Shown here: piece after piece, positions 1 to 64,000 of the stretch
Layout of the letters: the number at the start of each line of letters is the position of its first letter
How positions within the stretch are numbered: the first letter of the stretch is position 1
Assembly (NCBI RefSeq): GCF_024138715.1
Contig: NZ_CP092074.1
Location: forward strand, 3,410,001 to 3,474,000
Direction: 5' to 3'
From: Emticicia sp. 21SJ11W-3
GTDB taxonomy: Bacteria; Bacteroidota; Bacteroidia; Cytophagales; Spirosomataceae
Length of the DNA stretch: 64,000 bases
The notes under the pieces: model-generated
Told to the model about the DNA's origin: nothing
What the model saw: only the letters and a program-made list of their open reading frames with translations
Database searches by the model: none
Translations under genes and position numbers: made by a program

Positions 1-1
1 T

Positions 2-79
2 ATGGGAGCAACTCAACCAGGAAAAAGTATGGGCGCCGTATATGCATATCAAATTGGTGAAGGAGGTATAGAGAAATAG
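2..79 (+). other. possible 3' end of a gene entering from the left
   Basis: An open frame runs from the window edge to a TAG at 77-79 and reads ATQPGKSMGAVYAYQIGEGG near its end. It is probably the C-terminus of a longer protein cut by the window edge. The frame happens to contain an ATG at position 2, but 25 codons are too few to identify a family. A gap containing repeat sequence follows. Confidence 0.2.
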
Positions 80-167
80 CGTCCTAATTTGGTAGAGGCA
101 TAATGCATTGTGGCTTATCGACGAATTTGCTTACCAAAAATTAAATCTCCTGATTGCAAAAACCATT

Positions 168-357
168 AGAGCCGTATTGCAATTCGGCTCTACGAAAATT
201 GTCTGTTTTGGTAGAGCCACATTGCATGTGGCTAAAGGCCTGTGTGTTTAGCGGATGATGTGAGGTGTTGGAATTTGATTACTGAAAATTTTTGAACTGT
301 TCTTTTTTGTGTACTAAGAACACAATACACACCGACTAAATATATATTTAGCCGAAT
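168..357. repeat. diverged partial copy of the 226-bp hairpin repeat
   Basis: This is a partial, diverged copy of the unit seen complete at 381-606. It keeps the two facing hairpins: an AGAGCCG...CGGCTCT arm pair near 168-191, then GTAGAGCC and AGCCACA-TTGCA-TGTGGCT ending at 233. It also keeps the downstream block with GATTACTGAAAATTTTTGAA and the CGACTAAAT-type end. The opening part of the unit (ATTGACCAATTC) is missing. A further degenerate hairpin fragment lies near 90-115. No coding frame is supported here. Confidence 0.6.
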
Positions 358-380
358 AGGAAATCAGTATTTACCCGTAC

Positions 381-606
381 ATTGACCAATTCAAAATATT
401 TGGGAGCGCTACTGCCCCAGCCGCAAGCATTGCGGCTCTACGAAAATTGGGTGCTTTGGTAGAGCCACATTGCATGTGGCTCAAGGCCTGTGCGTTCGGT
501 GAGTGATGCGAAGTGGTGGTGATTTGATTACTGAAAATTTTTGAACTGTTCTTTTATGCGTTCAAAGAACGCAATCCACAACGACTAAATTTATATTTAG
601 TTGAAC
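381..606. repeat. 226-bp hairpin repeat, unit 1
   Basis: The unit begins ATTGACCAATTCAAAATATT. It then carries the perfect hairpin GCCGCAA-GCA-TTGCGGC at about 420-436, a CTCTACGAAAATTGG spacer, the facing hairpin AGCCACA-TTGCA-TGTGGCT ending near 482, and an AT-rich tail ending in CTAAATTTATATTTAGTTGA. The two hairpins form a larger imperfect inverted repeat through GGCTCTAC and GTAGAGCC, like a two-armed REP element. The same unit recurs three times in tandem at 2267-2877. The two units groups bracket two leftward genes. Confidence 0.8.
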
Positions 607-617
607 GGAGGATGTAG

Positions 618-1298
618 TTATAATAAATCACTTGCAGACTTTAAATTTTTCTCCCCCTCTTTCATTTTTTGATATTCTTCATCCCTCAGTCTAGCATTTA
701 CTTCCATATTGAAGATTTGCAACACTAAATTATATTTGTCTTTAAAATATGCAGAAAGTATTGTTACTCTCTTTTTCCCAACATTCCATCCGGCAATTAA
801 ATAGTGTCCTTCGGTTGTATAATCGTTTCTCACAGGAAAATCATATTCCGGCTTTCCATATTTCTTTGTTAATTCCTTTACCAGAGATTCTTTTTGACTT
901 TTAGTTTCATAAACATATTCGTAACGATTGTAGTTATATCCATTTATTTCAACTGACCAAAGTGAGTCTTGATAAAATTCAGGTGTAACTACAATAAATT
1001 TAAAATCTCCAATTCTATTATTATACATTATTACCGTTCCATCCAAAGAAGCTGAATAAGGTGTTTTTGTACTTTCTTTAAATTCTTCAAGTTTTTTATC
1101 AAAAACTTTCGGTGAAATACCGAAGTATATATTGCCGATAGCTCTATCTTGGTCAGCAATGGCAACACTATCTTTCCAGGCTTGTGCTTTTTTTGTGCTA
1201 TCCCTAACAGTTTCCATCCGAATTCTCTCCTTTTCCTTTTTGGATGTGCAACTTAAAATAGCAACAAAGCATATTGAAAGAAGTAGAACGTTTTTCAT
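618..1298 (-). CDS. hypothetical lipoprotein, 226 aa
   Basis: The product starts with a hydrophobic stretch followed by a lipobox-like AILSC with Cys at residue 17, so it is probably a lipoprotein. A charged, Lys/Glu-rich linker (residues 19-40) follows. The rest is a mixed alpha/beta globular domain with many aromatic residues, including NGYNYNRYEYVYETKS around residues 118-133. No catalytic motif or known family was recognised. The gene lies just inside the left repeat unit, 113 bp downstream of the next leftward gene, so the two could be co-transcribed. Its low GC matches the accessory region. The start is the only one in frame with the signal peptide. Confidence 0.75.
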   Translation of the reverse strand: MKNVLLLSICFVAILSCTSKKEKERIRMETVRDSTKKAQAWKDSVAIADQDRAIGNIYFGISPKVFDKKLEEFKESTKTPYSASLDGTVIMYNNRIGDFKFIVVTPEFYQDSLWSVEINGYNYNRYEYVYETKSQKESLVKELTKKYGKPEYDFPVRNDYTTEGHYLIAGWNVGKKRVTILSAYFKDKYNLVLQIFNMEVNARLRDEEYQKMKEGEKNLKSASDLL

Positions 1299-1411
1299 AC
1301 AATAGATTTATTTTAGTATAAGTTTAAATCTTATTACATTAATAGGTTCGTAGATTTTTTGGTTTCTTATGATGATAATGTTTTTTGTATTGTAAAAAGC
1401 AGAATTTAATT

Positions 1412-1951
1412 TTATTCTTCTTTTTTAATGCTGTCTTCGATATACCATTTGCGATTAAAGTCGTTGAAATCCTCCATTTGCTTATTAAGAACGCCTATTA
1501 ATCCACCTTCCCATTCGCCATATACGGCATTGCCCTCGGCATCAAGCAAATTCTCAGGCATGGTACGAAGCGTATACATTGGATTTTGGTCTCCAAACTC
1601 TTCTCCTAATTTTTGGAAGTAATCACCCTTGAGTATAAACTTTAAATTATTTCTGAATGATAATTCAACTTTATCAAAAGATTTATCTTTAAGTGCATTA
1701 GCAGTATGCAAAAGAACTCTGAATACATCAATAGGGGCTTTTTCATCTTTTACTTCTTCTAGGTTGAAGGTAAGTGTTTTTGATTGCGTATAATTTTTGT
1801 AGTGGACATCAATTTTTATGCCTTCATTACGAACATCACTATTCAATTTCTCTTTGACGGGTTTGATAATTGTGAAATAGTTGAAACAGTAGATCACTGC
1901 TGGAATAGTTATTACTACTAATACAGCAATAAGAAGAATTAGTTTTTTCAT
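1412..1951 (-). CDS. hypothetical membrane-anchored protein, about 179 aa
   Basis: The ATG at 1951 is preferred because it opens a clean N-terminal anchor, KKLILLIAVLVVITIPAVI. The frame stays open upstream to 2035, giving a 207-aa version with a poorly hydrophobic leader. After the membrane segment the protein is a roughly 150-residue extracytoplasmic domain with alternating charged and hydrophobic residues (SKTLTFNLEEVKD, FDKVELSFRNNLKFIL). No known family was recognised. It is upstream of the 226-aa lipoprotein gene on the same strand. The two sit between copies of the 226-bp repeat and may be one accessory cassette. Confidence 0.65.
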   Translation of the reverse strand: MKKLILLIAVLVVITIPAVIYCFNYFTIIKPVKEKLNSDVRNEGIKIDVHYKNYTQSKTLTFNLEEVKDEKAPIDVFRVLLHTANALKDKSFDKVELSFRNNLKFILKGDYFQKLGEEFGDQNPMYTLRTMPENLLDAEGNAVYGEWEGGLIGVLNKQMEDFNDFNRKWYIEDSIKKEE

Positions 1952-2213
1952 TGGTTTAGGTAAAGGTTTTATTAAAAATGACATTATTGACAATTTGTGT
2001 TGCCATCTCTTAATTGTGTTGAAGTATTTAATCAAACAGCATATTTAGTGACAGCCAAGCAATAAAAGAAATTATAGTTAATTCAAATAAAATATATTTG
2101 TATAACAAAGTAAAGATTTCGATAAATATATTTTCGGCTCTATTTAAAAGGAACTCAGATAGGCTTTAGTGCTTAATCCCTCAATGTCTATTATTATTAG
2201 AACAACAATACTT

Positions 2214-2877
2214 CCATGCGTTCCAAGAACGCAATAAACACCGAATAAATTTATATTTAGTTGAATATTGACCAATTCAAAATATTTGGGAGCGCTTCTG
2301 CCCCAGCCGCAAGCATTGCGGCTCTACGAAAATTGGGGGCTTTGGTAGAGCCAAATTGTAGGTGGCTCAAGGCCTGTCTGTTCGGCGGAAGATGCGAAGT
2401 GGTGGTGATTTGATTACTGAAAATTTTTGAACTGTTCTTTTTTGTGTTCAAAGAACGCAATCCACAACGACTAAATTTATATTTACCCGAACATTGACCA
2501 ATTCAAAATATTTGGGAGCGCTTCTGCCCCAGCCGCAAGCATTGCGGCTCTACGAAAATTGGGGGCTTTGGTAGAGCCACATTGCATGTGGCTCAAGGCC
2601 TGTATGTTCGGCGGAAGATTTGAAGTGGTGGTCTTTTGATTACTAAAAATTTCTTAAACTGTTCTTTTTTGCGTACTAAGAACACAATACACAGCGGCTA
2701 AATAAATAATTAGTTGAATATTGACCAATTCAAAATATTTGGGAGCGCTTCTGCCCCAGCCGCAAGCATTGCGGCTCTACGAAAATTGGGGGCTTTGGTA
2801 GGCTGAAGGCCTGTCTGTTTTGTGGGTGATGTGAGATGCGTTTGAGTGATTTTGTATTTGATATTCTTTTTTCATTT
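2214..2877. repeat. tandem array of the 226-bp hairpin repeat, units 2-4
   Basis: A partial tail (2214-2266) is followed by unit 2 (2267-2492, 226 bp), unit 3 (2493-2719, 227 bp) and a truncated, more diverged unit 4 (2720-2877). Each unit starts ATTGACCAATTCAAAATATT and carries the GCCGCAAGCATTGCGGC hairpin. Units 2 and 3 also carry the second, facing hairpin; unit 4 has lost it (GGTAGGCTGAAGGCC instead). Open frames crossing this region come from reading the repeat itself and do not look like genes. Short relatives of the hairpin alone occur near 8100-8125 and 9577-9602. The array ends just before the small gene broken by the IS element. Confidence 0.8.
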
Positions 2878-2932
2878 ATGAGTTTTAAAAACCTTACCCA
2901 CAGAGGCTGTCTAAAAAGGTCTAAAAAATAGG

Positions 2933-2967
2933 AATCCCCGGTCAAAAAAGACGCGGGGATTTTTCTT
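2933..2967 (+). terminator. IS-borne terminator hairpin upstream of the transposase
   Basis: The stem AATCCCCG (2933-2940) pairs with CGGGGATT (2954-2961), and GTC/GAC extends it inside to a six-A loop with one bulged G. A T-rich run (TTTTTCTTT) follows on the plus strand. Its place between the left terminal repeat and the transposase start fits the known role of such hairpins in blocking read-through transcription from outside the element. Confidence 0.6.
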
Positions 2968-3013
2968 TGTTCCTCTAAAAAGTGTTATCTTAGAGGTGCA
3001 ACACAAAGAGAAG

Positions 3014-4639
3014 ATGAAGATACATTTTAAATCGTTACCGGCCAATAAATTAAGTCTTTTTCCGGAAGATATATTTTCCAGAATACCACAGAATCACCCG
3101 GTTCGCCTCGTGAACGAAGTCGTTGACGGACTGGATATAAGCATGCTTGTTTCCCAATATAAAGGAGGGGGAACCAGCAGCTACCATCCCCGGATGCTAC
3201 TGAAAGTATTATTCTACAGCTACCTTTCGAATATTTATTCCTGCCGTAAAATAGAGAAAGCCTTACAGGAGAACATTCACTTGATGTGGTTGTCGGGTAA
3301 CAGCACTCCTGATTACCGGACCATTAACTACTTTCGGGGTAAACGCTTAAAAGGCCATATTCAAAGCCTGTTTGCAGCAGTAGTACGGATGCTTCATGAA
3401 TTGCAATATGTGAGTTTGGATTTGCAGTATGTGGATGGTACGAAAATAGAGTCCGCCTCTGGCCGCTACAGTTTTGTATGGAAAGGGTCAGTAGAGAAGA
3501 ACAAAGCTAAACTGGAAGGCAAAATCCAGTCTGTCTTATCAGAGATAGAATCACAGATTAAGCAAGACCAGGGCGAGCTAAATAGAATAGAGACCCCCAA
3601 ACCCATAGACAGCACCGAACTTAAGAACAAGCTTGCAGAGTTGAATAGTAAACAAAAGGGTAGTACTAAACAGACGCAAAAGCAAATAAAGCAACTGCAA
3701 GATGAACACTTGCCCCGCTTAGAGAAGTATGAACAGCAGTTGGAAACGCTTGGCGAGCGGAATAGTTATAGCAAGACCGATGAAGAGGCCACATTCATGC
3801 GACTCAAAGATGACCATATGCAGAATGGTCAACTCAAACCAGCCTATAATAGTCAGATTAGTACCGAGAACCAGTTTATTACCCATTACAGCATCCATCA
3901 GACAGCAGGAGATACCACCACACTTACCCAACACCTGGAGGGTTTTCAGGAGCAATACGGCAAGCAAAGTACAGAGGTAGTGGCCGATGCAGGTTATGGT
4001 AGTGAACAGAACTATGAGTGGCTTGAAGAGAAAGCCATAAAAGCGTATGTGAAGTACAATTACTTTCATAAAGAGCAGAAACGTTCACAGAAGAACAATC
4101 CATTTTTGGTTCAGAATCTGTATTACAACAAAGCCTTAGACTTTTATGTATGTCCTATGGGTCAAAGAATGGTATGTGTCGGCCAAGGTAAAAGGACAAG
4201 CAGCAATGGCTATGAGTCCGGTGTCAGGTATTATCAGGCCAAGCGATGCGATGGATGCCCCTTAAGAGGGATGTGCCATAAAAGTAAAGTCAACCGAAGA
4301 ATAGAGGTCAATCCCAGACTTAATGAACTGAAAGCAAAGGCAAGGGCTTGGTTACTCTCAGAAGAAGGGCTTAAACACCGAAGTAAAAGACCCATAGAGG
4401 TAGAAGCTGTCTTCGGACAGATGAAAAGTAATAACAAGTTCTCAAGATTTACTTTAAGGGGTCTTCAGAAGGTAGGTATTGAGTTTGGCCTGATGGCTAT
4501 CGGGCATAATCTGAGAAAGTGGGCAGCAAAACGCCTGTCTGAACAAGAAAATCAACAAAATTCAGTATCTACCGCTCAAAATAGGACTATTTATGTACTT
4601 TTTGAATCTTACCAGATAAAATATCGCTACGCCGCTTAG
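3014..4639 (+). CDS. IS1182 family transposase
   Basis: This DDE transposase cuts and joins the ends of its own element. The ATG at 3014 (541 aa) is preferred because AAAGAG lies just upstream. A GTG at 2996 would add six residues. The N-terminal part, with FSRIPQNHPVRLVNEVVDGL, is the typical IS1182/DUF772 segment. Candidate catalytic acids are Asp in QYVDGTKIES (about residue 143), Asp in VVADAGYGSEQ (about 324) and Glu in RPIEVEAVFGQMK (about 460). A Lys/Glu-rich coiled-coil insertion occupies about residues 165-250. A Cys cluster (CDGCPLRGMC) precedes the C-terminal part. Length is normal for the family and the frame is intact, so the element is probably still mobile. Confidence 0.92.
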   Translation: MKIHFKSLPANKLSLFPEDIFSRIPQNHPVRLVNEVVDGLDISMLVSQYKGGGTSSYHPRMLLKVLFYSYLSNIYSCRKIEKALQENIHLMWLSGNSTPDYRTINYFRGKRLKGHIQSLFAAVVRMLHELQYVSLDLQYVDGTKIESASGRYSFVWKGSVEKNKAKLEGKIQSVLSEIESQIKQDQGELNRIETPKPIDSTELKNKLAELNSKQKGSTKQTQKQIKQLQDEHLPRLEKYEQQLETLGERNSYSKTDEEATFMRLKDDHMQNGQLKPAYNSQISTENQFITHYSIHQTAGDTTTLTQHLEGFQEQYGKQSTEVVADAGYGSEQNYEWLEEKAIKAYVKYNYFHKEQKRSQKNNPFLVQNLYYNKALDFYVCPMGQRMVCVGQGKRTSSNGYESGVRYYQAKRCDGCPLRGMCHKSKVNRRIEVNPRLNELKAKARAWLLSEEGLKHRSKRPIEVEAVFGQMKSNNKFSRFTLRGLQKVGIEFGLMAIGHNLRKWAAKRLSEQENQQNSVSTAQNRTIYVLFESYQIKYRYAA

Positions 4640-4854
4640 TAAAACCCGAATCATTCCTATCTAAACCAAAAAAAGAAGCTGCCCCTTTTTGGACAGCCTC
4701 ACGGGGAAGCATATCATAAGTTAAAAATTTGATGAACTTTTAAGCTTGCTTGGCCAAGAATTAAATCCGGCAATATATGAAGTACTTAAAGAGTATATTA
4801 CTTTTGTGTACTCCATGAATATTTTACAAACAGGGATGATTGAAAATTTCTTAA

Positions 4855-5328
4855 TTATTTTAGAATTGTAATTACTCTTTCGCCATCGGCTTGAGTCCAC
4901 ATTAATTTGTCATTGACCAAAATTTTTTCCGTGATGCTCATGGTCTTGTCGTTTTTTATGTGAAAGGTAATTACATCTACATCGTTGTCAGTCCAATAGA
5001 TTTTTACTTTGTTTATATCTCCTGGGGATTCATGCATTGAAGCGAAAACTCTCATATAATACTTACCGTTTTGCTGAAATAGTAATGGTTTATTGTAAGG
5101 CATCAAGTTAATAGGCCATTTTTGATTATTTGCAGATGCATATTCGAGCGCGATATCTCCAAAAACATAGTGGCCAGGCTGATTTTGATTTAATAAATCT
5201 ATGTTTGTGTCTTTTTTTAGAACGGATACCTCAATCGCTGTATCAACTATATCGCAACATATTTCCCTGTGCTTATCGCAGGAGGTTAGGAAAAGGGTTA
5301 GGAAGAAGAATGTGATTATCGTTTTCAT
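4855..5328 (-). CDS. hypothetical lipoprotein, 157 aa
   Basis: A signal peptide (KTIITFFFLTLFLTS) ends at a lipobox Cys at residue 17, so the protein is probably lipid-anchored. Two more Cys follow in EICCDIVD. The mature part has beta-strand-like segments (KYYMRVFASMHES, DVDVITFHIKND). No known family was recognised. The short folded domain with an anchor resembles many accessory Bacteroidota lipoproteins. The gene lies directly right of the IS element and downstream of the broken C10 protease, 10 bp apart and on the same strand. It could be an inhibitor partner of that protease, since C10 proteases often neighbour small inhibitors, but nothing in its sequence proves this. Confidence 0.7.
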   Translation of the reverse strand: MKTIITFFFLTLFLTSCDKHREICCDIVDTAIEVSVLKKDTNIDLLNQNQPGHYVFGDIALEYASANNQKWPINLMPYNKPLLFQQNGKYYMRVFASMHESPGDINKVKIYWTDNDVDVITFHIKNDKTMSITEKILVNDKLMWTQADGERVITILK

Positions 5329-5338
5329 GGTTTTACTG

Positions 5339-5919
5339 TTAAAATAAATTATAAATCATATAAGGATCAACATTATATGAATGGTAACGCGATGGATCTG
5401 GGTTGAAATTGTCATAAGCAAACCATCCATCTTCACCACCTCTCCGTCCCCAAGTCATATGGAGATATAGATATGTACCAGATTCACAAAAATTATACGA
5501 ATCATAACCATCACATACCCAAGCGTGTCCACCATCAATATAATAAAATATCCACCAGTTGGCAAACCATCCTCCTGATAAATAAACCGAGTGCCCATTA
5601 TTTAAATTTGATATAACCGTCGGAGCATAATAGTTGGCAAGTGTTGCATAAGTATAACCATAATCATTTACGAAAGCATCTCTCGCGTCGTCATCTCCTG
5701 CTCCTGATTTTCAATCTGGTGTTCAACACTGGCTAAAATCTGCTTACTAACCAAATTCTGAGCAGGAGCGAATGTTCGGTATTTTGAATAGCTTTTAGTT
5801 TTGGCTATTGGTTGTGAGTTGTTTTTTGATGGATCGTCCTTGTCATCATTGGCGAATGTTGGCAAGCAACTCATCATGATTATTAGCACAGCAATTACTA
5901 TAGGTAAAATTCGCTTCAT
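5339..5919 (-). pseudogene. C10 (streptopain-like) peptidase with internal deletion and frameshift
   Basis: The 5' part (5668-5919) encodes a signal peptide (KRILPIVIAVLIIMMS) and about 60 residues of leader, then stops. From about 5710 down to 5339 another frame continues as GDDDARDAFVNDYGY, YIDGGHAWVCDGY and YLHMTWGRRGGEDGWF, ending NLF-stop. DGGHAWVCDGY carries the catalytic His of the C10 family, and the LHMTWG-type block is its conserved C-terminal signature. The pro-region and the segment with the catalytic Cys are missing, so the gene cannot make an active protease. The junction lies near 5690-5720, where the two frames overlap. The 3' part has no start codon of its own. Confidence 0.75.
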
Positions 5920-5968
5920 TTTAATATTGTATCTAAATGATTGGATTTTTTTTAGATATATTAATTTA

Positions 5969-6583
5969 TTAGTACCAATTATATACTAATCCACAATTTT
6001 CTCTTTCTTTTACGGCTTTTAGTAACTCTATCCATAAAAACATAATTCTTCTTTCCATATGATTTTCCTTTCCAAAAACATCCATTTTTTCTTTAAAGTT
6101 ATGTTCCTCCCATTTTTTTAGAACTGTATCAACCATATTCGGGCTTAAGGTTTTGTTAGCAAATATCTTGCTTGTATACTGTAAAAGTTCATAGTCATAA
6201 TCTTTAAAAACGTTTTCAATATTAACCTCTAATGGCGCACCCCATCTACCGAATGTTAAATCTTGAATAAGTTCTAAAGCCTCTATGTCTTCTTCTGAAA
6301 GAATATGCTTGTTAGCATACACATTATTATCTAATTCAAGTATATAACGGTAATGAGTCAAGTCCATAGGTACTTGTACCAATTCAATCCAATCATATCC
6401 TTCCAGAGGAATAGGCTTAAAAAAATATTTTTTAGTATTTTCTGAATAATCTAAGCGAAGGGTATCATCTACAGTTAAATCCAAAACCTCCTTTAAATCG
6501 TCATAAGGATAAACCGCTTTATAAGCATTCGTTAAATTATTCAATAGATTATCCCACTTTAAATAAAAATATCTTGCATACAT
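5969..6583 (-). CDS. hypothetical acidic protein, about 204 aa
   Basis: The ATG at 6583 is preferred; the frame extends to a TTG at 6619 that overlaps the upstream remnant. The product has no signal peptide or membrane segment and is rich in Asp, Glu and aromatics. It looks like a soluble alpha-helical protein (KWDNLLNNLTNAYKAVYP, LKKWEEHNFKEKMDVF). No family was recognised. The upstream remnant stops 4 bp before this start, as in a translationally coupled pair. That arrangement is common for a toxin followed by its immunity protein, so an immunity role is possible but unproven. Base composition is AT-rich like the surrounding accessory region. Confidence 0.65.
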   Translation of the reverse strand: MYARYFYLKWDNLLNNLTNAYKAVYPYDDLKEVLDLTVDDTLRLDYSENTKKYFFKPIPLEGYDWIELVQVPMDLTHYRYILELDNNVYANKHILSEEDIEALELIQDLTFGRWGAPLEVNIENVFKDYDYELLQYTSKIFANKTLSPNMVDTVLKKWEEHNFKEKMDVFGKENHMERRIMFLWIELLKAVKERENCGLVYNWY

Positions 6584-6587
6584 GAGT

Positions 6588-6833
6588 TTATTTTTTGTGG
6601 CACCATTTTGCCATTTCAACTTGCAATTGGTCTTTAGTAATATCTGCTTCAGTATACGTATTGAAAGGGAGAGGTGTAGTTGTAGGGGATGATTTCTGCT
6701 TCATTACTACTCCAACCATTTCGAGATTGTCAATATTGGTGTCAGATAAATAAATGTTGCGAAAAGTGCTGACTGGTATATCTGTACCTCTATTAATAGT
6801 TACTATATAATTACTACTTGATGGATCTGAATT
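6588..6833 (-). pseudogene. 3' remnant of an unidentified gene
   Basis: Reading leftward from 6833 the frame gives SDPSSSNYIVTINRGTDIP, then VSTFRNIYLSDTNIDN, and ends KWCHKK-stop at 6588. It has protein-like composition but no start codon, and it begins exactly where the palindromic element at 6843 ends. Four bases separate its stop from the next ATG, so it was probably the 3' end of a larger gene coupled to the downstream orphan. The family was not recognised. Confidence 0.45.
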
Positions 6834-6842
6834 TTATGTCTC

Positions 6843-6891
6843 GTCAGGGTCTTCCGTGCGTGTAAGACCACGGTAGGCAGGAGACCCTGTC
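6843..6891. repeat. 49-bp palindromic element, copy 1
   Basis: Inverted ends GTCAGGGTCTTCC and GGCAGGAGACCCTGTC surround a core containing GTGCGTGTAAG. The same element occurs at 8007-8055 and 9482-9530. Here it lies downstream of the first propeller gene and borders a truncated reading frame. It is probably a dispersed non-coding repeat. Confidence 0.65.
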
Positions 6892-6940
6892 GTAGTAGTA
6901 TAGGTATCAATGCCCATATTTTTTATACTTCAACTGGTAT

Positions 6941-7972
6941 TCAGACCGTTTCAAGGCGATATTTATAAATAGTGGGACTTGAATCCATCATGAAAAGGTA
7001 ATCTTTATAGATCATTAATGGCCTTCTGAATGAATCCCAACCTTTGAAAGGAGGTACAAAACTATCTACGATGGTATTTTTCTCTTTGTCAATGATAAAT
7101 ATTTCAGCTTCATCTGAAAATGAGATGATATAATTTTTATAAAAACAGCCTATACTTGAGGCTAGCCCATAGGAATCTTTATAAAGATTGGTATCAAACC
7201 AATTTTCCTGATAGTGTAAAAGTTCTCCTGTGTCACAACTTATTATGCGAATAAATCCTCTATTAAATTGATAGGCCTTTCCCTCTGCCACATCTATTAA
7301 ATCAGTATCATTTTCGCTTATCCAAGTAAGTTGTCCAGTTTGAATATGAATACATAAAGTGTGACTACCATTGATGCTAAAAATAAGATTGCCTTTGTAT
7401 TCAGTTACTAAAGATGACATACTGCATCTTTCAATAAAATACTTACTTAAGTCAAAACTCCACAATAGTTTATTTTCATCCAGCTTAAAGCATTTCATTA
7501 TAAAAGACTCATTCTCCTTAGCATAAAATATTATCCTTTCTTCATCTACATATAGTTCAGTTAACTTTTCCAGATTCTCTATTTCATAAATAACTTCCTT
7601 GGAAAGGAAATCATACATGATAATTTTAAGGAATCGTTTTTTTGACAATATCAGAATGGAGATATTCTTATTATTTAAGTAATGGTCATATAATCCATAT
7701 CCCTCTTCATCAGGAGCATAATTTATTAAATTAAGTTCATTACCTTCCTTACTATTAATATAGAATAACTCCCCTTGAGTTGATACAAATTCAATACTGT
7801 TTCCTTTCATTCTAAGAAAACGGAGTTTTAAATTAGGTGGAATTACAATTTCTCTTCTATTATGATAGTCTTCAATATAGAGATTATTATGATGAGAAAA
7901 TGCTGCCCCTTGAGAGGTAACTAATATATCCCCGGCATTTGAAAATCTACTTTCTTCTATAAATTTTAGCAT
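6941..7972 (-). CDS. beta-propeller-like hypothetical protein, tandem copy A, 343 aa
   Basis: The ATG at 7972 is chosen. The upstream extension to 8059 only reads through the palindromic repeat. The product begins LKFIEESRFSNAGDILVTSQ and has repeated short beta segments with aromatic and acidic turns, such as KLLWSFDLSKYF, TGQLTWISEND and GLASSIGCFYKNYIISFSDE. This resembles PQQ/WD-type propellers with no signal peptide. No catalytic site is evident. It is a close duplicate of the gene at 8416-9447, the same length and near-identical over the first 130 residues. Such cytoplasmic propellers in repeat-rich accessory regions can be immunity proteins, but that is a guess. Confidence 0.7.
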   Translation of the reverse strand: MLKFIEESRFSNAGDILVTSQGAAFSHHNNLYIEDYHNRREIVIPPNLKLRFLRMKGNSIEFVSTQGELFYINSKEGNELNLINYAPDEEGYGLYDHYLNNKNISILILSKKRFLKIIMYDFLSKEVIYEIENLEKLTELYVDEERIIFYAKENESFIMKCFKLDENKLLWSFDLSKYFIERCSMSSLVTEYKGNLIFSINGSHTLCIHIQTGQLTWISENDTDLIDVAEGKAYQFNRGFIRIISCDTGELLHYQENWFDTNLYKDSYGLASSIGCFYKNYIISFSDEAEIFIIDKEKNTIVDSFVPPFKGWDSFRRPLMIYKDYLFMMDSSPTIYKYRLETV

Positions 7973-8006
7973 ATAATTATTGATAAATATTTCTGATTTA
8001 TGTCTC

Positions 8007-8055
8007 GTCAGGGTCTTCCGTGCGTGTAAGCCACAGGTAGGCAGGAGACCCTGAC
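8007..8055. repeat. 49-bp palindromic element, copy 2
   Basis: GTCAGGGTCTTCC and GGAGACCCTGAC form the inverted ends. The element lies about 35 bp upstream of the start of propeller gene A, so it would be in its 5' leader or promoter. A CTACGATAAGCCGCAAGCAT hairpin block follows at about 8095-8130, related to the repeats at the left end of the window. Confidence 0.7.
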
Positions 8056-8173
8056 GCAATTGTTAATGCCAACTTAACCTGTCGGCAACCAAATTCTACG
8101 ATAAGCCGCAAGCATTGTGGCTTTACGAAAACTAAATATATCGGTAGTTAAATAGTGTCTTTGACGTATTTAT

Positions 8174-8284
8174 ATCCCGTCAGGGATAATATATTATTGG
8201 CGATATTTAATATACCGTCCCTACGGGACTTCGCTTAATTGATGGTACTTTTTTCTACCAATATATTATCCCGACGGGATTACC
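8174..8284. repeat. nested palindromic (MITE/REP-like) element
   Basis: The outer arms ATCCCGTCAGGGATAATATA (from 8174) and ATATATTATCCCGACGGGAT type sequence (8257-8280) are inverted copies of each other over about 22 bp. Between them is an inner palindrome GTCCCTACGGGAC. The whole could fold into a long hairpin. It lies between the two propeller genes, in the 443-bp gap from 7973 to 8415. No reading frame is present. Elements with CCCTACGGGA-type cores are familiar dispersed repeats in Bacteroidota genomes. Confidence 0.65.
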
Positions 8285-8341
8285 AATAAGTAAGAAAATA
8301 TCAAATTTTCTTATCCAGACAGACGTTTTCCTGTGTGCCGG

Positions 8342-8379
8342 TTAAAAACAAAGCCGAAGCCCCTGACGTAGTTCGGCTT
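8342..8379 (-). terminator. intrinsic terminator after propeller gene B
   Basis: The stem AAGCCGAA (8351-8358) pairs with TTCGGCTT (8372-8379). Reading leftward it is followed by TGTTTTTAACC. It lies 37 bp past the stop of the leftward gene 8416-9447. Confidence 0.6.
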
Positions 8380-8415
8380 ATACTCAAGTTATATTATTGA
8401 TAGTTATGATTGTTC

Positions 8416-9447
8416 TCAGACCATTTCAAGGCGATATTTATAAATAGTGGGACTTGAGTCCATCATGAAAAGGTAATCGCTATACATCATTAATGGCCTT
8501 CTGAATGATTCCCTACCTTTGAAAGGAGGTACAAAACTATTTACGATGGTATTTTTCTCTTTGTCAATGATAAATATTTCAGCTTCATCTGAAAATGAGA
8601 TGATATAATTTTTATAAAAACAGCCTATACTTGAGGCTAGCCCATAGGAATCTTTATAAAGATTCGTATCAAACCAGTTTTCCTGATAATGTAATAGCTC
8701 TCCTGAATCACAACTTATTATGCGAATAAATCCTCTATTAAACTGATAGCCTTTGCCCTCTGCCACATCTATTAAATCAGTGGCATTCTCACTTATCCAT
8801 CTTAGTTGTCCGGTTTGAATATGAATACATATAGTATGAGAACTATTGATACTAAAAATTAGATTGCCTTTGTATTCGCTTACCAATGATGACTTGCTGC
8901 ATCTTTCAGTAAAATACTTACTTAAATTAAAACTCCATAAGAGCTTGTTTTCGTCCAACTTAAAGCATTTCATTATAAAGGAGTCATTTTCCTTGGTATA
9001 AAATATTATCCTTTCTTCATCTACATATAGTACAGTTAACTTTTCCAGATTCTCTATTTCAAATATGACCTCCTTAGTAAGGTAGTTATACATGATAATT
9101 TTAAGGAATCGTTTTTTTGACAATATCAGAATGGAGATATTCTTATTATTTAAGTAATGGTCATATAATCCATATCCCTCTTCATCAGGAGCATAATTTA
9201 TTAAATTAAGTTCATTACCTTCCTTACTATTAATATAGAATAACTCCCCTTGAGTTGATACAAATTCAATACTGTTTCCTTTCATTCTAAGAAAACGGAG
9301 TTTTAAATTAGGTGGAATTACAATTTCTCTTCTATTATGATAGTCTTCAATATAGAGATTATTATGATGAGAAAATGCTGCCCCTTGAGAGGTAACTAAT
9401 ATATCCCCAGCCTTTGAAAATCTGCTTTCCTCTAAAAACTTTAGCAT
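8416..9447 (-). CDS. beta-propeller-like hypothetical protein, tandem copy B, 343 aa
   Basis: The ATG at 9447 gives a product of the same length as copy A. The longer frame to 9567 is produced by reading the upstream palindrome and hairpin repeat. The N-terminal 130 residues are almost identical to copy A at both DNA and protein level. Scattered substitutions accumulate afterwards (for example YDFLSKEVIYEIE versus YNYLTKEVIFEIE). This pattern fits a recent tandem duplication that included about 150 bp of upstream sequence, or later gene conversion of the 5' half. The predicted fold is a PQQ/WD-type propeller without export signal. Function is unknown. A terminator follows at 8342-8379. Confidence 0.7.
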   Translation of the reverse strand: MLKFLEESRFSKAGDILVTSQGAAFSHHNNLYIEDYHNRREIVIPPNLKLRFLRMKGNSIEFVSTQGELFYINSKEGNELNLINYAPDEEGYGLYDHYLNNKNISILILSKKRFLKIIMYNYLTKEVIFEIENLEKLTVLYVDEERIIFYTKENDSFIMKCFKLDENKLLWSFNLSKYFTERCSKSSLVSEYKGNLIFSINSSHTICIHIQTGQLRWISENATDLIDVAEGKGYQFNRGFIRIISCDSGELLHYQENWFDTNLYKDSYGLASSIGCFYKNYIISFSDEAEIFIIDKEKNTIVNSFVPPFKGRESFRRPLMMYSDYLFMMDSSPTIYKYRLEMV

Positions 9448-9481
9448 AAATTTATTGATAAGTGTTTCTGATTTATGTCTC

Positions 9482-9530
9482 GTCAGGGGCTTCCGTGCGT
9501 GTAAGCCACAGGCAGGAAGGAGACCCTGAC
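9482..9530. repeat. 49-bp palindromic element, copy 3
   Basis: The ends are GTCAGGGGCTTCC and GGAGACCCTGAC, sharing the core GTGCGTGTAAGCCACAGG with copy 2. It sits about 35 bp upstream of propeller gene B, the same position as copy 2 relative to gene A. A GAGCCACAAGCATTGTGGCTC hairpin, related to the left-end repeats, follows at about 9580-9600. Confidence 0.7.
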
Positions 9531-9604
9531 ACAATTGATAATGCCAACTTAACCTATCGGCAGCCAAATTCTACGATGAGCCACAAGCATTGTGGCTCTA
9601 CAAA

Positions 9605-9641
9605 AGTAAAAAAACAGAGTCAAGGCAATGCCTTGGCTCTG
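9605..9641 (-). terminator. intrinsic terminator after the tricorn-type protease gene
   Basis: The stem CAGAGTCAAGGC (9615-9626) pairs with GCCTTGGCTCTG (9630-9641) across a 3-nt loop with one G-T pair. Leftward it runs into TTTTTTTACTTTT. It lies 25 bp after the stop of the gene at 9666. Confidence 0.8.
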
Positions 9642-9665
9642 TGCAGTATTGGCTATTATCAATAA

Positions 9666-12600
9666 TTATTTCTTCCCGTCTATCTGCTTCAGTAATTCAT
9701 CTACTGCTGTTTTCAGTTGGTCGTCGGTGTCTTTTGCCAGCCAGTCAGGTTGGTTTTCAACAATAATGTCCGGTACGGCTGGTCCTAATTCCTGATTTTT
9801 GTCGGTGGCTTTGGTAAACCAGCCACGACCCGGCAGACGCACAAACGAGCCATCCATCAGACCCTTACCCCCAGTTGAAATCACCGAACCATTGGTAGGT
9901 ACACCCACCAATTTACCGATGCCTAACGATTTATAAGCATGGGAGAAAATCTCGGCATTTGAGTAGCTACCCTCATTACAAAGCGCAATAGACGGTTTGG
10001 TCCAGGCAGCATAAACCAGACGTTCGCCGATAGGGTAGTAATCTTTAAATTTCAGCTTGTCTTTCTCCAAATCTTCACTGGCACCTCTTGGTATGGTGTA
10101 GGCGTGTTGTTTGTAGTTCAGAATCGTCATCAGGTAGTCGGTTGTTGAGCCTCCACCATTGTAGCGTACATCAATCACCAGACCTTCTTTTCCATACCCG
10201 GCAGCGGTAAACTCTCTTTCTACTACCTCAAAACTCGGGAAGTCCATCCCTTTAATATGGATATACCCCAGGCGACCTTTAGAGAATTTCTCCACCAGTT
10301 TTTTACGGTTCTCTACCCATTCGTCATACAAATTATTAAAGATGCTGGCTGTCAGGCGAATCACCACTTCTTTGCTCTTACCATCTGCACCGCGCACATT
10401 CAATAATACTTTCTCGTTCACAAGTCCATTCAGTAGGTCATAGAAATTATCGTTATCGCTTACGGCTTGTCCGTTCACGGCGGTAATCACATCACCGGCA
10501 TTCAGCTTGCTTTTCTCTTTATCGGCAGGCGTACCCGGCACCACGTGTGCTACTTTTACACCACCGCTCACAGGTACTAATTCAGTACCCAACAATCCGG
10601 TTGCTTCTCGTTGCGTATCAATGCGGTCGGTTACGGTCATACCCATGTGGCTCGAGTTCAGTTCACCCAGCAAGAGGTTAAACATATCTCTGAAATCGTT
10701 GCTGGTGCTGGCGCTAATGCTGCGTTCTTTGTACTTGTCGTGCAGCTTAGACCAATCGTAACCATGAAACTGAGGGTCATAGAAACCATCGCGAATGGTA
10801 CGCCAGGCCTCTTCATATACCTGCGTGCGTTCGGCAGTGTAATCAATTTTCATTTTTGCCGAATACGGCAGGGCCTCTATTGCGCCGGATTTTATATCAA
10901 GCCTGCTCAATGCGCCACCCATGCGTGCAAAATACAGGTATTTACCTTCGCGGTCCATGGTTACACCGGTCGGACTGGTACCACCCTTGGTAATTTCCTT
11001 CAAATCTTTGCCATCCCATTTGATGCTGTACAGGTCACGGCCGCGTGCGGTGTTAGAGGTGGTGGTGTAGTAAAAGGTCTCACCGTCTTTTGATATCACC
11101 AGCCCGCCTTCATCACCGGGAAAACTGGTTACTCTTACAATGCGTTCATGTATTTTGTCGAAATCAATTTTTACGGGCTTCGGCGCTTTTTTGTCATTCG
11201 GCTTGGCCGGTGCGGCAGGTGTTTCAGGTTTATCCTGTTCCTGCCAGTCCTGTGTTTCACGTTCCCAGTCTTCTTTTTTCAGCCATACAAACCACACGTC
11301 GTCACTACGGCTGGAACTTCTACCCGAAATGAATCCGAGTTTAGAGCCGTCAGCGCTCCAGAACGGGCTGTAGTCTGCCCGCGGGTGCATGGTTACATTG
11401 ACAGGCTTAGTTGAGTTATCTGCTGCCTGAATGAATATCTCTTCATTAAAATATAAATCGCTGATGGCATACGCCAGCCATTTACTGTCCGGGCTCCAGG
11501 CTATGCCGCCGGGTGCATCCCAGCTATCGCCCAGAATTTTTTCGTTGGTCAGTTTACCGTCCGGGCTTATGTCGGCCACCACAAATGTACCCCTGCCACG
11601 TACGTAGGCAATCTTCTTGTTATCGGGTGATACCGTCAGGCTCTTCTCATCGCCGGTGGTTTTGGTGAGCTGCACCACACTGTGCTTCATTGATTTAAAC
11701 AGGTTGCGCTGGGTGGTATCTGCCGAGCGCACCATGTAAATATCAAAATTACCGTTGGCTCTGTCGCTGGTAAACAACAGGGTAGAGTCGTTCAGCCAGG
11801 TTGGTTCCATGTCGCGGTAGGCATGGGTTGATACATTGATACTTCTGGTTTTTTCCTTATCGGCTTCTTTCAGGAAAATCTCACCACGTACCGAAAAAGC
11901 CAGCAACTTTCCGTTAGGCGACACCGCATATTCAGACGCGCCACTGGTAAAAGTCTTTTGTTCGGTGGCATCCAGGCGGTCATCGGTGCTGATAACCACA
12001 TTTAGTTTTTGTGCCGAACCTTTATCGGTTTTAAGGGTGTACAGATTCATGTCTTTCTCGAAAACAATAGAACTGCCGTCAGCCGAAACGCTGAATGCCC
12101 GGATGGACTCATCTTTATAGCTGGTCAGTTTTTCAGGCTTGCCGGTGGGTTTGCCGTTGGCATCGAGCTTTAGCCTATAAATATTATACGCGCCTGCCTC
12201 ACTGCTCAGAAAATAAAGCGTGCTGTTGTTGCCCCATTGCGGGAAAACATCGTTGGTTTCAAAACCCGGTAGCTGCTGATAAGTTTTGTTTTTGGTGTCG
12301 TAAATCCATAAGTCGCGGTCTGAGCTGCCCTTGTAGGCCTGACGGGCTACGGGGTTGATGTCGCCCCGGACGAAAGCCAGAAAACGGCCGTCTGGCGACA
12401 GCACAGGGTCGAAACCTACGGCATCAAGCACGCGTGATTCGGTGCCACCTTTCGGACTGATGGCGTAAACCTCGCTGGGGCGTTCAATCTGTCTGAACTC
12501 ACGGTTGGTCGAAAACAGGATTTTATCCGGCTGTGTCCAGCTTGCAATATTGTCGGCACCCGAATGGTAGGTCAGTCGTTTGGGCATGCTTCCTTCGGCC

Positions 12601-12887
12601 GACATCACGAAGATATCGTTATTGCCGAAGCGTGAACCCGAAAAAGCAATCTGTTTGCCGTCAGGACTAAAAACGGGGTTTGATTCGTAGGCCTCATGGA
12701 TGGTGAGACGAGTGGCTTTACCGCCCGAAGCAGGCACCGTCCAGATATCGCCCTGAAACGAAAAAGCCACCAGAGAACCGTCTTTGTTAATAGCCGGTTG
12801 GCGAAGCAGCAGGTTATTCTGCGCCTGCAGGCACAGCACCGTAAAAAAGGTAATTGTTGAGGTTAAAAGCGTTTTTCTCATGGGCAA
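9666..12887 (-). CDS. tricorn-type S41 peptidase with TolB/WD-like propeller
   Basis: This is an exported serine peptidase of the tricorn/S41 type that degrades peptides. A signal peptide (LLTSTITFFTVLCLQAQ) precedes WD40/TolB-like repeats with SPDGK and ISPDGKL motifs across about residues 30-560. A Lys/Pro-rich linker follows, then a second blade region. A PDZ domain spans about 765-850 (GLLGTELVPVSGGVKVAHVV). The C-terminal S41 core includes IDVRYNGGGSTTDYL and the presumed nucleophile Ser976 in NEGSYSNAEIFSHAYK. The 1073-aa length is normal for the family. The next residue is Asn where archaeal tricorn has the substrate-binding Asp966. The gene is monocistronic, with a terminator just after it. 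MPM versus M at residue 3 cannot be separated. Confidence 0.92.
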   Translation of the reverse strand: MPMRKTLLTSTITFFTVLCLQAQNNLLLRQPAINKDGSLVAFSFQGDIWTVPASGGKATRLTIHEAYESNPVFSPDGKQIAFSGSRFGNNDIFVMSAEGSMPKRLTYHSGADNIASWTQPDKILFSTNREFRQIERPSEVYAISPKGGTESRVLDAVGFDPVLSPDGRFLAFVRGDINPVARQAYKGSSDRDLWIYDTKNKTYQQLPGFETNDVFPQWGNNSTLYFLSSEAGAYNIYRLKLDANGKPTGKPEKLTSYKDESIRAFSVSADGSSIVFEKDMNLYTLKTDKGSAQKLNVVISTDDRLDATEQKTFTSGASEYAVSPNGKLLAFSVRGEIFLKEADKEKTRSINVSTHAYRDMEPTWLNDSTLLFTSDRANGNFDIYMVRSADTTQRNLFKSMKHSVVQLTKTTGDEKSLTVSPDNKKIAYVRGRGTFVVADISPDGKLTNEKILGDSWDAPGGIAWSPDSKWLAYAISDLYFNEEIFIQAADNSTKPVNVTMHPRADYSPFWSADGSKLGFISGRSSSRSDDVWFVWLKKEDWERETQDWQEQDKPETPAAPAKPNDKKAPKPVKIDFDKIHERIVRVTSFPGDEGGLVISKDGETFYYTTTSNTARGRDLYSIKWDGKDLKEITKGGTSPTGVTMDREGKYLYFARMGGALSRLDIKSGAIEALPYSAKMKIDYTAERTQVYEEAWRTIRDGFYDPQFHGYDWSKLHDKYKERSISASTSNDFRDMFNLLLGELNSSHMGMTVTDRIDTQREATGLLGTELVPVSGGVKVAHVVPGTPADKEKSKLNAGDVITAVNGQAVSDNDNFYDLLNGLVNEKVLLNVRGADGKSKEVVIRLTASIFNNLYDEWVENRKKLVEKFSKGRLGYIHIKGMDFPSFEVVEREFTAAGYGKEGLVIDVRYNGGGSTTDYLMTILNYKQHAYTIPRGASEDLEKDKLKFKDYYPIGERLVYAAWTKPSIALCNEGSYSNAEIFSHAYKSLGIGKLVGVPTNGSVISTGGKGLMDGSFVRLPGRGWFTKATDKNQELGPAVPDIIVENQPDWLAKDTDDQLKTAVDELLKQIDGKK

Positions 12888-13030
12888 TAGTTTGCTGATT
12901 GATTGACAATCAAATTTAAAAGAAAAACGCTTTGAACCATCAAAAATCAGATGATTTCGGTTTAAGTGGAGATGAATTGGGGAGAGGTGACAGGAGGAGG
13001 ATGCTCAATTGGCTGTATTTTGCGTTTTAG

Positions 13031-13090
13031 ATGGCTTGGCAGAGTCTCCCGGTGTGCGTTTTGCCTAAGCCAAGCAAGGGGACTCTGCTT
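13031..13090. repeat. imperfect inverted repeat in the 12888-13275 gap
   Basis: GCAGAGTCTCCC (13039-13050) faces GGGGACTCTGC (13078-13088), and GGCTTGGC faces GCCAAGC inside the same structure. No gene is visible in the 388-bp gap between the protease and the anti-sigma-like gene. It holds this structure, the protease promoter region and the terminator at 13151-13229. Confidence 0.4.
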
Positions 13091-13150
13091 CTGAGACAGC
13101 AACTCCTGTTAACACGATAACGAATCATTCAAATACCAAAATAAATACAC

Positions 13151-13229
13151 TCCTGTAAAAAACAACTAGCGCAAAAAAACAAGTCCCGTCAGGAAAAATA
13201 TTCGCCGGACGGGACTAGTTTTTACAGGA
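13151..13229 (-). terminator. nested inverted-repeat terminator after the ECF/anti-sigma-like operon
   Basis: The inner stem AGTCCCGTC (13182-13190) pairs with GACGGGACT (13208-13216). Leftward it is followed by TTGTTTTTTTGCG. An outer arm pair, TCCTGTAAAAA (13151-13161) and TTTTTACAGGA (13219-13229), encloses it. It lies 47 bp after the stop of the gene at 13276. Confidence 0.7.
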
Positions 13230-13275
13230 AATCAGGCAATTCAACCCAAAACAAAAAATCTGTTAAAGGCAATCA

Positions 13276-14466
13276 TTATTTTTCACGTTTCAGATTTATC
13301 AGCACGCTGCCATTTACTCTGAAATTGTACCTGGGGCTCAGGAAATCGGTGTCACGATAATGATAAATATACACTGGTGTGAGCTGAAAAACATATCGTT
13401 TGTGCCTGTATTGCAGACCTGTACCCAGCGACAGGTTATGAATGAGGCCTTTTTTCTGTTCTGTATTGAAAGATGAATACAGCTCGTCGCCATCTACATG
13501 GGCCTCAAACCTTACGTTCTGGTACAGGCGCAGGTCCAGATTAGTGCCTGCCATAAATTTCATATCCCACCGGCGATTAAGGGGCAGATAATAATTGAGG
13601 TTCAGCGGAATACTCAGCATAGATGCCCTGATATGTATATCTTCAATGCGCTCATACCTTTCGGGCAGGTAGTGCTTGTACATATCGGTGAAATTCTGGC
13701 GGGTATCCAAATTAAACTCCTTCGGGTTATAATACTCTGCCTCAGGGTTAGTAAGGAACGTTAAGCCTGTGGTAAAACTCAGACTTTTGCCAAAAAACAC
13801 TTCAAAAACAGGCCCCAGGTCTAGGGTATGATTAAACCCAAGGCCTGTATTTAAGCCCAGGCGGGTATCAATACGCGGCCATCTGAACGAACGCCTTTGT
13901 TCGGCAGGCGTAATTACCGGGCGTTTATAGACCGAATCTGCACTTTTTTTAATAACTGAGGGTTCATCGGCCTTTTCAATGGTAGTTGCTCCTTCAGGCT
14001 TTGGCTCCTGCGCCTCAGTAACCGAAGTGGTGCCTGCATCAGCAACCGACTTATCGGTTATTGTAACCTGTACAGGGGCCTCATACACCACCGGACGCGG
14101 GCTGTTGGCATTGCCTGTTGAGGTAACCGGCGCTTTTTGCACCACATAAATGGTTTTGTTGATATACACGGTATCGCGGTGTACAATTTCCTGTACCTGC
14201 GTATTTGTTTTTATTTGTTCAATTGTAGAAATCTTATCATTCAGTATCCGGAATTGCTTTTCGTAATCATATTTGTCTATAAAATTCCATATCAGCAGCA
14301 CAGTGGCCAGGCTGCCATAGAGCGGCCAGCCGAACCGCCGCCAGAAGTCCAGATACCAGGGCACAAGCATTCTGCCCCTGATGTTTTGCCAGACACCCTC
14401 GCTGACTGGCCTGCGGACGGACTCCAGTTTTTCCCTGATTTTTTTATCAAATAGCTCGTTTGCCAT
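13276..14466 (-). CDS. putative anti-sigma-like transmembrane protein with C-terminal barrel-like domain, 396 aa
   Basis: The cytoplasmic N-terminus (residues 1-45, ELFDKKIREKLESVRRPVSE) is followed by one membrane segment at about 47-63 and a coiled coil at about 66-92. A Pro/Thr/Ala-rich linker runs from about 110 to 195. The last 200 residues resemble an outer-membrane beta-barrel of the PorT type (RLGLNTGLGFNHTLDLGPVF, LGTGLQYRHKRYVFQLTPVY). It lies 5 bp after the ECF sigma gene, and that pairing suggests it holds the sigma factor through its N-terminus. A one-chain protein spanning inner membrane, periplasm and a barrel-like end is unusual. The anti-sigma role is inferred from context, because no FecR domain is present. 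Confidence 0.7.
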   Translation of the reverse strand: MANELFDKKIREKLESVRRPVSEGVWQNIRGRMLVPWYLDFWRRFGWPLYGSLATVLLIWNFIDKYDYEKQFRILNDKISTIEQIKTNTQVQEIVHRDTVYINKTIYVVQKAPVTSTGNANSPRPVVYEAPVQVTITDKSVADAGTTSVTEAQEPKPEGATTIEKADEPSVIKKSADSVYKRPVITPAEQRRSFRWPRIDTRLGLNTGLGFNHTLDLGPVFEVFFGKSLSFTTGLTFLTNPEAEYYNPKEFNLDTRQNFTDMYKHYLPERYERIEDIHIRASMLSIPLNLNYYLPLNRRWDMKFMAGTNLDLRLYQNVRFEAHVDGDELYSSFNTEQKKGLIHNLSLGTGLQYRHKRYVFQLTPVYIYHYRDTDFLSPRYNFRVNGSVLINLKREK

Positions 14467-14471
14467 AAAGT

Positions 14472-15083
14472 TTATATTTTTGAAAGTCGCGTCAAATATT
14501 CATTTATCCATTCTTGCAATTTAGCTCTTGCTTTAGACAGATTGGCCCTTACGGCACTTTCTGTAACACCCAGCATACCGGCTATTTCGGTATGCGAATA
14601 GCCGTCTACCACCGCCAGCGAAAAGACCGTCCGGTAAACGGGGCTTAGTTTCTGCACAAACTCCATTATTTCATCCACCGTCAGCAGGTCCAGATGTTCT
14701 TCATCTGCCTGTGTGCGGCTGGCGTGGTCAAGGTCTGTCAATTCAATGCGGGCGTGGTGTTTTCTGAAATAGTCAATGGCGGCATTCACCATTACCGTTC
14801 TGAACCAGGCCTCAAACACCTGCCCGGTGTTATAGCGGCTTATGTTTCCGAAAACCTTGATGAATCCGTCGCTCACCATTTCTTCGGCCTCTTCATCATG
14901 GGCGGCATACCGCAGGCAGATACTCTTTGCAAAACCGGCGAAGTGGTCAAACAACTGCTTTTGTGCCAGGGGTTTCCCGGCCACACAGCCCTCTATGGTT
15001 TTTTGCAAATCAAATCGGTTATTTCTTTTTCTAAAAAACACATTATAACAGGTTAGCTTACTAATCAAAGGCGCCAATGGCAT
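14472..15083 (-). CDS. ECF RNA polymerase sigma factor
   Basis: This sigma-70 family factor (203 aa) directs RNA polymerase to a specific set of promoters. Region 2 lies at about residues 45-105 (FAKSICLRYAAHDEEAEEMV). Region 4 lies at about 140-187, with helix-turn-helix YSHTEIAGMLGVTESAVRAN. Region 1 and 3 domains are absent, as usual for ECF factors. The first ATG gives a slightly long N-terminus; a shorter start near FDLQKTIEG would need a non-ATG codon. It is the promoter-proximal gene of a two-gene leftward operon and is divergent from the Rieske operon. The shared 128-bp region contains a GAGATTAA palindrome. Confidence 0.93.
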   Translation of the reverse strand: MPLAPLISKLTCYNVFFRKRNNRFDLQKTIEGCVAGKPLAQKQLFDHFAGFAKSICLRYAAHDEEAEEMVSDGFIKVFGNISRYNTGQVFEAWFRTVMVNAAIDYFRKHHARIELTDLDHASRTQADEEHLDLLTVDEIMEFVQKLSPVYRTVFSLAVVDGYSHTEIAGMLGVTESAVRANLSKARAKLQEWINEYLTRLSKI

Positions 15084-15125
15084 ATACGCAATTTATACCA
15101 AATATGCTTCCAGAATTGTTTTTTC

Positions 15126-15149
15126 GAGATTAAAAAAAAAATTAATCTC
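15126..15149. promoter_or_regulatory. A-tract palindrome in the divergent sigma/Rieske promoter region
   Basis: GAGATTAA (15126-15133), eight A residues, then TTAATCTC (15142-15149) form a perfect 8-8-8 inverted repeat. It lies between two divergent operons, 43 bp from the sigma gene start and 63 bp from the Rieske gene start. It could be an operator or a bidirectional terminator; the sequence alone does not decide. Confidence 0.4.
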
Positions 15150-15211
15150 CGCCAGGAAGCAAAGCCGGGTAATCTGCGTATGTAGTGCTAAATAACCAAA
15201 CTTTAGTAACA

Positions 15212-15637
15212 ATGAAATTACAGGAAAAAATCAATCGTAATCAGTTTCTGAAACAAGTGGGTTTTACAGGTACGGCACTTTTTGCTTTATACACTGCAAG
15301 CAGTTGCAAAAACGAAACCGGCGTAACGCCGATATCATCAAACGGAATAACCATTGACCTGACAGACGCCGCTTATGCCAACCTGAAAAAAGAAGGAGGC
15401 TATGTAATAAAAAGCGGAATTGTAATAGCACGCTATAACGGAAACTATGTAGCTGCCACTCTTACCTGCAGCCACGAGGGTCGCCAGCAGATTACTTTTC
15501 AGAATAAAGAATGGTACTGTACAGCGCACGGCGCACGCTTTGACACCAGCGGAAAGGGGCTTAACAGCGAAGGCAGAGCCGGGCTTACTGTTTATAAAAC
15601 CGCAGTAAGCGGCAATACCCTAACCATAACCGCTTAA
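15212..15637 (+). CDS. Rieske [2Fe-2S] domain protein, exported
   Basis: This small electron-transfer protein carries a Rieske iron-sulfur cluster. The ATG at 15212 gives 141 aa; a GTG at 15185 in frame gives a longer version. An N-terminal segment (FLKQVGFTGTALFALYTASS) looks like a Tat-less signal or anchor, with Cys32 as a possible lipid site. The cluster ligands are Cys86 and His88 in TCSHEG, and Cys103 and His106 in WYCTAHG, matching CxH...CxxH. It is shorter than respiratory Rieske proteins and lacks a catalytic domain. It is the first gene of a tight operon with the DUF5777 and YceI genes (gaps 1 and 2 bp), so the three probably act together at the cell envelope. The redox partner is unknown. 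Confidence 0.92.
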   Translation: MKLQEKINRNQFLKQVGFTGTALFALYTASSCKNETGVTPISSNGITIDLTDAAYANLKKEGGYVIKSGIVIARYNGNYVAATLTCSHEGRQQITFQNKEWYCTAHGARFDTSGKGLNSEGRAGLTVYKTAVSGNTLTITA

Positions 15638-15638
15638 A

Positions 15639-16541
15639 ATGAAAACCATGCTGAAAAGAACCCTTTTAATTGCCGCACTGCTGGGAGCCCGGCAGATGGC
15701 CGCTGCCCAGGATTTACTGAACGAGCTTGACAAAACCGTGCCGCTGGCTAAAACCTACACTACTGCCACGTTTAAATCTACCAGAGTAATTAACGGCCAC
15801 TCGGTTGAGACTGTTGCCAAAAAACATCTGGACTTCCGTATTTCTCACCGTTTCGGCAGGCTCAACGAAGGTGCGTATAACCTTTACGGCCTCGATGCCG
15901 CCACCATGCGCATTGGCCTGGAATACGGACTTACCGACAGGCTAATGATTGGTGTGGGCCGCAGTACCAGCCAGAAAACCTACGACTTCTTTGCTAAATA
16001 CAGAGCCGTCAGGCAGTCGCCGTCGGGGTCGCCGGTTAGTATTACCGCGCTGGCCGCTGCCGATGCCATTACGCTAAGCACCAGCCCCAACCTTACATTT
16101 TATAATAATCAGCAAAGGTTTACTTACGTTGGGCAGTTGCTGATAGCCCGTAAATTTAACGAGAAGCTCTCTTTACAGTTAAGCCCCACCTATCTGCACA
16201 GCAACCGCATTGAAGCCAGCTCTGAACCCAACGATATTTTGGCGATGGGCATTGGCGGCCGCATGAAAATAAGCAAGAGAACGTCTATCAACGCTGAGTA
16301 TTTCTACCGGTTACCGCTTACCACGGGTACTTTTAACCTGCAAAACTCGGTTTATCATAACTCGCTTTCGGTGGGCTTTGATATCGAAACCGGCGGGCAC
16401 GTGTTTCAGTTGCACTTTACCAATTCGCTGGGTATGATAGAACGCCAGTTTATAGCCCAGACAGATGGAATGTGGAACAAAGGCGATATACACTACGGAT
16501 TTAATATTTCAAGAACTTTCAGCTTTGATAAAAAAAGATAG
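15639..16541 (+). CDS. DUF5777 family beta-barrel protein
   Basis: A 300-aa exported protein with signal peptide (LLIAALLGARQMAAAQ). The mature part is built of amphipathic strands with glycine/aromatic alternation, such as FRISHRFGRLNEGAYNLYGL, RIGLEYGLTDRLMIGVGRS and YGFNISRTFSF at the C-terminus, typical of outer-membrane barrels. It matches the DUF5777 pattern, which is recurrently found beside small Rieske and YceI genes in Bacteroidota. It starts 1 bp after the Rieske stop, indicating translational coupling. Its role is unknown. A surface or membrane component for the Rieske/YceI pair is an inference from the operon. Confidence 0.85.
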   Translation: MKTMLKRTLLIAALLGARQMAAAQDLLNELDKTVPLAKTYTTATFKSTRVINGHSVETVAKKHLDFRISHRFGRLNEGAYNLYGLDAATMRIGLEYGLTDRLMIGVGRSTSQKTYDFFAKYRAVRQSPSGSPVSITALAAADAITLSTSPNLTFYNNQQRFTYVGQLLIARKFNEKLSLQLSPTYLHSNRIEASSEPNDILAMGIGGRMKISKRTSINAEYFYRLPLTTGTFNLQNSVYHNSLSVGFDIETGGHVFQLHFTNSLGMIERQFIAQTDGMWNKGDIHYGFNISRTFSFDKKR

Positions 16542-16543
16542 CC

Positions 16544-17086
16544 ATGAAAACCCTAATTACAATACTGGCAGGTATGCTGATATCTGCCGGTTCTTATGCC
16601 CAGAACCAATGGATTTGCAGCAAAGGCGAAACCAGTTTTTTTTCGGAAACCCCGCTTGAAAACATAGCCGCTGTTAATAAAAATGTAGTATCTATTATTG
16701 ATTTCAGTACAGGCCAGGTGGCCGTTAAGATGAATGTGGCTGCCTTTAAGTTTAAGAACCACCTGATGGAAGAGCATTTCAATGAAAACTACATGGAAAC
16801 AGAGAAGTATCCGGTAGCTACGTTTTCGGGCAAAATGCAGGGAAATGCAGACCCCGCCAAAAACGGTACTTATGACATAACCGCAACCGGGCAGCTAACC
16901 ATGCACGGCGTAAGCCGCGAACGCACCCTGAAAGGCCGCCTGATAATAAATGGCAATGTGATTACCCTGCTGGCAGACTTTGACGTGGCCCTGAAAGACC
17001 ACAAGATTGACGTGCCAACCTTGGTTATTGCCAAAATTGCAGAAAATATAGCCGTGAAAAATAAGTTTGTTTTTAGCAGAAAGTAG
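16544..17086 (+). CDS. YceI family periplasmic protein
   Basis: The signal peptide (TLITILAGMLISAGSYAQ) precedes a 160-residue lipocalin-like YceI domain. Recognisable features are NHLMEEHFNENYMETEKYPV, the usual 'phm...YPtatF' segment, and GQLTMHGVSRERTLKGRLI, the 'G.LtihGvtr...' segment. YceI proteins bind isoprenoid-type or amphiphilic ligands in the periplasm, but the ligand here is unknown. It follows the DUF5777 gene by 2 bp and ends the operon before a strong terminator. Pairing a lipid-quinone-like binding fold with a Rieske protein suggests an envelope redox function, which is inference. Length and frame are intact. Confidence 0.92.
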   Translation: MKTLITILAGMLISAGSYAQNQWICSKGETSFFSETPLENIAAVNKNVVSIIDFSTGQVAVKMNVAAFKFKNHLMEEHFNENYMETEKYPVATFSGKMQGNADPAKNGTYDITATGQLTMHGVSRERTLKGRLIINGNVITLLADFDVALKDHKIDVPTLVIAKIAENIAVKNKFVFSRK

Positions 17087-17092
17087 GGGTTT

Positions 17093-17138
17093 CATACCAA
17101 CTGCCGGCTCAGCAATGGGCCGGCAGGTATGGAATTTT
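17093..17138 (+). terminator. terminator of the Rieske-DUF5777-YceI operon
   Basis: The stem CTGCCGGC (17101-17108) pairs with GCCGGCAG (17119-17126). An extension CATAC/GTATG is set off by a two-base bulge, and AATTTT follows. It begins 7 bp after the YceI stop. Confidence 0.75.
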
Positions 17139-17293
17139 ACAATGAAAAATCTTAGTTAGGTGAATTTCAGGCGGGGCTCCCCGGTGTGGCAGGATGTGGT
17201 TTCAGGGGGGCTTTGCCCTTTTTTTGTGCCTGCCCTATTTTGCTGCCAGCAATTAATAACCTGCCAGCCCTGCACCCATTAACCCATGCCTGC

Positions 17294-17794
17294 CTAAGCA
17301 AATAATTCTCTGATGGTTTTCATTGGCAAAAACATTTTGCCCGACGTTGGCAAAAGAATAAATCCATACCTTAAGTAGAAGTTCCTGGCAATGTCATCAA
17401 TGGGGTCAACCACAATGGCCAATGTTCCCACAGTTTCTGAAATATCAAAACACCTTTTCAAAGCATCAATTAGCAGAATTTCTCCATAACCTTTACCCTT
17501 TATAGAAATATCAACGGCTAAACGGCCTAACAGCACGGTGGGTATATCTTGATAATTCGGTGGCCACTTCTTCTGCAAATAATCCGGAAAGTCGCTCTTT
17601 TTAATAGCATTTGCCGAAAGTGTATAATATCCCTTTACAATTAAAGCATTGTCGACCAAAACAAAACAGGCAGACAAATCTCTGCCAACATCCTGTTTTG
17701 CCTGTCGTTTTAAATAATTATCTAAAAGTTCGTATCCACAGTTAAAGTTACTTTTGTCGCACTGTTTTTCGAGTATCTGTATTTTCAGCTCCAT
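17294..17794 (-). CDS. GNAT acetyltransferase toxin (TacT-like)
   Basis: This is a GNAT-fold enzyme of the TacT/AtaT type, which acetylates the amino group of charged tRNAs and stops translation. The frame (166 aa) shows the family features: FNCGYELLDNYLKRQAKQDV near the N-terminus, GYYTLS, LLGRLAVD, the acetyl-CoA loop KGKGYG at about 99-104, and Tyr140 in FYLRYGF, where TacT has its catalytic Tyr. It overlaps the 3' end of the ribbon-helix-helix gene by 47 bp, as expected for a type II toxin-antitoxin pair. The pair is AT-rich relative to its neighbours, which suggests transfer. The tRNA target is not predictable from sequence. Confidence 0.88.
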   Translation of the reverse strand: MELKIQILEKQCDKSNFNCGYELLDNYLKRQAKQDVGRDLSACFVLVDNALIVKGYYTLSANAIKKSDFPDYLQKKWPPNYQDIPTVLLGRLAVDISIKGKGYGEILLIDALKRCFDISETVGTLAIVVDPIDDIARNFYLRYGFILLPTSGKMFLPMKTIRELFA

Positions 17795-18077
17795 CTAGTT
17801 CAGCAAATTTTTCGTAGTTCATGCGTGCTTTTTGAAGGTTGTTGTTAGGCGAAGGATGGTTCATTAATGTTTCTAAAAACACCTTCTTATCTTCAATACT
17901 CTTCAGTACGTGGTTATTTTCGTCAATAATTTTAACTGCCTCTTTGTTTATACAAAAAATCACAAATTCTGTCAGACTTTTAAATCCGCTCAGCTCTGAT
18001 GCATACTTTATCAGTTCCTTCTGTTCTTTACTTATCCGAACATCTAATCTGTCATTAACTGAAGTACCCATATTCAA
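17748..18077 (-). CDS. DUF1778 ribbon-helix-helix antitoxin (TacA-like)
   Basis: A 109-aa DNA-binding antitoxin. The N-terminal RLDVRISKEQKELIKYASEL followed by SGFKSLTEFVIFC is the DUF1778/RHH signature that binds the operator of its own operon. The C-terminal part (residues 60-109) is charged and likely wraps the toxin to block its active site. It is upstream of and overlaps the GNAT toxin gene, so the two are co-expressed and autoregulated. The start may be either Met1 or Met3, which are 6 bp apart. A promoter would lie in the 18078-18200 region, but no clear element was identified. Confidence 0.87.
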   Translation of the reverse strand: MNMGTSVNDRLDVRISKEQKELIKYASELSGFKSLTEFVIFCINKEAVKIIDENNHVLKSIEDKKVFLETLMNHPSPNNNLQKARMNYEKFAELDGAENTDTRKTVRQK

Positions 18078-18239
18078 TTTATTTAGAATGTTGCAACCGA
18101 CTTACCCAATTAAAAGGAGTTTTTAACTTGATATGGTCAGCTCAACAAATGTACGTATATTTTCCGTACAAATAAATTTTTTCCTGAATATAATTGCATT
18201 CAAAATAGCCTTATACTACTGGCTAATAGTATCATACCC

Positions 18240-18280
18240 ACAAAGGCCGGAAACAACATTGGGTTGAATCCGGCCTTTGT
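18240..18280 (-). terminator. terminator-like hairpin after the barrel receptor gene
   Basis: ACAAAGGCCGG (18240-18250) pairs with CCGGCCTTTGT (18270-18280), an 11-bp perfect stem with a 19-nt loop. It lies 25 bp after the stop of the leftward gene at 18305. The T-rich tail is on the plus-strand side, so direction is not certain. Confidence 0.5.
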
Positions 18281-18304
18281 GGTTTTCTTTGGTTTAAAAT
18301 TTTA

Positions 18305-20731
18305 TCAACCGCCTTTAATGCGGTTCAGCTCGTCTTCCGAACCGTTACGGCGGTTTCTGGCTGCTTTTATTTCATTGCTACCAAAACGATAGGTGAAATT
18401 AACCCTGAGCTGCTGCGACTCCCACTTGAACCGCAGATTGGTGTACACTCCGGCATAATCAGAGTGATACCCTCCCCTACCCGTATGGAAAACATCAGTA
18501 AAGCTAACTTTCAGCGTGGCATTGTCCTTCATAAATTTCTTCTGCACCCCGGCATCCACAGTACCCATGGCGCGGTTATAGTCAATCCGGCGGTAAGGCG
18601 AATTATACCAGCCCGATAACTCTATGGTCCAGTTTTTTTTCAGCTTAAATGTGCTTTGCGCATTGGCATTGGCGGCAAGGGTACGGTTGTTGAACGACAA
18701 CCCGTTTTCCAGATCTCCGCGCCATACATTCGTATATCCGCTTACATTTACATAAACATTCCACCATTTGGTTATATCAGTGGCCAGGCTCATATCAAGG
18801 CTGAAACCCTGGGTGTAGTCCAGATTTCGCTCAATAAAGTAAGTGCGGCTGGCATCATAAGGCATACGTAAACCCACCGCCGGAAAGCGCGTACGCCAGT
18901 AACCCACCGAAGTTGTCAGCTTGCCCTTATACACGTGTGTCAGCTTAAAGTTGTTGGCATATTCAGGGCGCAGAAAAGGGTTACCTTTAGAATACACCAG
19001 TTCATCTACCCGGTATTCAAACGGGTTCAGGTTCTGGTAACTCGGGCGGTTAATACGGCGGCTGTAATTCAGATTCAGGTTGTGGTTATCTGACAGCTTG
19101 TAAGAAATGGCCCCACTCGGAAAAACGTTCAGGTACGTTGTATCCACCTTATCAAGGTCATTCTGTTTATAGCTGGTCAGTTTTCCTAATGATTTGGTGC
19201 GTTCGGCGCGCAAACCCAGCTGTAAATCCCATTTTTTGTTCAGCGAAACATTATAATTGGCATACGCTGCATAAACGCGCTCGGTATAAACAAAGTTGTT
19301 GCTTCGTTCTATGTCCCGCACTTCGGCATCATTCAGCACATTGAAGAAATCGAAGGTATTGTCTGACTTCACGTCTGACAGCTTCACGCCATACCCTAGT
19401 TTACCTTTTTTCAGGGGCTGCTCATAATCGGCCTTGATTGATTTAATTGTGATATCAACCGGCGTTTTAGTTACAAAATTGCGGCTGAAAGACGGCCTGT
19501 CAGAATTTGGGAACTCGTAGGTATTGGGCTGGTAGCTAATCCCCCGTGACGTAAAAATCCCGTAGTCGGCATCTATGTTCAGTTCGCGGCCTGTGGTATC
19601 GGCATAACGGTAGTTCAGATTTACGTTCAGGTTTTTGTTTTTCTCGGGGTTCGACGTCCGCGAATCCAGAATGGCCGAATCCGGCACGGCGCTGTATCTT
19701 TTACCGATCAGGGTCTGGCTTTCGCCACCGCCGTTGTGGTTGCTCACGCGTCCGTTCACATTAAAGCCAATGGTGTTTTTTGAATTAATGAAATAATCCA
19801 GGCCCACTTTGGCATTATGAGAGGTGTCGCGCCAGATACCGCGCCAGGTTTTGTTATAGGCAATGTTGTTCAGTATCTGGTCGTCGAGCGTGCGGTTATG
19901 CCATGCCCCTTGATTATAACCGTAATTACCAAAGATATTCACTTTTTTATCGCGGTGGTTCAGGTTAACCGAGCCGTTGTATTTAGGCGTAATACCAAAC
20001 ATACCCCCCAGGCTCAGATTACCGTTGGTACCAATCTTTTTGTTCTTTTTCAGGCGGATGTTGATAATACCCAGGTCTCCGGCGGCATCATATTTGGCCG
20101 ACGGGTTGGTGATAACCTCAATGGCTTCAATGTCGGCCGAGTTCATGCTTTTCAGGGTTGATGCCAGGTCTTTGCCACTCATGGGCGACGGCCGCCCGTC
20201 AATAAAAATGCGTACCCCGGCTTTGCCCTTCACCAGTACGTTTTCGTCTTTGTCTACCTGCACACCGGGCGACTTCTGCAATAGCTCAAGTGCATTTAAA
20301 CCCGTAGAATTAATGCTGGCTTCAACATTAAAAACAATTTTGTCGTTCTGCACCTCTATCAGTGGTTTGGCCGCTACCACCTTTACTTCGCTCAGCTGCC
20401 TGGTATCGGCCAATACCGTAAAGGGCTGAAACTCGATGTCGCGGTCTACGAGTTCAAAAACCGGCGACCGGAACGGATTGAATCCTACTGCACTTATTTT
20501 AATGAAATACCTGCCGGCTTTCAGATTACCTATTTTAAAGCCTCCGTTTTCGTCGGCTATGTCGGCCTTGGCCAGTGAAGAATCGCCTGCGGCGTGTACC
20601 GCAATGGTAGCAAAAGAAACCACTTCGTTCTGCTGATTTTTTACCTGACCTTTAATAGCATACAAGTTGTTTTGAGCACGCGCAAGCTGCGCCATACTCA
20701 CAAGGAGTAATACGAGTAATAGATTTTTCAT
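18305..20731 (-). CDS. TonB-dependent receptor-like outer-membrane barrel protein
   Basis: An 808-aa outer-membrane protein. The ATG at 20731 begins a signal peptide (KNLLLVLLLVSMAQLARAQ), so the upstream 18 codons are left out. A carboxypeptidase-regulatory-like domain (about 25-105) precedes a plug domain (about 125-225, LLQKSPGVQVDKDENVLVKG and VEVITNPSAKYD-type text). A long barrel of the OMP_b-brl_3 type follows, rich in NLNLNYRY and GYNQGAWHN motifs. No SusD partner is nearby, so it is not a classic glycan transporter. Such proteins may take up peptides or metal chelates. Two matched TACGAA dyads lie 195-265 bp upstream, suggesting repressor control. Confidence 0.85.
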   Translation of the reverse strand: MKNLLLVLLLVSMAQLARAQNNLYAIKGQVKNQQNEVVSFATIAVHAAGDSSLAKADIADENGGFKIGNLKAGRYFIKISAVGFNPFRSPVFELVDRDIEFQPFTVLADTRQLSEVKVVAAKPLIEVQNDKIVFNVEASINSTGLNALELLQKSPGVQVDKDENVLVKGKAGVRIFIDGRPSPMSGKDLASTLKSMNSADIEAIEVITNPSAKYDAAGDLGIINIRLKKNKKIGTNGNLSLGGMFGITPKYNGSVNLNHRDKKVNIFGNYGYNQGAWHNRTLDDQILNNIAYNKTWRGIWRDTSHNAKVGLDYFINSKNTIGFNVNGRVSNHNGGGESQTLIGKRYSAVPDSAILDSRTSNPEKNKNLNVNLNYRYADTTGRELNIDADYGIFTSRGISYQPNTYEFPNSDRPSFSRNFVTKTPVDITIKSIKADYEQPLKKGKLGYGVKLSDVKSDNTFDFFNVLNDAEVRDIERSNNFVYTERVYAAYANYNVSLNKKWDLQLGLRAERTKSLGKLTSYKQNDLDKVDTTYLNVFPSGAISYKLSDNHNLNLNYSRRINRPSYQNLNPFEYRVDELVYSKGNPFLRPEYANNFKLTHVYKGKLTTSVGYWRTRFPAVGLRMPYDASRTYFIERNLDYTQGFSLDMSLATDITKWWNVYVNVSGYTNVWRGDLENGLSFNNRTLAANANAQSTFKLKKNWTIELSGWYNSPYRRIDYNRAMGTVDAGVQKKFMKDNATLKVSFTDVFHTGRGGYHSDYAGVYTNLRFKWESQQLRVNFTYRFGSNEIKAARNRRNGSEDELNRIKGG

Positions 20732-20924
20732 AATTTTTTTAAAGTGCTTTTCAATAATTTTGTAATTGCCAGCCTGCTTTCGCAAAATGGCTGAATTGCC
20801 CGTCGCGGTAAATCAACATAAAACTAACTGGTTAAACCAACAGTTAAAAGTTAAGGGGCAAAACTGTTACCAAAACCAACTAATCTGTTTTTAACAACAA
20901 GAAACTTAGTTTGGAAGTCTTTAC

Positions 20925-20995
20925 CTACGAACAATTTCGTAGCAAATATATCTGATTTTTTTCACCTGCCAAAAAATATTACGAAATTTTTCGTA
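20925..20995 (-). promoter_or_regulatory. paired TACGAA-N4-TTCGTA operator-like dyads
   Basis: Two dyads with the same N4 spacer occur at 20926-20941 (spacer CAAT) and 20980-20995 (spacer ATTT), 54 bp centre to centre. They lie in the 629-bp divergent gap, 195-265 bp before the leftward receptor start. Identical arms and spacing indicate a dimeric regulator site. The shape recalls BlaI/MecI-type operators, but no such gene is in this window. Confidence 0.6.
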
Positions 20996-20997
20996 GT

Positions 20998-21022
20998 TGC
21001 CGGAATCACCCCTATTCCGGCA
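20998..21022. promoter_or_regulatory. GC-rich hairpin beside the operator dyads
   Basis: TGCCGGAAT (20998-21006) pairs with ATTCCGGCA (21014-21022) over a 7-nt loop, directly beside dyad 2. ACCTGCC near 20964 and GGCAGGT near 21019 form a wider pair that encloses dyad 2. Function is unknown. Apart from this and the dyads, the gap 20732-21360 shows no gene; two short leftward open frames in it have no supporting features. Confidence 0.4.
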
Positions 21023-21269
21023 GGTAAACTTTTCAAAATCATAAAGGTTACAAAAAATATAATTTTTATTTGAGGCGCTGCCGGCGTTACAATCAGGCGT
21101 TTTTCAGAAGCATATACGTAGCATGGCAGACAGGCAAAACAGCAGGCCACATTGCAGATTAAGGCCACTTACCATAGGGCAGCGGGGTCAGGTGTCCTAT
21201 TTTTTATTAATTAAATACAAAATATAACAAGTATTTTTAGCTACCTTCCCGAATTAATCAGGATTTTAA

Positions 21270-21277
21270 TAATTTTG
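21270..21277 (+). promoter_or_regulatory. candidate -7 promoter element for the PUL sigma gene
   Basis: TAATTTTG matches the Bacteroidota -7 consensus TAnnTTTG and lies 84 bp before the sigma factor start. No convincing -33 TTG element was found at the expected distance, so the call is weak. Confidence 0.3.
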
Positions 21278-21360
21278 ATTCTGCTTAGCTTAGGGCGGCA
21301 ATCTCCGTAAAAGTTTTTATTGGCACAGAGCAGGTTTTAACATCGACAGGCAAGGAAAAA

Positions 21361-21975
21361 ATGGACTCCCAGGTAATGAACGTTAACACCCCTAATGATT
21401 CTCAACTTTGGCAACAGCTAAAGAATGGCAACGAATCAGCGCTGGGCAAACTCATAAAAAAATATTTTAATCTGCTGCAAAACTACGGCTACAAGTTTAT
21501 CAGAAACGAAGACTTTGTGAAAGACTGTGTGCAGGAAGTTTTTGTTGAGATCTGGACCCGCCGCAGCACCATTGCCCAGCCCGACAGCGTAAAAGCCTAC
21601 CTGCTTACTTCGGTTCGTAAAAGAATACTCCGCGAGAGTGTCCGCCAGAAAATAGACCACGACAATAATCTGGAAAACGTTGAAAACGACATCAGCTTTG
21701 CTGAGTTTTCGCCCGAGTTGGCCATTATTGAAGAAGAGCGCACGCAGGAAAACGTAAAGAAAATATCGGCTATGCTCAACACCCTGCCCAAACGGCAGCG
21801 CGAAGTAATTTACCTGAAATATTACCAGAATCTGGAACGCGACGAAATAGCGCAGATAATGGGCATCAACTCGCAGTCGGTCTCTAACCTCTTGCAGGTG
21901 GCATTTAGCGCCATCAGAGAAAACTGGGGAGGCCTGTCAATCAGCTATCTGTTGCTAATGCGATTTATCTTATAA
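21361..21975 (+). CDS. ECF sigma factor of the PUL
   Basis: A 204-aa sigma-70 family ECF factor that should drive transcription of the downstream susC-led operon. Region 2 spans about residues 25-90 (RNEDFVKDCVQEVFVEIWTR). Region 4 spans about 138-190 (LPKRQREVIYLKYYQNLERD, then EIAQIMGINSQSVSNLLQVA). This 'LPKRQREVIYLKYY' type is common beside FecR genes in Bacteroidota. The FecR-type anti-sigma gene follows 67 bp downstream on the same strand. With the STN domain on SusC this forms the usual three-part cell-surface signalling set, in which glycan capture outside frees the sigma factor inside. Confidence 0.93.
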   Translation: MDSQVMNVNTPNDSQLWQQLKNGNESALGKLIKKYFNLLQNYGYKFIRNEDFVKDCVQEVFVEIWTRRSTIAQPDSVKAYLLTSVRKRILRESVRQKIDHDNNLENVENDISFAEFSPELAIIEEERTQENVKKISAMLNTLPKRQREVIYLKYYQNLERDEIAQIMGINSQSVSNLLQVAFSAIRENWGGLSISYLLLMRFIL

Positions 21976-22042
21976 AAAAAACTCTATAAATACAGTATTT
22001 ACTAACTGCCGTTGGCATCCTACTTTATATACCTTATTACTG

Positions 22043-23125
22043 ATGAATTCAGACTATAAAAACTTTAACCCGGAAGACTTCTGCCATGATGAGTCGTTCC
22101 GAAACTGGGTATTGAACCCAGACCCCCCAACCGAGCTGTACTGGAACGAATGGATTTCGCAGAACCCGGCTTCGGCTGGTAAAATAGAAACCGCGCGCGC
22201 ACTTTTACTGGCTTTGCAGGAAAAAGCCCCGGCCCTGACAGACCAGGAGCTGGACGCCATTACGCAACAGATTCTGAACCCGGCCAACAACAGCACAATC
22301 AGCTTCTGGCAAAAACCCTTTTTCAGAATTGCCGCCACCCTGGCCATTATAGCAGGGGCAGGTATGTTGGCATTTAAGCTGTATACCGAAAAAGAGAAAC
22401 TGGCTTTTTTTGAGACCATATCGCCTAACCTTACGGCAGATTACATAGAAACTGAAAACACCGAAAACCAGACTCAGACCATCACCCTGCAAGACAGCAG
22501 CGTGATAACGCTGTATCCGAAAAGTAAAATCAGATACCCGATTCATTTCTCGCCGGAAACCCGCGAGGTGTATCTGGAGGGCCAGGCGTTTTTTAATATT
22601 GCCAAAAATCCTAAACGGCCATTCTGGGTGTACACCAATCATATATCTACCCAGGTGCTGGGTACCAGTTTTATGGTAAAAGCCTTTGAAAACGAAAAGA
22701 ATGTAAAAGTAGAAGTACGTACAGGCAGGGTGTCGGTTTACCGCTATGAAGACCTGCAGAAAGCCAAACGCCTGCAGAATAACGAAATGGCCGGTATTAT
22801 ACTTACGCCCAACCAGTCTATAGAGTACACCGTTAACGAAGCGCGCCTGCTTAAATCAATCAGCAGGCAGCCTGAAATTCTGGTAGCCAAAACACCCGAG
22901 AACTTTATATTTGATGAGGCCCCGATATCAAAGGTTTTCAGCCAGATGGAGCGCGCCTATGGTATACAGATTATTTATGACGAAAAAAACATGAAGAACT
23001 GCTACCTTACCGCCACCTTCACAGAGGAGTCGTTGTACGAAAAATTAAATATCATTTGCAAGGTTACACACTCAAGCTACGAAATAGTTGATGCTCAGAT
23101 AGTTATACATAGCAACGGATGCTAG
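22043..23125 (+). CDS. FecR-family anti-sigma factor
   Basis: A 360-aa inner-membrane protein that binds the upstream ECF sigma factor and releases it on a signal from the SusC receptor. The cytoplasmic N-terminal part (1-90, including ELYWNEWISQNP) precedes one membrane segment at about 93-113. A periplasmic FecR domain (about 130-235) contains TITLQDSSVITLYPKSKIRY and GQAFFNIAKNPKRPFWV. A C-terminal DUF4974/secretin-like domain (about 285-355) contains IFDEAPISKVFSQMERAYG. Architecture and length are normal for Bacteroidota FecR. It sits between the sigma gene and susC, and a hairpin pair follows its stop. Confidence 0.93.
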   Translation: MNSDYKNFNPEDFCHDESFRNWVLNPDPPTELYWNEWISQNPASAGKIETARALLLALQEKAPALTDQELDAITQQILNPANNSTISFWQKPFFRIAATLAIIAGAGMLAFKLYTEKEKLAFFETISPNLTADYIETENTENQTQTITLQDSSVITLYPKSKIRYPIHFSPETREVYLEGQAFFNIAKNPKRPFWVYTNHISTQVLGTSFMVKAFENEKNVKVEVRTGRVSVYRYEDLQKAKRLQNNEMAGIILTPNQSIEYTVNEARLLKSISRQPEILVAKTPENFIFDEAPISKVFSQMERAYGIQIIYDEKNMKNCYLTATFTEESLYEKLNIICKVTHSSYEIVDAQIVIHSNGC

Positions 23126-23126
23126 C

Positions 23127-23150
23127 GTGAAATAATTTGCATTATTTCAC
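23127..23150 (+). terminator. hairpin directly after fecR
   Basis: GTGAAATAAT (23127-23136), loop TTGC, ATTATTTCAC (23141-23150) is a perfect 10-bp stem starting 2 bp after the fecR stop. AAAAAATTTT follows. It probably ends or attenuates the sigma/fecR transcript. Confidence 0.55.
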
Positions 23151-23191
23151 AAAAAATTTTCATAATAACAAGTATCTGCATACAGGTTCTG

Positions 23192-23233
23192 CCATCCATA
23201 GATAAAACCACAATTACATTTATCTATGGATGG
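23192..23233 (+). promoter_or_regulatory. perfect 15-bp hairpin between fecR and susC
   Basis: CCATCCATAGATAAA (23192-23206) and TTTATCTATGGATGG (23219-23233) pair perfectly across a 12-nt loop. The site is 178 bp before the susC start, in the 285-bp gap. It may be a second terminator, a regulator site, or part of the susC leader. The following ACTTTTAC is only a weak T-tract. Confidence 0.55.
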
Positions 23234-23410
23234 ACTTTTACAATCTGCTTTCTACACTTTTGGGGTCTCTGAACCTACAACAACCCGCGTTTTATCAATG
23301 ATACCGGCAGGCAACAGTTGCTAATGCTGCCTGATTTTGCTGTGGAAAATAATTATTCCAATTAATTCTTTGATAAAAAACATTTTAACCCTAAATTTTA
23401 TCTCGTTCTG

Positions 23411-26400
23411 ATGAAAGAATATTTCTCCCCCTTTTTTTTAAAGAAACTTATGAGGGTTTCATTTATACAAGTTTTGTTTAGCCTTATCGGACTGGGTATT
23501 TCATACGCACACACCGCTAATGGGCAGGAAGTGCTAGAGCAGCGTATCAGCATCAGGGCCAATAACGACAACCTGAAGGCCATGCTGAGTTTTATTGAAC
23601 AAAGTGCCAGCGTAAAGTTTGTGTATAATCCGCGCGAAATTAACATTGGCCAGAAAGTCTCATTTGAAGCCCGCAACGAAACGCTTAAATCTGTACTGGC
23701 TAAAATCTGCAAGCCATTACAGATATCTTATGAAGTAAAAGGCAAGCAGATAATGCTCTACAAAGAAGTAGCAAGCCTGCTGAAAGAGCCCGAAGTAATA
23801 GTAGCCGGGCCAGTAGTTGAAGAAGAAAAACCACTCAGAATAGTAACGGGTAAAGTAACCGACGAAAAAGGCGAAGGTATACCCGGTGTAAGCGTAGTGG
23901 TTAAAGGCACCACCAAAGGTGTAACAACAGACGTAGAAGGCATTTATAAGCTGGATGTCCCAAACGAAACCACCATTCTGGTGTTCAGTTATGTGGGTTA
24001 TGTAACGCAGGAAATTGTAACCGGTAACCGCTCAGCCATTGATGTAAAGCTGCTTCCTGACGATAAATCGCTCGACGAAGTAGTGGTTATCGGCTATGGC
24101 GAACAGAAAAAAAGCGACCTTACCGGCGCCGTAGCTTCTATGCAGACCAAAGACATTATCAGGGCTAATCCGGTGCTGGCTTCTAAAGCATTGCAAGGCC
24201 AGGTGGCCGGCGCTACCGTTACGAAATCAGACAACCGGCCGGGAAGTTCTTACAACATAACCATCAGAGGAGAAAACACTATTAATAACTCTACTGCACC
24301 CCTAATTGTAATAGATGGTTTAATGGGTGGCGATATCAATAACCTGAACCCGAACGACATTCAGTCGATGGACGTACTGAAAGATGCTTCCTCTACCGCC
24401 ATTTATGGTGCCAGAGGAGCCAACGGGGTGGTTATTATCACTACCAAAAAAGGGTTATCGGGCAAGCCGCGTGTCAATTATGACAGCTACGTGGGTGTAA
24501 AAGTACCGGCGCACCTACCCAAACTCATGAACAGCGAGCAGTTTTATAAAGCTACCTACACCGACCGCATTCTGGAAGGAGTAGCTGAAGCCAAATTTAC
24601 TTCTCTCGAGCTTGACAACATCAAAAACGGCCGCAGTACTGACTGGGTAGACCTGGTTACAGACCCCGGCGTACAAACCAACCACTCACTGAGCGTGTCG
24701 GGCGGTAATGAAAAAACTACCTACCGGTTTTCGGGCGGTTTCCTGAACGAAGACGGCAACGTGCTTAGCACCAATTTTAAAAGATACAACCTCAATGCAG
24801 GGCTTGACAGCAAACTTGGCGAGCGCTTCAAGGTTGGATTTACTTCTTACGCCACCTTTTCGGTACAGAACCTGGGCTCGCAGGAGTCACTCAGAGGCGC
24901 TTACCGCGTCAGACCTACCGGCGTACCTTATTACAGCGACCTAACTAACCCCTCAGAAAACCAGGACATCAACGTAAACGGACTGGCTATCTGGATGGGT
25001 ATCAACGATAAACAGGTACCTAACCCTTTGAGCGACGTAGACCCTAACCAGTCTAAACTACGCACCAGGGTATCAAACATCATGGCTAATGCCTATGTTG
25101 AGTACACACCTGTAAAAGGCCTTAGCATTCGGTCGTCGTTATCATCTACTTACGGCACTACCCAGATTGGCGACTTCCGCGGTATGTGGTCAAAATCGCA
25201 GACGGGTAATAAACCAAGAGCCCAGCTCGACAACCGCGTTATCGGCAGCTATACCTTAGACAACATCATTAACTATAACCTTACCCTGGGCCAGCACAAA
25301 ATAAACCTTACAGGTTTGCAGAGTGCGTTTTATCAGCGTAACGAAGCATCGAGCATTGCCGCCAAAGACCTGCCTTATGACTCAGACTGGTATGCCCTTA
25401 ACACCGGTACCGTTACGGCATTCAGCAGTTCTCTGGTAGAGCGTTCGTTGTCATCGTACATGGGGCGTATCAACTACACCTTCCGCGACAAATACCTGTT
25501 TACAGCCACCGGCCGTTCAGACGGCGCCTCGCAGCTGGCAGCAGGTAACAAGTGGGCGTTTTTCCCATCTGTTGCATTGGCATGGCGAGTAATTGACGAG
25601 TCGTTCATGCAAAACATCAAGGCCTTGTCAAACCTGAAATTACGCCTTAGCTATGGCGAGGTAGGTAACTCAACCGTAGCGCCCTACAGCACACAAGCGG
25701 GGCTGATCAACACCGGCTACGATTTTGACGGCACTGCAGCCTATGGCTTTGCCCCTTCTAACCTGGGCAACAAAGACCTGCGCTGGGAACGCAGCAAAGA
25801 GCTGAACCTGGGCCTTGACTTCGGTTTGTTCGGTAACCGGATATCGGGTACGGTAGAATTATACGACAGAAAAACGCAGGATCTGATACTGAGCCAGAAA
25901 ATACCAACCACGTCAGGCTTCTCGCAGGTGGTATCTAACGTAGGTAAAATCCAGAACAAAGGTATTGAGATACTCCTGAACACCGTAAACATTGCCACCA
26001 CCGATTTCAGCTGGAACACCACCCTTACCTTTACCAAAAACAACAACAAACTGCTTGAACTTTACGGCAACGGGCAAATGGCCGACAAAGGTAATAACCT
26101 CTTTGTGGGCTACCCTATCAGAGCCAACTTTGACTACAAGTTTAACGGCATCTGGCAACTGGCTGATAAAGATCTTGCCCTCAAATACAATCAGGTGCCG
26201 GGTTCGGTACGTGTAGTTGACCAGAACAACGACGGCATCATATCGTCGACAGAAGGAAAAGACGACCGTGTGTATCTGGGCTCAGAGCTGCCTAACTTCC
26301 TGATGGGTATGACCAACCGCTTTAAATACAAAAACTTCGACTTCTCATTCTTTGCTTATTACAGAAACGGTACACTATACAACAACAAAACCCTTTCAGG

Positions 26401-26755
26401 TACATTTGGTGAGGTTAACGCACAACGATATAACAAGCTGGCAGGCCTTGATTACTGGACCAGCGAAAACCCTTCGAACACGTATTTCGGGGTTGCAGTA
26501 GCAAACCCATACCGCAGTGCAATCAACTATCAGGATGCCAGTTTCTTAAGAATCTCTGACATCACACTGGGCTATAATGTACCTCGTAATCTGATGGAAA
26601 AATGGAAACTCTACAATGCCCGGGTTTATACTCAGGTAACCAATCCGATTATTGTTACCAAGTTTATCGGTTTTGACCCTGAATTCAACTCAGCCATTTA
26701 TCAGGACGACGTACCATCGGTTACTTTCAGCCTGGGTGTTAATCTTAGTTTCTAA
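23411..26755 (+). CDS. susC: SusC/RagA-type TonB-dependent outer-membrane transporter
   Basis: This 1114-aa protein imports glycan fragments through the outer membrane, working with SusD as its lid. A signal peptide covers about 1-37. An STN signalling domain (about 40-118, QRISIRANNDNLKAMLSFIE) can contact FecR. A carboxypeptidase-like domain follows (about 147-225, VTGKVTDEKGEGIPGVSVVV), then a TonB-plug (about 228-345, DEVVVIGYGEQKKSDLTGAV) with the SusC signature DASSTAIYGARGANGVVIIT, and a 22-strand-type barrel to the end. The STN domain indicates that transport and signalling are coupled. susD begins 20 bp downstream. The gene is the first of an 11-gene run reaching 45062. The likely cargo is inferred from the enzymes downstream. 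Confidence 0.97.
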   Translation: MKEYFSPFFLKKLMRVSFIQVLFSLIGLGISYAHTANGQEVLEQRISIRANNDNLKAMLSFIEQSASVKFVYNPREINIGQKVSFEARNETLKSVLAKICKPLQISYEVKGKQIMLYKEVASLLKEPEVIVAGPVVEEEKPLRIVTGKVTDEKGEGIPGVSVVVKGTTKGVTTDVEGIYKLDVPNETTILVFSYVGYVTQEIVTGNRSAIDVKLLPDDKSLDEVVVIGYGEQKKSDLTGAVASMQTKDIIRANPVLASKALQGQVAGATVTKSDNRPGSSYNITIRGENTINNSTAPLIVIDGLMGGDINNLNPNDIQSMDVLKDASSTAIYGARGANGVVIITTKKGLSGKPRVNYDSYVGVKVPAHLPKLMNSEQFYKATYTDRILEGVAEAKFTSLELDNIKNGRSTDWVDLVTDPGVQTNHSLSVSGGNEKTTYRFSGGFLNEDGNVLSTNFKRYNLNAGLDSKLGERFKVGFTSYATFSVQNLGSQESLRGAYRVRPTGVPYYSDLTNPSENQDINVNGLAIWMGINDKQVPNPLSDVDPNQSKLRTRVSNIMANAYVEYTPVKGLSIRSSLSSTYGTTQIGDFRGMWSKSQTGNKPRAQLDNRVIGSYTLDNIINYNLTLGQHKINLTGLQSAFYQRNEASSIAAKDLPYDSDWYALNTGTVTAFSSSLVERSLSSYMGRINYTFRDKYLFTATGRSDGASQLAAGNKWAFFPSVALAWRVIDESFMQNIKALSNLKLRLSYGEVGNSTVAPYSTQAGLINTGYDFDGTAAYGFAPSNLGNKDLRWERSKELNLGLDFGLFGNRISGTVELYDRKTQDLILSQKIPTTSGFSQVVSNVGKIQNKGIEILLNTVNIATTDFSWNTTLTFTKNNNKLLELYGNGQMADKGNNLFVGYPIRANFDYKFNGIWQLADKDLALKYNQVPGSVRVVDQNNDGIISSTEGKDDRVYLGSELPNFLMGMTNRFKYKNFDFSFFAYYRNGTLYNNKTLSGTFGEVNAQRYNKLAGLDYWTSENPSNTYFGVAVANPYRSAINYQDASFLRISDITLGYNVPRNLMEKWKLYNARVYTQVTNPIIVTKFIGFDPEFNSAIYQDDVPSVTFSLGVNLSF

Positions 26756-26775
26756 TTTATATTAATCGAAAGACA

Positions 26776-28635
26776 ATGAAATCTATATATTCAAAATCAA
26801 AATTCTTAATCGCCGCAGGCTTATTGCTTGTATCAGCCGGTTGTAAGGATTCTTTTCTTGACGAAAACCCTAAAACTACCCTTACTACCGATGTTTACTA
26901 TAAAACCGAAGCAGGGTTTGAAGACCTCGTAAGGGCTTGTTACCCACTGCTGAGAAACATCCATCAGAACCGCATACTGGTACTCAACGGCACAGATATT
27001 TTCTCGTCGCAGCCAGGCTGGAACCCCTCAGCAGTAAATGGCAAAGAAACCCCGCCTGTATTGCTTGATGTGTACGACAACCGTTTCAATGCCGCTATTC
27101 CGGAAGTACAAACGCTATGGCAGTTGCTTTATGCAGAAATTGCCCGTACCAATACGGCTATCTCACGTGCCGACGGTATCACCACTATGGCACAGGCTTT
27201 GAAAGATACCCGCGTGGCCGAGGTAAAATTCCTCCGCGCCTTGTGTTTCTTCTATGCCGTACAACATTGGGGAGACATACCCATGCCGCTGGCTGAAATC
27301 ACGACGCCTCAGAAAAATTTCCCGCGGGTGGCCTCGGCTGAAGTGTACAAACAAATAATTGCCGACCTGCTTGACTGCGAAGCCAAACTACCGGCTACGG
27401 CCTCTAACTATGGCCGTATAACCAAAGGCGCCGCCCAGTTTTTACTGGCACGTGTTTACCTTACCCGCGGCTGGAACTTCAACAATGCGCTGGGTGGCAC
27501 CAATGCCGACTTTGACATGGCGCTGCAATATGCCGACAAGATTATTGACACCTATCCGCTGGCTTCCAGTTATAAAGATCTTTTCCCAAAAAGATCCGAT
27601 AACCCCCTTACTCAGTACACAGGTGCACAGAACGACAAAAACGCCGAGATAATTTTTGCCGTGCAGTATAACTCAGATATACTTACCAACAAAACCGACC
27701 CGGCCTTTACACAGGATGCCGCCGGTGGAAACGACCTGCACTCGCGCTTTGGCCCAAGTGGAGAGGGTTTCATTGGCAGCAAAGGCCGTACCACAGACTA
27801 CAACCGCTCGGTAGGTATACACCAGGTAAATACTGCCGCTTACCGCATGTTTGACCCGGATATCGACACCCGCTACGCACATAATTTTGTAAGTGTGGGG
27901 TATTCGTTATCGGCGGTTAAAGATTACAAACCATTGCCCTTAAGTAACCCAAACCTGAAAGTGAGTTTCGCCGTTGGCGATACTGTACTGGTATGCCGCC
28001 CCTGGAACAACCCTACGAAGTCGACAGCTGAAAGAGGCGTTGACCTGGGCGGCACCAAAAACTACGCCGTAGTGAATACTTACGAATATGGTGGAGGTTA
28101 CCCGATTGATAATTCAGGCTATAACATTCAGGCCCCTCTGATGTGGAAATTCTGGCAGCCGGGTATTCCTTACGGCGACGCCTACGGTACATTTAACGAA
28201 GCTGTTTTCAGAGCAGCTGAAGCCTATCTGATTGCCGCCGAAGCCATTGTAAAAGGTGCAAAAGGTGGCAAACTGGGTGGTGCAGAGGTTTACTACAACA
28301 AAGTACTTGACCGCGCCCTGGGTACCAAAAAAGGCACCGACCCTAAATGTGCCGCCGCACCTGAAGACCAGAAATCGCTGGCGGCTGTTTCGTACCGTGC
28401 CACAGCGGCCAACATCAGCGTTGACCTGATACTGGACGAAAGAGCGCGTGAACTAATGGGCGAATACAACCGCTGGTTTGACCTGAAAAGAACAGGTAAA
28501 CTGGTAGAACGTGTGAAAAAATACAATCCCTGGGTGAAGGGACAGGCTATCAGCGATATACATTACCTTAGGCCAATACCACAGTCTGAAATAGACTTGT
28601 CATTCCCTAAAATGGCGCAAAATCCGGGCTATTGA
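26776..28635 (+). CDS. susD: SusD/RagB-type glycan-binding lipoprotein
   Basis: A 619-aa surface lipoprotein that captures glycan and closes over SusC. The signal peptide ends at lipobox Cys23 (LLVSAGC), followed by KDSFLDENPKTTLTTDVYYK, a typical SusD start. The TPR-like helical core includes EVKFLRALCFFYAVQHWGDI and the C-terminal LILDERARELMGEYNRWFDL, which is the SusD-family signature. The gene follows susC by 20 bp. An imperfect hairpin lies right after its stop, a common site for transcript decay or partial termination in such loci. Length is slightly above average. The binding specificity is not deducible. Confidence 0.96.
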   Translation: MKSIYSKSKFLIAAGLLLVSAGCKDSFLDENPKTTLTTDVYYKTEAGFEDLVRACYPLLRNIHQNRILVLNGTDIFSSQPGWNPSAVNGKETPPVLLDVYDNRFNAAIPEVQTLWQLLYAEIARTNTAISRADGITTMAQALKDTRVAEVKFLRALCFFYAVQHWGDIPMPLAEITTPQKNFPRVASAEVYKQIIADLLDCEAKLPATASNYGRITKGAAQFLLARVYLTRGWNFNNALGGTNADFDMALQYADKIIDTYPLASSYKDLFPKRSDNPLTQYTGAQNDKNAEIIFAVQYNSDILTNKTDPAFTQDAAGGNDLHSRFGPSGEGFIGSKGRTTDYNRSVGIHQVNTAAYRMFDPDIDTRYAHNFVSVGYSLSAVKDYKPLPLSNPNLKVSFAVGDTVLVCRPWNNPTKSTAERGVDLGGTKNYAVVNTYEYGGGYPIDNSGYNIQAPLMWKFWQPGIPYGDAYGTFNEAVFRAAEAYLIAAEAIVKGAKGGKLGGAEVYYNKVLDRALGTKKGTDPKCAAAPEDQKSLAAVSYRATAANISVDLILDERARELMGEYNRWFDLKRTGKLVERVKKYNPWVKGQAISDIHYLRPIPQSEIDLSFPKMAQNPGY

Positions 28636-28648
28636 TTCAGTAATTCTT

Positions 28649-28678
28649 TGAGTGAGGCGGCCTCGGCTGCCTCGCTCA
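28649..28678 (+). terminator. intra-operon hairpin after susD
   Basis: TGAGTGAGGCGGCC (28649-28662) pairs with GGCTGCCTCGCTCA (28665-28678) with two non-Watson-Crick positions. It sits in the 71-bp gap between susD and the DUF1080 gene. No T-tract follows, so it more likely stabilises the susCD transcript or gives partial termination. Confidence 0.45.
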
Positions 28679-28706
28679 CAATAGCCATCTATTTAACCCT
28701 GACACT

Positions 28707-30074
28707 ATGAATAATTTAATAAAAACAGCATTTGTGGCAATGCTGCTGGCCAGCTTTACCACTCATGCACAATGGAAAGACCTCTTTAACGGCGCAGACC
28801 TGAAAGGCTGGATAAAACGCAACGGAAACGCCGAGTACAGAATTGAAAACAAGACCATTATCGGGGTTTCGAGGCTCAACACACCCAACACCTTTTTATG
28901 CACCGAAACACTATATGCCGATTTTGTGCTTGAAATGGATGTAAAAGTTGACATCGGCCTTAACTCGGGTATTCAGATACGCAGCATCAGCGACCCCGCA
29001 GTTATGAATGGCCGCGTGCATGGGTATCAGGTAGAGATAGACCCCGCCCCCCGTGCCTGGAGTGGCGGTATTTACGATGAAGCCCGCAACGGCTGGTTGT
29101 ATCCGATGTCGGCCAACCCGCAGGGAAGAGTGGCTTTCAGAAACGGGCAATGGAACCGCTATCATATTGAGGCCATAGGGCCCAATATCAAGACCTGGAT
29201 AAACGGCATACCCTGTGCCAACGTGCTTGACGCCCAAACCGCCCGCGGTTTAATAGCCCTGCAGGTACATCAGATAAAAAGACCCGAACAGGAAGGCCTG
29301 ACAGTACAATGGAAGAACATCAGAATAGCAACAGATAACCTGAATGAAGTAGTTTTTAAAGGCGAAGAAGCACCCGAAGTAAGTTACCTGCCCAACAGGC
29401 TCACTGAAAATGAAATAAGAAAAGGCTGGCGTTTACTTTGGGACGGCAAAACTGCCAACGGCTGGCAAGTTGCCAATGGCAGTGGTTTCCCGGCGGCGGG
29501 CTGGGTTATGGAAGATGGTGTATTGAAAGTGCTGGGCTCTAAAAAAGACAGCGTACGTAAGGGCGGAGACATTGAAACCATTCAGGTTTTTTCAGATTTT
29601 GAGCTGGAGCTAGACTTCCGGCTTACCAAAGGAGCAAATAGTGGATTGAAATATTTTGTAGTAAATGACCCAAAAAGAAAAGCAGGTACAGGATTAGGGC
29701 CGGAGTTTCAGCTTCTGGACGATGATGTACACCCTGACGCCAAAGCAGGTGTAAACGGAAACAGAACTACGGCCTCCCTGTATGACCTCATTACTGCCGA
29801 AAACCTGTCGGAAGGCAGTAAAGAAAAACGTATCAATCCGCCGGGTAAGTGGAACAAGCTAAGGATAGTATCCAGAAACGGCCATGTTGAACACTGGCTC
29901 AATAACCTGAAAATGGTAGAATACGACCGCCATTCGCAGATTTTCCGTAATCTGGTAGCCAAAAGTAAATACAGCACTTACGAAAATTTTGCGCAGGCGT
30001 ATGCAGGGCATATCCTGTTGCAGGACCACGGCGATGAAGTGCATTTCAGAAGTATCAAAATCAGAGAATTCTGA
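28707..30074 (+). CDS. two-domain DUF1080 protein (3-keto-disaccharide hydrolase type)
   Basis: A 455-aa exported protein (signal peptide to about residue 21). Two DUF1080 domains with concanavalin-like folds lie at about 22-208 (WKDLFNGADLKGWIKRNGNA; DIGLNSGIQIRS) and 235-455 (GWRLLWDGKTANGWQVANGS; RLTKGANSGLKYFVVND). Members of this family cleave 3-keto-glucosides by elimination and hydration, after an oxidoreductase makes the keto sugar. It is the first gene after susCD. An oxidoreductase of the Gfo/Idh/MocA type is found at 37479. Whether both domains are catalytic is unclear. It could instead be only a binding protein. Confidence 0.9.
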   Translation: MNNLIKTAFVAMLLASFTTHAQWKDLFNGADLKGWIKRNGNAEYRIENKTIIGVSRLNTPNTFLCTETLYADFVLEMDVKVDIGLNSGIQIRSISDPAVMNGRVHGYQVEIDPAPRAWSGGIYDEARNGWLYPMSANPQGRVAFRNGQWNRYHIEAIGPNIKTWINGIPCANVLDAQTARGLIALQVHQIKRPEQEGLTVQWKNIRIATDNLNEVVFKGEEAPEVSYLPNRLTENEIRKGWRLLWDGKTANGWQVANGSGFPAAGWVMEDGVLKVLGSKKDSVRKGGDIETIQVFSDFELELDFRLTKGANSGLKYFVVNDPKRKAGTGLGPEFQLLDDDVHPDAKAGVNGNRTTASLYDLITAENLSEGSKEKRINPPGKWNKLRIVSRNGHVEHWLNNLKMVEYDRHSQIFRNLVAKSKYSTYENFAQAYAGHILLQDHGDEVHFRSIKIREF

Positions 30075-30115
30075 TGCGGGCAGTTGCACTTCATTAACCC
30101 TATTCTTTTAGTATC

Positions 30116-31822
30116 ATGAACAGAAGAACATTTGTCAATACCGGAATCCTCTCGGTTTGTTCAGTACCATTCCTGAACCTGAGCGCAGGCGCCTCTGTGC
30201 CTGACCAGAAACCCGCCTGGATTGTGGATTGGATAAAAATAAATGAGGCACAGCTACCCGGTTTCAGGGCGCTGAAAGTAACCGACCCCAACCATAGATA
30301 CTTTGGTGGCTACACCGACCACGTAGAGATACCTAACCCACACACTACCAGCAGTTTTATTGCCAAAGCCTGTATGCTTATGGCCTGCCCTGAGTCAGTT
30401 TATTATCAGTCGGCAGATACCCTGAAAGAAGTAGAGGCCGCCGCCGCGGCCATGCTGAAGTTTCAGCATACCGACGGCACCATTGACCTGCTGGCCACTA
30501 ATTTTCATTCAACGCCCGACACCGCCTTTATTCTGGAAAACATGATTCCGGCCTGGCAGTTTCTGAAAAAATCACAAACCAAAGGCGCCGGGCAGTCGCT
30601 GGCTTATATACAGACATTTCTAAAAAACGCCGGAGAAGGCCTCATCAGAGGCGGCATACATACGCCCAACCACCGATGGGTGGTATCGGCTGCCTTAGTA
30701 AGGCTGCATGCGCTTTTTCCGGACAAACGCTACCTGAACCGCATAGACCAATGGTTAGCTGAACACATAGATATTGACCCCGACGGCCAATATACTGAGA
30801 AAAGCACCAATAGTTATTCCCCAATCGTTGACCGCTCGTTGATTACCCTGGCCAGGGGCCTCAGTAAGCCGGAACTTTTAGAACCCGTTCTGAAAAATCT
30901 GGAAATGACCCTCTATTATGTACATCCTAACGGAGAAGTTGTAACTGAGGCCTCGAACCGCCAGGACAAAGGCACCATCGGTAATATGTTTAAATACTAT
31001 TACTGTTACCGATACATGGCGCTAAATAAGAATAACGGCCGGATGGCCGCCATGTGCAGACTGATTGAACAAACCAGCACCCCCCAGGAACTGGCCGGGT
31101 ATCTGGATTATTTTCTGGAAGACCCCACCCTCTGGCAGCCCTTGCCGCCAGACACCCCATTGCCGGTTAATTATGTAAAGGCTTTTCCGTACTCTGGTTT
31201 AGTAAGAATCCGCCACGGAAACTGGGACACCACCTTGCTGAGTAACAACCCCGGCTGGCTCACTTTTCATAAAGGCAATGCTGTGTTGCAGGCTATGCGT
31301 GTGGCTGCTTCGTTTTTCGGAAAAGGGCAGTTTCAGTCTGAAAAAATAGAGCAGAACGGCAACAAATGGGTACTGAAGCGGCATTTGGAAGGCCCCTACT
31401 ACCAACCCCTAGATACAGATAAAATATCGCCCGATGGCGACCTCGATAAAATGCCACGCACGCTCAGAAAACAGAGCGAAATACAGGAATTAAACACAAC
31501 TGTAACCATAACCCCGACTGACAATGGTGTTGATGTGGATTTAAACATAACCGGCACAGACGGTGTGCCGGTTTCACTCGAACTCATTTTCAGGCCGGGT
31601 GGTACTTTTACGGGGGTAACGCCTCATGCGTCACAGCCGCATGCTTATCTTTTCGGTGGGCAAAACGGCTCTTATACATCAGGTAAAGATACCATTCATT
31701 TTTCTTCAGGCCGGATCGAACACAAAGGTGTGCAGTTGCGCGGTGCATTACCCGCAATGGATGCGCCAACGGTTTATCTGACAGGCTTTACGCCTTTTAA
31801 GCATACCATCCGTTTATCCTGA
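30116..31822 (+). CDS. exported protein of unrecognised family, predicted alpha-toroid glycan-active enzyme
   Basis: A 568-aa protein with an RR-containing leader (MNRRTFVNTGILSVCSVPFL) that may be a Tat or Sec signal. Residues 40-340 are helix-rich with repeated motifs (AAAAMLKFQHTDGTIDLLAT, HTPNHRWVVSAALVRLHALF, GTIGNMFKYYYCYRYMALNK). This resembles an alpha/alpha-toroid like those of polysaccharide lyases or unsaturated glucuronyl hydrolases. The last 200 residues look like beta-sandwich (LNTTVTITPTDNGVDVDLNI). No family was assigned. The operon position in the PUL supports action on the glycan, but neither reaction nor substrate is known. Confidence 0.75.
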   Translation: MNRRTFVNTGILSVCSVPFLNLSAGASVPDQKPAWIVDWIKINEAQLPGFRALKVTDPNHRYFGGYTDHVEIPNPHTTSSFIAKACMLMACPESVYYQSADTLKEVEAAAAAMLKFQHTDGTIDLLATNFHSTPDTAFILENMIPAWQFLKKSQTKGAGQSLAYIQTFLKNAGEGLIRGGIHTPNHRWVVSAALVRLHALFPDKRYLNRIDQWLAEHIDIDPDGQYTEKSTNSYSPIVDRSLITLARGLSKPELLEPVLKNLEMTLYYVHPNGEVVTEASNRQDKGTIGNMFKYYYCYRYMALNKNNGRMAAMCRLIEQTSTPQELAGYLDYFLEDPTLWQPLPPDTPLPVNYVKAFPYSGLVRIRHGNWDTTLLSNNPGWLTFHKGNAVLQAMRVAASFFGKGQFQSEKIEQNGNKWVLKRHLEGPYYQPLDTDKISPDGDLDKMPRTLRKQSEIQELNTTVTITPTDNGVDVDLNITGTDGVPVSLELIFRPGGTFTGVTPHASQPHAYLFGGQNGSYTSGKDTIHFSSGRIEHKGVQLRGALPAMDAPTVYLTGFTPFKHTIRLS

Positions 31823-31847
31823 GTCCATACATTCAACTCATTTGCTT

Positions 31848-33848
31848 ATGAACAGAAAATTAGCTCTGCTAGTGTGGCTCGCTATGCTTGCCACTAGCAC
31901 AATTGCGCAAAATACAAAGCCATTATGGCTCGACGACCTGCCCATTAAGTCGTATTCTGAGGGCATACCGGCAGTTTTACCTAAAACCAATGCCGCCGGC
32001 GACCAGATGAAAATAGCCGGTAAAACCTTCTCGCATGGTGTGGGGGTCAGCTCTACAAGTGTGCTGTCGTTTCAGCTGGCAGGGCATGCCGCTTCATTTT
32101 CGGCCATGGTTGGGGTTGACGACCTGGGCATAAAAAATCTGCCGCATCGTTTTTACGTAATTGGCGACAAACAGATACTTTTTGACAGCGGCGAAATGCG
32201 CTGGGGCGATGCCCCCAAGCCTGTAAATGTAAACCTTGCAGGCATACAACGCCTGGGTTTGCTGGTGCTGGTTGATATATATATAAACCGCACCTTTACC
32301 AACTGGGCCGATGCAGCTTTTGTGATGAAAGACAATTTTATACCCGCTACCATACCCAACCAGCAGCAGCGGTACATTCTTACGCCACAACCAGACAAAA
32401 AACCGCGCATCAATTCTGCAGGTGTGTTTGGTGCAAGGCCAGGTAATCCGTTTTTATATACCATTGCCGCCACCGGCCAAAGACCGGTAACGTACTCGGT
32501 TCAAAACCTGCCCAAAGGTTTGTCGGTAGATACCCAAACGGGCATTATCAGCGGTAAAGTAATGCAGAAAGGCACTTATACAGCTAACCTGAAAGTCCGC
32601 AATGCCTTCGGAGAAGCCCAAAAGAAATTAACCATTACCATTGGCGATACCATTGCGCTTACCCCGCCTATCGGCTGGAACGGCTGGAACTCGTGGGCAA
32701 AAAACATTGACCAGCAAAAAGTGAAGGCCTCTGCCGATGCAATGGTAAAAATGGGCCTGAACCAGCACGGCTGGACCTACATTAACATTGACGACGCCTG
32801 GCAGGGGCAGCGTGGTGGTGCATTAAACGCCATTCAGCCTAATGAGAAGTTTCCGGAGTTCAGAAAAATGGTTGATTACATTCATTCGCTGGGTCTGAAA
32901 GTGGGCGTCTATTCAACACCCATGATCACCAGTTATGCAGGGTACATTGGCGGCTCGTCAGATTACCCACACGGCCGCATAACCGATTCCATCAAAAACA
33001 ACAAAAGGGCGTTCAGGTACATAGGCAAATATACTTTTGAAGAGAACGACGCCCGGCAAATGGCCGAATGGGGCATTGATTACCTGAAATATGACTGGCG
33101 GATTGACGTAAAAGCTGCTGAAAAAATGTCGGTGGCACTCAGAAACTCCGGCCGGGATATTGTGTACAGTATTTCAAACTCTGCCCCCTTTGCCTATGCC
33201 AAAGACTGGGCAAGGCTCACCAACAGTTTCAGAACAGGCCCCGACATCCGCGATAGCTGGCTTAGCCTGTATCATTCAGCCTTTACGCTCGACAAATGGG
33301 CTCCCTACGGCGGCCGTGGCCACTGGCTTGACCCCGACATGATGATACTGGGGAATGTAACCACGGGTTCGGCCCTGCACCCTACCCGTCTGACACCCGA
33401 CGAGCAATACAGCCACGTGAGCCTTTTCAGTCTGCTTTCGGCGCCTTTACTGATTGGCTGCCCCATTGAACAGCTCGATGCCTTCACGCTGAATCTGTTA
33501 ACTAATGATGAAGTAATAGAAATAAACCAGGACCCTGCCGGAAAACCCGCCCGGCTGGTTAAAGAAGAAAACGGCGTGCAAACCTGGGTGAAACCGCTGG
33601 CAGACGGCTCTTATGCCATCGGGCTGTTTAATATAGCCTACTATGGGCAAACACCGCAGTCTTATTTCAGATGGGACGATGAAAAAGCTATTCATTACAA
33701 CCTTGATCTGAAGGCACTCGGGTTACAAGGCCGCTATCAGTTGAGAGACGTATGGCGGCAGAAAAACCTGGGTGTTTTCAGCGGGGTTTATCCATGCACT
33801 ATTCAACATCATGGAGTGGTAATGCTCAGAATTTCGCCCGTAAAATAA
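31848..33848 (+). CDS. GH27 alpha-galactosidase with N-terminal NPCBM and Ig-like domains, copy A
   Basis: The ATG at 31848 begins a signal peptide (NRKLALLVWLAMLATSTIAQ); an in-frame TTG at 31842 is less likely. An NPCBM-type carbohydrate-binding domain (about 25-165) and a putative Ig domain (about 185-268) precede a GH27 barrel that starts TPPIGWNGWNSW. The presumed nucleophile is Asp416 in YLKYDWRID and the acid/base is Asp466 in RTGPDIRDSW. GH27 enzymes remove alpha-galactose, or beta-L-arabinopyranose, with retention. A beta-sandwich C-terminal domain ends the protein. The next gene is a paralogue 17 bp downstream. The protein is probably periplasmic. Confidence 0.93.
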   Translation: MNRKLALLVWLAMLATSTIAQNTKPLWLDDLPIKSYSEGIPAVLPKTNAAGDQMKIAGKTFSHGVGVSSTSVLSFQLAGHAASFSAMVGVDDLGIKNLPHRFYVIGDKQILFDSGEMRWGDAPKPVNVNLAGIQRLGLLVLVDIYINRTFTNWADAAFVMKDNFIPATIPNQQQRYILTPQPDKKPRINSAGVFGARPGNPFLYTIAATGQRPVTYSVQNLPKGLSVDTQTGIISGKVMQKGTYTANLKVRNAFGEAQKKLTITIGDTIALTPPIGWNGWNSWAKNIDQQKVKASADAMVKMGLNQHGWTYINIDDAWQGQRGGALNAIQPNEKFPEFRKMVDYIHSLGLKVGVYSTPMITSYAGYIGGSSDYPHGRITDSIKNNKRAFRYIGKYTFEENDARQMAEWGIDYLKYDWRIDVKAAEKMSVALRNSGRDIVYSISNSAPFAYAKDWARLTNSFRTGPDIRDSWLSLYHSAFTLDKWAPYGGRGHWLDPDMMILGNVTTGSALHPTRLTPDEQYSHVSLFSLLSAPLLIGCPIEQLDAFTLNLLTNDEVIEINQDPAGKPARLVKEENGVQTWVKPLADGSYAIGLFNIAYYGQTPQSYFRWDDEKAIHYNLDLKALGLQGRYQLRDVWRQKNLGVFSGVYPCTIQHHGVVMLRISPVK

Positions 33849-33865
33849 TCTAACGACCCCCTACT

Positions 33866-35881
33866 ATGTTCAGAATAAATTTTTTCGCCTTAACCTTTAC
33901 ACTATTATGGTCCGTCGCCGGTTTTGCCCAGCAAATACAAACCATCTGGCTCGACGACCTGCCGATTCAATCATTCTCTGAAGGACTCAGACCTGCTGTT
34001 GGCAAAAAAAACTATCAGGGAGATACGCTGCGCATCAACGGCCGCAGATACAGCCGCGGTATTGGTGCGCAGTCGCCCTGTGTGTTAGCCTTTGCATTGA
34101 ATGGGCACGCACGCAGTTTTACGGCCTTAATTGGAGCCGACGACATGGGCAATAAAGACCTGCCCCTGACTTTTTATGTACTGGGCGACGGCAAAGTACT
34201 GTTTGAAAGCAAACCCATACGCATTGGAGACACCCCACAGCCTGTTTCGGTAAATCTGCAGGGTATCAAACAACTGGGATTGCTGGTTACCGACCCCGTT
34301 GGTGGCATTAACAACAAAAGAACTTACTGCAACTGGATAGACGCCCGGCTGGAAATGGCAGCCGGACATGCGCCGGAACACGTAATAACCCAAGGCGAAA
34401 AATATATACTTACTCCCAGGCCGTCGGCTAAGCCGCGAATCAATTCAGCCAGATTATTTGGCGCAACACCCGGCAATCCGTTTTTATACACCATTGCCGC
34501 TACCGGCCAAAAACCACTCAGTTTTGCAGCCAGCCCATTGCCTGAGGGGCTGACCATTGACCGCCAGACAGGCATAATTACCGGAAAAGTAACCCAAAAA
34601 GGAACCTATCAGACAACCATTTCGGCACGTAATGCGCTGGGGGTATCTACCCGTAACTTAACCATTGTTATTGGCGATACCATTGCACTTACCCCACCCA
34701 TTGGCTGGAATGGCTGGAACTCGTGGGAGGCTAACATTGACCGCGAAAAAGTGATTGCCTCTGCTGACGCGATGGTGAAATCGGGTCTGAAAGACCACGG
34801 CTGGACCTACATAAATATTGACGACGCCTGGCAGGGTGAACACAGCGGCCCGGAATCGGCCTTGCAACCGAACAGTAAGTTTCCGGACATGAAAGGCCTG
34901 TTTGACTACATCCATTCATTGGGGCTGAAAGCCGGGCTCTACTCAACCCCATATATATCAAGCTATGGCGGATACGCCGGGGCATCGTCTGACTTTGAGA
35001 AAGGTGGCGAGAACCATGAGTCTATCATCGTAAACCGCCGGTCATTTAACCGCATTGCCAAATACAGATTTGAAGAAGCCGATGCCCGGCAAATGGCAGC
35101 ATGGGGGGTAGATTTTCTGAAATATGACTGGCGGATTGACGTAAACTCTGCCGAAAGAATGCGCAATGCCCTCAACAAGTCGGGGCGTGATGTGGTCTTC
35201 AGCCTTTCAAATAATGCCCCGTTCGACAAAGTAAAAGATTGGGTGCGTACCTCAAATATGTACCGCACCGGGCCAGATATTAAAGACAGCTGGACAAGCC
35301 TTTATATGACTTCTTTCTCGCTCGACAAGTGGTCGCCCTACAGCGGGCATGGCCATTGGGCAGACCCCGACATGATGATTGTAGGCAAGGTAGCCATTGG
35401 CTCTGAGATGCACGATACCCGCCTGACACCCGACGAACAATACAGCCACGTGAGCTTGTTCAGCCTGCTGGCTGCCCCGCTGCTGATTGGCTGCCCCATT
35501 GAACAGCTGGACGATTTCACGCTTAATCTGCTATCGAACGATGAAGTGATAGAAATTAATCAGGACCCACTGGGCAAAGCTGCCCGGCTGATAGCCAACA
35601 AAAACGGCGTTGAAATATGGAAAAAACCACTGGAAGACGGCTCTTTTGCCATTGGCCTTTTTTACACCGCCGACTTCGGCAAAAGTCCGCAGTCTTATTT
35701 TCACTGGGGTAACGAAAAACCCACCGTTTTCACCCTCAATCTGGCTGAAATAGGCCTGAGCGGCAACTATCAGCTTCGCGACGTCTGGCGGCAGAAAAAC
35801 CTGGGGCGTTTCAGTAGTACTTTTAAAACCCCCATCAGGCATCATGGGGTGGTGCTGCTAAGGGCAACACCTGTCAAATAA
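33866..35881 (+). CDS. GH27 alpha-galactosidase with N-terminal NPCBM and Ig-like domains, copy B
   Basis: A 671-aa paralogue of the upstream GH27 gene with the same domain order: signal peptide, NPCBM (about 26-165), Ig-like domain (about 190-270), GH27 barrel from PPIGWNGWNSW, and a C-terminal sandwich. The catalytic residues are Asp421 in FLKYDWRID and Asp471 in RTGPDIKDSW. The catalytic domain is close to copy A. The N-terminal 100-200 residues are less similar, and the loop after YISSYGGYAG differs (FEKGGENHES versus YPHGRITDSI). The loop difference suggests related but distinct substrates or linkages. It starts 17 bp after copy A and is followed by the 513-aa gene at 29 bp. Confidence 0.93.
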   Translation: MFRINFFALTFTLLWSVAGFAQQIQTIWLDDLPIQSFSEGLRPAVGKKNYQGDTLRINGRRYSRGIGAQSPCVLAFALNGHARSFTALIGADDMGNKDLPLTFYVLGDGKVLFESKPIRIGDTPQPVSVNLQGIKQLGLLVTDPVGGINNKRTYCNWIDARLEMAAGHAPEHVITQGEKYILTPRPSAKPRINSARLFGATPGNPFLYTIAATGQKPLSFAASPLPEGLTIDRQTGIITGKVTQKGTYQTTISARNALGVSTRNLTIVIGDTIALTPPIGWNGWNSWEANIDREKVIASADAMVKSGLKDHGWTYINIDDAWQGEHSGPESALQPNSKFPDMKGLFDYIHSLGLKAGLYSTPYISSYGGYAGASSDFEKGGENHESIIVNRRSFNRIAKYRFEEADARQMAAWGVDFLKYDWRIDVNSAERMRNALNKSGRDVVFSLSNNAPFDKVKDWVRTSNMYRTGPDIKDSWTSLYMTSFSLDKWSPYSGHGHWADPDMMIVGKVAIGSEMHDTRLTPDEQYSHVSLFSLLAAPLLIGCPIEQLDDFTLNLLSNDEVIEINQDPLGKAARLIANKNGVEIWKKPLEDGSFAIGLFYTADFGKSPQSYFHWGNEKPTVFTLNLAEIGLSGNYQLRDVWRQKNLGRFSSTFKTPIRHHGVVLLRATPVK

Positions 35882-35910
35882 TTTTATATCTCTATTAATC
35901 GGCAGGCACA

Positions 35911-37452
35911 ATGAGCAAAACTATTTTCATACTGGCTTTCGTGCTGGGTTTCATCAGCACACAGGCACAGCAAAGCAGCCCCTTATATAGCAAAAGCTTT
36001 ACTTACAAAACTCTTTCTGCCTATCAGAAAAAACTATTTGATACTTTTCTGAACAGCGAAATACCCCCCGGTGTAAAGGCAGAAATTACGCTGACAGACC
36101 ATGCCAGCCTGCGCTCAAAAACCAGAGTGGCACAGGCACTGCTGTTCAGAAACGCACCCGGCGACATTGAACAGGCAAAAGTTATTCTGAAATGGATTTT
36201 GCAAAACCAGTATCAGGACGAAACCTCTGAACTGTACGGCATCTGGAAAACCTCAGTGCTGAACGACAGATTCGATAAAAACTGGCGGGAGTTTATCGGC
36301 TGCGACCTCATCATCATCCGTCAGAAATACAGACACCTGCTGCCTGCCGACTTGCTGAAAGACATAGATACAGGGCTGCTGCACGCGGCAAAAGGTGCTT
36401 TTAAAAGAAACGTAGGCGCCGACTACACCAATATATCTATCATGAGCGCCTTTCTGATGGAATACACAGGCACTGCACTGGGTATTGATTACCTGCAAAA
36501 AGCAGGAGTGGCCAAGGCCCAAGCCATATTCAGGCTGTATCAGGCGCACAAAACTTTCAGCGAATACAATTCGCCTACTTATTATGGTGTAAACCTGATT
36601 GGCCTGGCCTTATGGCGCGAAATGTCATTTTCGAAAGAACTGCGCGAAATGGCGCATTCGCTTGAAAAAGATTTCTGGCAGGAAATTGTGCTGTTCTATA
36701 ACCCTGTGCTAAAGAACATGGCCGGGCCGTATTTCAGAGGCTATGGCATGGAAATGACCCGCTACTTGTCCATCACCGGAATATGGATGGCGCTGGCAGT
36801 TGACAACGAAGCCCTGGCGCCCATACCTGCCGGAATAGGCCGCAAATATGGAGAAATGAGCAACCTCAGCACTATTTTTCATCTGGGGCTGTCAATCCCC
36901 GTTGCGGCGCTTCAATCCATGAAAGCCCAATCGTTTCCGGTATTTGTAAACAGAGACGTACCAAATAATTACACCGGAGACAGTATCAAAGCCGTAAGTG
37001 CTGCCATCTATAAGAACTGGATGATGGGCGCCATGTGGGGCAATAAGCGCGTATGGGAACAAATAAAGACCGGAACCATACACTGGAAAAATACCAGCGG
37101 CACAACCGGATGGCTGGCCATACAGGGCGACGGCCACACCAATTTAAAAACCACCCGCACCACCATGCAGATTTTCAGCAGCAGCCCGGAGGCGCATCAG
37201 CTTGAAGTGCTGGTTTACAGCCCGGCTACGCTGCCCGACCATTTTATGAAACAGAACTGGAACTTATCGGGTTTTGCAATGCAGGTAAAAACCAGCCTGA
37301 AGGTATTAAACATAGAAAAAACCGACCCCAAAACGGCCGAGAAAAAATATGCCATAGCAGACGACGTACCGTTTTTCTATAAAATAACGTATGAGGTGCC
37401 TGCCATGCAGAACCTGACACAACCCATCATTGAAATAACACCCGGAAAATAA
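35911..37452 (+). CDS. exported protein of unrecognised family, predicted helical toroid
   Basis: A 513-aa protein with signal peptide (SKTIFILAFVLGFISTQAQ). Residues 60-330 are helical and contain conserved-looking polar blocks: NVGADYTNISIMSAFLMEY, TFSEYNSPTYYGVNLIGLAL and PYFRGYGMEMTRYL. The second and third look like active-site segments of alpha-toroid lyases or hydrolases, rich in Tyr, Asn and Glu. The C-terminal part is beta-rich (HQLEVLVYSPATLPDHF). No known CAZy family was assigned. Its location between GH27 and the oxidoreductase points to a role in trimming or eliminating a sugar. It differs from the 568-aa gene in sequence but shares the predicted plan. Confidence 0.75.
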   Translation: MSKTIFILAFVLGFISTQAQQSSPLYSKSFTYKTLSAYQKKLFDTFLNSEIPPGVKAEITLTDHASLRSKTRVAQALLFRNAPGDIEQAKVILKWILQNQYQDETSELYGIWKTSVLNDRFDKNWREFIGCDLIIIRQKYRHLLPADLLKDIDTGLLHAAKGAFKRNVGADYTNISIMSAFLMEYTGTALGIDYLQKAGVAKAQAIFRLYQAHKTFSEYNSPTYYGVNLIGLALWREMSFSKELREMAHSLEKDFWQEIVLFYNPVLKNMAGPYFRGYGMEMTRYLSITGIWMALAVDNEALAPIPAGIGRKYGEMSNLSTIFHLGLSIPVAALQSMKAQSFPVFVNRDVPNNYTGDSIKAVSAAIYKNWMMGAMWGNKRVWEQIKTGTIHWKNTSGTTGWLAIQGDGHTNLKTTRTTMQIFSSSPEAHQLEVLVYSPATLPDHFMKQNWNLSGFAMQVKTSLKVLNIEKTDPKTAEKKYAIADDVPFFYKITYEVPAMQNLTQPIIEITPGK

Positions 37453-37478
37453 TTTATTCAACCCTACATTATATAAAA

Positions 37479-38804
37479 ATGAGTTCTCGCAGAAATTTTA
37501 TCAGAAACACTGCCGCAACACTAGGCGGATTAGGTTTAATGGAATTGTTGCCCCTTGAAGCGCTGGCATCTATCAGAAAAAAAGTTGCCCCCAGCGACAG
37601 AATCAACGTGGGCCTGATTGGGGTAAAAAACCAGGGCTTTAATAACATAAGGGCATTTCTGAAAATAAATGAAATTAACCTGACAGCCATTTGTGATGTA
37701 GACGACGAACAACTGGACAAACGCAAAGCCGACCTGAGCAAGGCGGGTTTCCCGAATCTGAAAGTGTATAAAGACTACCGCAAAATGCTGGAAGACAAAG
37801 AGCTGGATGCCGTGCTGGTAGCCACACCAGACCACTGGCATTGCCTGCAACTGGTTGACAGCCTGTCGGCCGGTAAGCACGTATATGTAGAAAAACCAGT
37901 GGCCAACTCTATTGCCGAAGCCAAAGCTATGGTACGCGCCGTTGAGGCATCTGGCAAGGTTGTGCAGGTAAACCAGTGGCAACGCAGCCAAAAACACTTT
38001 AAAGATGCCGTTGCGTTTGTAAAATCGGGCCAGTTGGGTACCATCATCAATACCAAAACCTGGATGTACCGCGGCACTACTCCCCTGCCCAATGTGGCCA
38101 ACGGCCCCGTGCCTGCAGGTGTAGACTATGATATGTGGCTGGGCCCGGCACTTAAAAGGCCATTTAATTCCAACCGGTTTCATTACGAGTTCAGGTGGTT
38201 CTGGGACTACGCCGGTGGCCTGATGTGCGACTGGGGGGTGCACCTGATAGACATTGTTTTGTGGGGCATGGGCGCCAGCGAGCCGCTGTCGGTATCGTCG
38301 GTAGGTGGTAAAAGGCTTTTCCCGGACGACCCGCGCGAAACACCGGATTACATTCATGTAACGTATGACTTCGGCTCATTCTCTAACACCTGGGAACACT
38401 ACATGGGCATTGGTGCCGGGCAATATGGCAAAGGCCACGGCATTGCGTTTATTGGCACCAAAGGAACCCTGGTAGTAACCCGCAACGGCTGGGAGGTAAT
38501 ACCTGAAAAAGACGGTAAGGGATTCAGGATGGAGGCCGTTCCGTTGATTGAGAAGTCTGACAACGGGCTGGAACTACACGCCAGAAACTTTGTGGACGTA
38601 ATGAAAAACGGCAAACCTGAACAACTGGCCTGCCCTATACACGCCGGAGCCACCGTGGCCATTAATGCACACATGGGTAATGTATCTCTCAGAAGCGGCG
38701 ACAGAATCCATTGGGATGCCGCCAAAGGAAAATTTGACAACAAAAAGGCCAACGCGCTTATAAAACCAACCTACCATAATGGTTTTGTATTCCCAAAAGT
38801 TTAA
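37479..38804 (+). CDS. Gfo/Idh/MocA-family oxidoreductase with Tat-type leader
   Basis: A 441-aa NAD(P)-binding sugar oxidoreductase or GH109-like enzyme. A twin-arginine leader (SSRRNFIRNTAATLGGLGL) indicates export with bound cofactor. The Rossmann domain contains GLIGVKNQG (about 45-53), and the EKP motif is VEKPVA at about 137-142. The substrate domain has WDYAGGLMCDWGVHLIDIV with the usual Asp/His pair. Family members oxidise or reduce sugar carbons, and the GH109 branch uses NAD in glycoside cleavage. Its place in an operon with a DUF1080 protein suits a 3-keto sugar route. GH109 versus dehydrogenase cannot be settled by eye. Confidence 0.9.
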   Translation: MSSRRNFIRNTAATLGGLGLMELLPLEALASIRKKVAPSDRINVGLIGVKNQGFNNIRAFLKINEINLTAICDVDDEQLDKRKADLSKAGFPNLKVYKDYRKMLEDKELDAVLVATPDHWHCLQLVDSLSAGKHVYVEKPVANSIAEAKAMVRAVEASGKVVQVNQWQRSQKHFKDAVAFVKSGQLGTIINTKTWMYRGTTPLPNVANGPVPAGVDYDMWLGPALKRPFNSNRFHYEFRWFWDYAGGLMCDWGVHLIDIVLWGMGASEPLSVSSVGGKRLFPDDPRETPDYIHVTYDFGSFSNTWEHYMGIGAGQYGKGHGIAFIGTKGTLVVTRNGWEVIPEKDGKGFRMEAVPLIEKSDNGLELHARNFVDVMKNGKPEQLACPIHAGATVAINAHMGNVSLRSGDRIHWDAAKGKFDNKKANALIKPTYHNGFVFPKV

Positions 38805-38858
38805 ATTTCTGGTGATATAGATTTGTTCAGTTTTTTCAATCAATCCACCTTTAATTGC

Positions 38859-41126
38859 ATGAGAAGCTTAGCGCCTGCCATTCTGTTATTATTATTATTT
38901 TTTGAAGCCCGCTGTCAGGAACCTTTTCGCTTGCGGACAGATAAGCTGCTGAATACCCATCAGGTTTACGAAAGGGGCTTTCTGGTCGACATACCGCTTG
39001 ATTCGGCCCTAAAACAGCAAAGGTATTATCAGTTTGCCTATATAAGCAACCCAAAACCGGTATTAAGCTGGGAAACACCCCGGGAGGCCGGCGGCGTAAC
39101 TGCCTGCCAGATTCTGGTAGCCACTGATGACCGGCTGCTGCAAAGCAACCGTGCCGACTTGTGGGATTCGCAAAAAATCAGTTCCCGTAAAAATCAGGTG
39201 GTTTATCAGGGCAAACCGCTTAGACCCGGCACTATTATTTACTGGAAAGTGCGCACCTGGAACCAAAAAGGCGTTGCCTCGGCCTATTCGGCAACAGCAG
39301 CCTTTTATCTGAGCGAACCTGACCCCGCCGAGCCGTTTGCCCACCAGCCGCTGTTGGCAGAAATGCAACAACCCCGGCAGATAATAAAAACCACGGCAAA
39401 CAGCTATTTTTTTGACTTCGGGAAAGATGCACTGGCGCAGATATCTTTGCACCTGACAAGCCCTGTAACTGATTCAATCTGGATTGAAGTGGGCGAAGCA
39501 TTGGAAAAACCCGGAGTAATAAACAAAAACGCCGGTAGAAACATCCGCTATCATCAACAAAGAATACGGGTGAAGGCCGGTAAGCACAGCTACGTGATAA
39601 ACTGGCTACCCAACGAAAAACGGAATAGCCGGAATCCGGTTCAGATGCCCGCTTATATAGGCGAGGTGTATCCTTTCAGGTATTTGAGCCTGCATAACTT
39701 TCAGGGCAGCATCAACCCGCAATCTGTACAAAGAAAAATAGTTTTTTATCCGTTTGATGAAACCGCTTCTTCATTCAGCTCGGCAGATACGGTACTGAAC
39801 CAGATATGGGACCTCTGCAAGTATTCAATGAAAGCCACCAGCTTTACCGGTTATTATGTAGACGGCGACCGCGAGCGGGTTCCTTACGAGGCCGATGCGC
39901 TGATTAATCAGTTGTCGCACTATGCGGTTGATGCCGAATACAGCATTGGCAGGCGGTCGATGAATTACCTTATTTATCACCCTACCTGGCCCACCGAATG
40001 GAGCCTGCAAAATGTATTGATAGCCTGGAACGATTATCAATACACAGGCGATGACCTGCTGCTCAGAAAATACTACACCGAACTGCAGCACAAAATACTG
40101 ATGCCACTTGCCGGTCCGGACGGCCTGATAAGCACCCGAACCAATAAACAAACCGATGATTTTCTGAAGACCATTCATATAACCGCCACGTTTGATAACC
40201 GCCGCGGCCTGCATGACAATGTAGACTGGCCTCAAACCGGCGACTACATTGGTACCGAAAAAGAATATAAAGGAGAAACCGATGGCTTTGTGTACAATAC
40301 CTATAACGCGGTTATTAACGCCTATTATTACCGTAATCTGGTATTGATGAGCCAGATAGCCGCCATACTGGGCAAAACAGCCGACGCACAATTGTATGCC
40401 ACTAAAGCAGCAGCGGTTTCGGGCGCTTTTCTGAAAACGTTTCAGGATACCCGCACGGGCTTAATAAAAGACGGCGACAGCACCAGCCACACCTCTTTAC
40501 ATGCCAATATGTTTGCACTGGCCTTTGGGCTGGTGCCGCCAAAAGACAAGGCAAAGGTGGTGCAGTTTATTAAAACCCGAAAAATGGCTTGCAGCGTGTA
40601 CGGCGCACAGTTTCTGATGGATGCCCTCTATGAAGCCGGAGAACCCGACTATGCCCTGCAATTGCTGACATCAACCGCACAGCGCAGCTGGTATAACATG
40701 ATAAGGGTGGGCTCTACCATTACACTTGAAGCCTGGGACAAAGTCTATAAGCCGAATCTGGACTGGAACCACGCCTGGGGCGCAGCGCCCGGTAATATTA
40801 TTGTGCGGAAGCTGATGGGTGTAGAACCCCTTGAACCGGGTTTTACTACTTTCAGTATAAAACCACAGCCGGGCAGCCTGGCATGGACATCGCTTAAAAC
40901 CCCTACCATCAAGGGTCCTGTGCAGGTTTCTTTCAATAGAACCGCCACAGTATTTACCATGAAAGCAGAGGTACCCGGTGGCACGCGGGCCATGATTTAC
41001 ATACCTGCCGATACAACCAAAAAGCAACTGACCATTAACGGGCAAGCAAGCCGCATAAAACCCGGTAACGGTTATTATATAATACCCAATGCAGGCCCCG
41101 GCCACTATACATTTGAACTGAAGTAA
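38859..41126 (+). CDS. GH78-type alpha-L-rhamnosidase
   Basis: The ATG at 38859 opens the signal peptide (RSLAPAILLLLLFFEARC), so the upstream TTG at 38823 is not used. The 755-aa protein has an N-terminal fibronectin/sandwich region (about 30-160), a CBM67-like or jelly-roll part (about 165-300) and an alpha/alpha-barrel from about 305. The catalytic-loop segment VDGDRERVPYEAD lies at about 334-346, where typical GH78 has the DxxRxE-GWTGD pattern, and Glu339 is the likely acid. SHTSLHANMFALAFGL and LEPGFTTFSIKPQPG near the end also fit GH78. It should release alpha-rhamnose. The VPYEAD loop replaces the common GWTGD, so specificity may differ. The stop overlaps an ATG of the sulfatase frame. 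Confidence 0.85.
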   Translation: MRSLAPAILLLLLFFEARCQEPFRLRTDKLLNTHQVYERGFLVDIPLDSALKQQRYYQFAYISNPKPVLSWETPREAGGVTACQILVATDDRLLQSNRADLWDSQKISSRKNQVVYQGKPLRPGTIIYWKVRTWNQKGVASAYSATAAFYLSEPDPAEPFAHQPLLAEMQQPRQIIKTTANSYFFDFGKDALAQISLHLTSPVTDSIWIEVGEALEKPGVINKNAGRNIRYHQQRIRVKAGKHSYVINWLPNEKRNSRNPVQMPAYIGEVYPFRYLSLHNFQGSINPQSVQRKIVFYPFDETASSFSSADTVLNQIWDLCKYSMKATSFTGYYVDGDRERVPYEADALINQLSHYAVDAEYSIGRRSMNYLIYHPTWPTEWSLQNVLIAWNDYQYTGDDLLLRKYYTELQHKILMPLAGPDGLISTRTNKQTDDFLKTIHITATFDNRRGLHDNVDWPQTGDYIGTEKEYKGETDGFVYNTYNAVINAYYYRNLVLMSQIAAILGKTADAQLYATKAAAVSGAFLKTFQDTRTGLIKDGDSTSHTSLHANMFALAFGLVPPKDKAKVVQFIKTRKMACSVYGAQFLMDALYEAGEPDYALQLLTSTAQRSWYNMIRVGSTITLEAWDKVYKPNLDWNHAWGAAPGNIIVRKLMGVEPLEPGFTTFSIKPQPGSLAWTSLKTPTIKGPVQVSFNRTATVFTMKAEVPGGTRAMIYIPADTTKKQLTINGQASRIKPGNGYYIIPNAGPGHYTFELK

Positions 41127-41152
41127 TGCAACAAGAATCATTTTTTCTGACC

Positions 41153-42664
41153 ATGAATAAAAAAAACACCCTCTGCACCCTGCTATGCTTTTTTGTGCTG
41201 TCGGCAGGTTTTGCGCAGAAACCCAACATAGTTTACATACTGGCTGACGATCTGGGTATCGGAGACGTATCATCTTACAACCCTAATGGTAGAATTTATA
41301 CCGAAAACATTGATAAACTGGCGCAATCGGGGGTTCGGTTTACTGATGCCCACACTACCTCGGCCGTTTGCACCCCTACCCGTTACAGTATTATGACAGG
41401 CCGTTACAACTGGCGCACCACCATGAAAAAAGGTGTGCTGCACGGTTATGACACCCCATTGATAGACCCAAAACGCGAAACTGTGGCATCTTACCTAAAA
41501 AAGCAGGGCTATAAAACGGGTATGGTGGGCAAATGGCACCTGGGCATGACCTGGGGCAACATTGAAGCAGGCGAAAAAAAGGTGGATTTCAGCAAGCAGG
41601 TGCGTAACAGCCCGAACAGCAATGGTTTCGACTACTCGTTCATTATTCCTGCGTCTTTAGATATGCCCCCTTATGCCTACGTAGAAAACGGCTTCTGTAC
41701 AGCTATACCCAAAGATACCTGCGAAGGCCGCAAAGGCATTGAGCTGTTCAGAGCTGGCATAAGCGCCCCCGATTTTAAACCGGAAGATGTCATTGGCAGG
41801 TTTACAGAAAAGGCGCTGTCGTTCATCAACCAGAACGCCAATAAAGAAAAACCCTTCTTTTTGTATTTTCCGCTGGCGGCGCCGCATACGCCTGTGCTAC
41901 CAATCGGCGATTTTGTGGGCAAAAGCAAGGTGTCTCCCTATGGCGATTTTGTACTGATGGTAGATGACGTAGTAAAACAGGTAGTGGCTACTCTGAAAAA
42001 GAACGGTATTTACGACAACACCCTTATTGTTTTTACGTCAGACAACGGCTTTGCCAATTCGGCCAACCTGCAGGCGCAACTATCAAAAGGGCATAATCCG
42101 TCTATAGATTACCGCGGGCTGAAAACCGACATTTACGAAGGTGGCCATCGTGTGCCTTTTATTGTTCATTGGGGCAAGGTAATAAAAACCGGAAAAGTGT
42201 CAGACCAGTTGCTTTGCAGCACCGATTTTTTCAGAACCGTAGCCGAGCTGAACAAAACCAGCCTGAAAGACAACGTGGCCGAAGACAGCTACAGTTTTTT
42301 AAGCGAATTAACAGGCCGTAAACCTACCCATGCCCCGCGTGCTTCGGTTATTCATCATTCGTCTAACGGATATTTTGCTATCAGAAAAGGTAAATGGAAA
42401 CTGATTATGTGTTCGCACTCGGGCGGTAACGGCAAACCCAAAGAAGACAGCGAAGAAGCAAAATCGCTACCGCCGATTCAGCTCTATGACCTGTCGGCAG
42501 ACATAGCCGAAACCCGGAATGTGTACGCCGCACACCCTGAAGTAGTAAAAGAACTGACCGCCCTGCTTACCAAAAATGTAAAAGATGGCCGAAGCACACA
42601 AGGTAAAATACGAACCAACGACGGCCCTGCCTACTGGAGCCAGCTTACCTGGCTGGGTAAATAA
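41153..42664 (+). CDS. type I sulfatase, Cys type
   Basis: A 503-aa exported sulfatase (start 41153; an ATG at 41126 overlapping the previous stop is in frame). The signal peptide is NKKNTLCTLLCFFVLSAGFA. The first metal-binding segment is PNIVYILADDLGIGD at about 24-38. The modification site is Cys73 in VCTPTRYSIMTGRY, matching CxPxR. That Cys must be turned to formylglycine by a maturation enzyme, which is not encoded in this window. TSDNGFAN and RVPFIVHWGK are typical later motifs. It would remove sulfate esters from the glycan before or after the glycosidases act, so it implies a sulfated target. The position (O2, O3, O6) is not predictable. Confidence 0.93.
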   Translation: MNKKNTLCTLLCFFVLSAGFAQKPNIVYILADDLGIGDVSSYNPNGRIYTENIDKLAQSGVRFTDAHTTSAVCTPTRYSIMTGRYNWRTTMKKGVLHGYDTPLIDPKRETVASYLKKQGYKTGMVGKWHLGMTWGNIEAGEKKVDFSKQVRNSPNSNGFDYSFIIPASLDMPPYAYVENGFCTAIPKDTCEGRKGIELFRAGISAPDFKPEDVIGRFTEKALSFINQNANKEKPFFLYFPLAAPHTPVLPIGDFVGKSKVSPYGDFVLMVDDVVKQVVATLKKNGIYDNTLIVFTSDNGFANSANLQAQLSKGHNPSIDYRGLKTDIYEGGHRVPFIVHWGKVIKTGKVSDQLLCSTDFFRTVAELNKTSLKDNVAEDSYSFLSELTGRKPTHAPRASVIHHSSNGYFAIRKGKWKLIMCSHSGGNGKPKEDSEEAKSLPPIQLYDLSADIAETRNVYAAHPEVVKELTALLTKNVKDGRSTQGKIRTNDGPAYWSQLTWLGK

Positions 42665-42677
42665 TATAGATTGAAAA

Positions 42678-45062
42678 ATGTTTCAGAGAATGAATATAAA
42701 TAAATATACGCTTACTTTTTTTGTAACCCTGGCAGCGTTGAGCGCCGCTTTCGCCCAAAAAATAAGACCCGTTGACCGTGTGAATCCGTGGGTTGATGCC
42801 GCCAATTCGCGCTGGTTTTTTTTCAACTCTGCCACCAGACCTTTCGGCATGGTTAACCTGAGCCCGGATACTGGCGTTAATTCAGACTGGGGTTCAGGCT
42901 ATCGTTATCATTCAGACAGCATCAGGTGTTTCAGCCATTTGCACGACTGGCAGTTGTCTGGCATACCGGTTATGCCAACCGTTGGCGCGTTTAACGGCCA
43001 TAAAGGTAACCAGCAATATGGGTCGCGGTTTTCGCACCAGACAGAAGTAGTAAAGGCGGGGTATCATAAAGTATTGCTGGATGCCTACCAGATAACCGCC
43101 GAACTGACCTCAACCACCCGTGTGGGGTTTCACAGGTACACCTTTCCTGAGTCAGACCAGAGCCATATTCTGTTCGACTTCTCTACTTTTCTGGGGCCGT
43201 CAGATACCCAGAAAGGTTATGTAAAAAAAGTAAGTAGTCAGGAACTGGAAGGCTACGCCATTATGGCGCCCACTACCCGCCGACCCAAAACCCTGACCGT
43301 ATTTTTTGTAGCCGTTTTTGATAAACCATTTGATACCCTGAAAGGATGGCGCAAAGGCCAGTTGGAAGAAGTAGATAAAGTAATAGAAGGAGAAAAAACC
43401 GGGGTTTACGTCAGCTTTAAAACCAGAAAAAATGAAGTAAGACGCATGAAAGTGGGCGTATCGCTGGTAAGTGAAGAACAGGCTCGCCTGAACCTGAAAA
43501 CTGAATTGCCACACTGGGACTTTGACAAAACAGTGGCCGACAGCCAGAATGACTGGAACAGCTGGCTAAGCCGCATTGAAATTGAAGGTGGAACCGAAAC
43601 AGAGAAAAGCCGCTTTTATACCGACCTGTGGCACGCACTGCTGGGCAGAAGAATTATATCTGACGTAAACGGAAAATATGCCGACATGACAGGCCCCGAA
43701 CGCCTCATTAAACAAATACCACTGGGTGCCGACGGTAAACCTAAATTTAACCACCATAACTTTGATGCCCTGTGGGGTGCACAGTGGTCGCTTAATACGC
43801 TGTGGCATCTGGTGTACCCTGAAGTAACGGAATCGTTCGTTAACTCAATGCTGCTGATGTATGCCGACGGTGGGCTGATACCCCGTGGCCCGGCAGGTGG
43901 TAATTATACCTTTGTGATGTCTGGCGCGCCCTCAACCCCGTTTATTGTAAGTGCATACCTGAAAGGCATCAGGGGTTTTGATATTGCCAAAGCATACGAA
44001 GGTATGCGGAAAAACCATTTTCCGGGTGGATTGATGAGCAAGGCAGGCTATGAACATAATACCATGAAAGGCGGCGGCATTGAATATTATATTGAGCGCG
44101 GGTATGTGCCGCACCCGCTTACGAACATTAAATACGGGTATCATCAGGATGGGTCAACCCAAACGCTTGAGTATGCCTATCAGGATTACACCCTGGCACA
44201 AATGGCCAAAAGCCTGGGCAAAACAGATGACTACAACCTGTTTATGAAACGCGCCGGCAACTACCGCAATATATATAATGCTGAAATAGGCTGGATGTGG
44301 AACCGCACCCTTGATGGCAAATGGGGCGCGCCGGTTGATATTCTGCGTTATGATAACGGCTGGGAAGAAGGCAATGCCGCACAGTACACCTGGTTTGTAC
44401 CACATGACGTGCAGGGGCTTATTAACCTGATGGGCGGCCGCGAGGCGTTTACCAACAAGCTGAATACCTCTTTTGAGAAAGCAAGCGAACACGATTTTGT
44501 GTCGGGCAAATCTCATGACAAAGAAACCCTTGAACACCTGCGCCGGGTATATATCAACTACGGCAACCAGCCCTGTATGCAAACGCCTTTTCTGTTCAAT
44601 TTTGCCGGTGCACCATGGCGCACCCAGTACTGGACACGCCAGATTATTGATAAGGTGTATAGTGGCATATCGCCAGACTCAGGGTATAGCGGCGACGAAG
44701 ACCAGGGGCTGATGGGAAGCCTGGCCGTATTGCTTAAAACGGGTATATTCTCTACCAGCGGCGGCACTACCCCCAAACCTTATTATGAAATCAGCAGCCC
44801 GGTTTTCAGTAAAATTACTTTTCACCTAAACCCTCAATATTATAAAGGCAGGCAATTTGTGATTGAAGCCCGTAATAACTCTGCCACCAATGTTTACATT
44901 CAGTCGGCACAGCTGAACGGTGCGGCGCTCAACAAACCCTGGGTATGGCACAGCACTGTTACCAATGGCGGCAGGCTGGTGCTGAACATGGGGAAAGACC
45001 CCAACAAAAGCTGGGGCAGCAAGCCTGAGGATGCACCGGAATCGATGTCATCCAATCCTTAA
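42678..45062 (+). CDS. GH92-type exo-alpha-mannosidase-like enzyme
   Basis: A 794-aa exported protein; an alternative ATG lies at 42690. The signal peptide is TLTFFVTLAALSAAFAQ. The N-terminal domain has VNPWVDAANSRWFFFNSATR and RPFGMVNLSPDTG, and CFSHLHDWQLSGIPVMP as the GH92 'FSHLSGTG' equivalent. The catalytic domain includes ALWGAQWSLNTLWHLVYPE. The C-terminal SGDEDQGLMGSLAVL corresponds to the GH92 'GNDDxGQMS' block carrying the base Asp. GH92 enzymes are calcium-dependent inverting exo-mannosidases. The changed SHLHDW and GLMGSL segments suggest a divergent subgroup, so mannose specificity is uncertain. It ends the PUL operon, with a terminator 6 bp after its stop. Confidence 0.85.
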   Translation: MFQRMNINKYTLTFFVTLAALSAAFAQKIRPVDRVNPWVDAANSRWFFFNSATRPFGMVNLSPDTGVNSDWGSGYRYHSDSIRCFSHLHDWQLSGIPVMPTVGAFNGHKGNQQYGSRFSHQTEVVKAGYHKVLLDAYQITAELTSTTRVGFHRYTFPESDQSHILFDFSTFLGPSDTQKGYVKKVSSQELEGYAIMAPTTRRPKTLTVFFVAVFDKPFDTLKGWRKGQLEEVDKVIEGEKTGVYVSFKTRKNEVRRMKVGVSLVSEEQARLNLKTELPHWDFDKTVADSQNDWNSWLSRIEIEGGTETEKSRFYTDLWHALLGRRIISDVNGKYADMTGPERLIKQIPLGADGKPKFNHHNFDALWGAQWSLNTLWHLVYPEVTESFVNSMLLMYADGGLIPRGPAGGNYTFVMSGAPSTPFIVSAYLKGIRGFDIAKAYEGMRKNHFPGGLMSKAGYEHNTMKGGGIEYYIERGYVPHPLTNIKYGYHQDGSTQTLEYAYQDYTLAQMAKSLGKTDDYNLFMKRAGNYRNIYNAEIGWMWNRTLDGKWGAPVDILRYDNGWEEGNAAQYTWFVPHDVQGLINLMGGREAFTNKLNTSFEKASEHDFVSGKSHDKETLEHLRRVYINYGNQPCMQTPFLFNFAGAPWRTQYWTRQIIDKVYSGISPDSGYSGDEDQGLMGSLAVLLKTGIFSTSGGTTPKPYYEISSPVFSKITFHLNPQYYKGRQFVIEARNNSATNVYIQSAQLNGAALNKPWVWHSTVTNGGRLVLNMGKDPNKSWGSKPEDAPESMSSNP

Positions 45063-45067
45063 AATGC

Positions 45068-45097
45068 AAATAACCCGGGTTTTCGCCCGGGTTATTT
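45068..45097. terminator. bidirectional terminator at the end of the PUL operon
   Basis: AAATAACCCGGG (45068-45079), loop TTTTCG, CCCGGGTTATTT (45086-45097) is a perfect 12-bp stem with T-rich flanks on both strands. It separates the convergent GH92 (+) and DUF1080 (-) genes. Confidence 0.9.
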
Positions 45098-45121
45098 TAT
45101 TATTTACCTGCATTTATCTGC

Positions 45122-45901
45122 TTAAAAATCTGTATTGGGTTCTTTCAGGTCAAGGCGTTTTATCCAGATATTTCGGTAAAGCACCTCATGGCCTTCGGCT
45201 TGCAGTTTCAGGCCTCCGGGCGTATCAGTAATACCTTTTCCACCATCGTTTCCCCCATCAATACCCGAATTAGGGCCACCCCATACCTGACTAATTTTGT
45301 GGTTTACATGCACTTTTTTACCGTTAAAGTAAAGTGTAACCATCGGCTGCTCTACGCGTTTACCGTCTTTAAACCGGGCCGCCCTGAACACAATATCGTA
45401 GGCATTCCATTTGCCTACACCCTTGTATGCATAGTAAGGAGACGGGGTTTCGTTGATAACCGCCGCCATACCGTGCGACGTGGTGTCGCCATCAAGCACC
45501 TGAATTTCATAACGGTTTTGCAGATACACCCCGCTGTTGCCCCCCGGCTTGCTGATAAAAAACTCAATGTGCGCCCTGAAGTCGCGGAAAGTGTCTTTCG
45601 TAACTATATCTGCTGCTCCATACTTGCCACCGGCTCCGGCGGGGTCGTTGGTATTCAGTACAGTGCCTTTACCGGCAGGGTCATTTACAAGGTACCATTT
45701 AATGGGCAGCGTGGCCGACAGACGGGGGCCTTCCCAGTAAGTCCATTTGTCATCAAGCATTTTGCGGCTGCCGTCAAAATAAACTACGGCTCCGGCCGGG
45801 GCTTTTACACCTACACCCTTTTGCTGCGCATGGGCAGCCCCCACCGCCACAGACAGCAGCGCCAGAGAATTAACTAAACCTTTGTAAATGTTACGTTTCA
45901 T
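45122..45901 (-). CDS. single-domain DUF1080 protein
   Basis: The ATG at 45901 gives 259 aa with a signal peptide (GLVNSLALLSVAVGAAHAQ); the frame upstream to 45943 is not needed. The DUF1080 domain fills the rest, with FRAHIEFFISKPGGNSGVYL, LQNRYEIQVLDGD and YFNGKKVHVNHK as family-like blocks. It belongs to the same fold as the two-domain gene at 28707 but is a separate lineage. It is read convergently to the PUL on the opposite strand. It may act on 3-keto glycosides made by the oxidoreductase at 37479, or serve an unrelated sugar. Expression independent of the operon is likely because of the terminator between them. Confidence 0.9.
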   Translation of the reverse strand: MKRNIYKGLVNSLALLSVAVGAAHAQQKGVGVKAPAGAVVYFDGSRKMLDDKWTYWEGPRLSATLPIKWYLVNDPAGKGTVLNTNDPAGAGGKYGAADIVTKDTFRDFRAHIEFFISKPGGNSGVYLQNRYEIQVLDGDTTSHGMAAVINETPSPYYAYKGVGKWNAYDIVFRAARFKDGKRVEQPMVTLYFNGKKVHVNHKISQVWGGPNSGIDGGNDGGKGITDTPGGLKLQAEGHEVLYRNIWIKRLDLKEPNTDF

Positions 45902-45979
45902 AGAGTACTGATATATTTTCGGTTGGTTGAATACGTAATTCACAGGTACCTGATTAGCCCGGCGCTCGGTATGAAACTG

Positions 45980-46582
45980 CTACAAAGCTTTTATTTCTGA
46001 GATGTTGATACCAATAAAGCAATCGTCCTGGCATCCGTCGTTTACAAATCCACAGCTTGAAATCATCCCGCTGTTTTTAGCTTCAAAATAAACCGACACC
46101 CCTTTTCTTTTTAGCAGCCATTGTGTTTCGGCTTTGGCATATACGTCGTCAAGGGTAATCAGGTCTGCTGCAGAAGTGTTTTTGTGTGCACCCAGGTTGC
46201 TGCCGGTTTCGCTCCAAGACAGTACCTCTGCCAGCGACACACCGTTTCTGGCTTTAAATTCTTCGGCCGTGGTTTTCATTAAAGCCAGTATTTTATTTAC
46301 CTCTGCCTCATCCCATCCGTTTGCCGGCATCCTGATATCATGAAACACAGTATAAGTAAAATGCCGCTCTGTAACTTTACCTTTAGTTACAATCAGATTG
46401 GTTTTCCAGCCCGACCCTGCCCAGGTACCTGCGGTAACCGTGTACCTGTAAGAGTTACCCGAAGTTTGCTTAAATGTTTGCCAGGCATTAAGGCTTCTGT
46501 CAAAGTCGCGGTTATACGCAATGTTTTCTTTTTCGCAGGCCATTGCTGTCAAAAGTAAGATTATACTCAGAAATCTTTTCAT
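45980..46582 (-). CDS. hypothetical lipoprotein, 200 aa
   Basis: The ATG at 46582 begins a lipoprotein signal (KRFLSIILLLTAMAC, Cys16). The frame extends 13 codons upstream but only adds polar residues. The mature part contains YRYTVTAGTWAGSGWKTNLI and a C-terminal Cys-containing stretch, SSCGFVNDGCQDDCFIGINI. That could form disulfides or bind metal, but no family was recognised. It lies 78 bp upstream of the DUF1080 gene on the same strand, so the two may be co-transcribed. The relation to the PUL is unclear. Confidence 0.7.
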   Translation of the reverse strand: MKRFLSIILLLTAMACEKENIAYNRDFDRSLNAWQTFKQTSGNSYRYTVTAGTWAGSGWKTNLIVTKGKVTERHFTYTVFHDIRMPANGWDEAEVNKILALMKTTAEEFKARNGVSLAEVLSWSETGSNLGAHKNTSAADLITLDDVYAKAETQWLLKRKGVSVYFEAKNSGMISSCGFVNDGCQDDCFIGINISEIKAL

Positions 46583-47235
46583 TTTTAATAAGTTTTTTTT
46601 ATTATCGACTCCCGCATTCAATAAAAGGTTGTAAAAAAATCAAAAAAAATAAACTGGTTTTTCAGGCACCGGCAAGCATATAGGCAAAACAAAAAATGCG
46701 TCAAAAAGACACATATTCGCGTTTATTTCATTGAAAAATACAATTTCCGGCCAAATCACTATTCATTCAGCCGCAATTATCAGCCTTTCATAAGTGTCTA
46801 TCAGCGGTTTAAAACCCTGTTTTCAAAAAAATAATTATTATTTTTTTGATTAAAAGTATTTACTTTTAAAAAATCATACCGGTTAATCACCAAGCGGCAA
46901 CCCATCAAACCTGTATCACTTCCTTAGGTTACCGCTGCAATGCCATTAAAGCTAATCAGTTTTCCTACAGCCCGGCAGCCGGATAATGATATAACAATTG
47001 TGCCAAACCAGAAAAACGTAAAACTGCATGAATGAGCTCTATTATCAGGCGTTTCTGATTGAAAACGCCAAACCTGAAGGTTGCCTGTACCATAAAACAG
47101 CCGTTCTGCCGCAGTATCAACCCATAGCCCGGGTGGCTGTAATAATACTTTAAGTATTCCGGTTTTTGCTTCATTGCGCAGCATAGTAGACTGCGGCCCA
47201 AAAAATAATTTTTTATAATATTAAAATTCTGAAGC
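46583..47235. other. 653-bp intergenic region without a gene
   Basis: The gap lies between the leftward lipoprotein gene and the rightward histidine kinase. It is AT-rich with A/T tracts near 46625-46655 and 46830-46870. Two overlapping leftward frames near 46924-47264 have no start context and no protein-like motif. It should hold promoters for both divergent genes, but no clear -7 or -33 element was identified. Confidence 0.4.
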
Positions 47236-49635
47236 ATGTCTCTACTAAAAGACAAGTCAGACACCGAATATTCTGATTATCAGAACATTAACCCTGACGC
47301 GTTGAATTTTACATATTTACCTGCCTACGCCGGGTATTTGCTAAAAAACAAACTCCAGGATTTTAGCCGGGCAGTGCTGACCATTTCGCGCGAGGTAGAA
47401 GTACCTCTGCTGCGCTTTTTTGACAACATGCCGGAAGACGAACTGCTTAGATTGTCACAGGAAGGTACGCGCGAGTTTCTTACTTACTTTGCAGATAACC
47501 GTGTGGCCGAATTTATTGATGTAACCTTAAAGCGGTGGTTAGAAAACCAACTGCCACAGATACAACACCACGAAGTGGTAGCGAAGGATATATCAAGCGT
47601 TAACTTTGCACGCCGTAAAAGTCTGCGCCGTTTTCTGGCAGAATACACTCAGAATTTTGAACTCTACGATAACATCCTCAACGAAATAGACCAGTTTATA
47701 CTGGCCATAGAAGACCGCTCCTATAACACGCTTTTCGACCTGAAACAGCATCGCATTAACGAGCACCTTTATTTTATTGACAAAATAAACAACACCTTGC
47801 CGGGTGTTATTTACCTGTATGACCTGGCCGAAAAAAAAGAGGTTTACTCAAACATTAAAGCACAGCATATACTGGGATTCAGCCCCGGCGAGCTGGGTAG
47901 TGCCATGTTTATCAATATGCTGCACCCGGACGACGCCCCGAAAAGACTGGAACAGCTGACGGGCTTTGCCGATGCACGCGACGGCGTAATAAAAAGCATT
48001 GAATTTAGAATACAACATAAAAACGGCCGGTATCACTGGTTTCGCTCTTATGAGAGTATATTTAAAAGAAACCCTGACGGCCAGCCTGCTCAGATAATCG
48101 GGCTGATGCTGGAGATTACAACCGAAAAGGAATCAATGCAAACCCTGCAACTGCGCGAACAGCAACTTCGGGAAGCATACGAAATTGCCGGAATTGGCAG
48201 TTTCGAGTGGGATTTGCAAGGCGGGGAGTCTGTGTTTTCTGACCAGATGTTGAAGGTACTTGACCAGGACAGCCCGACGGATTATCTGACGTTTCTGAAT
48301 TATGTTCACCCGGCCGACCAGACCAAACTGACAGGGGCCATTAATGAAGCCATTGTAGGTGGTGGCCATTATGAATGCGAATACCGCTATAACCGGGGGA
48401 AAGATAAGATTATCTGGACGCGCGGGGTGGTTACGTTCTTAAACGACAAGCCATTTAAAATGCGCGGCACAGTAATGGACATAACCGAGCGGCACAAAAT
48501 AATGCAGAAGCTGGAAGAAACCATAGAACTGCACAAACAGGCACAGGCGCTTACGCACATTGGCAACTGGGCCTGGGACATACCCAATAACATAATAGAG
48601 TGGAGCGACGAAATGTATCGCATTTACGGCCTTGAGCCGCAGTCGGAGAAAATTGACTTTGAACGTTTTATGGGTCTTGTGCACCCTGATGACCGCGAAA
48701 GACGCCTGAACGAGATTCAAAGCGCGCTGGCCAATCATATTGCCGAAGATTACGTGCTAAAGATTAAATGGGACGACGGCACCATCAGGATTCTGCAAGG
48801 CAGAGGAGAGATAATTCTGGACGATAGCAACAAACCGGTAAAACTAACCGGCACCTGCCAGGATGTAACCGAACAATACCACATAAACTGCGAACTTGAG
48901 CAAACCAATAAAGAACTGCAACGCCGCAACGAAGAGCTAACGGCCTTTAACTACATTGCCAGCCACGATTTGCAGGAACCGCTGCGAAAAATAAAGCTGT
49001 TCAGTAACCGGATATTTGAGAAAGATTATGAGCAGCTGCCAGCCACAGCCAAAGAGTTTCTGCCCAGAATACTGAACTCGGCCAACCAGATGCAGAAACT
49101 TCTGAATGACCTGCTGGCCTTTTCAAGAGCTACCCTGACCGACCACATATTTGAAAGTGTCAGCATTGAGCAGGTAATTGAAGAAATAAAGACGTCGCTC
49201 AAAGAAACCATTGAAGAAAAACAGGCGGGCATTGTTTATGGCGAATTACCATTGATGCGAGTTATACCTTACCAGTTCAGGCAATTGCTTGAAAACATCA
49301 TTGTAAATGCCATTAAATACAGCAAACCTGACCTTCCACCGAAGATACAAATTGAATCGGAACAGGTGCAGGGCAAATACCATGTAAAAGAAGGCGCCAG
49401 CGCAGGCACTAATTATTACAGGCTGAGTATTAAAGACAATGGCATTGGCTTTGACCAACAGTATGCCGAGAAAATATTTGAGCTTTTTCAGCGCCTGCAT
49501 AGCAAGAACGAATATTCCGGCACCGGTATAGGGCTGGCTATTTGCAAGAAAATCATTCAGAACCATCAGGGATTCATTACCGCCACCAGTGAGCCAGGCA
49601 AAGGCGCAACATTTAGTATTTTTATACCGGTGTAA
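47236..49635 (+). CDS. soluble PAS-domain sensor histidine kinase
   Basis: A 799-aa kinase with no signal peptide or membrane segment. Residues 1-185 form a helical N-terminal domain of unrecognised family. Three PAS/PAC units follow (about 190-305, 318-425, 435-555), with YSNIKAQHILGFSPGELGSA and ENQ-type PAC ends. A short coiled coil (about 555-572) leads to the HisKA box with phospho-acceptor His577 in ASHDLQEPLRKIK. The ATP-binding domain has N-box ENIIVNAIKYSK, G1 KDNGIGF and G2 GTGIGLAICKK. No receiver domain is attached and no response regulator is adjacent, so it is an orphan kinase. It may sense a cytoplasmic signal through the PAS units. The partner regulator is unknown. Confidence 0.92.
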   Translation: MSLLKDKSDTEYSDYQNINPDALNFTYLPAYAGYLLKNKLQDFSRAVLTISREVEVPLLRFFDNMPEDELLRLSQEGTREFLTYFADNRVAEFIDVTLKRWLENQLPQIQHHEVVAKDISSVNFARRKSLRRFLAEYTQNFELYDNILNEIDQFILAIEDRSYNTLFDLKQHRINEHLYFIDKINNTLPGVIYLYDLAEKKEVYSNIKAQHILGFSPGELGSAMFINMLHPDDAPKRLEQLTGFADARDGVIKSIEFRIQHKNGRYHWFRSYESIFKRNPDGQPAQIIGLMLEITTEKESMQTLQLREQQLREAYEIAGIGSFEWDLQGGESVFSDQMLKVLDQDSPTDYLTFLNYVHPADQTKLTGAINEAIVGGGHYECEYRYNRGKDKIIWTRGVVTFLNDKPFKMRGTVMDITERHKIMQKLEETIELHKQAQALTHIGNWAWDIPNNIIEWSDEMYRIYGLEPQSEKIDFERFMGLVHPDDRERRLNEIQSALANHIAEDYVLKIKWDDGTIRILQGRGEIILDDSNKPVKLTGTCQDVTEQYHINCELEQTNKELQRRNEELTAFNYIASHDLQEPLRKIKLFSNRIFEKDYEQLPATAKEFLPRILNSANQMQKLLNDLLAFSRATLTDHIFESVSIEQVIEEIKTSLKETIEEKQAGIVYGELPLMRVIPYQFRQLLENIIVNAIKYSKPDLPPKIQIESEQVQGKYHVKEGASAGTNYYRLSIKDNGIGFDQQYAEKIFELFQRLHSKNEYSGTGIGLAICKKIIQNHQGFITATSEPGKGATFSIFIPV

Positions 49636-49649
49636 GTCAGTTATTATCT

Positions 49650-49692
49650 AAAACCTGCCTTCAAGGGCTAATACCCGCGAAAAGCAGGTTTT
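49650..49692. terminator. convergent terminator between the kinase and the ABM gene
   Basis: AAAACCTGC (49650-49658) pairs with GCAGGTTTT (49684-49692) across a 25-nt loop. A/T ends on both sides allow use in both directions. It lies between convergent genes ending at 49635 and 49703. Confidence 0.55.
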
Positions 49693-49702
49693 AAAGTTAC
49701 CC

Positions 49703-50005
49703 TTACCCCAGAATCGGCGTTGTCAGAATCACCTCGCGGCTTTCCAGCAATGGTACAATTTTACCCACTACTATTTCCTGAAAATGGGCTGAGCTGCGGT
49801 GTTCGGCAACGGCTTCATTGCTTGTGTATCCTTCAAACAATACAATAGTATTGGCATCAGTATTACTCTGGTGGATATCATAAAACAAATTTCCTTCTTC
49901 TTCTCTGCTTTTAACGGCAGCCTGGCTAAGCAGACACAGTACGGTATCTAAATGGCCTTCTTTTACCTCCCATGTGGCAAATACGTGCACTGGTATCTGG
50001 TTCAT
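49703..50005 (-). CDS. ABM-family small monooxygenase-like protein
   Basis: A 100-aa dimeric alpha/beta-barrel protein of the antibiotic biosynthesis monooxygenase (YgiN-like) type, which often acts on quinols or other aromatics. The family pattern is clear: FATWEVKEGHLDTVLCLL, SREEEGNLFYDIHQS, VLFEGYTSNEAVAEH and SSAHFQEIV. The conserved His and Glu/Tyr positions are present. It has no signal peptide and should be cytoplasmic. Upstream lies a decayed short-chain dehydrogenase remnant on the same strand. Such genes are often adjacent to ABM proteins, so a former two-gene unit is likely. No substrate can be named. Confidence 0.85.
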   Translation of the reverse strand: MNQIPVHVFATWEVKEGHLDTVLCLLSQAAVKSREEEGNLFYDIHQSNTDANTIVLFEGYTSNEAVAEHRSSAHFQEIVVGKIVPLLESREVILTTPILG

Positions 50006-50091
50006 TTCTTATAATTTTTTAGTATCAAACAAAATTTTTATTGCTTTCATCACAAGCTTCTGTCAAATATACGCCAAGGCCCGTGTTTATG

Positions 50092-50296
50092 ACTATCAGG
50101 CTTCAGGAACAGCAATCATTTTATCGGCTACGCCTTTTGCTGATGCCGGATTCTGCCCCGATACCGCCCGGTCTTCGGCAATATTATTGGCTGTTCAGAT
50201 GGCTGTAGTAGTAAAAATGGCTTCTTCACTGGTAAAATCTCTGGCTATGGCCAGGCCTATACCAATAGTGGAACCGTATACCAAAACTTATTTGTT
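50092..50296 (-). pseudogene. decayed short-chain dehydrogenase (SDR) remnant
   Basis: Reading leftward, one frame gives VLVYGSTIGIGLAIARDFTS, very like the nucleotide-binding start of an SDR (VLVTGGSTGIGLAIAR), then a stop. A shifted frame continues NNIAEDRAVSGQNPASAKGV and ends VPEA-stop. The gene has lost its start, most of the middle and one frame, so it is not functional. A further coding-like fragment on the plus strand (RKRYKTIVELDPKKNGKQLL, about 50438-50529) also lacks a start. The 577-bp gap 50006-50582 thus holds gene debris plus the terminator of the next gene. Confidence 0.5.
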
Positions 50297-50508
50297 TTTT
50301 TTGCAAGTCCATGATTACTGGGTGTCGCCTGGCTGATACACAGACACTCCGCAATCCGTTTTTTGGGTACACATGGGTAAAGTCTTGAAAACGCCTCGTA
50401 TCGCCGCTGTGGCGGGCCAGATAGCATCAACATAATGCGCTGCGGAAGCGCTACAAAACCATTGTTGAGCTAGACCCGAAAAAAAACGGAAAACAATTAC
50501 TGAGTTAT

Positions 50509-50543
50509 GCCAATAAAAAAGAGGCATGACCCCGCCATGCCTC
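50509..50543 (-). terminator. intrinsic terminator of the YncE/phosphoesterase gene
   Basis: GAGGCATG (50521-50528) pairs with CATGCCTC (50536-50543). Leftward it runs into TTTTTTATTGG. It lies 40 bp past the stop of the gene at 50583. Confidence 0.85.
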
Positions 50544-50582
50544 AAGTGTTATACAGATACTATAAAGCCCATTGATTACCTA

Positions 50583-53033
50583 TTAATCTTCATCCTCTTC
50601 TTCCTCTTCTTTCAATACCAAAAATGCACTTCTTTTGGGTGCAGGCATACGGCTGTTAAGCCCTCTTACCGATTGCCATACAATGCGGCTGAACTCAAGG
50701 TCGTTAATTAAATCTGGTCTGGATAAATCAAACTCCGCCGATTTAATGGCATTTCTGTTAACGGCCAGGTTTTTCTCGTTTAGGTCTATGTTATTCTTTA
50801 AGGCTGTAAATGGCTGTTTACTGGGGGTTTTACTGAAACAACGCCACATCGGTGTGGCGGCGGCATCATACTGGCTCATAGGGGGTATGCCCAGAATTAA
50901 CTCCATCGTTCTCAGCATACTTGATGTTGAGTACATGGTATGGTCTACAAAGCCGCGCTTTACATATCCACCGGCTACGTAGGCGGTTGAGCGGTGCGCA
51001 TCTACGTGGTCGGAGCCGTTCTGGGCGTCATCTTCCAGAATAAATATAACCGATTGCTGCCATATACCCGATTTTGAAAGATGCTCTACCAGTTTTCCTA
51101 CGGCAAGGTCATTATCAGCCACCATGGCTGTGGTGGTTGGCATGCCAACTCTTGCCCCCGCGGTATGGTCGTTTCCGAGCCGGATAATATTCAATTGCGG
51201 CACTTTATTAATGGCCCGCAGCGAGTCAAAATCAGCTTTCCAGGCTTCAAAACGGGTTACATCTTTTATAGCCAGGTTGTAAGACGGGTATTTCAGGCTG
51301 CAATTGTTTTTTAGGTTGGCCAGTTTCAGGCGTTGCTCTGCAAACTCGCCATAAGACCTGAAACTTACCCCTGCCCGATGGGCGAAATCCCAGAGAAAAC
51401 CATTTTTCGGATACGCAATTTCGCGGCTACCTTCGTAATCATAAGTACCACCGCGCCCGCCGTAGCTTGTTACCCAGGTTTTCTCTACGTAGTCATTGGC
51501 ATAGGCCGCCATTGACCAGTTGTGCCCGTCGGCGCTTACTTCTGCATCAACATAAAAATTATCGAGCAAAACAAATTCTTTTACAAGGGCATGCTGATTA
51601 GGGGTGGTACGTTCCGGAAACAAACATAGGGTGGTATCGCCGTTGCCTGCTTTTACGTCGCCCAGAACCTGATCATACGTGCGGTTTTCTTTAATGACAT
51701 AAAACACATATTTAATTGGCGATTTCTGACCGTATCCGGTAGGAATCGGGTTACCTTTCTGCCCTTCGGTTTCCAGTTCTTTTGCTTTGTTATAAGGCGT
51801 ATTTTCATATACTATTTCTGAATAATCAGCCAGTGTACGTTCGTCGGGGTAATCAAAAATTGACAGGGTTCCTTTAAACAGCCCCCCGATATATTGTGTA
51901 CCCCTCACAGCCTCGGGGTTGGCCCCTTTGAATTGCGGACTTCTGGAACTAACCGGATTGGGCCCCCTGGGGTTGGCAGAAGAAGACAGCCCCTTGCCAT
52001 TGGTAACATATATTTTATTACCGATGGCCTTTACAGAAGTTGGATACCAGCCCGTAGGAATAAAACCCAACGAACGGCTTTTGCCTTTTTCTTCTACCTC
52101 AAAAACAGCCAGACAGTTGTTATCTGCATTGGCTATAAAAAGCTTTTCTTCGTCTTCACTTAAAGCAACGCCGTTGGGTGTTGACCCAACGGGTGCATCA
52201 GGATACAGCGCACACGAAAGCGTTTCGATACGCAGTTTTTGTCTGGTATCAATCACTGAAACCGTATTGTCGTTCCCATGAGACACATACAGATACTGCC
52301 CGTCTCTGGTTAGAGCCATGTCGTTCGGGTTTTTATCAACGGCAATTTCATGGGTAATTTTTGATGTGGCAATGTCATAAATCAGAACTTTTGCCCCACC
52401 CCACAACGAAACATACAACAATTGGTTATCAGGAGAAAGCAAACAGGTGTAGGCCTCGGCAGGCAATGGTATTTTTTTAAGGATACTTCTGGTAGCAATG
52501 TCCAGCTGATACAGCGTATTGTTATCTTTTGCCACCACAAAAATGTGTTTAGCGGTGGCACAAAGCCCGGCAGGCGATACCTTAACAGGCCAGGGTTTAT
52601 CGAGTATTATTTCGGCATCTTTTTGCAGTTGCCTGTTTTCAATTTTGTAAATATTGATTTTATTATCATTGCCGGCCGACGCATAAATAAATTTTTCGTC
52701 GGGGCTAAAGGCCAGACCCAGCCAAGATTTCCCGATAGGCTCATCATCCAGAATCGTTTCTGTTTCGGCATCAATCAGCGTAATGCTCTGGGTACTTTGG
52801 CCGTTGTTGGTAACGGCAAGGTATTTTTTTGATGGCGACACCACCAGGTTCAGGGGTAAATCCTGCAGTTTCAGGCTTTTGCCAATGGGGGTTAACGACC
52901 AGCCATTGCTTAGTTTAATTCTTTTTAAACCAAGCCTTTCAATGGCAGGCTTCCTGTCGTTGTCGTCCGGTTTCTGACTTCTGCAAGCCGTTAAAAGGCT
53001 CATAAAAACAATAAAAATGGCCAGGTACTTCAT
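50583..53033 (-). CDS. YncE-like propeller / phosphoesterase-domain lipoprotein
   Basis: An 816-aa lipoprotein (lipobox LLTAC, Cys17). A seven-bladed YVTN/YncE-type propeller occupies about 50-370 (LAFSPDEKFIYASAGNDNKI; DMALTRDGQYLYVSHGNDNT). A phosphoesterase domain of the alkaline-phosphatase superfamily follows from about 430, starting FYVIKENRTYDQVLGDVKAG. Metal-site-like segments are YVDAEVSADGHNWS, RLGNDHTAGARVG and FILEDDAQNGSDHVDAHRS. It ends in a very acidic tail (KEEEEEDED). The family is the bifunctional YncE/alkaline phosphatase type. The substrate is unknown, probably a phosphate ester outside the cell. Gene is monocistronic, with a good terminator. Confidence 0.9.
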   Translation of the reverse strand: MKYLAIFIVFMSLLTACRSQKPDDNDRKPAIERLGLKRIKLSNGWSLTPIGKSLKLQDLPLNLVVSPSKKYLAVTNNGQSTQSITLIDAETETILDDEPIGKSWLGLAFSPDEKFIYASAGNDNKINIYKIENRQLQKDAEIILDKPWPVKVSPAGLCATAKHIFVVAKDNNTLYQLDIATRSILKKIPLPAEAYTCLLSPDNQLLYVSLWGGAKVLIYDIATSKITHEIAVDKNPNDMALTRDGQYLYVSHGNDNTVSVIDTRQKLRIETLSCALYPDAPVGSTPNGVALSEDEEKLFIANADNNCLAVFEVEEKGKSRSLGFIPTGWYPTSVKAIGNKIYVTNGKGLSSSANPRGPNPVSSRSPQFKGANPEAVRGTQYIGGLFKGTLSIFDYPDERTLADYSEIVYENTPYNKAKELETEGQKGNPIPTGYGQKSPIKYVFYVIKENRTYDQVLGDVKAGNGDTTLCLFPERTTPNQHALVKEFVLLDNFYVDAEVSADGHNWSMAAYANDYVEKTWVTSYGGRGGTYDYEGSREIAYPKNGFLWDFAHRAGVSFRSYGEFAEQRLKLANLKNNCSLKYPSYNLAIKDVTRFEAWKADFDSLRAINKVPQLNIIRLGNDHTAGARVGMPTTTAMVADNDLAVGKLVEHLSKSGIWQQSVIFILEDDAQNGSDHVDAHRSTAYVAGGYVKRGFVDHTMYSTSSMLRTMELILGIPPMSQYDAAATPMWRCFSKTPSKQPFTALKNNIDLNEKNLAVNRNAIKSAEFDLSRPDLINDLEFSRIVWQSVRGLNSRMPAPKRSAFLVLKEEEEEDED

Positions 53034-53426
53034 TTTTTTAAACTGATTTTGAGTAAAGAAACGTATAGAAAGAAAGCCGGTGGACGGAAAAGGAATGTTA
53101 TGTGCGTGACGGCAAAAGAAAGTTAAAACCCATCTGAGGCTGAATTTAAGAATATTTTCAGTGATATAATTGATGGGCCAGGCTGATTATTTATTTGGGA
53201 AAGCCGTAAAATTAATCTTCACTTTTAAAGTGAACATTAACTAATGATTGCCAATGTATTAACAACAGCAAAAAACGCTGGCATGGGCAACCAAAAAACG
53301 TAGATGGGCGAACAAACCGCCTCAGTTTTACTATAAGAATTTAAACGCCCAATATTACGGCATACGCCATGGCATATCGCCCAAAGCGGGTGTATATTGG
53401 CTTGGCAAGGTATTGTTCCGGCCGTA
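53034..53426. other. 393-bp intergenic region without a gene
   Basis: It lies upstream of the YncE/phosphoesterase gene and downstream of a small membrane protein gene. A short hairpin TTCACTT-TTA-AAGTGAA is at about 53219-53235. No coding frame of note, RNA gene or further repeat was seen. Confidence 0.4.
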
Positions 53427-53699
53427 TTAATGAGCCGTCCTGATTATCCATATACCCACCAGAACGGCAACAGACATAACCGAGCCTACTATTAATAAAC
53501 GTTTTCTGGGTTCTTCAAAAACAGGTACGCGGCCCAGCATTAGATACAAAGTAACTGTACACCAGATGTAAATGATACTTACCACCATATAACCGGGCAG
53601 ATAATGATAAGGACTGAAGGGTGTACCGCTTAAATCAATAAACCCCAAAGAATAAGCCATTATAAGCAAACAATTGAGATTCAGCAGGAAGTTTTTCAT
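53427..53699 (-). CDS. small membrane protein, 90 aa, paralogue of 57317-57589
   Basis: The ATG at 53699 gives a 90-aa protein matching its paralogue in length; a TTG at 53708 would add three residues. Three membrane segments are predicted: LLNLNCLLIMAYSLGFIDL, VVSIIYIWCTVTLYLML and RLLIVGSVMSVAVLVGIWII. Between the second and third is GRVPVFEEPRKR, shared with the paralogue as ARVPFFESIKVR. The family is unknown. With the second copy it brackets a response regulator and kinase in the opposite orientation. Such small proteins could be kinase accessory sensors, but this is inference from position only. Confidence 0.75.
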   Translation of the reverse strand: MKNFLLNLNCLLIMAYSLGFIDLSGTPFSPYHYLPGYMVVSIIYIWCTVTLYLMLGRVPVFEEPRKRLLIVGSVMSVAVLVGIWIIRTAH

Positions 53700-53718
53700 G
53701 GTAGTCAAAGCAATTTCT

Positions 53719-53913
53719 TTAATAACAGCAAAACGATGCCATAAACTTAGGATATCTGTTCAACTTTTCAAATTTTTGAAACTCTTTTTTTAATACCGTA
53801 CCAACAAAAATCCATAAGTGGTCATTTATTTTGTGGTTGTTACAATTATCTATATCTTTATGCTCTAAGAAATACTTTTTTATTTTATCTTCGGGGCTAA
53901 CATCATTTTCCAT
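53719..53913 (-). CDS. small hypothetical protein, 64 aa
   Basis: A short, charged, soluble-looking product starting MENDVSPEDKIKKYFLEHKD with a possible helix and a C-terminal CysCys. It lies 19 bp upstream of the 90-aa membrane protein gene on the same strand and is divergent from the response regulator by 32 bp. The start and composition are acceptable, but length and lack of family keep confidence low. It could be a spurious frame. Confidence 0.4.
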   Translation of the reverse strand: MENDVSPEDKIKKYFLEHKDIDNCNNHKINDHLWIFVGTVLKKEFQKFEKLNRYPKFMASFCCY

Positions 53914-53945
53914 TTTTTAATTTTTGAGCTTTGTAAATTTGCAAG

Positions 53946-54326
53946 ATGAATTTTAATACAATCCTGCTCATAGATGATGATGATGACGACCAGGAGATTT
54001 TTCTTACAGCTGTTAAGCAAATCTCTTCGTCGGTAAGGTACTTCTGCTTTAATAGTGGAAGAGAGGCTTTACATAAACTTTCGCTGGGAGAAATTCAACC
54101 TGAAGTAATTTTTCTCGACCTGAACATGCCGCTCATGAGTGGCCAGGAATTTCTTTATAAAATCAAACAAAAAGACACGCTGGCGCATATACCTGTGATT
54201 ATCTTATCTACTTCAGCAGACCCCAATACCAGAGAACTGACCATAGACCTGGGCGCACACATGTTTATTACCAAGCCCGGCGATTTTGGACAACTGGTAG
54301 AAATCCTGACCCCTTTAATCAGCTAA
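53946..54326 (+). CDS. single-domain response regulator (CheY-like)
   Basis: A 126-aa receiver protein with no output domain. It starts MNFNTILLIDDDDDDQEIFL, with the acidic pocket in residues 10-15. The phospho-acceptor is Asp58 in VIFLDLNMPLMSG. The switch residues appear as STSADPNTREL (Ser/Thr near residue 87) and Lys in FITKPGDFG. It is followed by a large PAS kinase gene 9 bp downstream. Without a DNA-binding domain it must act by protein contact or phosphorelay. The start at 53946 is well placed; only 32 bp separate it from the divergent small gene. Confidence 0.93.
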   Translation: MNFNTILLIDDDDDDQEIFLTAVKQISSSVRYFCFNSGREALHKLSLGEIQPEVIFLDLNMPLMSGQEFLYKIKQKDTLAHIPVIILSTSADPNTRELTIDLGAHMFITKPGDFGQLVEILTPLIS

Positions 54327-54335
54327 CTTTATTTT

Positions 54336-57230
54336 ATGACAACATCAGACAAGGCCCTGAACGATTACCCCTTTTTAAACGGAGGCGGCGAAATGGGCGA
54401 TTTGATGAGAAAAAAAGACTGGAGCCAGACTGCCATTGGTATCCCGGCAAACTGGCCGGTGCAGTTGAAACAAATGGTGGCCACCATGCTGAACGTGCAG
54501 TCGCCGATGCTTATCTGCTGGGGCGATTCTTTTACACAACTCTATAACGACGCCTTCATTACCTTACTGGGTGCCAGGCGGCACCCGAATGCGTTGGGTA
54601 GCAGCACCAGCGAAATCTATACTGAGGCATGGGAAAGTTTCATGGCTCCGCTATTTAGCAGAGTTCAGGGCGGCGAACCGGTTTCATTCAAGGATTTCAA
54701 GCGTGTAATTAACCGCAATGGCTTTGATGAGGAGGTATATCTTGATTTTTCGTACAGCGCAATAAAAGATGAAAACTGCCAGACACAGGGTATATTGGTA
54801 ATATGTAACGAAACATCCGACAAGGTTGCGTCAATCAGGAAGCTATCCGAAAGCGAATCCCGTTTCAGAGCCCTGATAGAAGAAGCGCCAATTGCTACGT
54901 CGTTGTATGTAGGCCGTGAACTCATAATTGAAGTGGCCAACGAAAAAATGCTGAACCTGTGGGGCAAAGATGCATTTGTAATTGGCAAGCCATTGGCTTA
55001 TGCCCTGCCTGAACTGGAAGGCCAGCCTTTTCTGGATATTCTTGATAACATATTTGATACCGGCCTGCCTTACGAAGCCAAAGCCATGACCGCCGACCTG
55101 GAGGTAAACGGGGTTTTGAGCAGCTATATTTTTGATTTTACCTATAAACCGCTCTTTAATGCCGACGGCCAGGTTTATGCCATTATTAACATGGCTATTG
55201 ACGTAACGGCGCAGACACTGGCCCAGCAAAAAATAGCCGAAAGCCAGCGCGAGTTGCTGTCGTCGTTTGAAGAATCGCCGGTGGGTATTGCCATTATCAG
55301 CAAAGAGAACCTTACTTTCAGAAACGTTAATGCGTTTTATGCCACGCTTGTAGGCCGCGGTAAAACCGAACTAATAAACAAACCTTTGCTTGAGGCGCTA
55401 CCTGAAATGAAAGGACAGGGTTTTGACCAGCTGCTCAATAATGTCATTGAAACCGGCCAATCTTATAATGCCAAAGAAGCAAGGGTGGAGATTTTCAGGA
55501 ATGGAAAACTTGAAACCATCTATGTTGATTTAACGTATCAGCCACGAGCCGAAGGTGAAAACGAGATTGTTGGTGTGCTTGTGGTTGCCAATGATATAAC
55601 CGAGCAGGTGGTTACCCGGAAAAGAATTGAAGAGAATGAAACCAAACTGAGCACCATCATATCGTCAGCGCCTGCCAGTATCGGTTTATATGTAGGCAAA
55701 GATCTGATTATTGAAAACCCTAATCAAACGTTTATTGAGCTAATGGGCAAAGGGCCTGCCATTGAAGGCAAACCCCTGAAAGAAGTAATGCCAGAGCTGA
55801 TAACCGAAAACCAGCCGTTTTTACAAATTCTTGAAGAGGTAATGATAACCGGCAAGGCGTACCATTCTTTTGGCTCATTGGCCAAAATTGTAAAAAACGG
55901 GGTAATGACCAGCAGCTATTATAACATTACTTATACCCCCGTATTTAATGCCGACAAAGAAACCAGCGCCATACTTGAAATTGCAGTTGATGTAACTGAA
56001 CAGATAAAAGCCCAACAGGCGCTGGAAGAAGCCGAAGCAGAATTGCGTGGGGCGGTTGAACTGGCAGGGCTGGCTACCTGGAAATTGGACATAAAAAATA
56101 TGGAATACACCTTCTCGCCACTTTTTAAGGAGTGGACTGGTTTATCATTAAATTCGGGAGATATAGAAAAAGTTAATGAGTGTATTCCGGAGCCTTACCG
56201 CACACAAATGCAAAACCTGAACACCAAAGCTACAGAACCGGGCGGCACAGGTACTTATGAGTATGAACACCCGATTATTAACCTTCAAACAGGGCAGAAA
56301 CGAATTATACGTGCACAGGGGCAGGTTTTTTATGATTCAGCAGGAGAAGCCGCTTTTATGAGTGGGTCGGCGCAGGATATAACCATGCAGCGGCAAATGC
56401 AACTGGCATTAGAGAATCAGGTAAAAGAACGTACCAAAGAACTGGACGAAGCCATTGAAAAACTGCAACTTATTGTGGAAGAACTGGCCGAATCAAACAC
56501 GAAGCTGACACACTCAAATGCCGAGCTGGCTCAGTTTGCCTACATTGCCTCTCATGATTTACAGGAGCCGCTACGAAAAATTACGATTTTCTCTCAATTA
56601 CTGGAAAAGTCGCTGGGCGAAAACCTGCCGGCAGAGTCTAGTAATTTTCTGACTAAAATAAAGAATTCTGCCAATCGGATGACAGCCCTTATCCGCGACG
56701 TTCTGATGTATTCGCAGCTTGCGAAAGAGAATCAGAATTTTGAACGGGTTGACCTGAATGTGATTCTTGAGCATATTCTGACAGACTATGACCTGCTGAT
56801 TGAGCAAAAGCAGGCGGTTATACGTAAACAACCAATGCCGGTAATAAAGGCTATTCCGCTACAAATGACCCAACTGTTTGCCAATTTAACGGGTAATGCC
56901 CTGAAATTTGTAAAAGCCGGTGTTCAGCCAGTAATAGACATCAGCGCCAGTGTGCTTACCAAAGAAGAAATAATTGCCTGCGGGCTTTCTACAGATTATG
57001 GTTACTACAGCATAAGATTTGCAGACAACGGCATCGGGATTCCTGCCGAATATGCTGAAAAGGTTTTTCATATTTTCCAGAGACTACACCGGAAATCGGA
57101 TTACGAAGGAACCGGTATAGGCCTGGCGATGTGCAAAAAAATTGCACAGAATCATAATGGGGACATCGTTGTGGAGAACAATAGTAATGGTGGTGCAACT
57201 TTTAACGTGATACTTCCGGCTTACGCTTAG
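54336..57230 (+). CDS. multi-PAS sensor histidine kinase, 964 aa
   Basis: A soluble kinase with five PAS-like units (about 15-165, 172-300, 303-430, 432-560, 565-690). Units 2 to 4 share the repeating text PLAYALPELEGQPFLDIL / PLLEALPEMKGQGFDQLL / PLKEVMPELITENQPFLQ, indicating duplication. A coiled coil (about 690-730) leads to HisKA with His740 in ASHDLQEPLRKIT. The ATPase part has NLTGNALKF, ADNGIGI and GTGIGLAMCKK. The first unit (GIPANWPVQLKQMVATMLN) resembles the N-terminus of cyanobacterial-type PAS kinases. No membrane segment. It is coupled to the response regulator 9 bp upstream and enclosed by two paralogous membrane protein genes. The input signal is unknown. Confidence 0.93.
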   Translation: MTTSDKALNDYPFLNGGGEMGDLMRKKDWSQTAIGIPANWPVQLKQMVATMLNVQSPMLICWGDSFTQLYNDAFITLLGARRHPNALGSSTSEIYTEAWESFMAPLFSRVQGGEPVSFKDFKRVINRNGFDEEVYLDFSYSAIKDENCQTQGILVICNETSDKVASIRKLSESESRFRALIEEAPIATSLYVGRELIIEVANEKMLNLWGKDAFVIGKPLAYALPELEGQPFLDILDNIFDTGLPYEAKAMTADLEVNGVLSSYIFDFTYKPLFNADGQVYAIINMAIDVTAQTLAQQKIAESQRELLSSFEESPVGIAIISKENLTFRNVNAFYATLVGRGKTELINKPLLEALPEMKGQGFDQLLNNVIETGQSYNAKEARVEIFRNGKLETIYVDLTYQPRAEGENEIVGVLVVANDITEQVVTRKRIEENETKLSTIISSAPASIGLYVGKDLIIENPNQTFIELMGKGPAIEGKPLKEVMPELITENQPFLQILEEVMITGKAYHSFGSLAKIVKNGVMTSSYYNITYTPVFNADKETSAILEIAVDVTEQIKAQQALEEAEAELRGAVELAGLATWKLDIKNMEYTFSPLFKEWTGLSLNSGDIEKVNECIPEPYRTQMQNLNTKATEPGGTGTYEYEHPIINLQTGQKRIIRAQGQVFYDSAGEAAFMSGSAQDITMQRQMQLALENQVKERTKELDEAIEKLQLIVEELAESNTKLTHSNAELAQFAYIASHDLQEPLRKITIFSQLLEKSLGENLPAESSNFLTKIKNSANRMTALIRDVLMYSQLAKENQNFERVDLNVILEHILTDYDLLIEQKQAVIRKQPMPVIKAIPLQMTQLFANLTGNALKFVKAGVQPVIDISASVLTKEEIIACGLSTDYGYYSIRFADNGIGIPAEYAEKVFHIFQRLHRKSDYEGTGIGLAMCKKIAQNHNGDIVVENNSNGGATFNVILPAYA

Positions 57231-57316
57231 GCAATCAACAGATACTGATTACTTTCTGAATCAAAAACCGGGTTTGGCCTAATTCCTGCTTCATAAACTT
57301 TACTCAGAAGGCATTT

Positions 57317-57589
57317 TCAGCCCACATTATGAATAACCAGCAAGCCCACAATTAATGCAAACGACATTAATGAGGCTATGGTGATGATTCTTACCTTGAT
57401 ACTTTCAAAGAACGGAACCCGTGCAAACAGAGTATTCAAGGTATAAACACCCCAAACAAAATAAAGGATAAAAAACATCTCGCCGGTAATAAAATTGTAG
57501 ATACTGAGTTTCGTGCGAGACAACTCATCAACTACAACCGGACAAGCTAAAAATGCAACAAAATTGAGGTTATGAAGCAGATTTTTCAT
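57317..57589 (-). CDS. small membrane protein, 90 aa, paralogue of 53427-53699
   Basis: A 90-aa protein with three predicted membrane segments (NLNFVAFLACPVVVDEL, MFFILYFVWGVYTLNTLF and IITIASLMSFALIVGLLVI) and the linker ARVPFFESIKVR. It is alignable along its whole length with the protein at 53427, including the start KNLLHNLN/KNFLLNLN. Both lie leftward on either side of the rightward response regulator-kinase pair. That symmetrical arrangement suggests duplication with the signalling genes between the copies. No known family. It follows the kinase stop by 86 bp on the other strand. Confidence 0.75.
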   Translation of the reverse strand: MKNLLHNLNFVAFLACPVVVDELSRTKLSIYNFITGEMFFILYFVWGVYTLNTLFARVPFFESIKVRIITIASLMSFALIVGLLVIHNVG

Positions 57590-57662
57590 AAGTCACATCA
57601 GTTTGATGGTTAGCGTTTAGATTAATTAATTGATTATGGTACAATTCTGATATAAAATTATA

Positions 57663-58601
57663 TTATCTCAAGTACATTTTCAAGTTTTTTGGATTTTTCT
57701 TTAAAATATTTTTTGGCAGCACCCCAGACCACGTAACCGGCAGGTTTTTAAGGTTATAAATTCCGGCTATTACCAGGGCCGTATTTTTATTACTGTTGGC
57801 AAAATCAACCAGCCCCAGTTTATTGATTTTGGGGCCTGTAACTGCCCAGGGTACCTGCATTTCGGTCATCGACACCCCCCCATGCCCTTCCGGCAGGCCA
57901 CCGTGGTCGGTTATCAGCATAAAATGTGTATCGGCATACAAATCGGCAGCTTTAAGTTTGGCAAGCAGCTCGCCAATGGCTACATCTGCTTCTTCAATGG
58001 CGGTTATGTATTGGGGCGACATCCACTTGTGGTCGTGTCCGGCAAAATCGGTATGCACACTATATAGAAATAGTGTGGTGGGGTAATTCCGGTTTTTTAA
58101 CAGGTAATCATAGGCTTTGTCGTAATTGGCGCGGTATTTAAACTCTTTCTCAAACGAAATTTCATCAAAGTACTTTTGGTTCATTGAGTTAATCAGCTTG
58201 CCCCAATTATAAAAATATCCGATTCTGATGCCCGGCACCTGCTCTTTCAACAGCTTGAATACGTTTGGGTAATAGCCCTCCTGGTCTTTTTCTAAGGCTT
58301 GCAGCTCATGGGCATCCAGTTTCCATTCATTATTTACGATGCCGTGTTCTTCAGGCCCTGCGCCAGACAAGTGGCTGGTCCAGTTCGGCAAGGTTATAGA
58401 GGGCATAACCGGGCGGGTAGTTAAAGACAGTATGCCTTCGGCCACCAGAGCATCTATATTCGGGTGCCTGGCGGTTTTGTAGCCCTCGGCGCTGAAGCCG
58501 TCAAGCCCGATAATTACCAGCCTTTGCGCCTGGCTTTTGACACTGACTAAGCCTGAGAGGCAAAGGATAACGAATAGGATTTTGATTCTTTTAATCATCA
58601 T
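57663..58601 (-). CDS. exported alkaline-phosphatase-superfamily phosphodiesterase/pyrophosphatase
   Basis: A 312-aa type I phosphodiesterase/nucleotide pyrophosphatase-like protein. A signal peptide (KILFVILCLSGLVSVKSQAQ) precedes the metal site Asp34 in IGLDGFSAEG. The nucleophile is Thr70 in PSITLPNWTSHLSGAGPEEH. Further ligands are in HTDFAGHDH, LITDHGG and EGHGG. It probably cleaves phosphate diesters or pyrophosphates in the periplasm. The length is shorter than many relatives, but the core is complete. It lies leftward 73 bp from the small membrane protein and 123 bp after the acylase gene; both acylase and this gene could share regulation. The start could be Met1 or Met2. Confidence 0.87.
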   Translation of the reverse strand: MMIKRIKILFVILCLSGLVSVKSQAQRLVIIGLDGFSAEGYKTARHPNIDALVAEGILSLTTRPVMPSITLPNWTSHLSGAGPEEHGIVNNEWKLDAHELQALEKDQEGYYPNVFKLLKEQVPGIRIGYFYNWGKLINSMNQKYFDEISFEKEFKYRANYDKAYDYLLKNRNYPTTLFLYSVHTDFAGHDHKWMSPQYITAIEEADVAIGELLAKLKAADLYADTHFMLITDHGGLPEGHGGVSMTEMQVPWAVTGPKINKLGLVDFANSNKNTALVIAGIYNLKNLPVTWSGVLPKNILKKNPKNLKMYLR

Positions 58602-58617
58602 TTATTTAGTTTTAAAA

Positions 58618-58651
58618 TACAAAAAAGCCGCAGTGCCAGATGCACCGCGGC
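58618..58651 (-). terminator. intrinsic terminator of the acylase gene
   Basis: GCCGCAGTGC (58627-58636) pairs with GCACCGCGGC (58642-58651) apart from one mismatch. Leftward it is followed by TTTTTTGTATTTT. A second hairpin, GTGGTACA (58656-58663) with TGTACCAC (58683-58690), lies between it and the acylase stop. Confidence 0.75.
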
Positions 58652-58724
58652 AACTGTGGTACATACGGCAGAACAGGCCTGATGTACCACTGGCTGTATG
58701 TTAAATTATCTCATTATCAGAAAC

Positions 58725-60905
58725 TTACTCGCCGGGATGATACATTTTTTCGGCGTGTTTCAACACATCTTCTTTATAAAAAAGAACATCTTTAAACTGG
58801 CCTTTGGTGTACATTTCGGCCTGGTCTTTAAAATGGGCCGACGCCGGGTCTCCGCTTTGTCCACCGGCCAGCAATGACCTGGCCTTAATTCTTGGCCCGA
58901 ACTCAACTGCACAAATAAAGCTATTACCGCTGATACCGTATCTCTTTTGCGTACCCTGATACACCCGGCTGTTATAAGAAGGCAACATTCCCCACAGGGC
59001 AGAGGCATAACCCATTGGCAGGCTGGGTTGCGCATCATCATATTTCCCCTGAATATCGCCCGCCAGGCGTTGAAAACGGTTTATGTCTCCCCATGGTTTT
59101 TGCCAGGTACCAAATCTTTTCTGTAAATCGGCCAGGGTTTGGGCAAAAGGTATCACCAGCTGGTCGGCGGTGGCTACTTCGGCAAATTTTTTAGTGCGTG
59201 TAACCTGGTCGTCTTCGCCCTGGTCGATATAAATTTTCTGTATGGCCCCGTTTAATCGCTGCGCCCATTCAATAGCCCATGTGGTTGGTACAGAGCTGGT
59301 TGCTGTGCGGTAATCCCATTTTTTAAGCAAAGCAATGGGTTCTGCCAGTTGGCTATATAAAGAATCAACGGGCTTTACATTCGTTTCAAATGACTTAACC
59401 AGTGCTGGTACCAGCACTTCAAAAGCAGAAAGGTAGTTGTCGTACCCGGCTTCAATCATTTTATCAACCGTAAAATCCTTGCCCTTACTTAACACACGGG
59501 CGGCATTTACCCCTCTGAAATTCTCGCCGTCTGGCGCCATGTAAGGCGGGTAAGCGGCTTTATCGGGGCTATTTACACCAGCCACAGTAAAAGGCGTTGA
59601 GTTGCAGTTCTGCAACCAGCCATTTGCAGGGTTATACAAATGAACGGTTTCGCTTACAGCGTGCAGGCCTTTCCATTCTGTGGCGCTGGTGCTGCCGTCA
59701 ACGGGTTTAGCCCAGTTAAGTCTGGGGTCTCTTACTGGCACGTAGTTGCCATGCCAATAGGCAATGTTGCCTTTGTTATCGGCAAATACGGTATTGTTTG
59801 AGGTATTGGCTTTTAAGTCCATCACCTTTTTGTAATCTTCCAGCCCTTTGGCTTTGGTGCGCTGCCAGCTTTGCACCAGGCTAAGCATAGAGCGGTTATA
59901 AGACCGCAGGCTCAGCCACTGGTCGTTGCGTTTGGCAATAACCGGCCCATGATGCGTGGCATAAGTGGTGAATGTGCGGCTTAATAACTGGCCGTCTTTC
60001 TGGTATTTGATGGTAATTTTCTTTTCTGAAACCGGCTTTAACCGGCCATTGTATTGATAAAAATACAGGTTCCCTTTTTGGGTGATTTTCTCGGCATATA
60101 AGTCTGACACATCTACTGCACTTGAAGTGTGCATCCACCCGCAATACGGATTAAAGCCCTGATACACAAAAAACTGCCCCCAGGTTACAGCGCCGTAAAC
60201 GTTCAGGCCCTCTTCGCTTACCACGTGCACCTCCGGGCGGAAATAGAATGTTACGTGCGGGTTGATATACAAAATGGCATTGCCCGAAGCCGTTTTTGAT
60301 GGCCCAACGGCAAAACCATTAGAGCCCGTCTGGTTCTCGGGGTCTTTGGGGGCATCCAGATAGGTAACTTTATCGCCCGAGTAAAAATTCTTTAGTTCGG
60401 CTATGGTGGCATCAGCCGTGCTAATGGCGCCAATGCTGCCGTCTGTCCAAAGTAGCGTATACCAGGGCTTAAAGCGAGTAAGCATGGCTGGTTTTACCTG
60501 CGGGTGTTTGTGCAGGTAATAATTAATGCCGTCGGCATAGGCATTCATCAGTTTTTTCAGCCAGGGCGCTGCCTTGTTGTAGTCGGCAATGGCTTCGGTG
60601 GTGTCTATCAGTAATTTTATCTGTAAGTCGTTGTATAATTCGCTTTCGCCTTTCAGTTCGGCCATTCTGCCCAGTTTTTCAATGTAGTTCATTTCAACCC
60701 TTTTGAAATCGTCTTCGCATTGGGCATATAGCAAACCAAACACCACGTCGGCATCGGTTTTGCCATAAATGTGCGGTATCCCCCAGTTATCGCGTATGAT
60801 GGTAACTCTTTTGGCCTGCTGTTCAAAACGGTTGATTTCGGCAGACGAAAACCGCTGGGCAAATAATGAAACCGGCAAAAGAAGCAGGAGAAGAAGACGA
60901 TTCAT
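58725..60905 (-). CDS. penicillin acylase-family Ntn hydrolase
   Basis: A 726-aa precursor exported by a signal peptide (NRLLLLLLLPVSLFAQ). Ntn hydrolases of this family self-cleave before a Ser; here Ser195 in QTGSNGFAVGPSKT fits. The alpha chain would be about residues 18-194 (IIRDNWGIPHIYGKTDADVV) and the beta chain the rest. Later family segments are THHGPVIAKRNDQWLSLR and NTVFADNKGNIAYWHGN. Members cleave amide bonds of N-acyl compounds, including acyl-homoserine lactones, beta-lactam side chains or lipopeptides; this one's substrate is unknown. The gene is monocistronic with its own terminator, and its length is normal. Confidence 0.93.
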   Translation of the reverse strand: MNRLLLLLLLPVSLFAQRFSSAEINRFEQQAKRVTIIRDNWGIPHIYGKTDADVVFGLLYAQCEDDFKRVEMNYIEKLGRMAELKGESELYNDLQIKLLIDTTEAIADYNKAAPWLKKLMNAYADGINYYLHKHPQVKPAMLTRFKPWYTLLWTDGSIGAISTADATIAELKNFYSGDKVTYLDAPKDPENQTGSNGFAVGPSKTASGNAILYINPHVTFYFRPEVHVVSEEGLNVYGAVTWGQFFVYQGFNPYCGWMHTSSAVDVSDLYAEKITQKGNLYFYQYNGRLKPVSEKKITIKYQKDGQLLSRTFTTYATHHGPVIAKRNDQWLSLRSYNRSMLSLVQSWQRTKAKGLEDYKKVMDLKANTSNNTVFADNKGNIAYWHGNYVPVRDPRLNWAKPVDGSTSATEWKGLHAVSETVHLYNPANGWLQNCNSTPFTVAGVNSPDKAAYPPYMAPDGENFRGVNAARVLSKGKDFTVDKMIEAGYDNYLSAFEVLVPALVKSFETNVKPVDSLYSQLAEPIALLKKWDYRTATSSVPTTWAIEWAQRLNGAIQKIYIDQGEDDQVTRTKKFAEVATADQLVIPFAQTLADLQKRFGTWQKPWGDINRFQRLAGDIQGKYDDAQPSLPMGYASALWGMLPSYNSRVYQGTQKRYGISGNSFICAVEFGPRIKARSLLAGGQSGDPASAHFKDQAEMYTKGQFKDVLFYKEDVLKHAEKMYHPGE

Positions 60906-61102
60906 AAGGAATAGTTTGTTTAGATGATTCTACCTCCGAAAATAGATAAATTATCTAAGCAAGTCAATCGCACAGAAGGAATATAGACGAACGAGGGGGA
61001 TTTTGAGAAAGATATAATTGAGCTAAGTTTTTTTATTGTAAGCCTTAAAGTTACCTCATTAAGAGTATAGGGAATACTAACAAATCATTTTCAGAAGTAA
61101 AA

Positions 61103-62176
61103 TCAACTGAGTACCTTTTTCATTTCAGATGGATTTATGGGCTTAATCGAATTAAACAATGGTTTTGATAAACTGTATAATTCTTCGACAATTAAATTTT
61201 GCTTTATCAGTTTAGTAATACCGTCTAATATGTCTTCATCTTCAAATTCTAAAGCCTTGCGATCTGACCAAGCATTAAATTCTTTAAGAACCTCCTCCTT
61301 TGACAAATAATTGTGACTTTCGATAATGAATAAAATCGTTGTCAATAACTCTAACTCTCTATCTGATAAAATTTGATTTACTATATCCACAGCCAATTCT
61401 ACAAAAGGCAAAAATTGTCTTTCTTTATTTATAGTTGTATCGCTTATTAATGCAGTTTTTGCATGCTCATAAGCCTTCACAGTATCAAATCCATAAAATT
61501 GTTGATATTCTTTTATATCTTTACTTAATATTTCTAATGAGTGCGCGTATGGGCCAAAGTGGTGTTTTTCAAATTTAAAATAATTCTCATTTGACAAGTA
61601 ATTAATAAGAAATGAAGATTTCTGCAATCTAGTCTTGTTGAACTTAGCTAGTCTGTTCTTTAAATTCATTAATAATAAATGAGAGGTATTAAGCTTAGGC
61701 GCAGCTTTAGAATTAGCCTTAAAATTTAGATTATTAGAAGGTTCAAAAATAATAATTTCACATTTATCTGAGATATCATTTAAGCTATCCTGGATTAAGT
61801 CCTTGACTTGAAACCAATTTAATCCCCCATTCCCACAGCCTAATGGAGGAATTGAAATTGAATCTATTCCAAGATTAATAATCTCTTGTTTTAAATTATT
61901 AAGTCCACTTTCAATATATTCATATTTGGAATTTTCCCTCCACTTATTTTTAGTAGGGAAATTAATAATTATTTTACCTTTTTCTTTAACAGAAAGTACT
62001 TTACCGACAGTTAAAAAACCAGTATTACACGCTTTTACATACTTTTCATTATTCAGAGGATATTCTAATTTAAACTGATAAGCAATACCCTTACCCATAA
62101 ATCCCTCACAATTAACTGTGTTAACAAGAGCTTCAGTATCAGAGAATAATATATTTCCAGTTTTAAAGTGTATCAT
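61103..62176 (-). CDS. darG: DarG macrodomain antitoxin (DNA ADP-ribosyl glycohydrolase)
   Basis: A 357-aa antitoxin that removes the ADP-ribose put on DNA by DarT. Its macrodomain (about 1-155) begins MIHFKTGNILFSDTEALVNT and has the ligand-binding segments NTVNCEGFMGKGIAYQFK and IPPLGCGNGGLNW. The C-terminal half (about 175-357) is helical, with FLINYLSNENYFKFEKHHFG and SDRELELLTTILFIIESHNY. In the family this half contacts and inhibits DarT directly. The start overlaps the end of the toxin gene by 4 bp. The pair is AT-rich against its neighbours, suggesting acquisition. Such systems defend against phage by blocking DNA replication. Confidence 0.9.
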   Translation of the reverse strand: MIHFKTGNILFSDTEALVNTVNCEGFMGKGIAYQFKLEYPLNNEKYVKACNTGFLTVGKVLSVKEKGKIIINFPTKNKWRENSKYEYIESGLNNLKQEIINLGIDSISIPPLGCGNGGLNWFQVKDLIQDSLNDISDKCEIIIFEPSNNLNFKANSKAAPKLNTSHLLLMNLKNRLAKFNKTRLQKSSFLINYLSNENYFKFEKHHFGPYAHSLEILSKDIKEYQQFYGFDTVKAYEHAKTALISDTTINKERQFLPFVELAVDIVNQILSDRELELLTTILFIIESHNYLSKEEVLKEFNAWSDRKALEFEDEDILDGITKLIKQNLIVEELYSLSKPLFNSIKPINPSEMKKVLS

Positions 62177-62751
62177 TTTATAAAGAATTGACTAACGGGT
62201 GTAATTCTAAAATTAACTTTAACTTTTGACTTTTTGACAAGGCCTTCTATGATTTTTTTGTCATTATCATTTTTGACAAATATAATGTCAATCATACTTA
62301 TAGGAACTATATTAGGAGTAATGCACTCTGCTAAACAAACTTCCTTGCAGCTATGATTTTTATAATCTCTAACTTTCATTAATTCCCAATCTATACTTTC
62401 AAAACCCTCTGAATATGGTAAAGGTTCATCATTATAATTTAAGGGATGAGTAGGAATAATACTAAAATTACCCTCTATTGCCTTTTCTCTATTAACAGCC
62501 AAATAAATAAATGACTCCGTTTTAAAAGTTTTTTGAATATTCCCTGCAAATGGCGTTGGAGCAAAAAAATGAAAAGGCACAAATTTATTGAGATTAAATT
62601 TAGCTCTATGTTCTAAAATTTCCGTATCTGCAACATCAATGAAACCATCAAGGCCATCTCTTGGTTTTAAACCATTGATTAAAATATTCTCAAAATTTCT
62701 AATTGCAGTTATATGATAGATGAGCTTCCCATCCTTTGGAGCTAATGGCAT
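62173..62751 (-). CDS. darT: DarT DNA ADP-ribosyltransferase toxin (DUF4433)
   Basis: A 192-aa toxin that attaches ADP-ribose from NAD to bases in single-stranded DNA. Family features are IYHITAIRNFENILINGLKP near the N-terminus (His13 in the NAD pocket), HRAKFNLNKFVPFHFFAPTP and the catalytic Glu142 in VCLAECITPNIVPIS. The length is slightly short. It lies directly upstream of darG and overlaps it by 4 bp, which is the usual order. A promoter should be in the 246-bp gap 62752-62997, which has no clear element. The family is close to the phage-defence DarTG types, but the target motif and base cannot be read from sequence. Confidence 0.9.
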   Translation of the reverse strand: MPLAPKDGKLIYHITAIRNFENILINGLKPRDGLDGFIDVADTEILEHRAKFNLNKFVPFHFFAPTPFAGNIQKTFKTESFIYLAVNREKAIEGNFSIIPTHPLNYNDEPLPYSEGFESIDWELMKVRDYKNHSCKEVCLAECITPNIVPISMIDIIFVKNDNDKKIIEGLVKKSKVKVNFRITPVSQFFIK

Positions 62752-62924
62752 TGACTATTTTAATTTCTGTATCTTCCAATTCACTTGGAAGTAATCACAT
62801 AACACAAAGTTGGTAATTCCGCTACTTTTTAAGAAGCATCACAATTTAGTCAGGTTTAATAAATATTCAAACTTTCTACACAAATCATTTTCAGGAGAAT
62901 ATTTTAATAGCGACCTATAAAATT

Positions 62925-62972
62925 TTATAAATATAAAAACAAAATCTCTCCAAATAAATTAAGGAGAGATTT
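62925..62972 (-). terminator. intrinsic terminator of the phospholipase C gene
   Basis: AAATCTCTCC (62942-62951) pairs with GGAGAGATTT (62963-62972) across an 11-nt loop. Leftward it is followed by TTTGTTTTTATATTT. It lies 26 bp past the stop of the gene at 62998. Confidence 0.8.
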
Positions 62973-62997
62973 ATGTATAATTAAAGCATTTAACACC

Positions 62998-64000
62998 TTA
63001 CACCACCCCACCCATTGCAGGGTCGGTAAAGCTGGCTTTTCCGTTTTCTACGTGGCCGGCATAGCGTTTTTCAAATGAGGTGTTACCTTTTATTTTCACG
63101 CTGAAATCGTACCAGTTATGATTTTTGGCCAGGTCAAGCACGATGGTAGCACCTGAACCCGCAGCCACAGTTTTGCTATGATTCCCTCTTTTATATGACT
63201 GGTCGACAACCTCAATTGTTACTGCCTGAGTGCTGTTGTTCCTGATTTTCAGTTCTACATTGCCTGTCAGTTTTTTAAGACTGCCTTTTACACGCTGGTA
63301 CTCACAGTTTATCTGTACGTCCGGGTCCTGGGCGTTGCCTTTAAACTCGCGCATGTAGCCGTTTGGCCCGTAGGCTATGAGGTGATACTGCCCGTCTTCA
63401 AAGTCTTCTAATAACCACTGGTCGGCCAGTTTGTCGCCCGCTTTCAATGCGTAGTTCCAGGTTCTTACACTTTCAAAGCCTGTTATGCGGTTGCTGGCAT
63501 CGCGCACGGCATATTTGCCCGGAGCGTAGACTATAAACGGAGCGCCGTCTGTCTTTTTACCAAATACTTCATCAGAGGCATGCAGGTCAATAGCAAATGC
63601 TTTTTTATCGGCATTCAGTTTGCCTTCGGCATATAACTGATACGGAATAGGCATGGCTTTTCTGATACCCGGCTCTTGCTTTGGCAAAATGCCCAGGTCT
63701 TTGCCTTCGTTCAATTGGGCTATTTCATCACTGTTCAGCTCCTTAAAGTTAGACGGCAGCTTTTTAAATTTAGCATTATAAACCGTTTTGATGAACGGTT
63801 CTTTCTGTACAAAGGCCGGTAACTGTATTTTTTCGCCGTTGTATGGCTCAAAAGACGAGGTCAGGTCGCCACAAACGGTTCTGCGCCATTGGCTTATGTT
63901 GGTTTCTGATATTTCTTTTCCGGTTTTATGTTTCAGAAATTTCTCCAGAAACTGTAGCACCGACGTGTGGTCAAACACTTCCGAACACACATTACCCCCG
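62998..64000 (-). CDS. phosphocholine-type phospholipase C, 3' part
   Basis: The gene continues past the right edge; about 334 codons of its 3' end are present. The frame at the edge reads GGNVCSEVFDHTSVLQFLEK, matching the conserved phospholipase C block GxxVCSQVFDHTSVIRFLE near the end of the catalytic domain. The rest contains two Bac_PLC_C-type beta domains: FAIDLHASDEVFGKKTDGAP and VQINCEYQRVKGSLKKLTGN onward. Such enzymes cleave phosphatidylcholine or sphingomyelin outside the cytoplasm. It sits upstream of an AT-rich DarTG island on the same strand, separated from it by a terminator. The 5' end and signal peptide cannot be described here. Confidence 0.9.
   Translation of the reverse strand, partial: GGNVCSEVFDHTSVLQFLEKFLKHKTGKEISETNISQWRRTVCGDLTSSFEPYNGEKIQLPAFVQKEPFIKTVYNAKFKKLPSNFKELNSDEIAQLNEGKDLGILPKQEPGIRKAMPIPYQLYAEGKLNADKKAFAIDLHASDEVFGKKTDGAPFIVYAPGKYAVRDASNRITGFESVRTWNYALKAGDKLADQWLLEDFEDGQYHLIAYGPNGYMREFKGNAQDPDVQINCEYQRVKGSLKKLTGNVELKIRNNSTQAVTIEVVDQSYKRGNHSKTVAAGSGATIVLDLAKNHNWYDFSVKIKGNTSFEKRYAGHVENGKASFTDPAMGGVV

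Follow-up and report, generated by a model that had tools for sequence, protein, structure and literature searches.

A PUL of Emticicia sp. 21SJ11W-3 that seems to bring together an exported sugar oxidiser, a domain of the 3-keto-cleaving type and ordinary hydrolases

Within the window analysed here (a stretch of 64,000 nucleotides from Emticicia sp. 21SJ11W-3), a SusC/SusD operon spanning positions 21361-45062 seems, from its gene content, to combine in one unit an exported sugar oxidiser, a domain of the 3-keto-cleaving type and ordinary hydrolases. The gene set, the one-strand layout, the family membership of the products and their conservation in relatives are established at the level of sequence, and the oxidation-elimination reading of the operon is supported in part. 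The interpretation that we favour, with a probability of roughly 45%, is that of an inducible SusC/SusD PUL for a sulfated heteroglycan, in which hydrolysis would be accompanied by a two-step oxidation and cleavage carried out by a Gfo/Idh/MocA oxidoreductase (GFO) and a two-domain DUF1080 protein (DUF1080x2). If true, oxidation-elimination would not be limited to small glycosides, being part of a polymer-degrading PUL beside hydrolysis and, possibly, lyase cleavage.

All the genes of the operon lie on the + strand, and SusC and SusD are adjacent, the carbohydrate-active genes sharing their strand. The order is: ECF sigma factor (21361-21975), FecR-like anti-sigma factor (22043-23125), SusC-like receptor (23411-26755), SusD-like lipoprotein (26776-28635), DUF1080x2 (28707-30074), the orphan P2 (30116-31822), two GH27 proteins (31842-33848 and 33866-35881), the orphan P5 (35911-37452), GFO (37479-38804), a GH78 protein (38823-41126), a sulfatase (41126-42664) and a GH92 protein (42678-45062); the gaps from SusC to GH92 measure -1 to 71 bp, and a consensus scan finds a terminator-like site on the + strand (45068-45097; 13-pair stem, T-rich tail) after the last gene. 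The two regulatory ORFs were named by sequence reading, and their counterparts head the same PUL in relatives; the SusC and SusD ORFs were named by sequence reading and by their matches to relatives, the counterparts in related PULs being 66-89% identical. A Pfam scan finds every gene that the initial annotation had listed (Gfo, the DUF1080s, two GH27, GH78, GH92 and sulfatase), while P2 and P5 are operon genes absent from it.

Both GH27 proteins carry NPCBM and Ig-like domains by Pfam and contain KYDW and GPDI, which we take to be catalytic motifs; the GH78 protein is assigned to the alpha-L-rhamnosidase family by Pfam, and the sulfatase (PF00884) has a CTPTR site at aa 82. The last gene, described previously as GH92-like, turns out to be a full GH92, since Pfam and NCBIfam models match both its N-terminal and its catalytic domain, the latter scoring 485 bits. 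Together these enzymes would remove sulfate and residues of the alpha-galactosyl, rhamnosyl and mannosyl types, whereas P2 and P5 may cut or trim the glycan chain. PULs for sulfated glycans combine SusC/SusD, sulfatase and GH27, GH78 or GH92 enzymes, and the present operon resembles them in its regulator, SusC/SusD pair, sulfatase and exo-hydrolases; it differs from them by the addition of GFO, DUF1080x2 and two lyase-fold orphans. The titles and abstract openings covered by our literature search, mostly outside the subscription journals, describe no PUL of such make-up.

GFO, identified by Pfam and PDB matches, trees and motifs, opens with a twin-arginine motif, as does P2, and TatC is encoded in the same genome; both proteins are candidates for export. 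Its closest solved relatives by sequence, 8tdf and 8tdh, are named dehydrogenases, and the motifs EKP (37890-37898) and DWGVH (38229-38243) are present. That GFO might be a GH109-type NAD-dependent glycosidase, as the shared superfamily and a weak match to 6t2b (GH109; E 4.5e-10) could suggest, is most improbable: the GH109 C-terminal domain PF21252 finds no match in GFO, the protein keeps EKP and DxxxH at columns where 10/10 GH109 rows differ, the only GH109_C match of this genome lies elsewhere, and in the trees, which the initial annotation had proposed as a check, GFO falls outside the GH109 clade, a clade that itself has support of 99/99 (10 rows) and 100/100 (6 of those rows). The GH109 assignment was rejected on these four grounds; judged by sequence, GFO is a Gfo/Idh/MocA protein of the dehydrogenase type.

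Membership in the BT2158 family was ruled out as well, by the trees and by the score, though the function could still be similar. The best NCBIfam model, "glycoside 3-dehydrogenase" (NF058561), gives 183.8 bits, far below its 750-bit cut-off, and GFO lies outside the BT2158 clade in both trees (100/100; 99/99), the 12 reference rows of that family including 10 above the NF058561 cut-off and 2 below it. GFO and its relatives form a separate clade (22 rows, support 100/99) that retains the dehydrogenase motifs. The first tree contained 50 rows: two of 51 matches were dropped (a row duplicating the GH109 of this genome and a Gfo row of 330 aa), and the GFO of the window was added. The second took a selection of these rows (6/10 GH109, all 12 of the BT2158 type and 13 other loci) together with 20 GFO relatives.

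In DUF1080x2, PF06439 (now named "3keto-disac_hyd") matches in two stretches with 270.9 bits against a cut-off of 26.8, and PDB entry 4jqt matches across both domains (E=5e-151). Only the second domain (aa 240-453; 29424-30065, + strand) resembles, in its sequence, the 3-keto-active BT2157 type, which makes it a candidate 3-keto-glycoside lyase or hydrolase by tree and shared columns: its clade is sister to the BT2157-type domains (support 91/80) and not inside the BT2157 clade proper, and it carries the columns invariant across 7 BT2157-type and 9 second-domain rows, a set that the second domain itself helped to define, the rows having been pooled. The first domain (6 rows) is without most of the residues shared with BT2157. 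This comparison covered 9/10 second-domain and 6/10 first-domain rows, and the tree omitted domains below 25 bits or 100 profile columns.

A lone DUF1080 gene lies beyond the terminator on the opposite (-) strand (45122-45943; PF06439, 96.7 bits, profile positions 26-187 of 187). It had been read as part of the same 3-keto cleavage logic; that logic is supported for the dehydrogenase-type GFO and the BT2157-like second domain, and unsupported for the lone gene, which has lost most of the BT2157-shared residues. In the nearest relative, Emticicia sp. BO119, a further SusC/SusD pair comes after GH92, and a DUF1080, a different one, lies only about 8 kb beyond. On the lost residues and on this arrangement, the lone gene is disfavoured as a working partner.

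Among known systems, the first to be compared is BT2156-BT2160 of Bacteroides thetaiotaomicron, reportedly the subject of a 2024 Nature paper, whose pathway uses an AP_endonuc_2-type partner. It shares with the present operon an exported Gfo/Idh/MocA enzyme and a DUF1080 enzyme, and the second-domain clade of DUF1080x2 is sister to DUF1080 domains beside BT2158-family genes; the differences are the position of GFO outside the BT2158 clade, the SusC/SusD PUL with glycoside hydrolases, sulfatase and lyase-fold proteins found here, and the AP_endonuc_2-type gene, for which the gene scan gives no match in the operon or the window, whereas it is present in two further clusters of Gfo and DUF1080 genes in this genome. 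In Caulobacter, a different redox enzyme feeds DUF1080, the membrane-bound LacABC, which is not known to be a Gfo/Idh/MocA protein, and in Agrobacterium AtOGE is, to our knowledge, not a DUF1080 protein. According to the available parts of the respective papers, BT2158 is a periplasmic glycoside 3-dehydrogenase (PMC11300592), BT2157 is cited as a 3-ketotrehalose hydrolase, and fitness data link DUF1080 genes to the use of lactose and raffinose after oxidation (PMC9007349). The same portion of the latter source presents the Caulobacter route as a similar periplasmic oxidation of disaccharides followed by a proposed DUF1080 cleavage, and describes no PUL with hydrolases for it (PMC9007349). The Agrobacterium enzymes GlycDH, AtOGE and AtHYD follow the same logic, C3 oxidation and then Mn2+-dependent beta-elimination, with suggested hydration and reduction by a Gfo oxidoreductase (PMC10628242, as far as its text was available, in which the term "DUF1080" is absent).

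In the favoured reading, one linkage of the glycan, perhaps resistant to hydrolases, would be opened by oxidation and then cleavage: the exported GFO, with tightly held NAD(H), would oxidise a ring hydroxyl, most likely at C3, and the second domain of DUF1080x2 would cleave the resulting keto sugar at its glycosidic bond, either hydrolytically or by beta-elimination; the first domain would serve for binding or as a structural half. Since the operon has no AP_endonuc_2-type partner, the keto product is probably completed by enzymes encoded outside it. This reading draws on the dehydrogenase type of GFO, the likeness of the second domain to BT2157, the published work on DUF1080 genes and BT2158, and the enrichment of DUF1080 genes near GFO relatives and of redox genes near P5 and DUF1080x2 described below. 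Counting against it are the scarcity of BT2157-like DUF1080s beside GFO relatives, the PUL of G068/L076, the P5 loci lacking a redox gene, the weak clustering inside this genome and the modest structural matches of P2 and P5. A possible, though rather doubtful, alternative is that GFO acts as a dehydrogenase of sugars or cyclitols and not as a C3 glycoside oxidase, and that DUF1080x2 is a plain hydrolase or binding protein; the PUL would then work by hydrolysis and lyase action, and the redox chemistry would be a side step, for instance the oxidation or epimerisation of a product. This would fit the place of GFO outside the BT2158 clade and far under the NCBIfam cut-off, and endo-xanthanase activity is reported for one DUF1080 protein (PMC10881899, available part); the BT2157-type residues of the second domain and its sister relationship to the BT2157 type speak against it.

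The neighbourhoods of GFO relatives bear on this alternative in both directions. One locus was taken from each of 20 of the 21 other genomes (G545 left out), observed values coming from an HMM scan with matches of at least 40 bits and expected values from per-genome totals, with genes treated as independently and evenly placed. A DUF1080 gene lies within about 10 kb of the GFO relative in 6/20 genomes, where 0.96 would be expected (p 2.5e-4), and in 4/18 when genera are counted (p 0.009), a general enrichment that disfavours a mere side step; the remaining 14 genomes have none nearby, and a two-domain DUF1080 with a BT2157-like second domain stands beside a GFO relative in only 2/20 (G101 and G075), which favours it. 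Three of the six, all from one genus, have a DUF1080 type without most of the BT2157-shared residues, like 45122-45943, and in another the gap is about 9 kb.

Inside this genome, with its 27 Gfo and 23 DUF1080 matches, the clustering of the two is weak: proximity within 10 kb occurs at 5/21 places against 2.2 expected (p 0.06, not significant) and within 5 kb at 2/21 (p 0.30), while a Gfo or DUF7133 gene lies within 10 kb at 7/21 places against 2.8 (p 0.015), 2 of the 7 coming from the window itself. Genes so numerous will lie close together at times by chance, and the non-significant proximity would suit the view that GFO and DUF1080x2 are passengers with no role in glycan cleavage in an ordinary hydrolytic PUL. 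We consider this improbable, because DUF1080x2, at 76-85% identity, adjoins SusD in 8/9 other PULs that have it, and a GFO 89% identical occupies the same position in Emticicia sp. BO119. In the ninth PUL (G002), ORF calling shows an antisense ORF at the DUF1080x2/SusD site.

Comparison of the related PULs reveals, by sequence, a pattern reported here as new: DUF1080x2, GH27 and P5 are constant and the redox enzyme varies: it may be the GFO described here, a member of another Gfo clade, a DUF7133-cytochrome c protein, or more than one of them. Some oxidoreductase is present in 9/10 PUL versions with DUF1080x2; the exception (G068/L076), where no Gfo or DUF7133 gene was found across about 40 kb, lends some weight to the side-step alternative. 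The idea that DUF7133-cytochrome c proteins replace GFO strictly one for one was rejected, because the PULs of Spirosoma, Rudanella and Flavobacterium hold a DUF7133 protein together with another Gfo type. In G075, one of the six genomes with a DUF1080 near the GFO relative, the order is fecR-susC-susD-Gfo-DUF1080x2-GFO-heparinase-like-DUF2264. The locus L098 was excluded from set A2. Around P5 (27 named loci, L095 and L099 from one MAG), a Gfo or DUF7133 protein lies within 10 kb in 18/27 loci, 3.7 being expected from the gene density of this genome, not of each host; neither is near in 9/27, three of which are shorter than 18 kb, and the GFO type of the window occurs in only one (BO119). The PUL family offers a natural experiment, a constant core with a changing redox enzyme. 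A bolder version of the favoured reading, speculative and on balance unlikely, would make this a hybrid PUL in which an exported 3-dehydrogenase from an uncharacterised Gfo/Idh/MocA clade feeds a DUF1080x2 lyase beside two unclassified lyase-fold families, the redox enzyme being swapped around a constant cleavage core and glycan cleavage being tied to NAD recycling in some species, to respiration in others.

P2 (568 aa) and P5 (513 aa) have predicted polysaccharide-lyase-like folds, reported here as new on the basis of models and Foldseek. Neither matches Pfam or NCBIfam; against PDB sequences, P5 gives no match, profile search included, and P2 gives 6 matches by sequence (E 0.33-0.84) and a single one by profile (E 1.7), each of which we attribute to chance. 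Profile comparison finds no sequence link between P2 and P5, nor between either and the heparinase-like protein of G075, and yields no alignment usable for the lyase catalytic residues. P2 and P5 differ from PL17, PL33 and glycosaminoglycan (GAG) lyases in lacking any sequence match beyond chance in Pfam, NCBIfam or PDB; the likeness lies in a predicted helical toroid plus beta-sandwich and in the top Foldseek matches, which are PL17/PL33 enzymes for P2 (E 3.7e-9; model of moderate confidence, pLDDT 73.7) and the GAG lyases 8khw and 8khv for P5 (E 8.7e-7; pLDDT 90.6), with TM 0.35-0.58 for the best matches. The operon also points to targets for direct assay, namely two lyase-fold families and a Gfo clade to which no function is assigned. 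GH127 and GH146 enzymes are also among the structural matches of P5.

On the + strand of the window (positions 3410001-3474000 of the 5.18 Mb, single-contig genome), genes at 21361-45062 follow one another in the order sigma, FecR, SusC, SusD, two-domain DUF1080 protein (DUF1080x2), orphan protein P2 (30116-31822), GH27, GH27, orphan protein P5 (35911-37452), exported-type Gfo/Idh/MocA oxidoreductase (GFO, 37479-38804), GH78, sulfatase and GH92; the intergenic gaps measure -1 to 71 bp from SusC through GH92, which is followed by a terminator-like site with a 13-pair stem (45068-45097). The gene list of the initial annotation is correct, all named genes being present, and from the gene layout we infer a single transcript.

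The same annotation had proposed that the operon combines oxidation-elimination, as in 3-keto glycoside cleavage, with hydrolysis, an interpretation that is partly supported overall. As regards the oxidoreductase, it is favoured by tree and motifs, which point to a dehydrogenase rather than a GH109 enzyme, but GFO lies outside the group of BT2158, the Gfo/Idh/MocA member of the Bacteroides thetaiotaomicron BT2156-BT2160 pathway. In a 50-row tree, 12 BT2158-type rows (10 of which exceed the NCBIfam cut-off) and six others form one group (100/100) excluding GFO, and the ten GH109 rows form another (99/99); with 20 relatives added in a second tree, GFO falls in a 22-row clade (100/99), with six GH109 rows (100/100) and the BT2158 group (99/99) lying outside it. 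Assignment to GH109 is also rejected by the domain scan, in which GFO matches generic Gfo/Idh/MocA domains and the GH109 C-terminal domain gives no match, and by the motifs EKP (138-140) and DWGVH (251-255), kept in GFO and absent from the aligned columns of all ten GH109 rows. The closest PDB chains by sequence are 8tdf (E 6.5e-32) and 8tdh (E 1.7e-29), and among NCBIfam models glycoside 3-dehydrogenase scores highest, at 183.8 bits vs a 750-bit cut-off; judged from its sequence, GFO is a dehydrogenase-type protein with a clade of its own.

As regards the DUF1080 proteins, the proposal is supported for the second domain of DUF1080x2, which resembles BT2157 (the DUF1080 member of the same pathway) in tree and shared residues, but not for the lone DUF1080 past the terminator-like site (45122-45943, - strand), which in the alignment has lost most such residues. 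Over its full length, DUF1080x2 aligns with 4jqt (E 5e-151). The domain tree (44 rows) places the second-domain clade of this protein as sister to seven BT2157-type domains (DUF1080 domains adjoining BT2158-family genes) and a further domain from this genome (91/80); the first domain belongs to a distant group. Residues invariant in the seven BT2157-type and nine second-domain rows include D288, E333, D338, H342, D344, R353, D360, H396, E405, K421, D440 and H441, a set that shows agreement but, being defined with the second-domain rows included, gives no independent test. The first domain (six rows) retains only H441 of the 12, and the lone DUF1080 retains D288, E333 and D338. The closest tree rows of the latter are DUF1080 genes beside GFO relatives elsewhere (best 31%, long branch). 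In Emticicia sp. BO119, a further SusC gene comes directly after GH92, and a DUF1080 of a different type lies ~8 kb past GH92.

PDB sequence and profile comparisons found no sequence links for P2 or P5, which were modelled with AlphaFold2 (pLDDT 73.7 from 7 rows and 90.6 from a 24-row alignment, respectively). The top Foldseek PDB matches of P2 are PL17/PL33 enzymes (E 3.7e-9; 69 matches at E <=0.001), and those of P5 are glycosaminoglycan and alginate lyases (E 8.7e-7; seven matches at E <=0.001, one a beta-L-arabinofuranosidase). Because GH127 and GH146 enzymes also match P5, a lyase is the likeliest, not the sole, reading of its model. In several related PULs (L025, L066, L075, L080 and others), though not in the window, P5 adjoins a ceramidase-like protein (PF05875 by a scan of L025 alone); at L069:1540-3077 (G068), the P5 paralogue next to P5 is split between two open frames, which may reflect gene disruption or faulty assembly.

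P5 occurs in 11 of 61 genomes of the family sample (in eight over most of its length) and in eight of 11 genomes of the genus; among these eight, GFO of the window's type is found in two (this genome and BO119), DUF7133-cytochrome c proteins in three (G049, G066 and Emticicia aquatilis, G064), and neither within the stretch examined in G062, G067 and G068, G067 having a different cytochrome c protein. TIGR02604 ('PVC-type heme-binding CxxCH') is matched by the DUF7133 proteins, and from this family and the heme our guess is that they are dehydrogenases; outside the genus, a DUF7133 protein and a Gfo of another clade occur together in several PULs. Some related PULs also encode DUF6797-cytochrome c proteins (L027:16056-18728, L040:14076-17108), which may be a further redox component. 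An oxidoreductase of some kind accompanies DUF1080x2 in nine of ten PUL versions (the window, BO119, E. aquatilis, G049, G068, G050, G002, G038, L085 and L095), none being found in ~40 kb in G068; in G034 and G017, P5 occurs with a DUF7133 protein and DUF1080x2 was not seen at the locus.

Eighteen of the 27 named P5 loci are no more than 10 kb from a Gfo or DUF7133 protein (3.7 expected from this genome's gene density), and window-type GFO is present at BO119 only. Among 395 genomes of the class, 22 (this one counted) carry a GFO relative (E <=1e-90). Neighbourhoods were covered in 20 of the 21 others, and six of these have DUF1080 within ~10 kb (p 2.5e-4 against an expectation of 0.96; counted by genus 4/18, p 0.009). 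Against oxidation-elimination, a two-domain protein whose second domain is BT2157-like lies close to only two of these six (G101, G075); of the rest, three, from one genus, are beside DUF1080 genes without most shared residues, and one (G505) is at ~9 kb. The G075 order is fecR-susC-susD-Gfo-DUF1080x2-GFO-heparinase-like-DUF2264, classical GH being absent among the genes scanned. In this genome, DUF1080 is within 10 kb of Gfo or DUF7133 in 7 of 21 places, two supplied by the window itself (2.8 expected, p 0.015); Gfo alone gives 5/21 (p 0.06, not significant).

Most likely, to judge from family names and folds, exo-hydrolases and sulfatase would trim the glycan and the lyase-fold proteins would act on the chain; GFO, given its clade and neighbours, would most likely make a 3-keto residue, which DUF1080 domain 2, as kin of BT2157, would most likely release. 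Passages of PMC9007349, PMC11300592 and PMC10628242 support this chemistry; caution comes from passages reporting a DUF1080 protein as an endo-xanthanase (PMC10881899) and no growth defect on raffinose-family sugars upon BT2157 and BT2158 deletions (PMC11501099).

Two other clusters of this genome, near 1.083 Mb (~1.082-1.086 Mb, Gfo distant) and 4.948 Mb (~4.944-4.950 Mb), combine Gfo-type, DUF1080 and AP_endonuc_2 proteins, the last without a match within the window. These clusters resemble BT2156-BT2160 in make-up more closely than the window operon does. AP_endonuc_2 proteins may be the counterpart of AtHYD, a suggested Agrobacterium hydratase described in a passage of PMC10628242 as a putative sugar phosphate isomerase.

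Elsewhere in the window, Pfam identifies a DDE transposase (PF13751; 2996-4639, + strand) and a penicillin amidase family protein (PF01804, 413 bits; 58725-60905, - strand), and two PAS-domain histidine kinases lie near the operon (47236-49635 and 54336-57230, both +).
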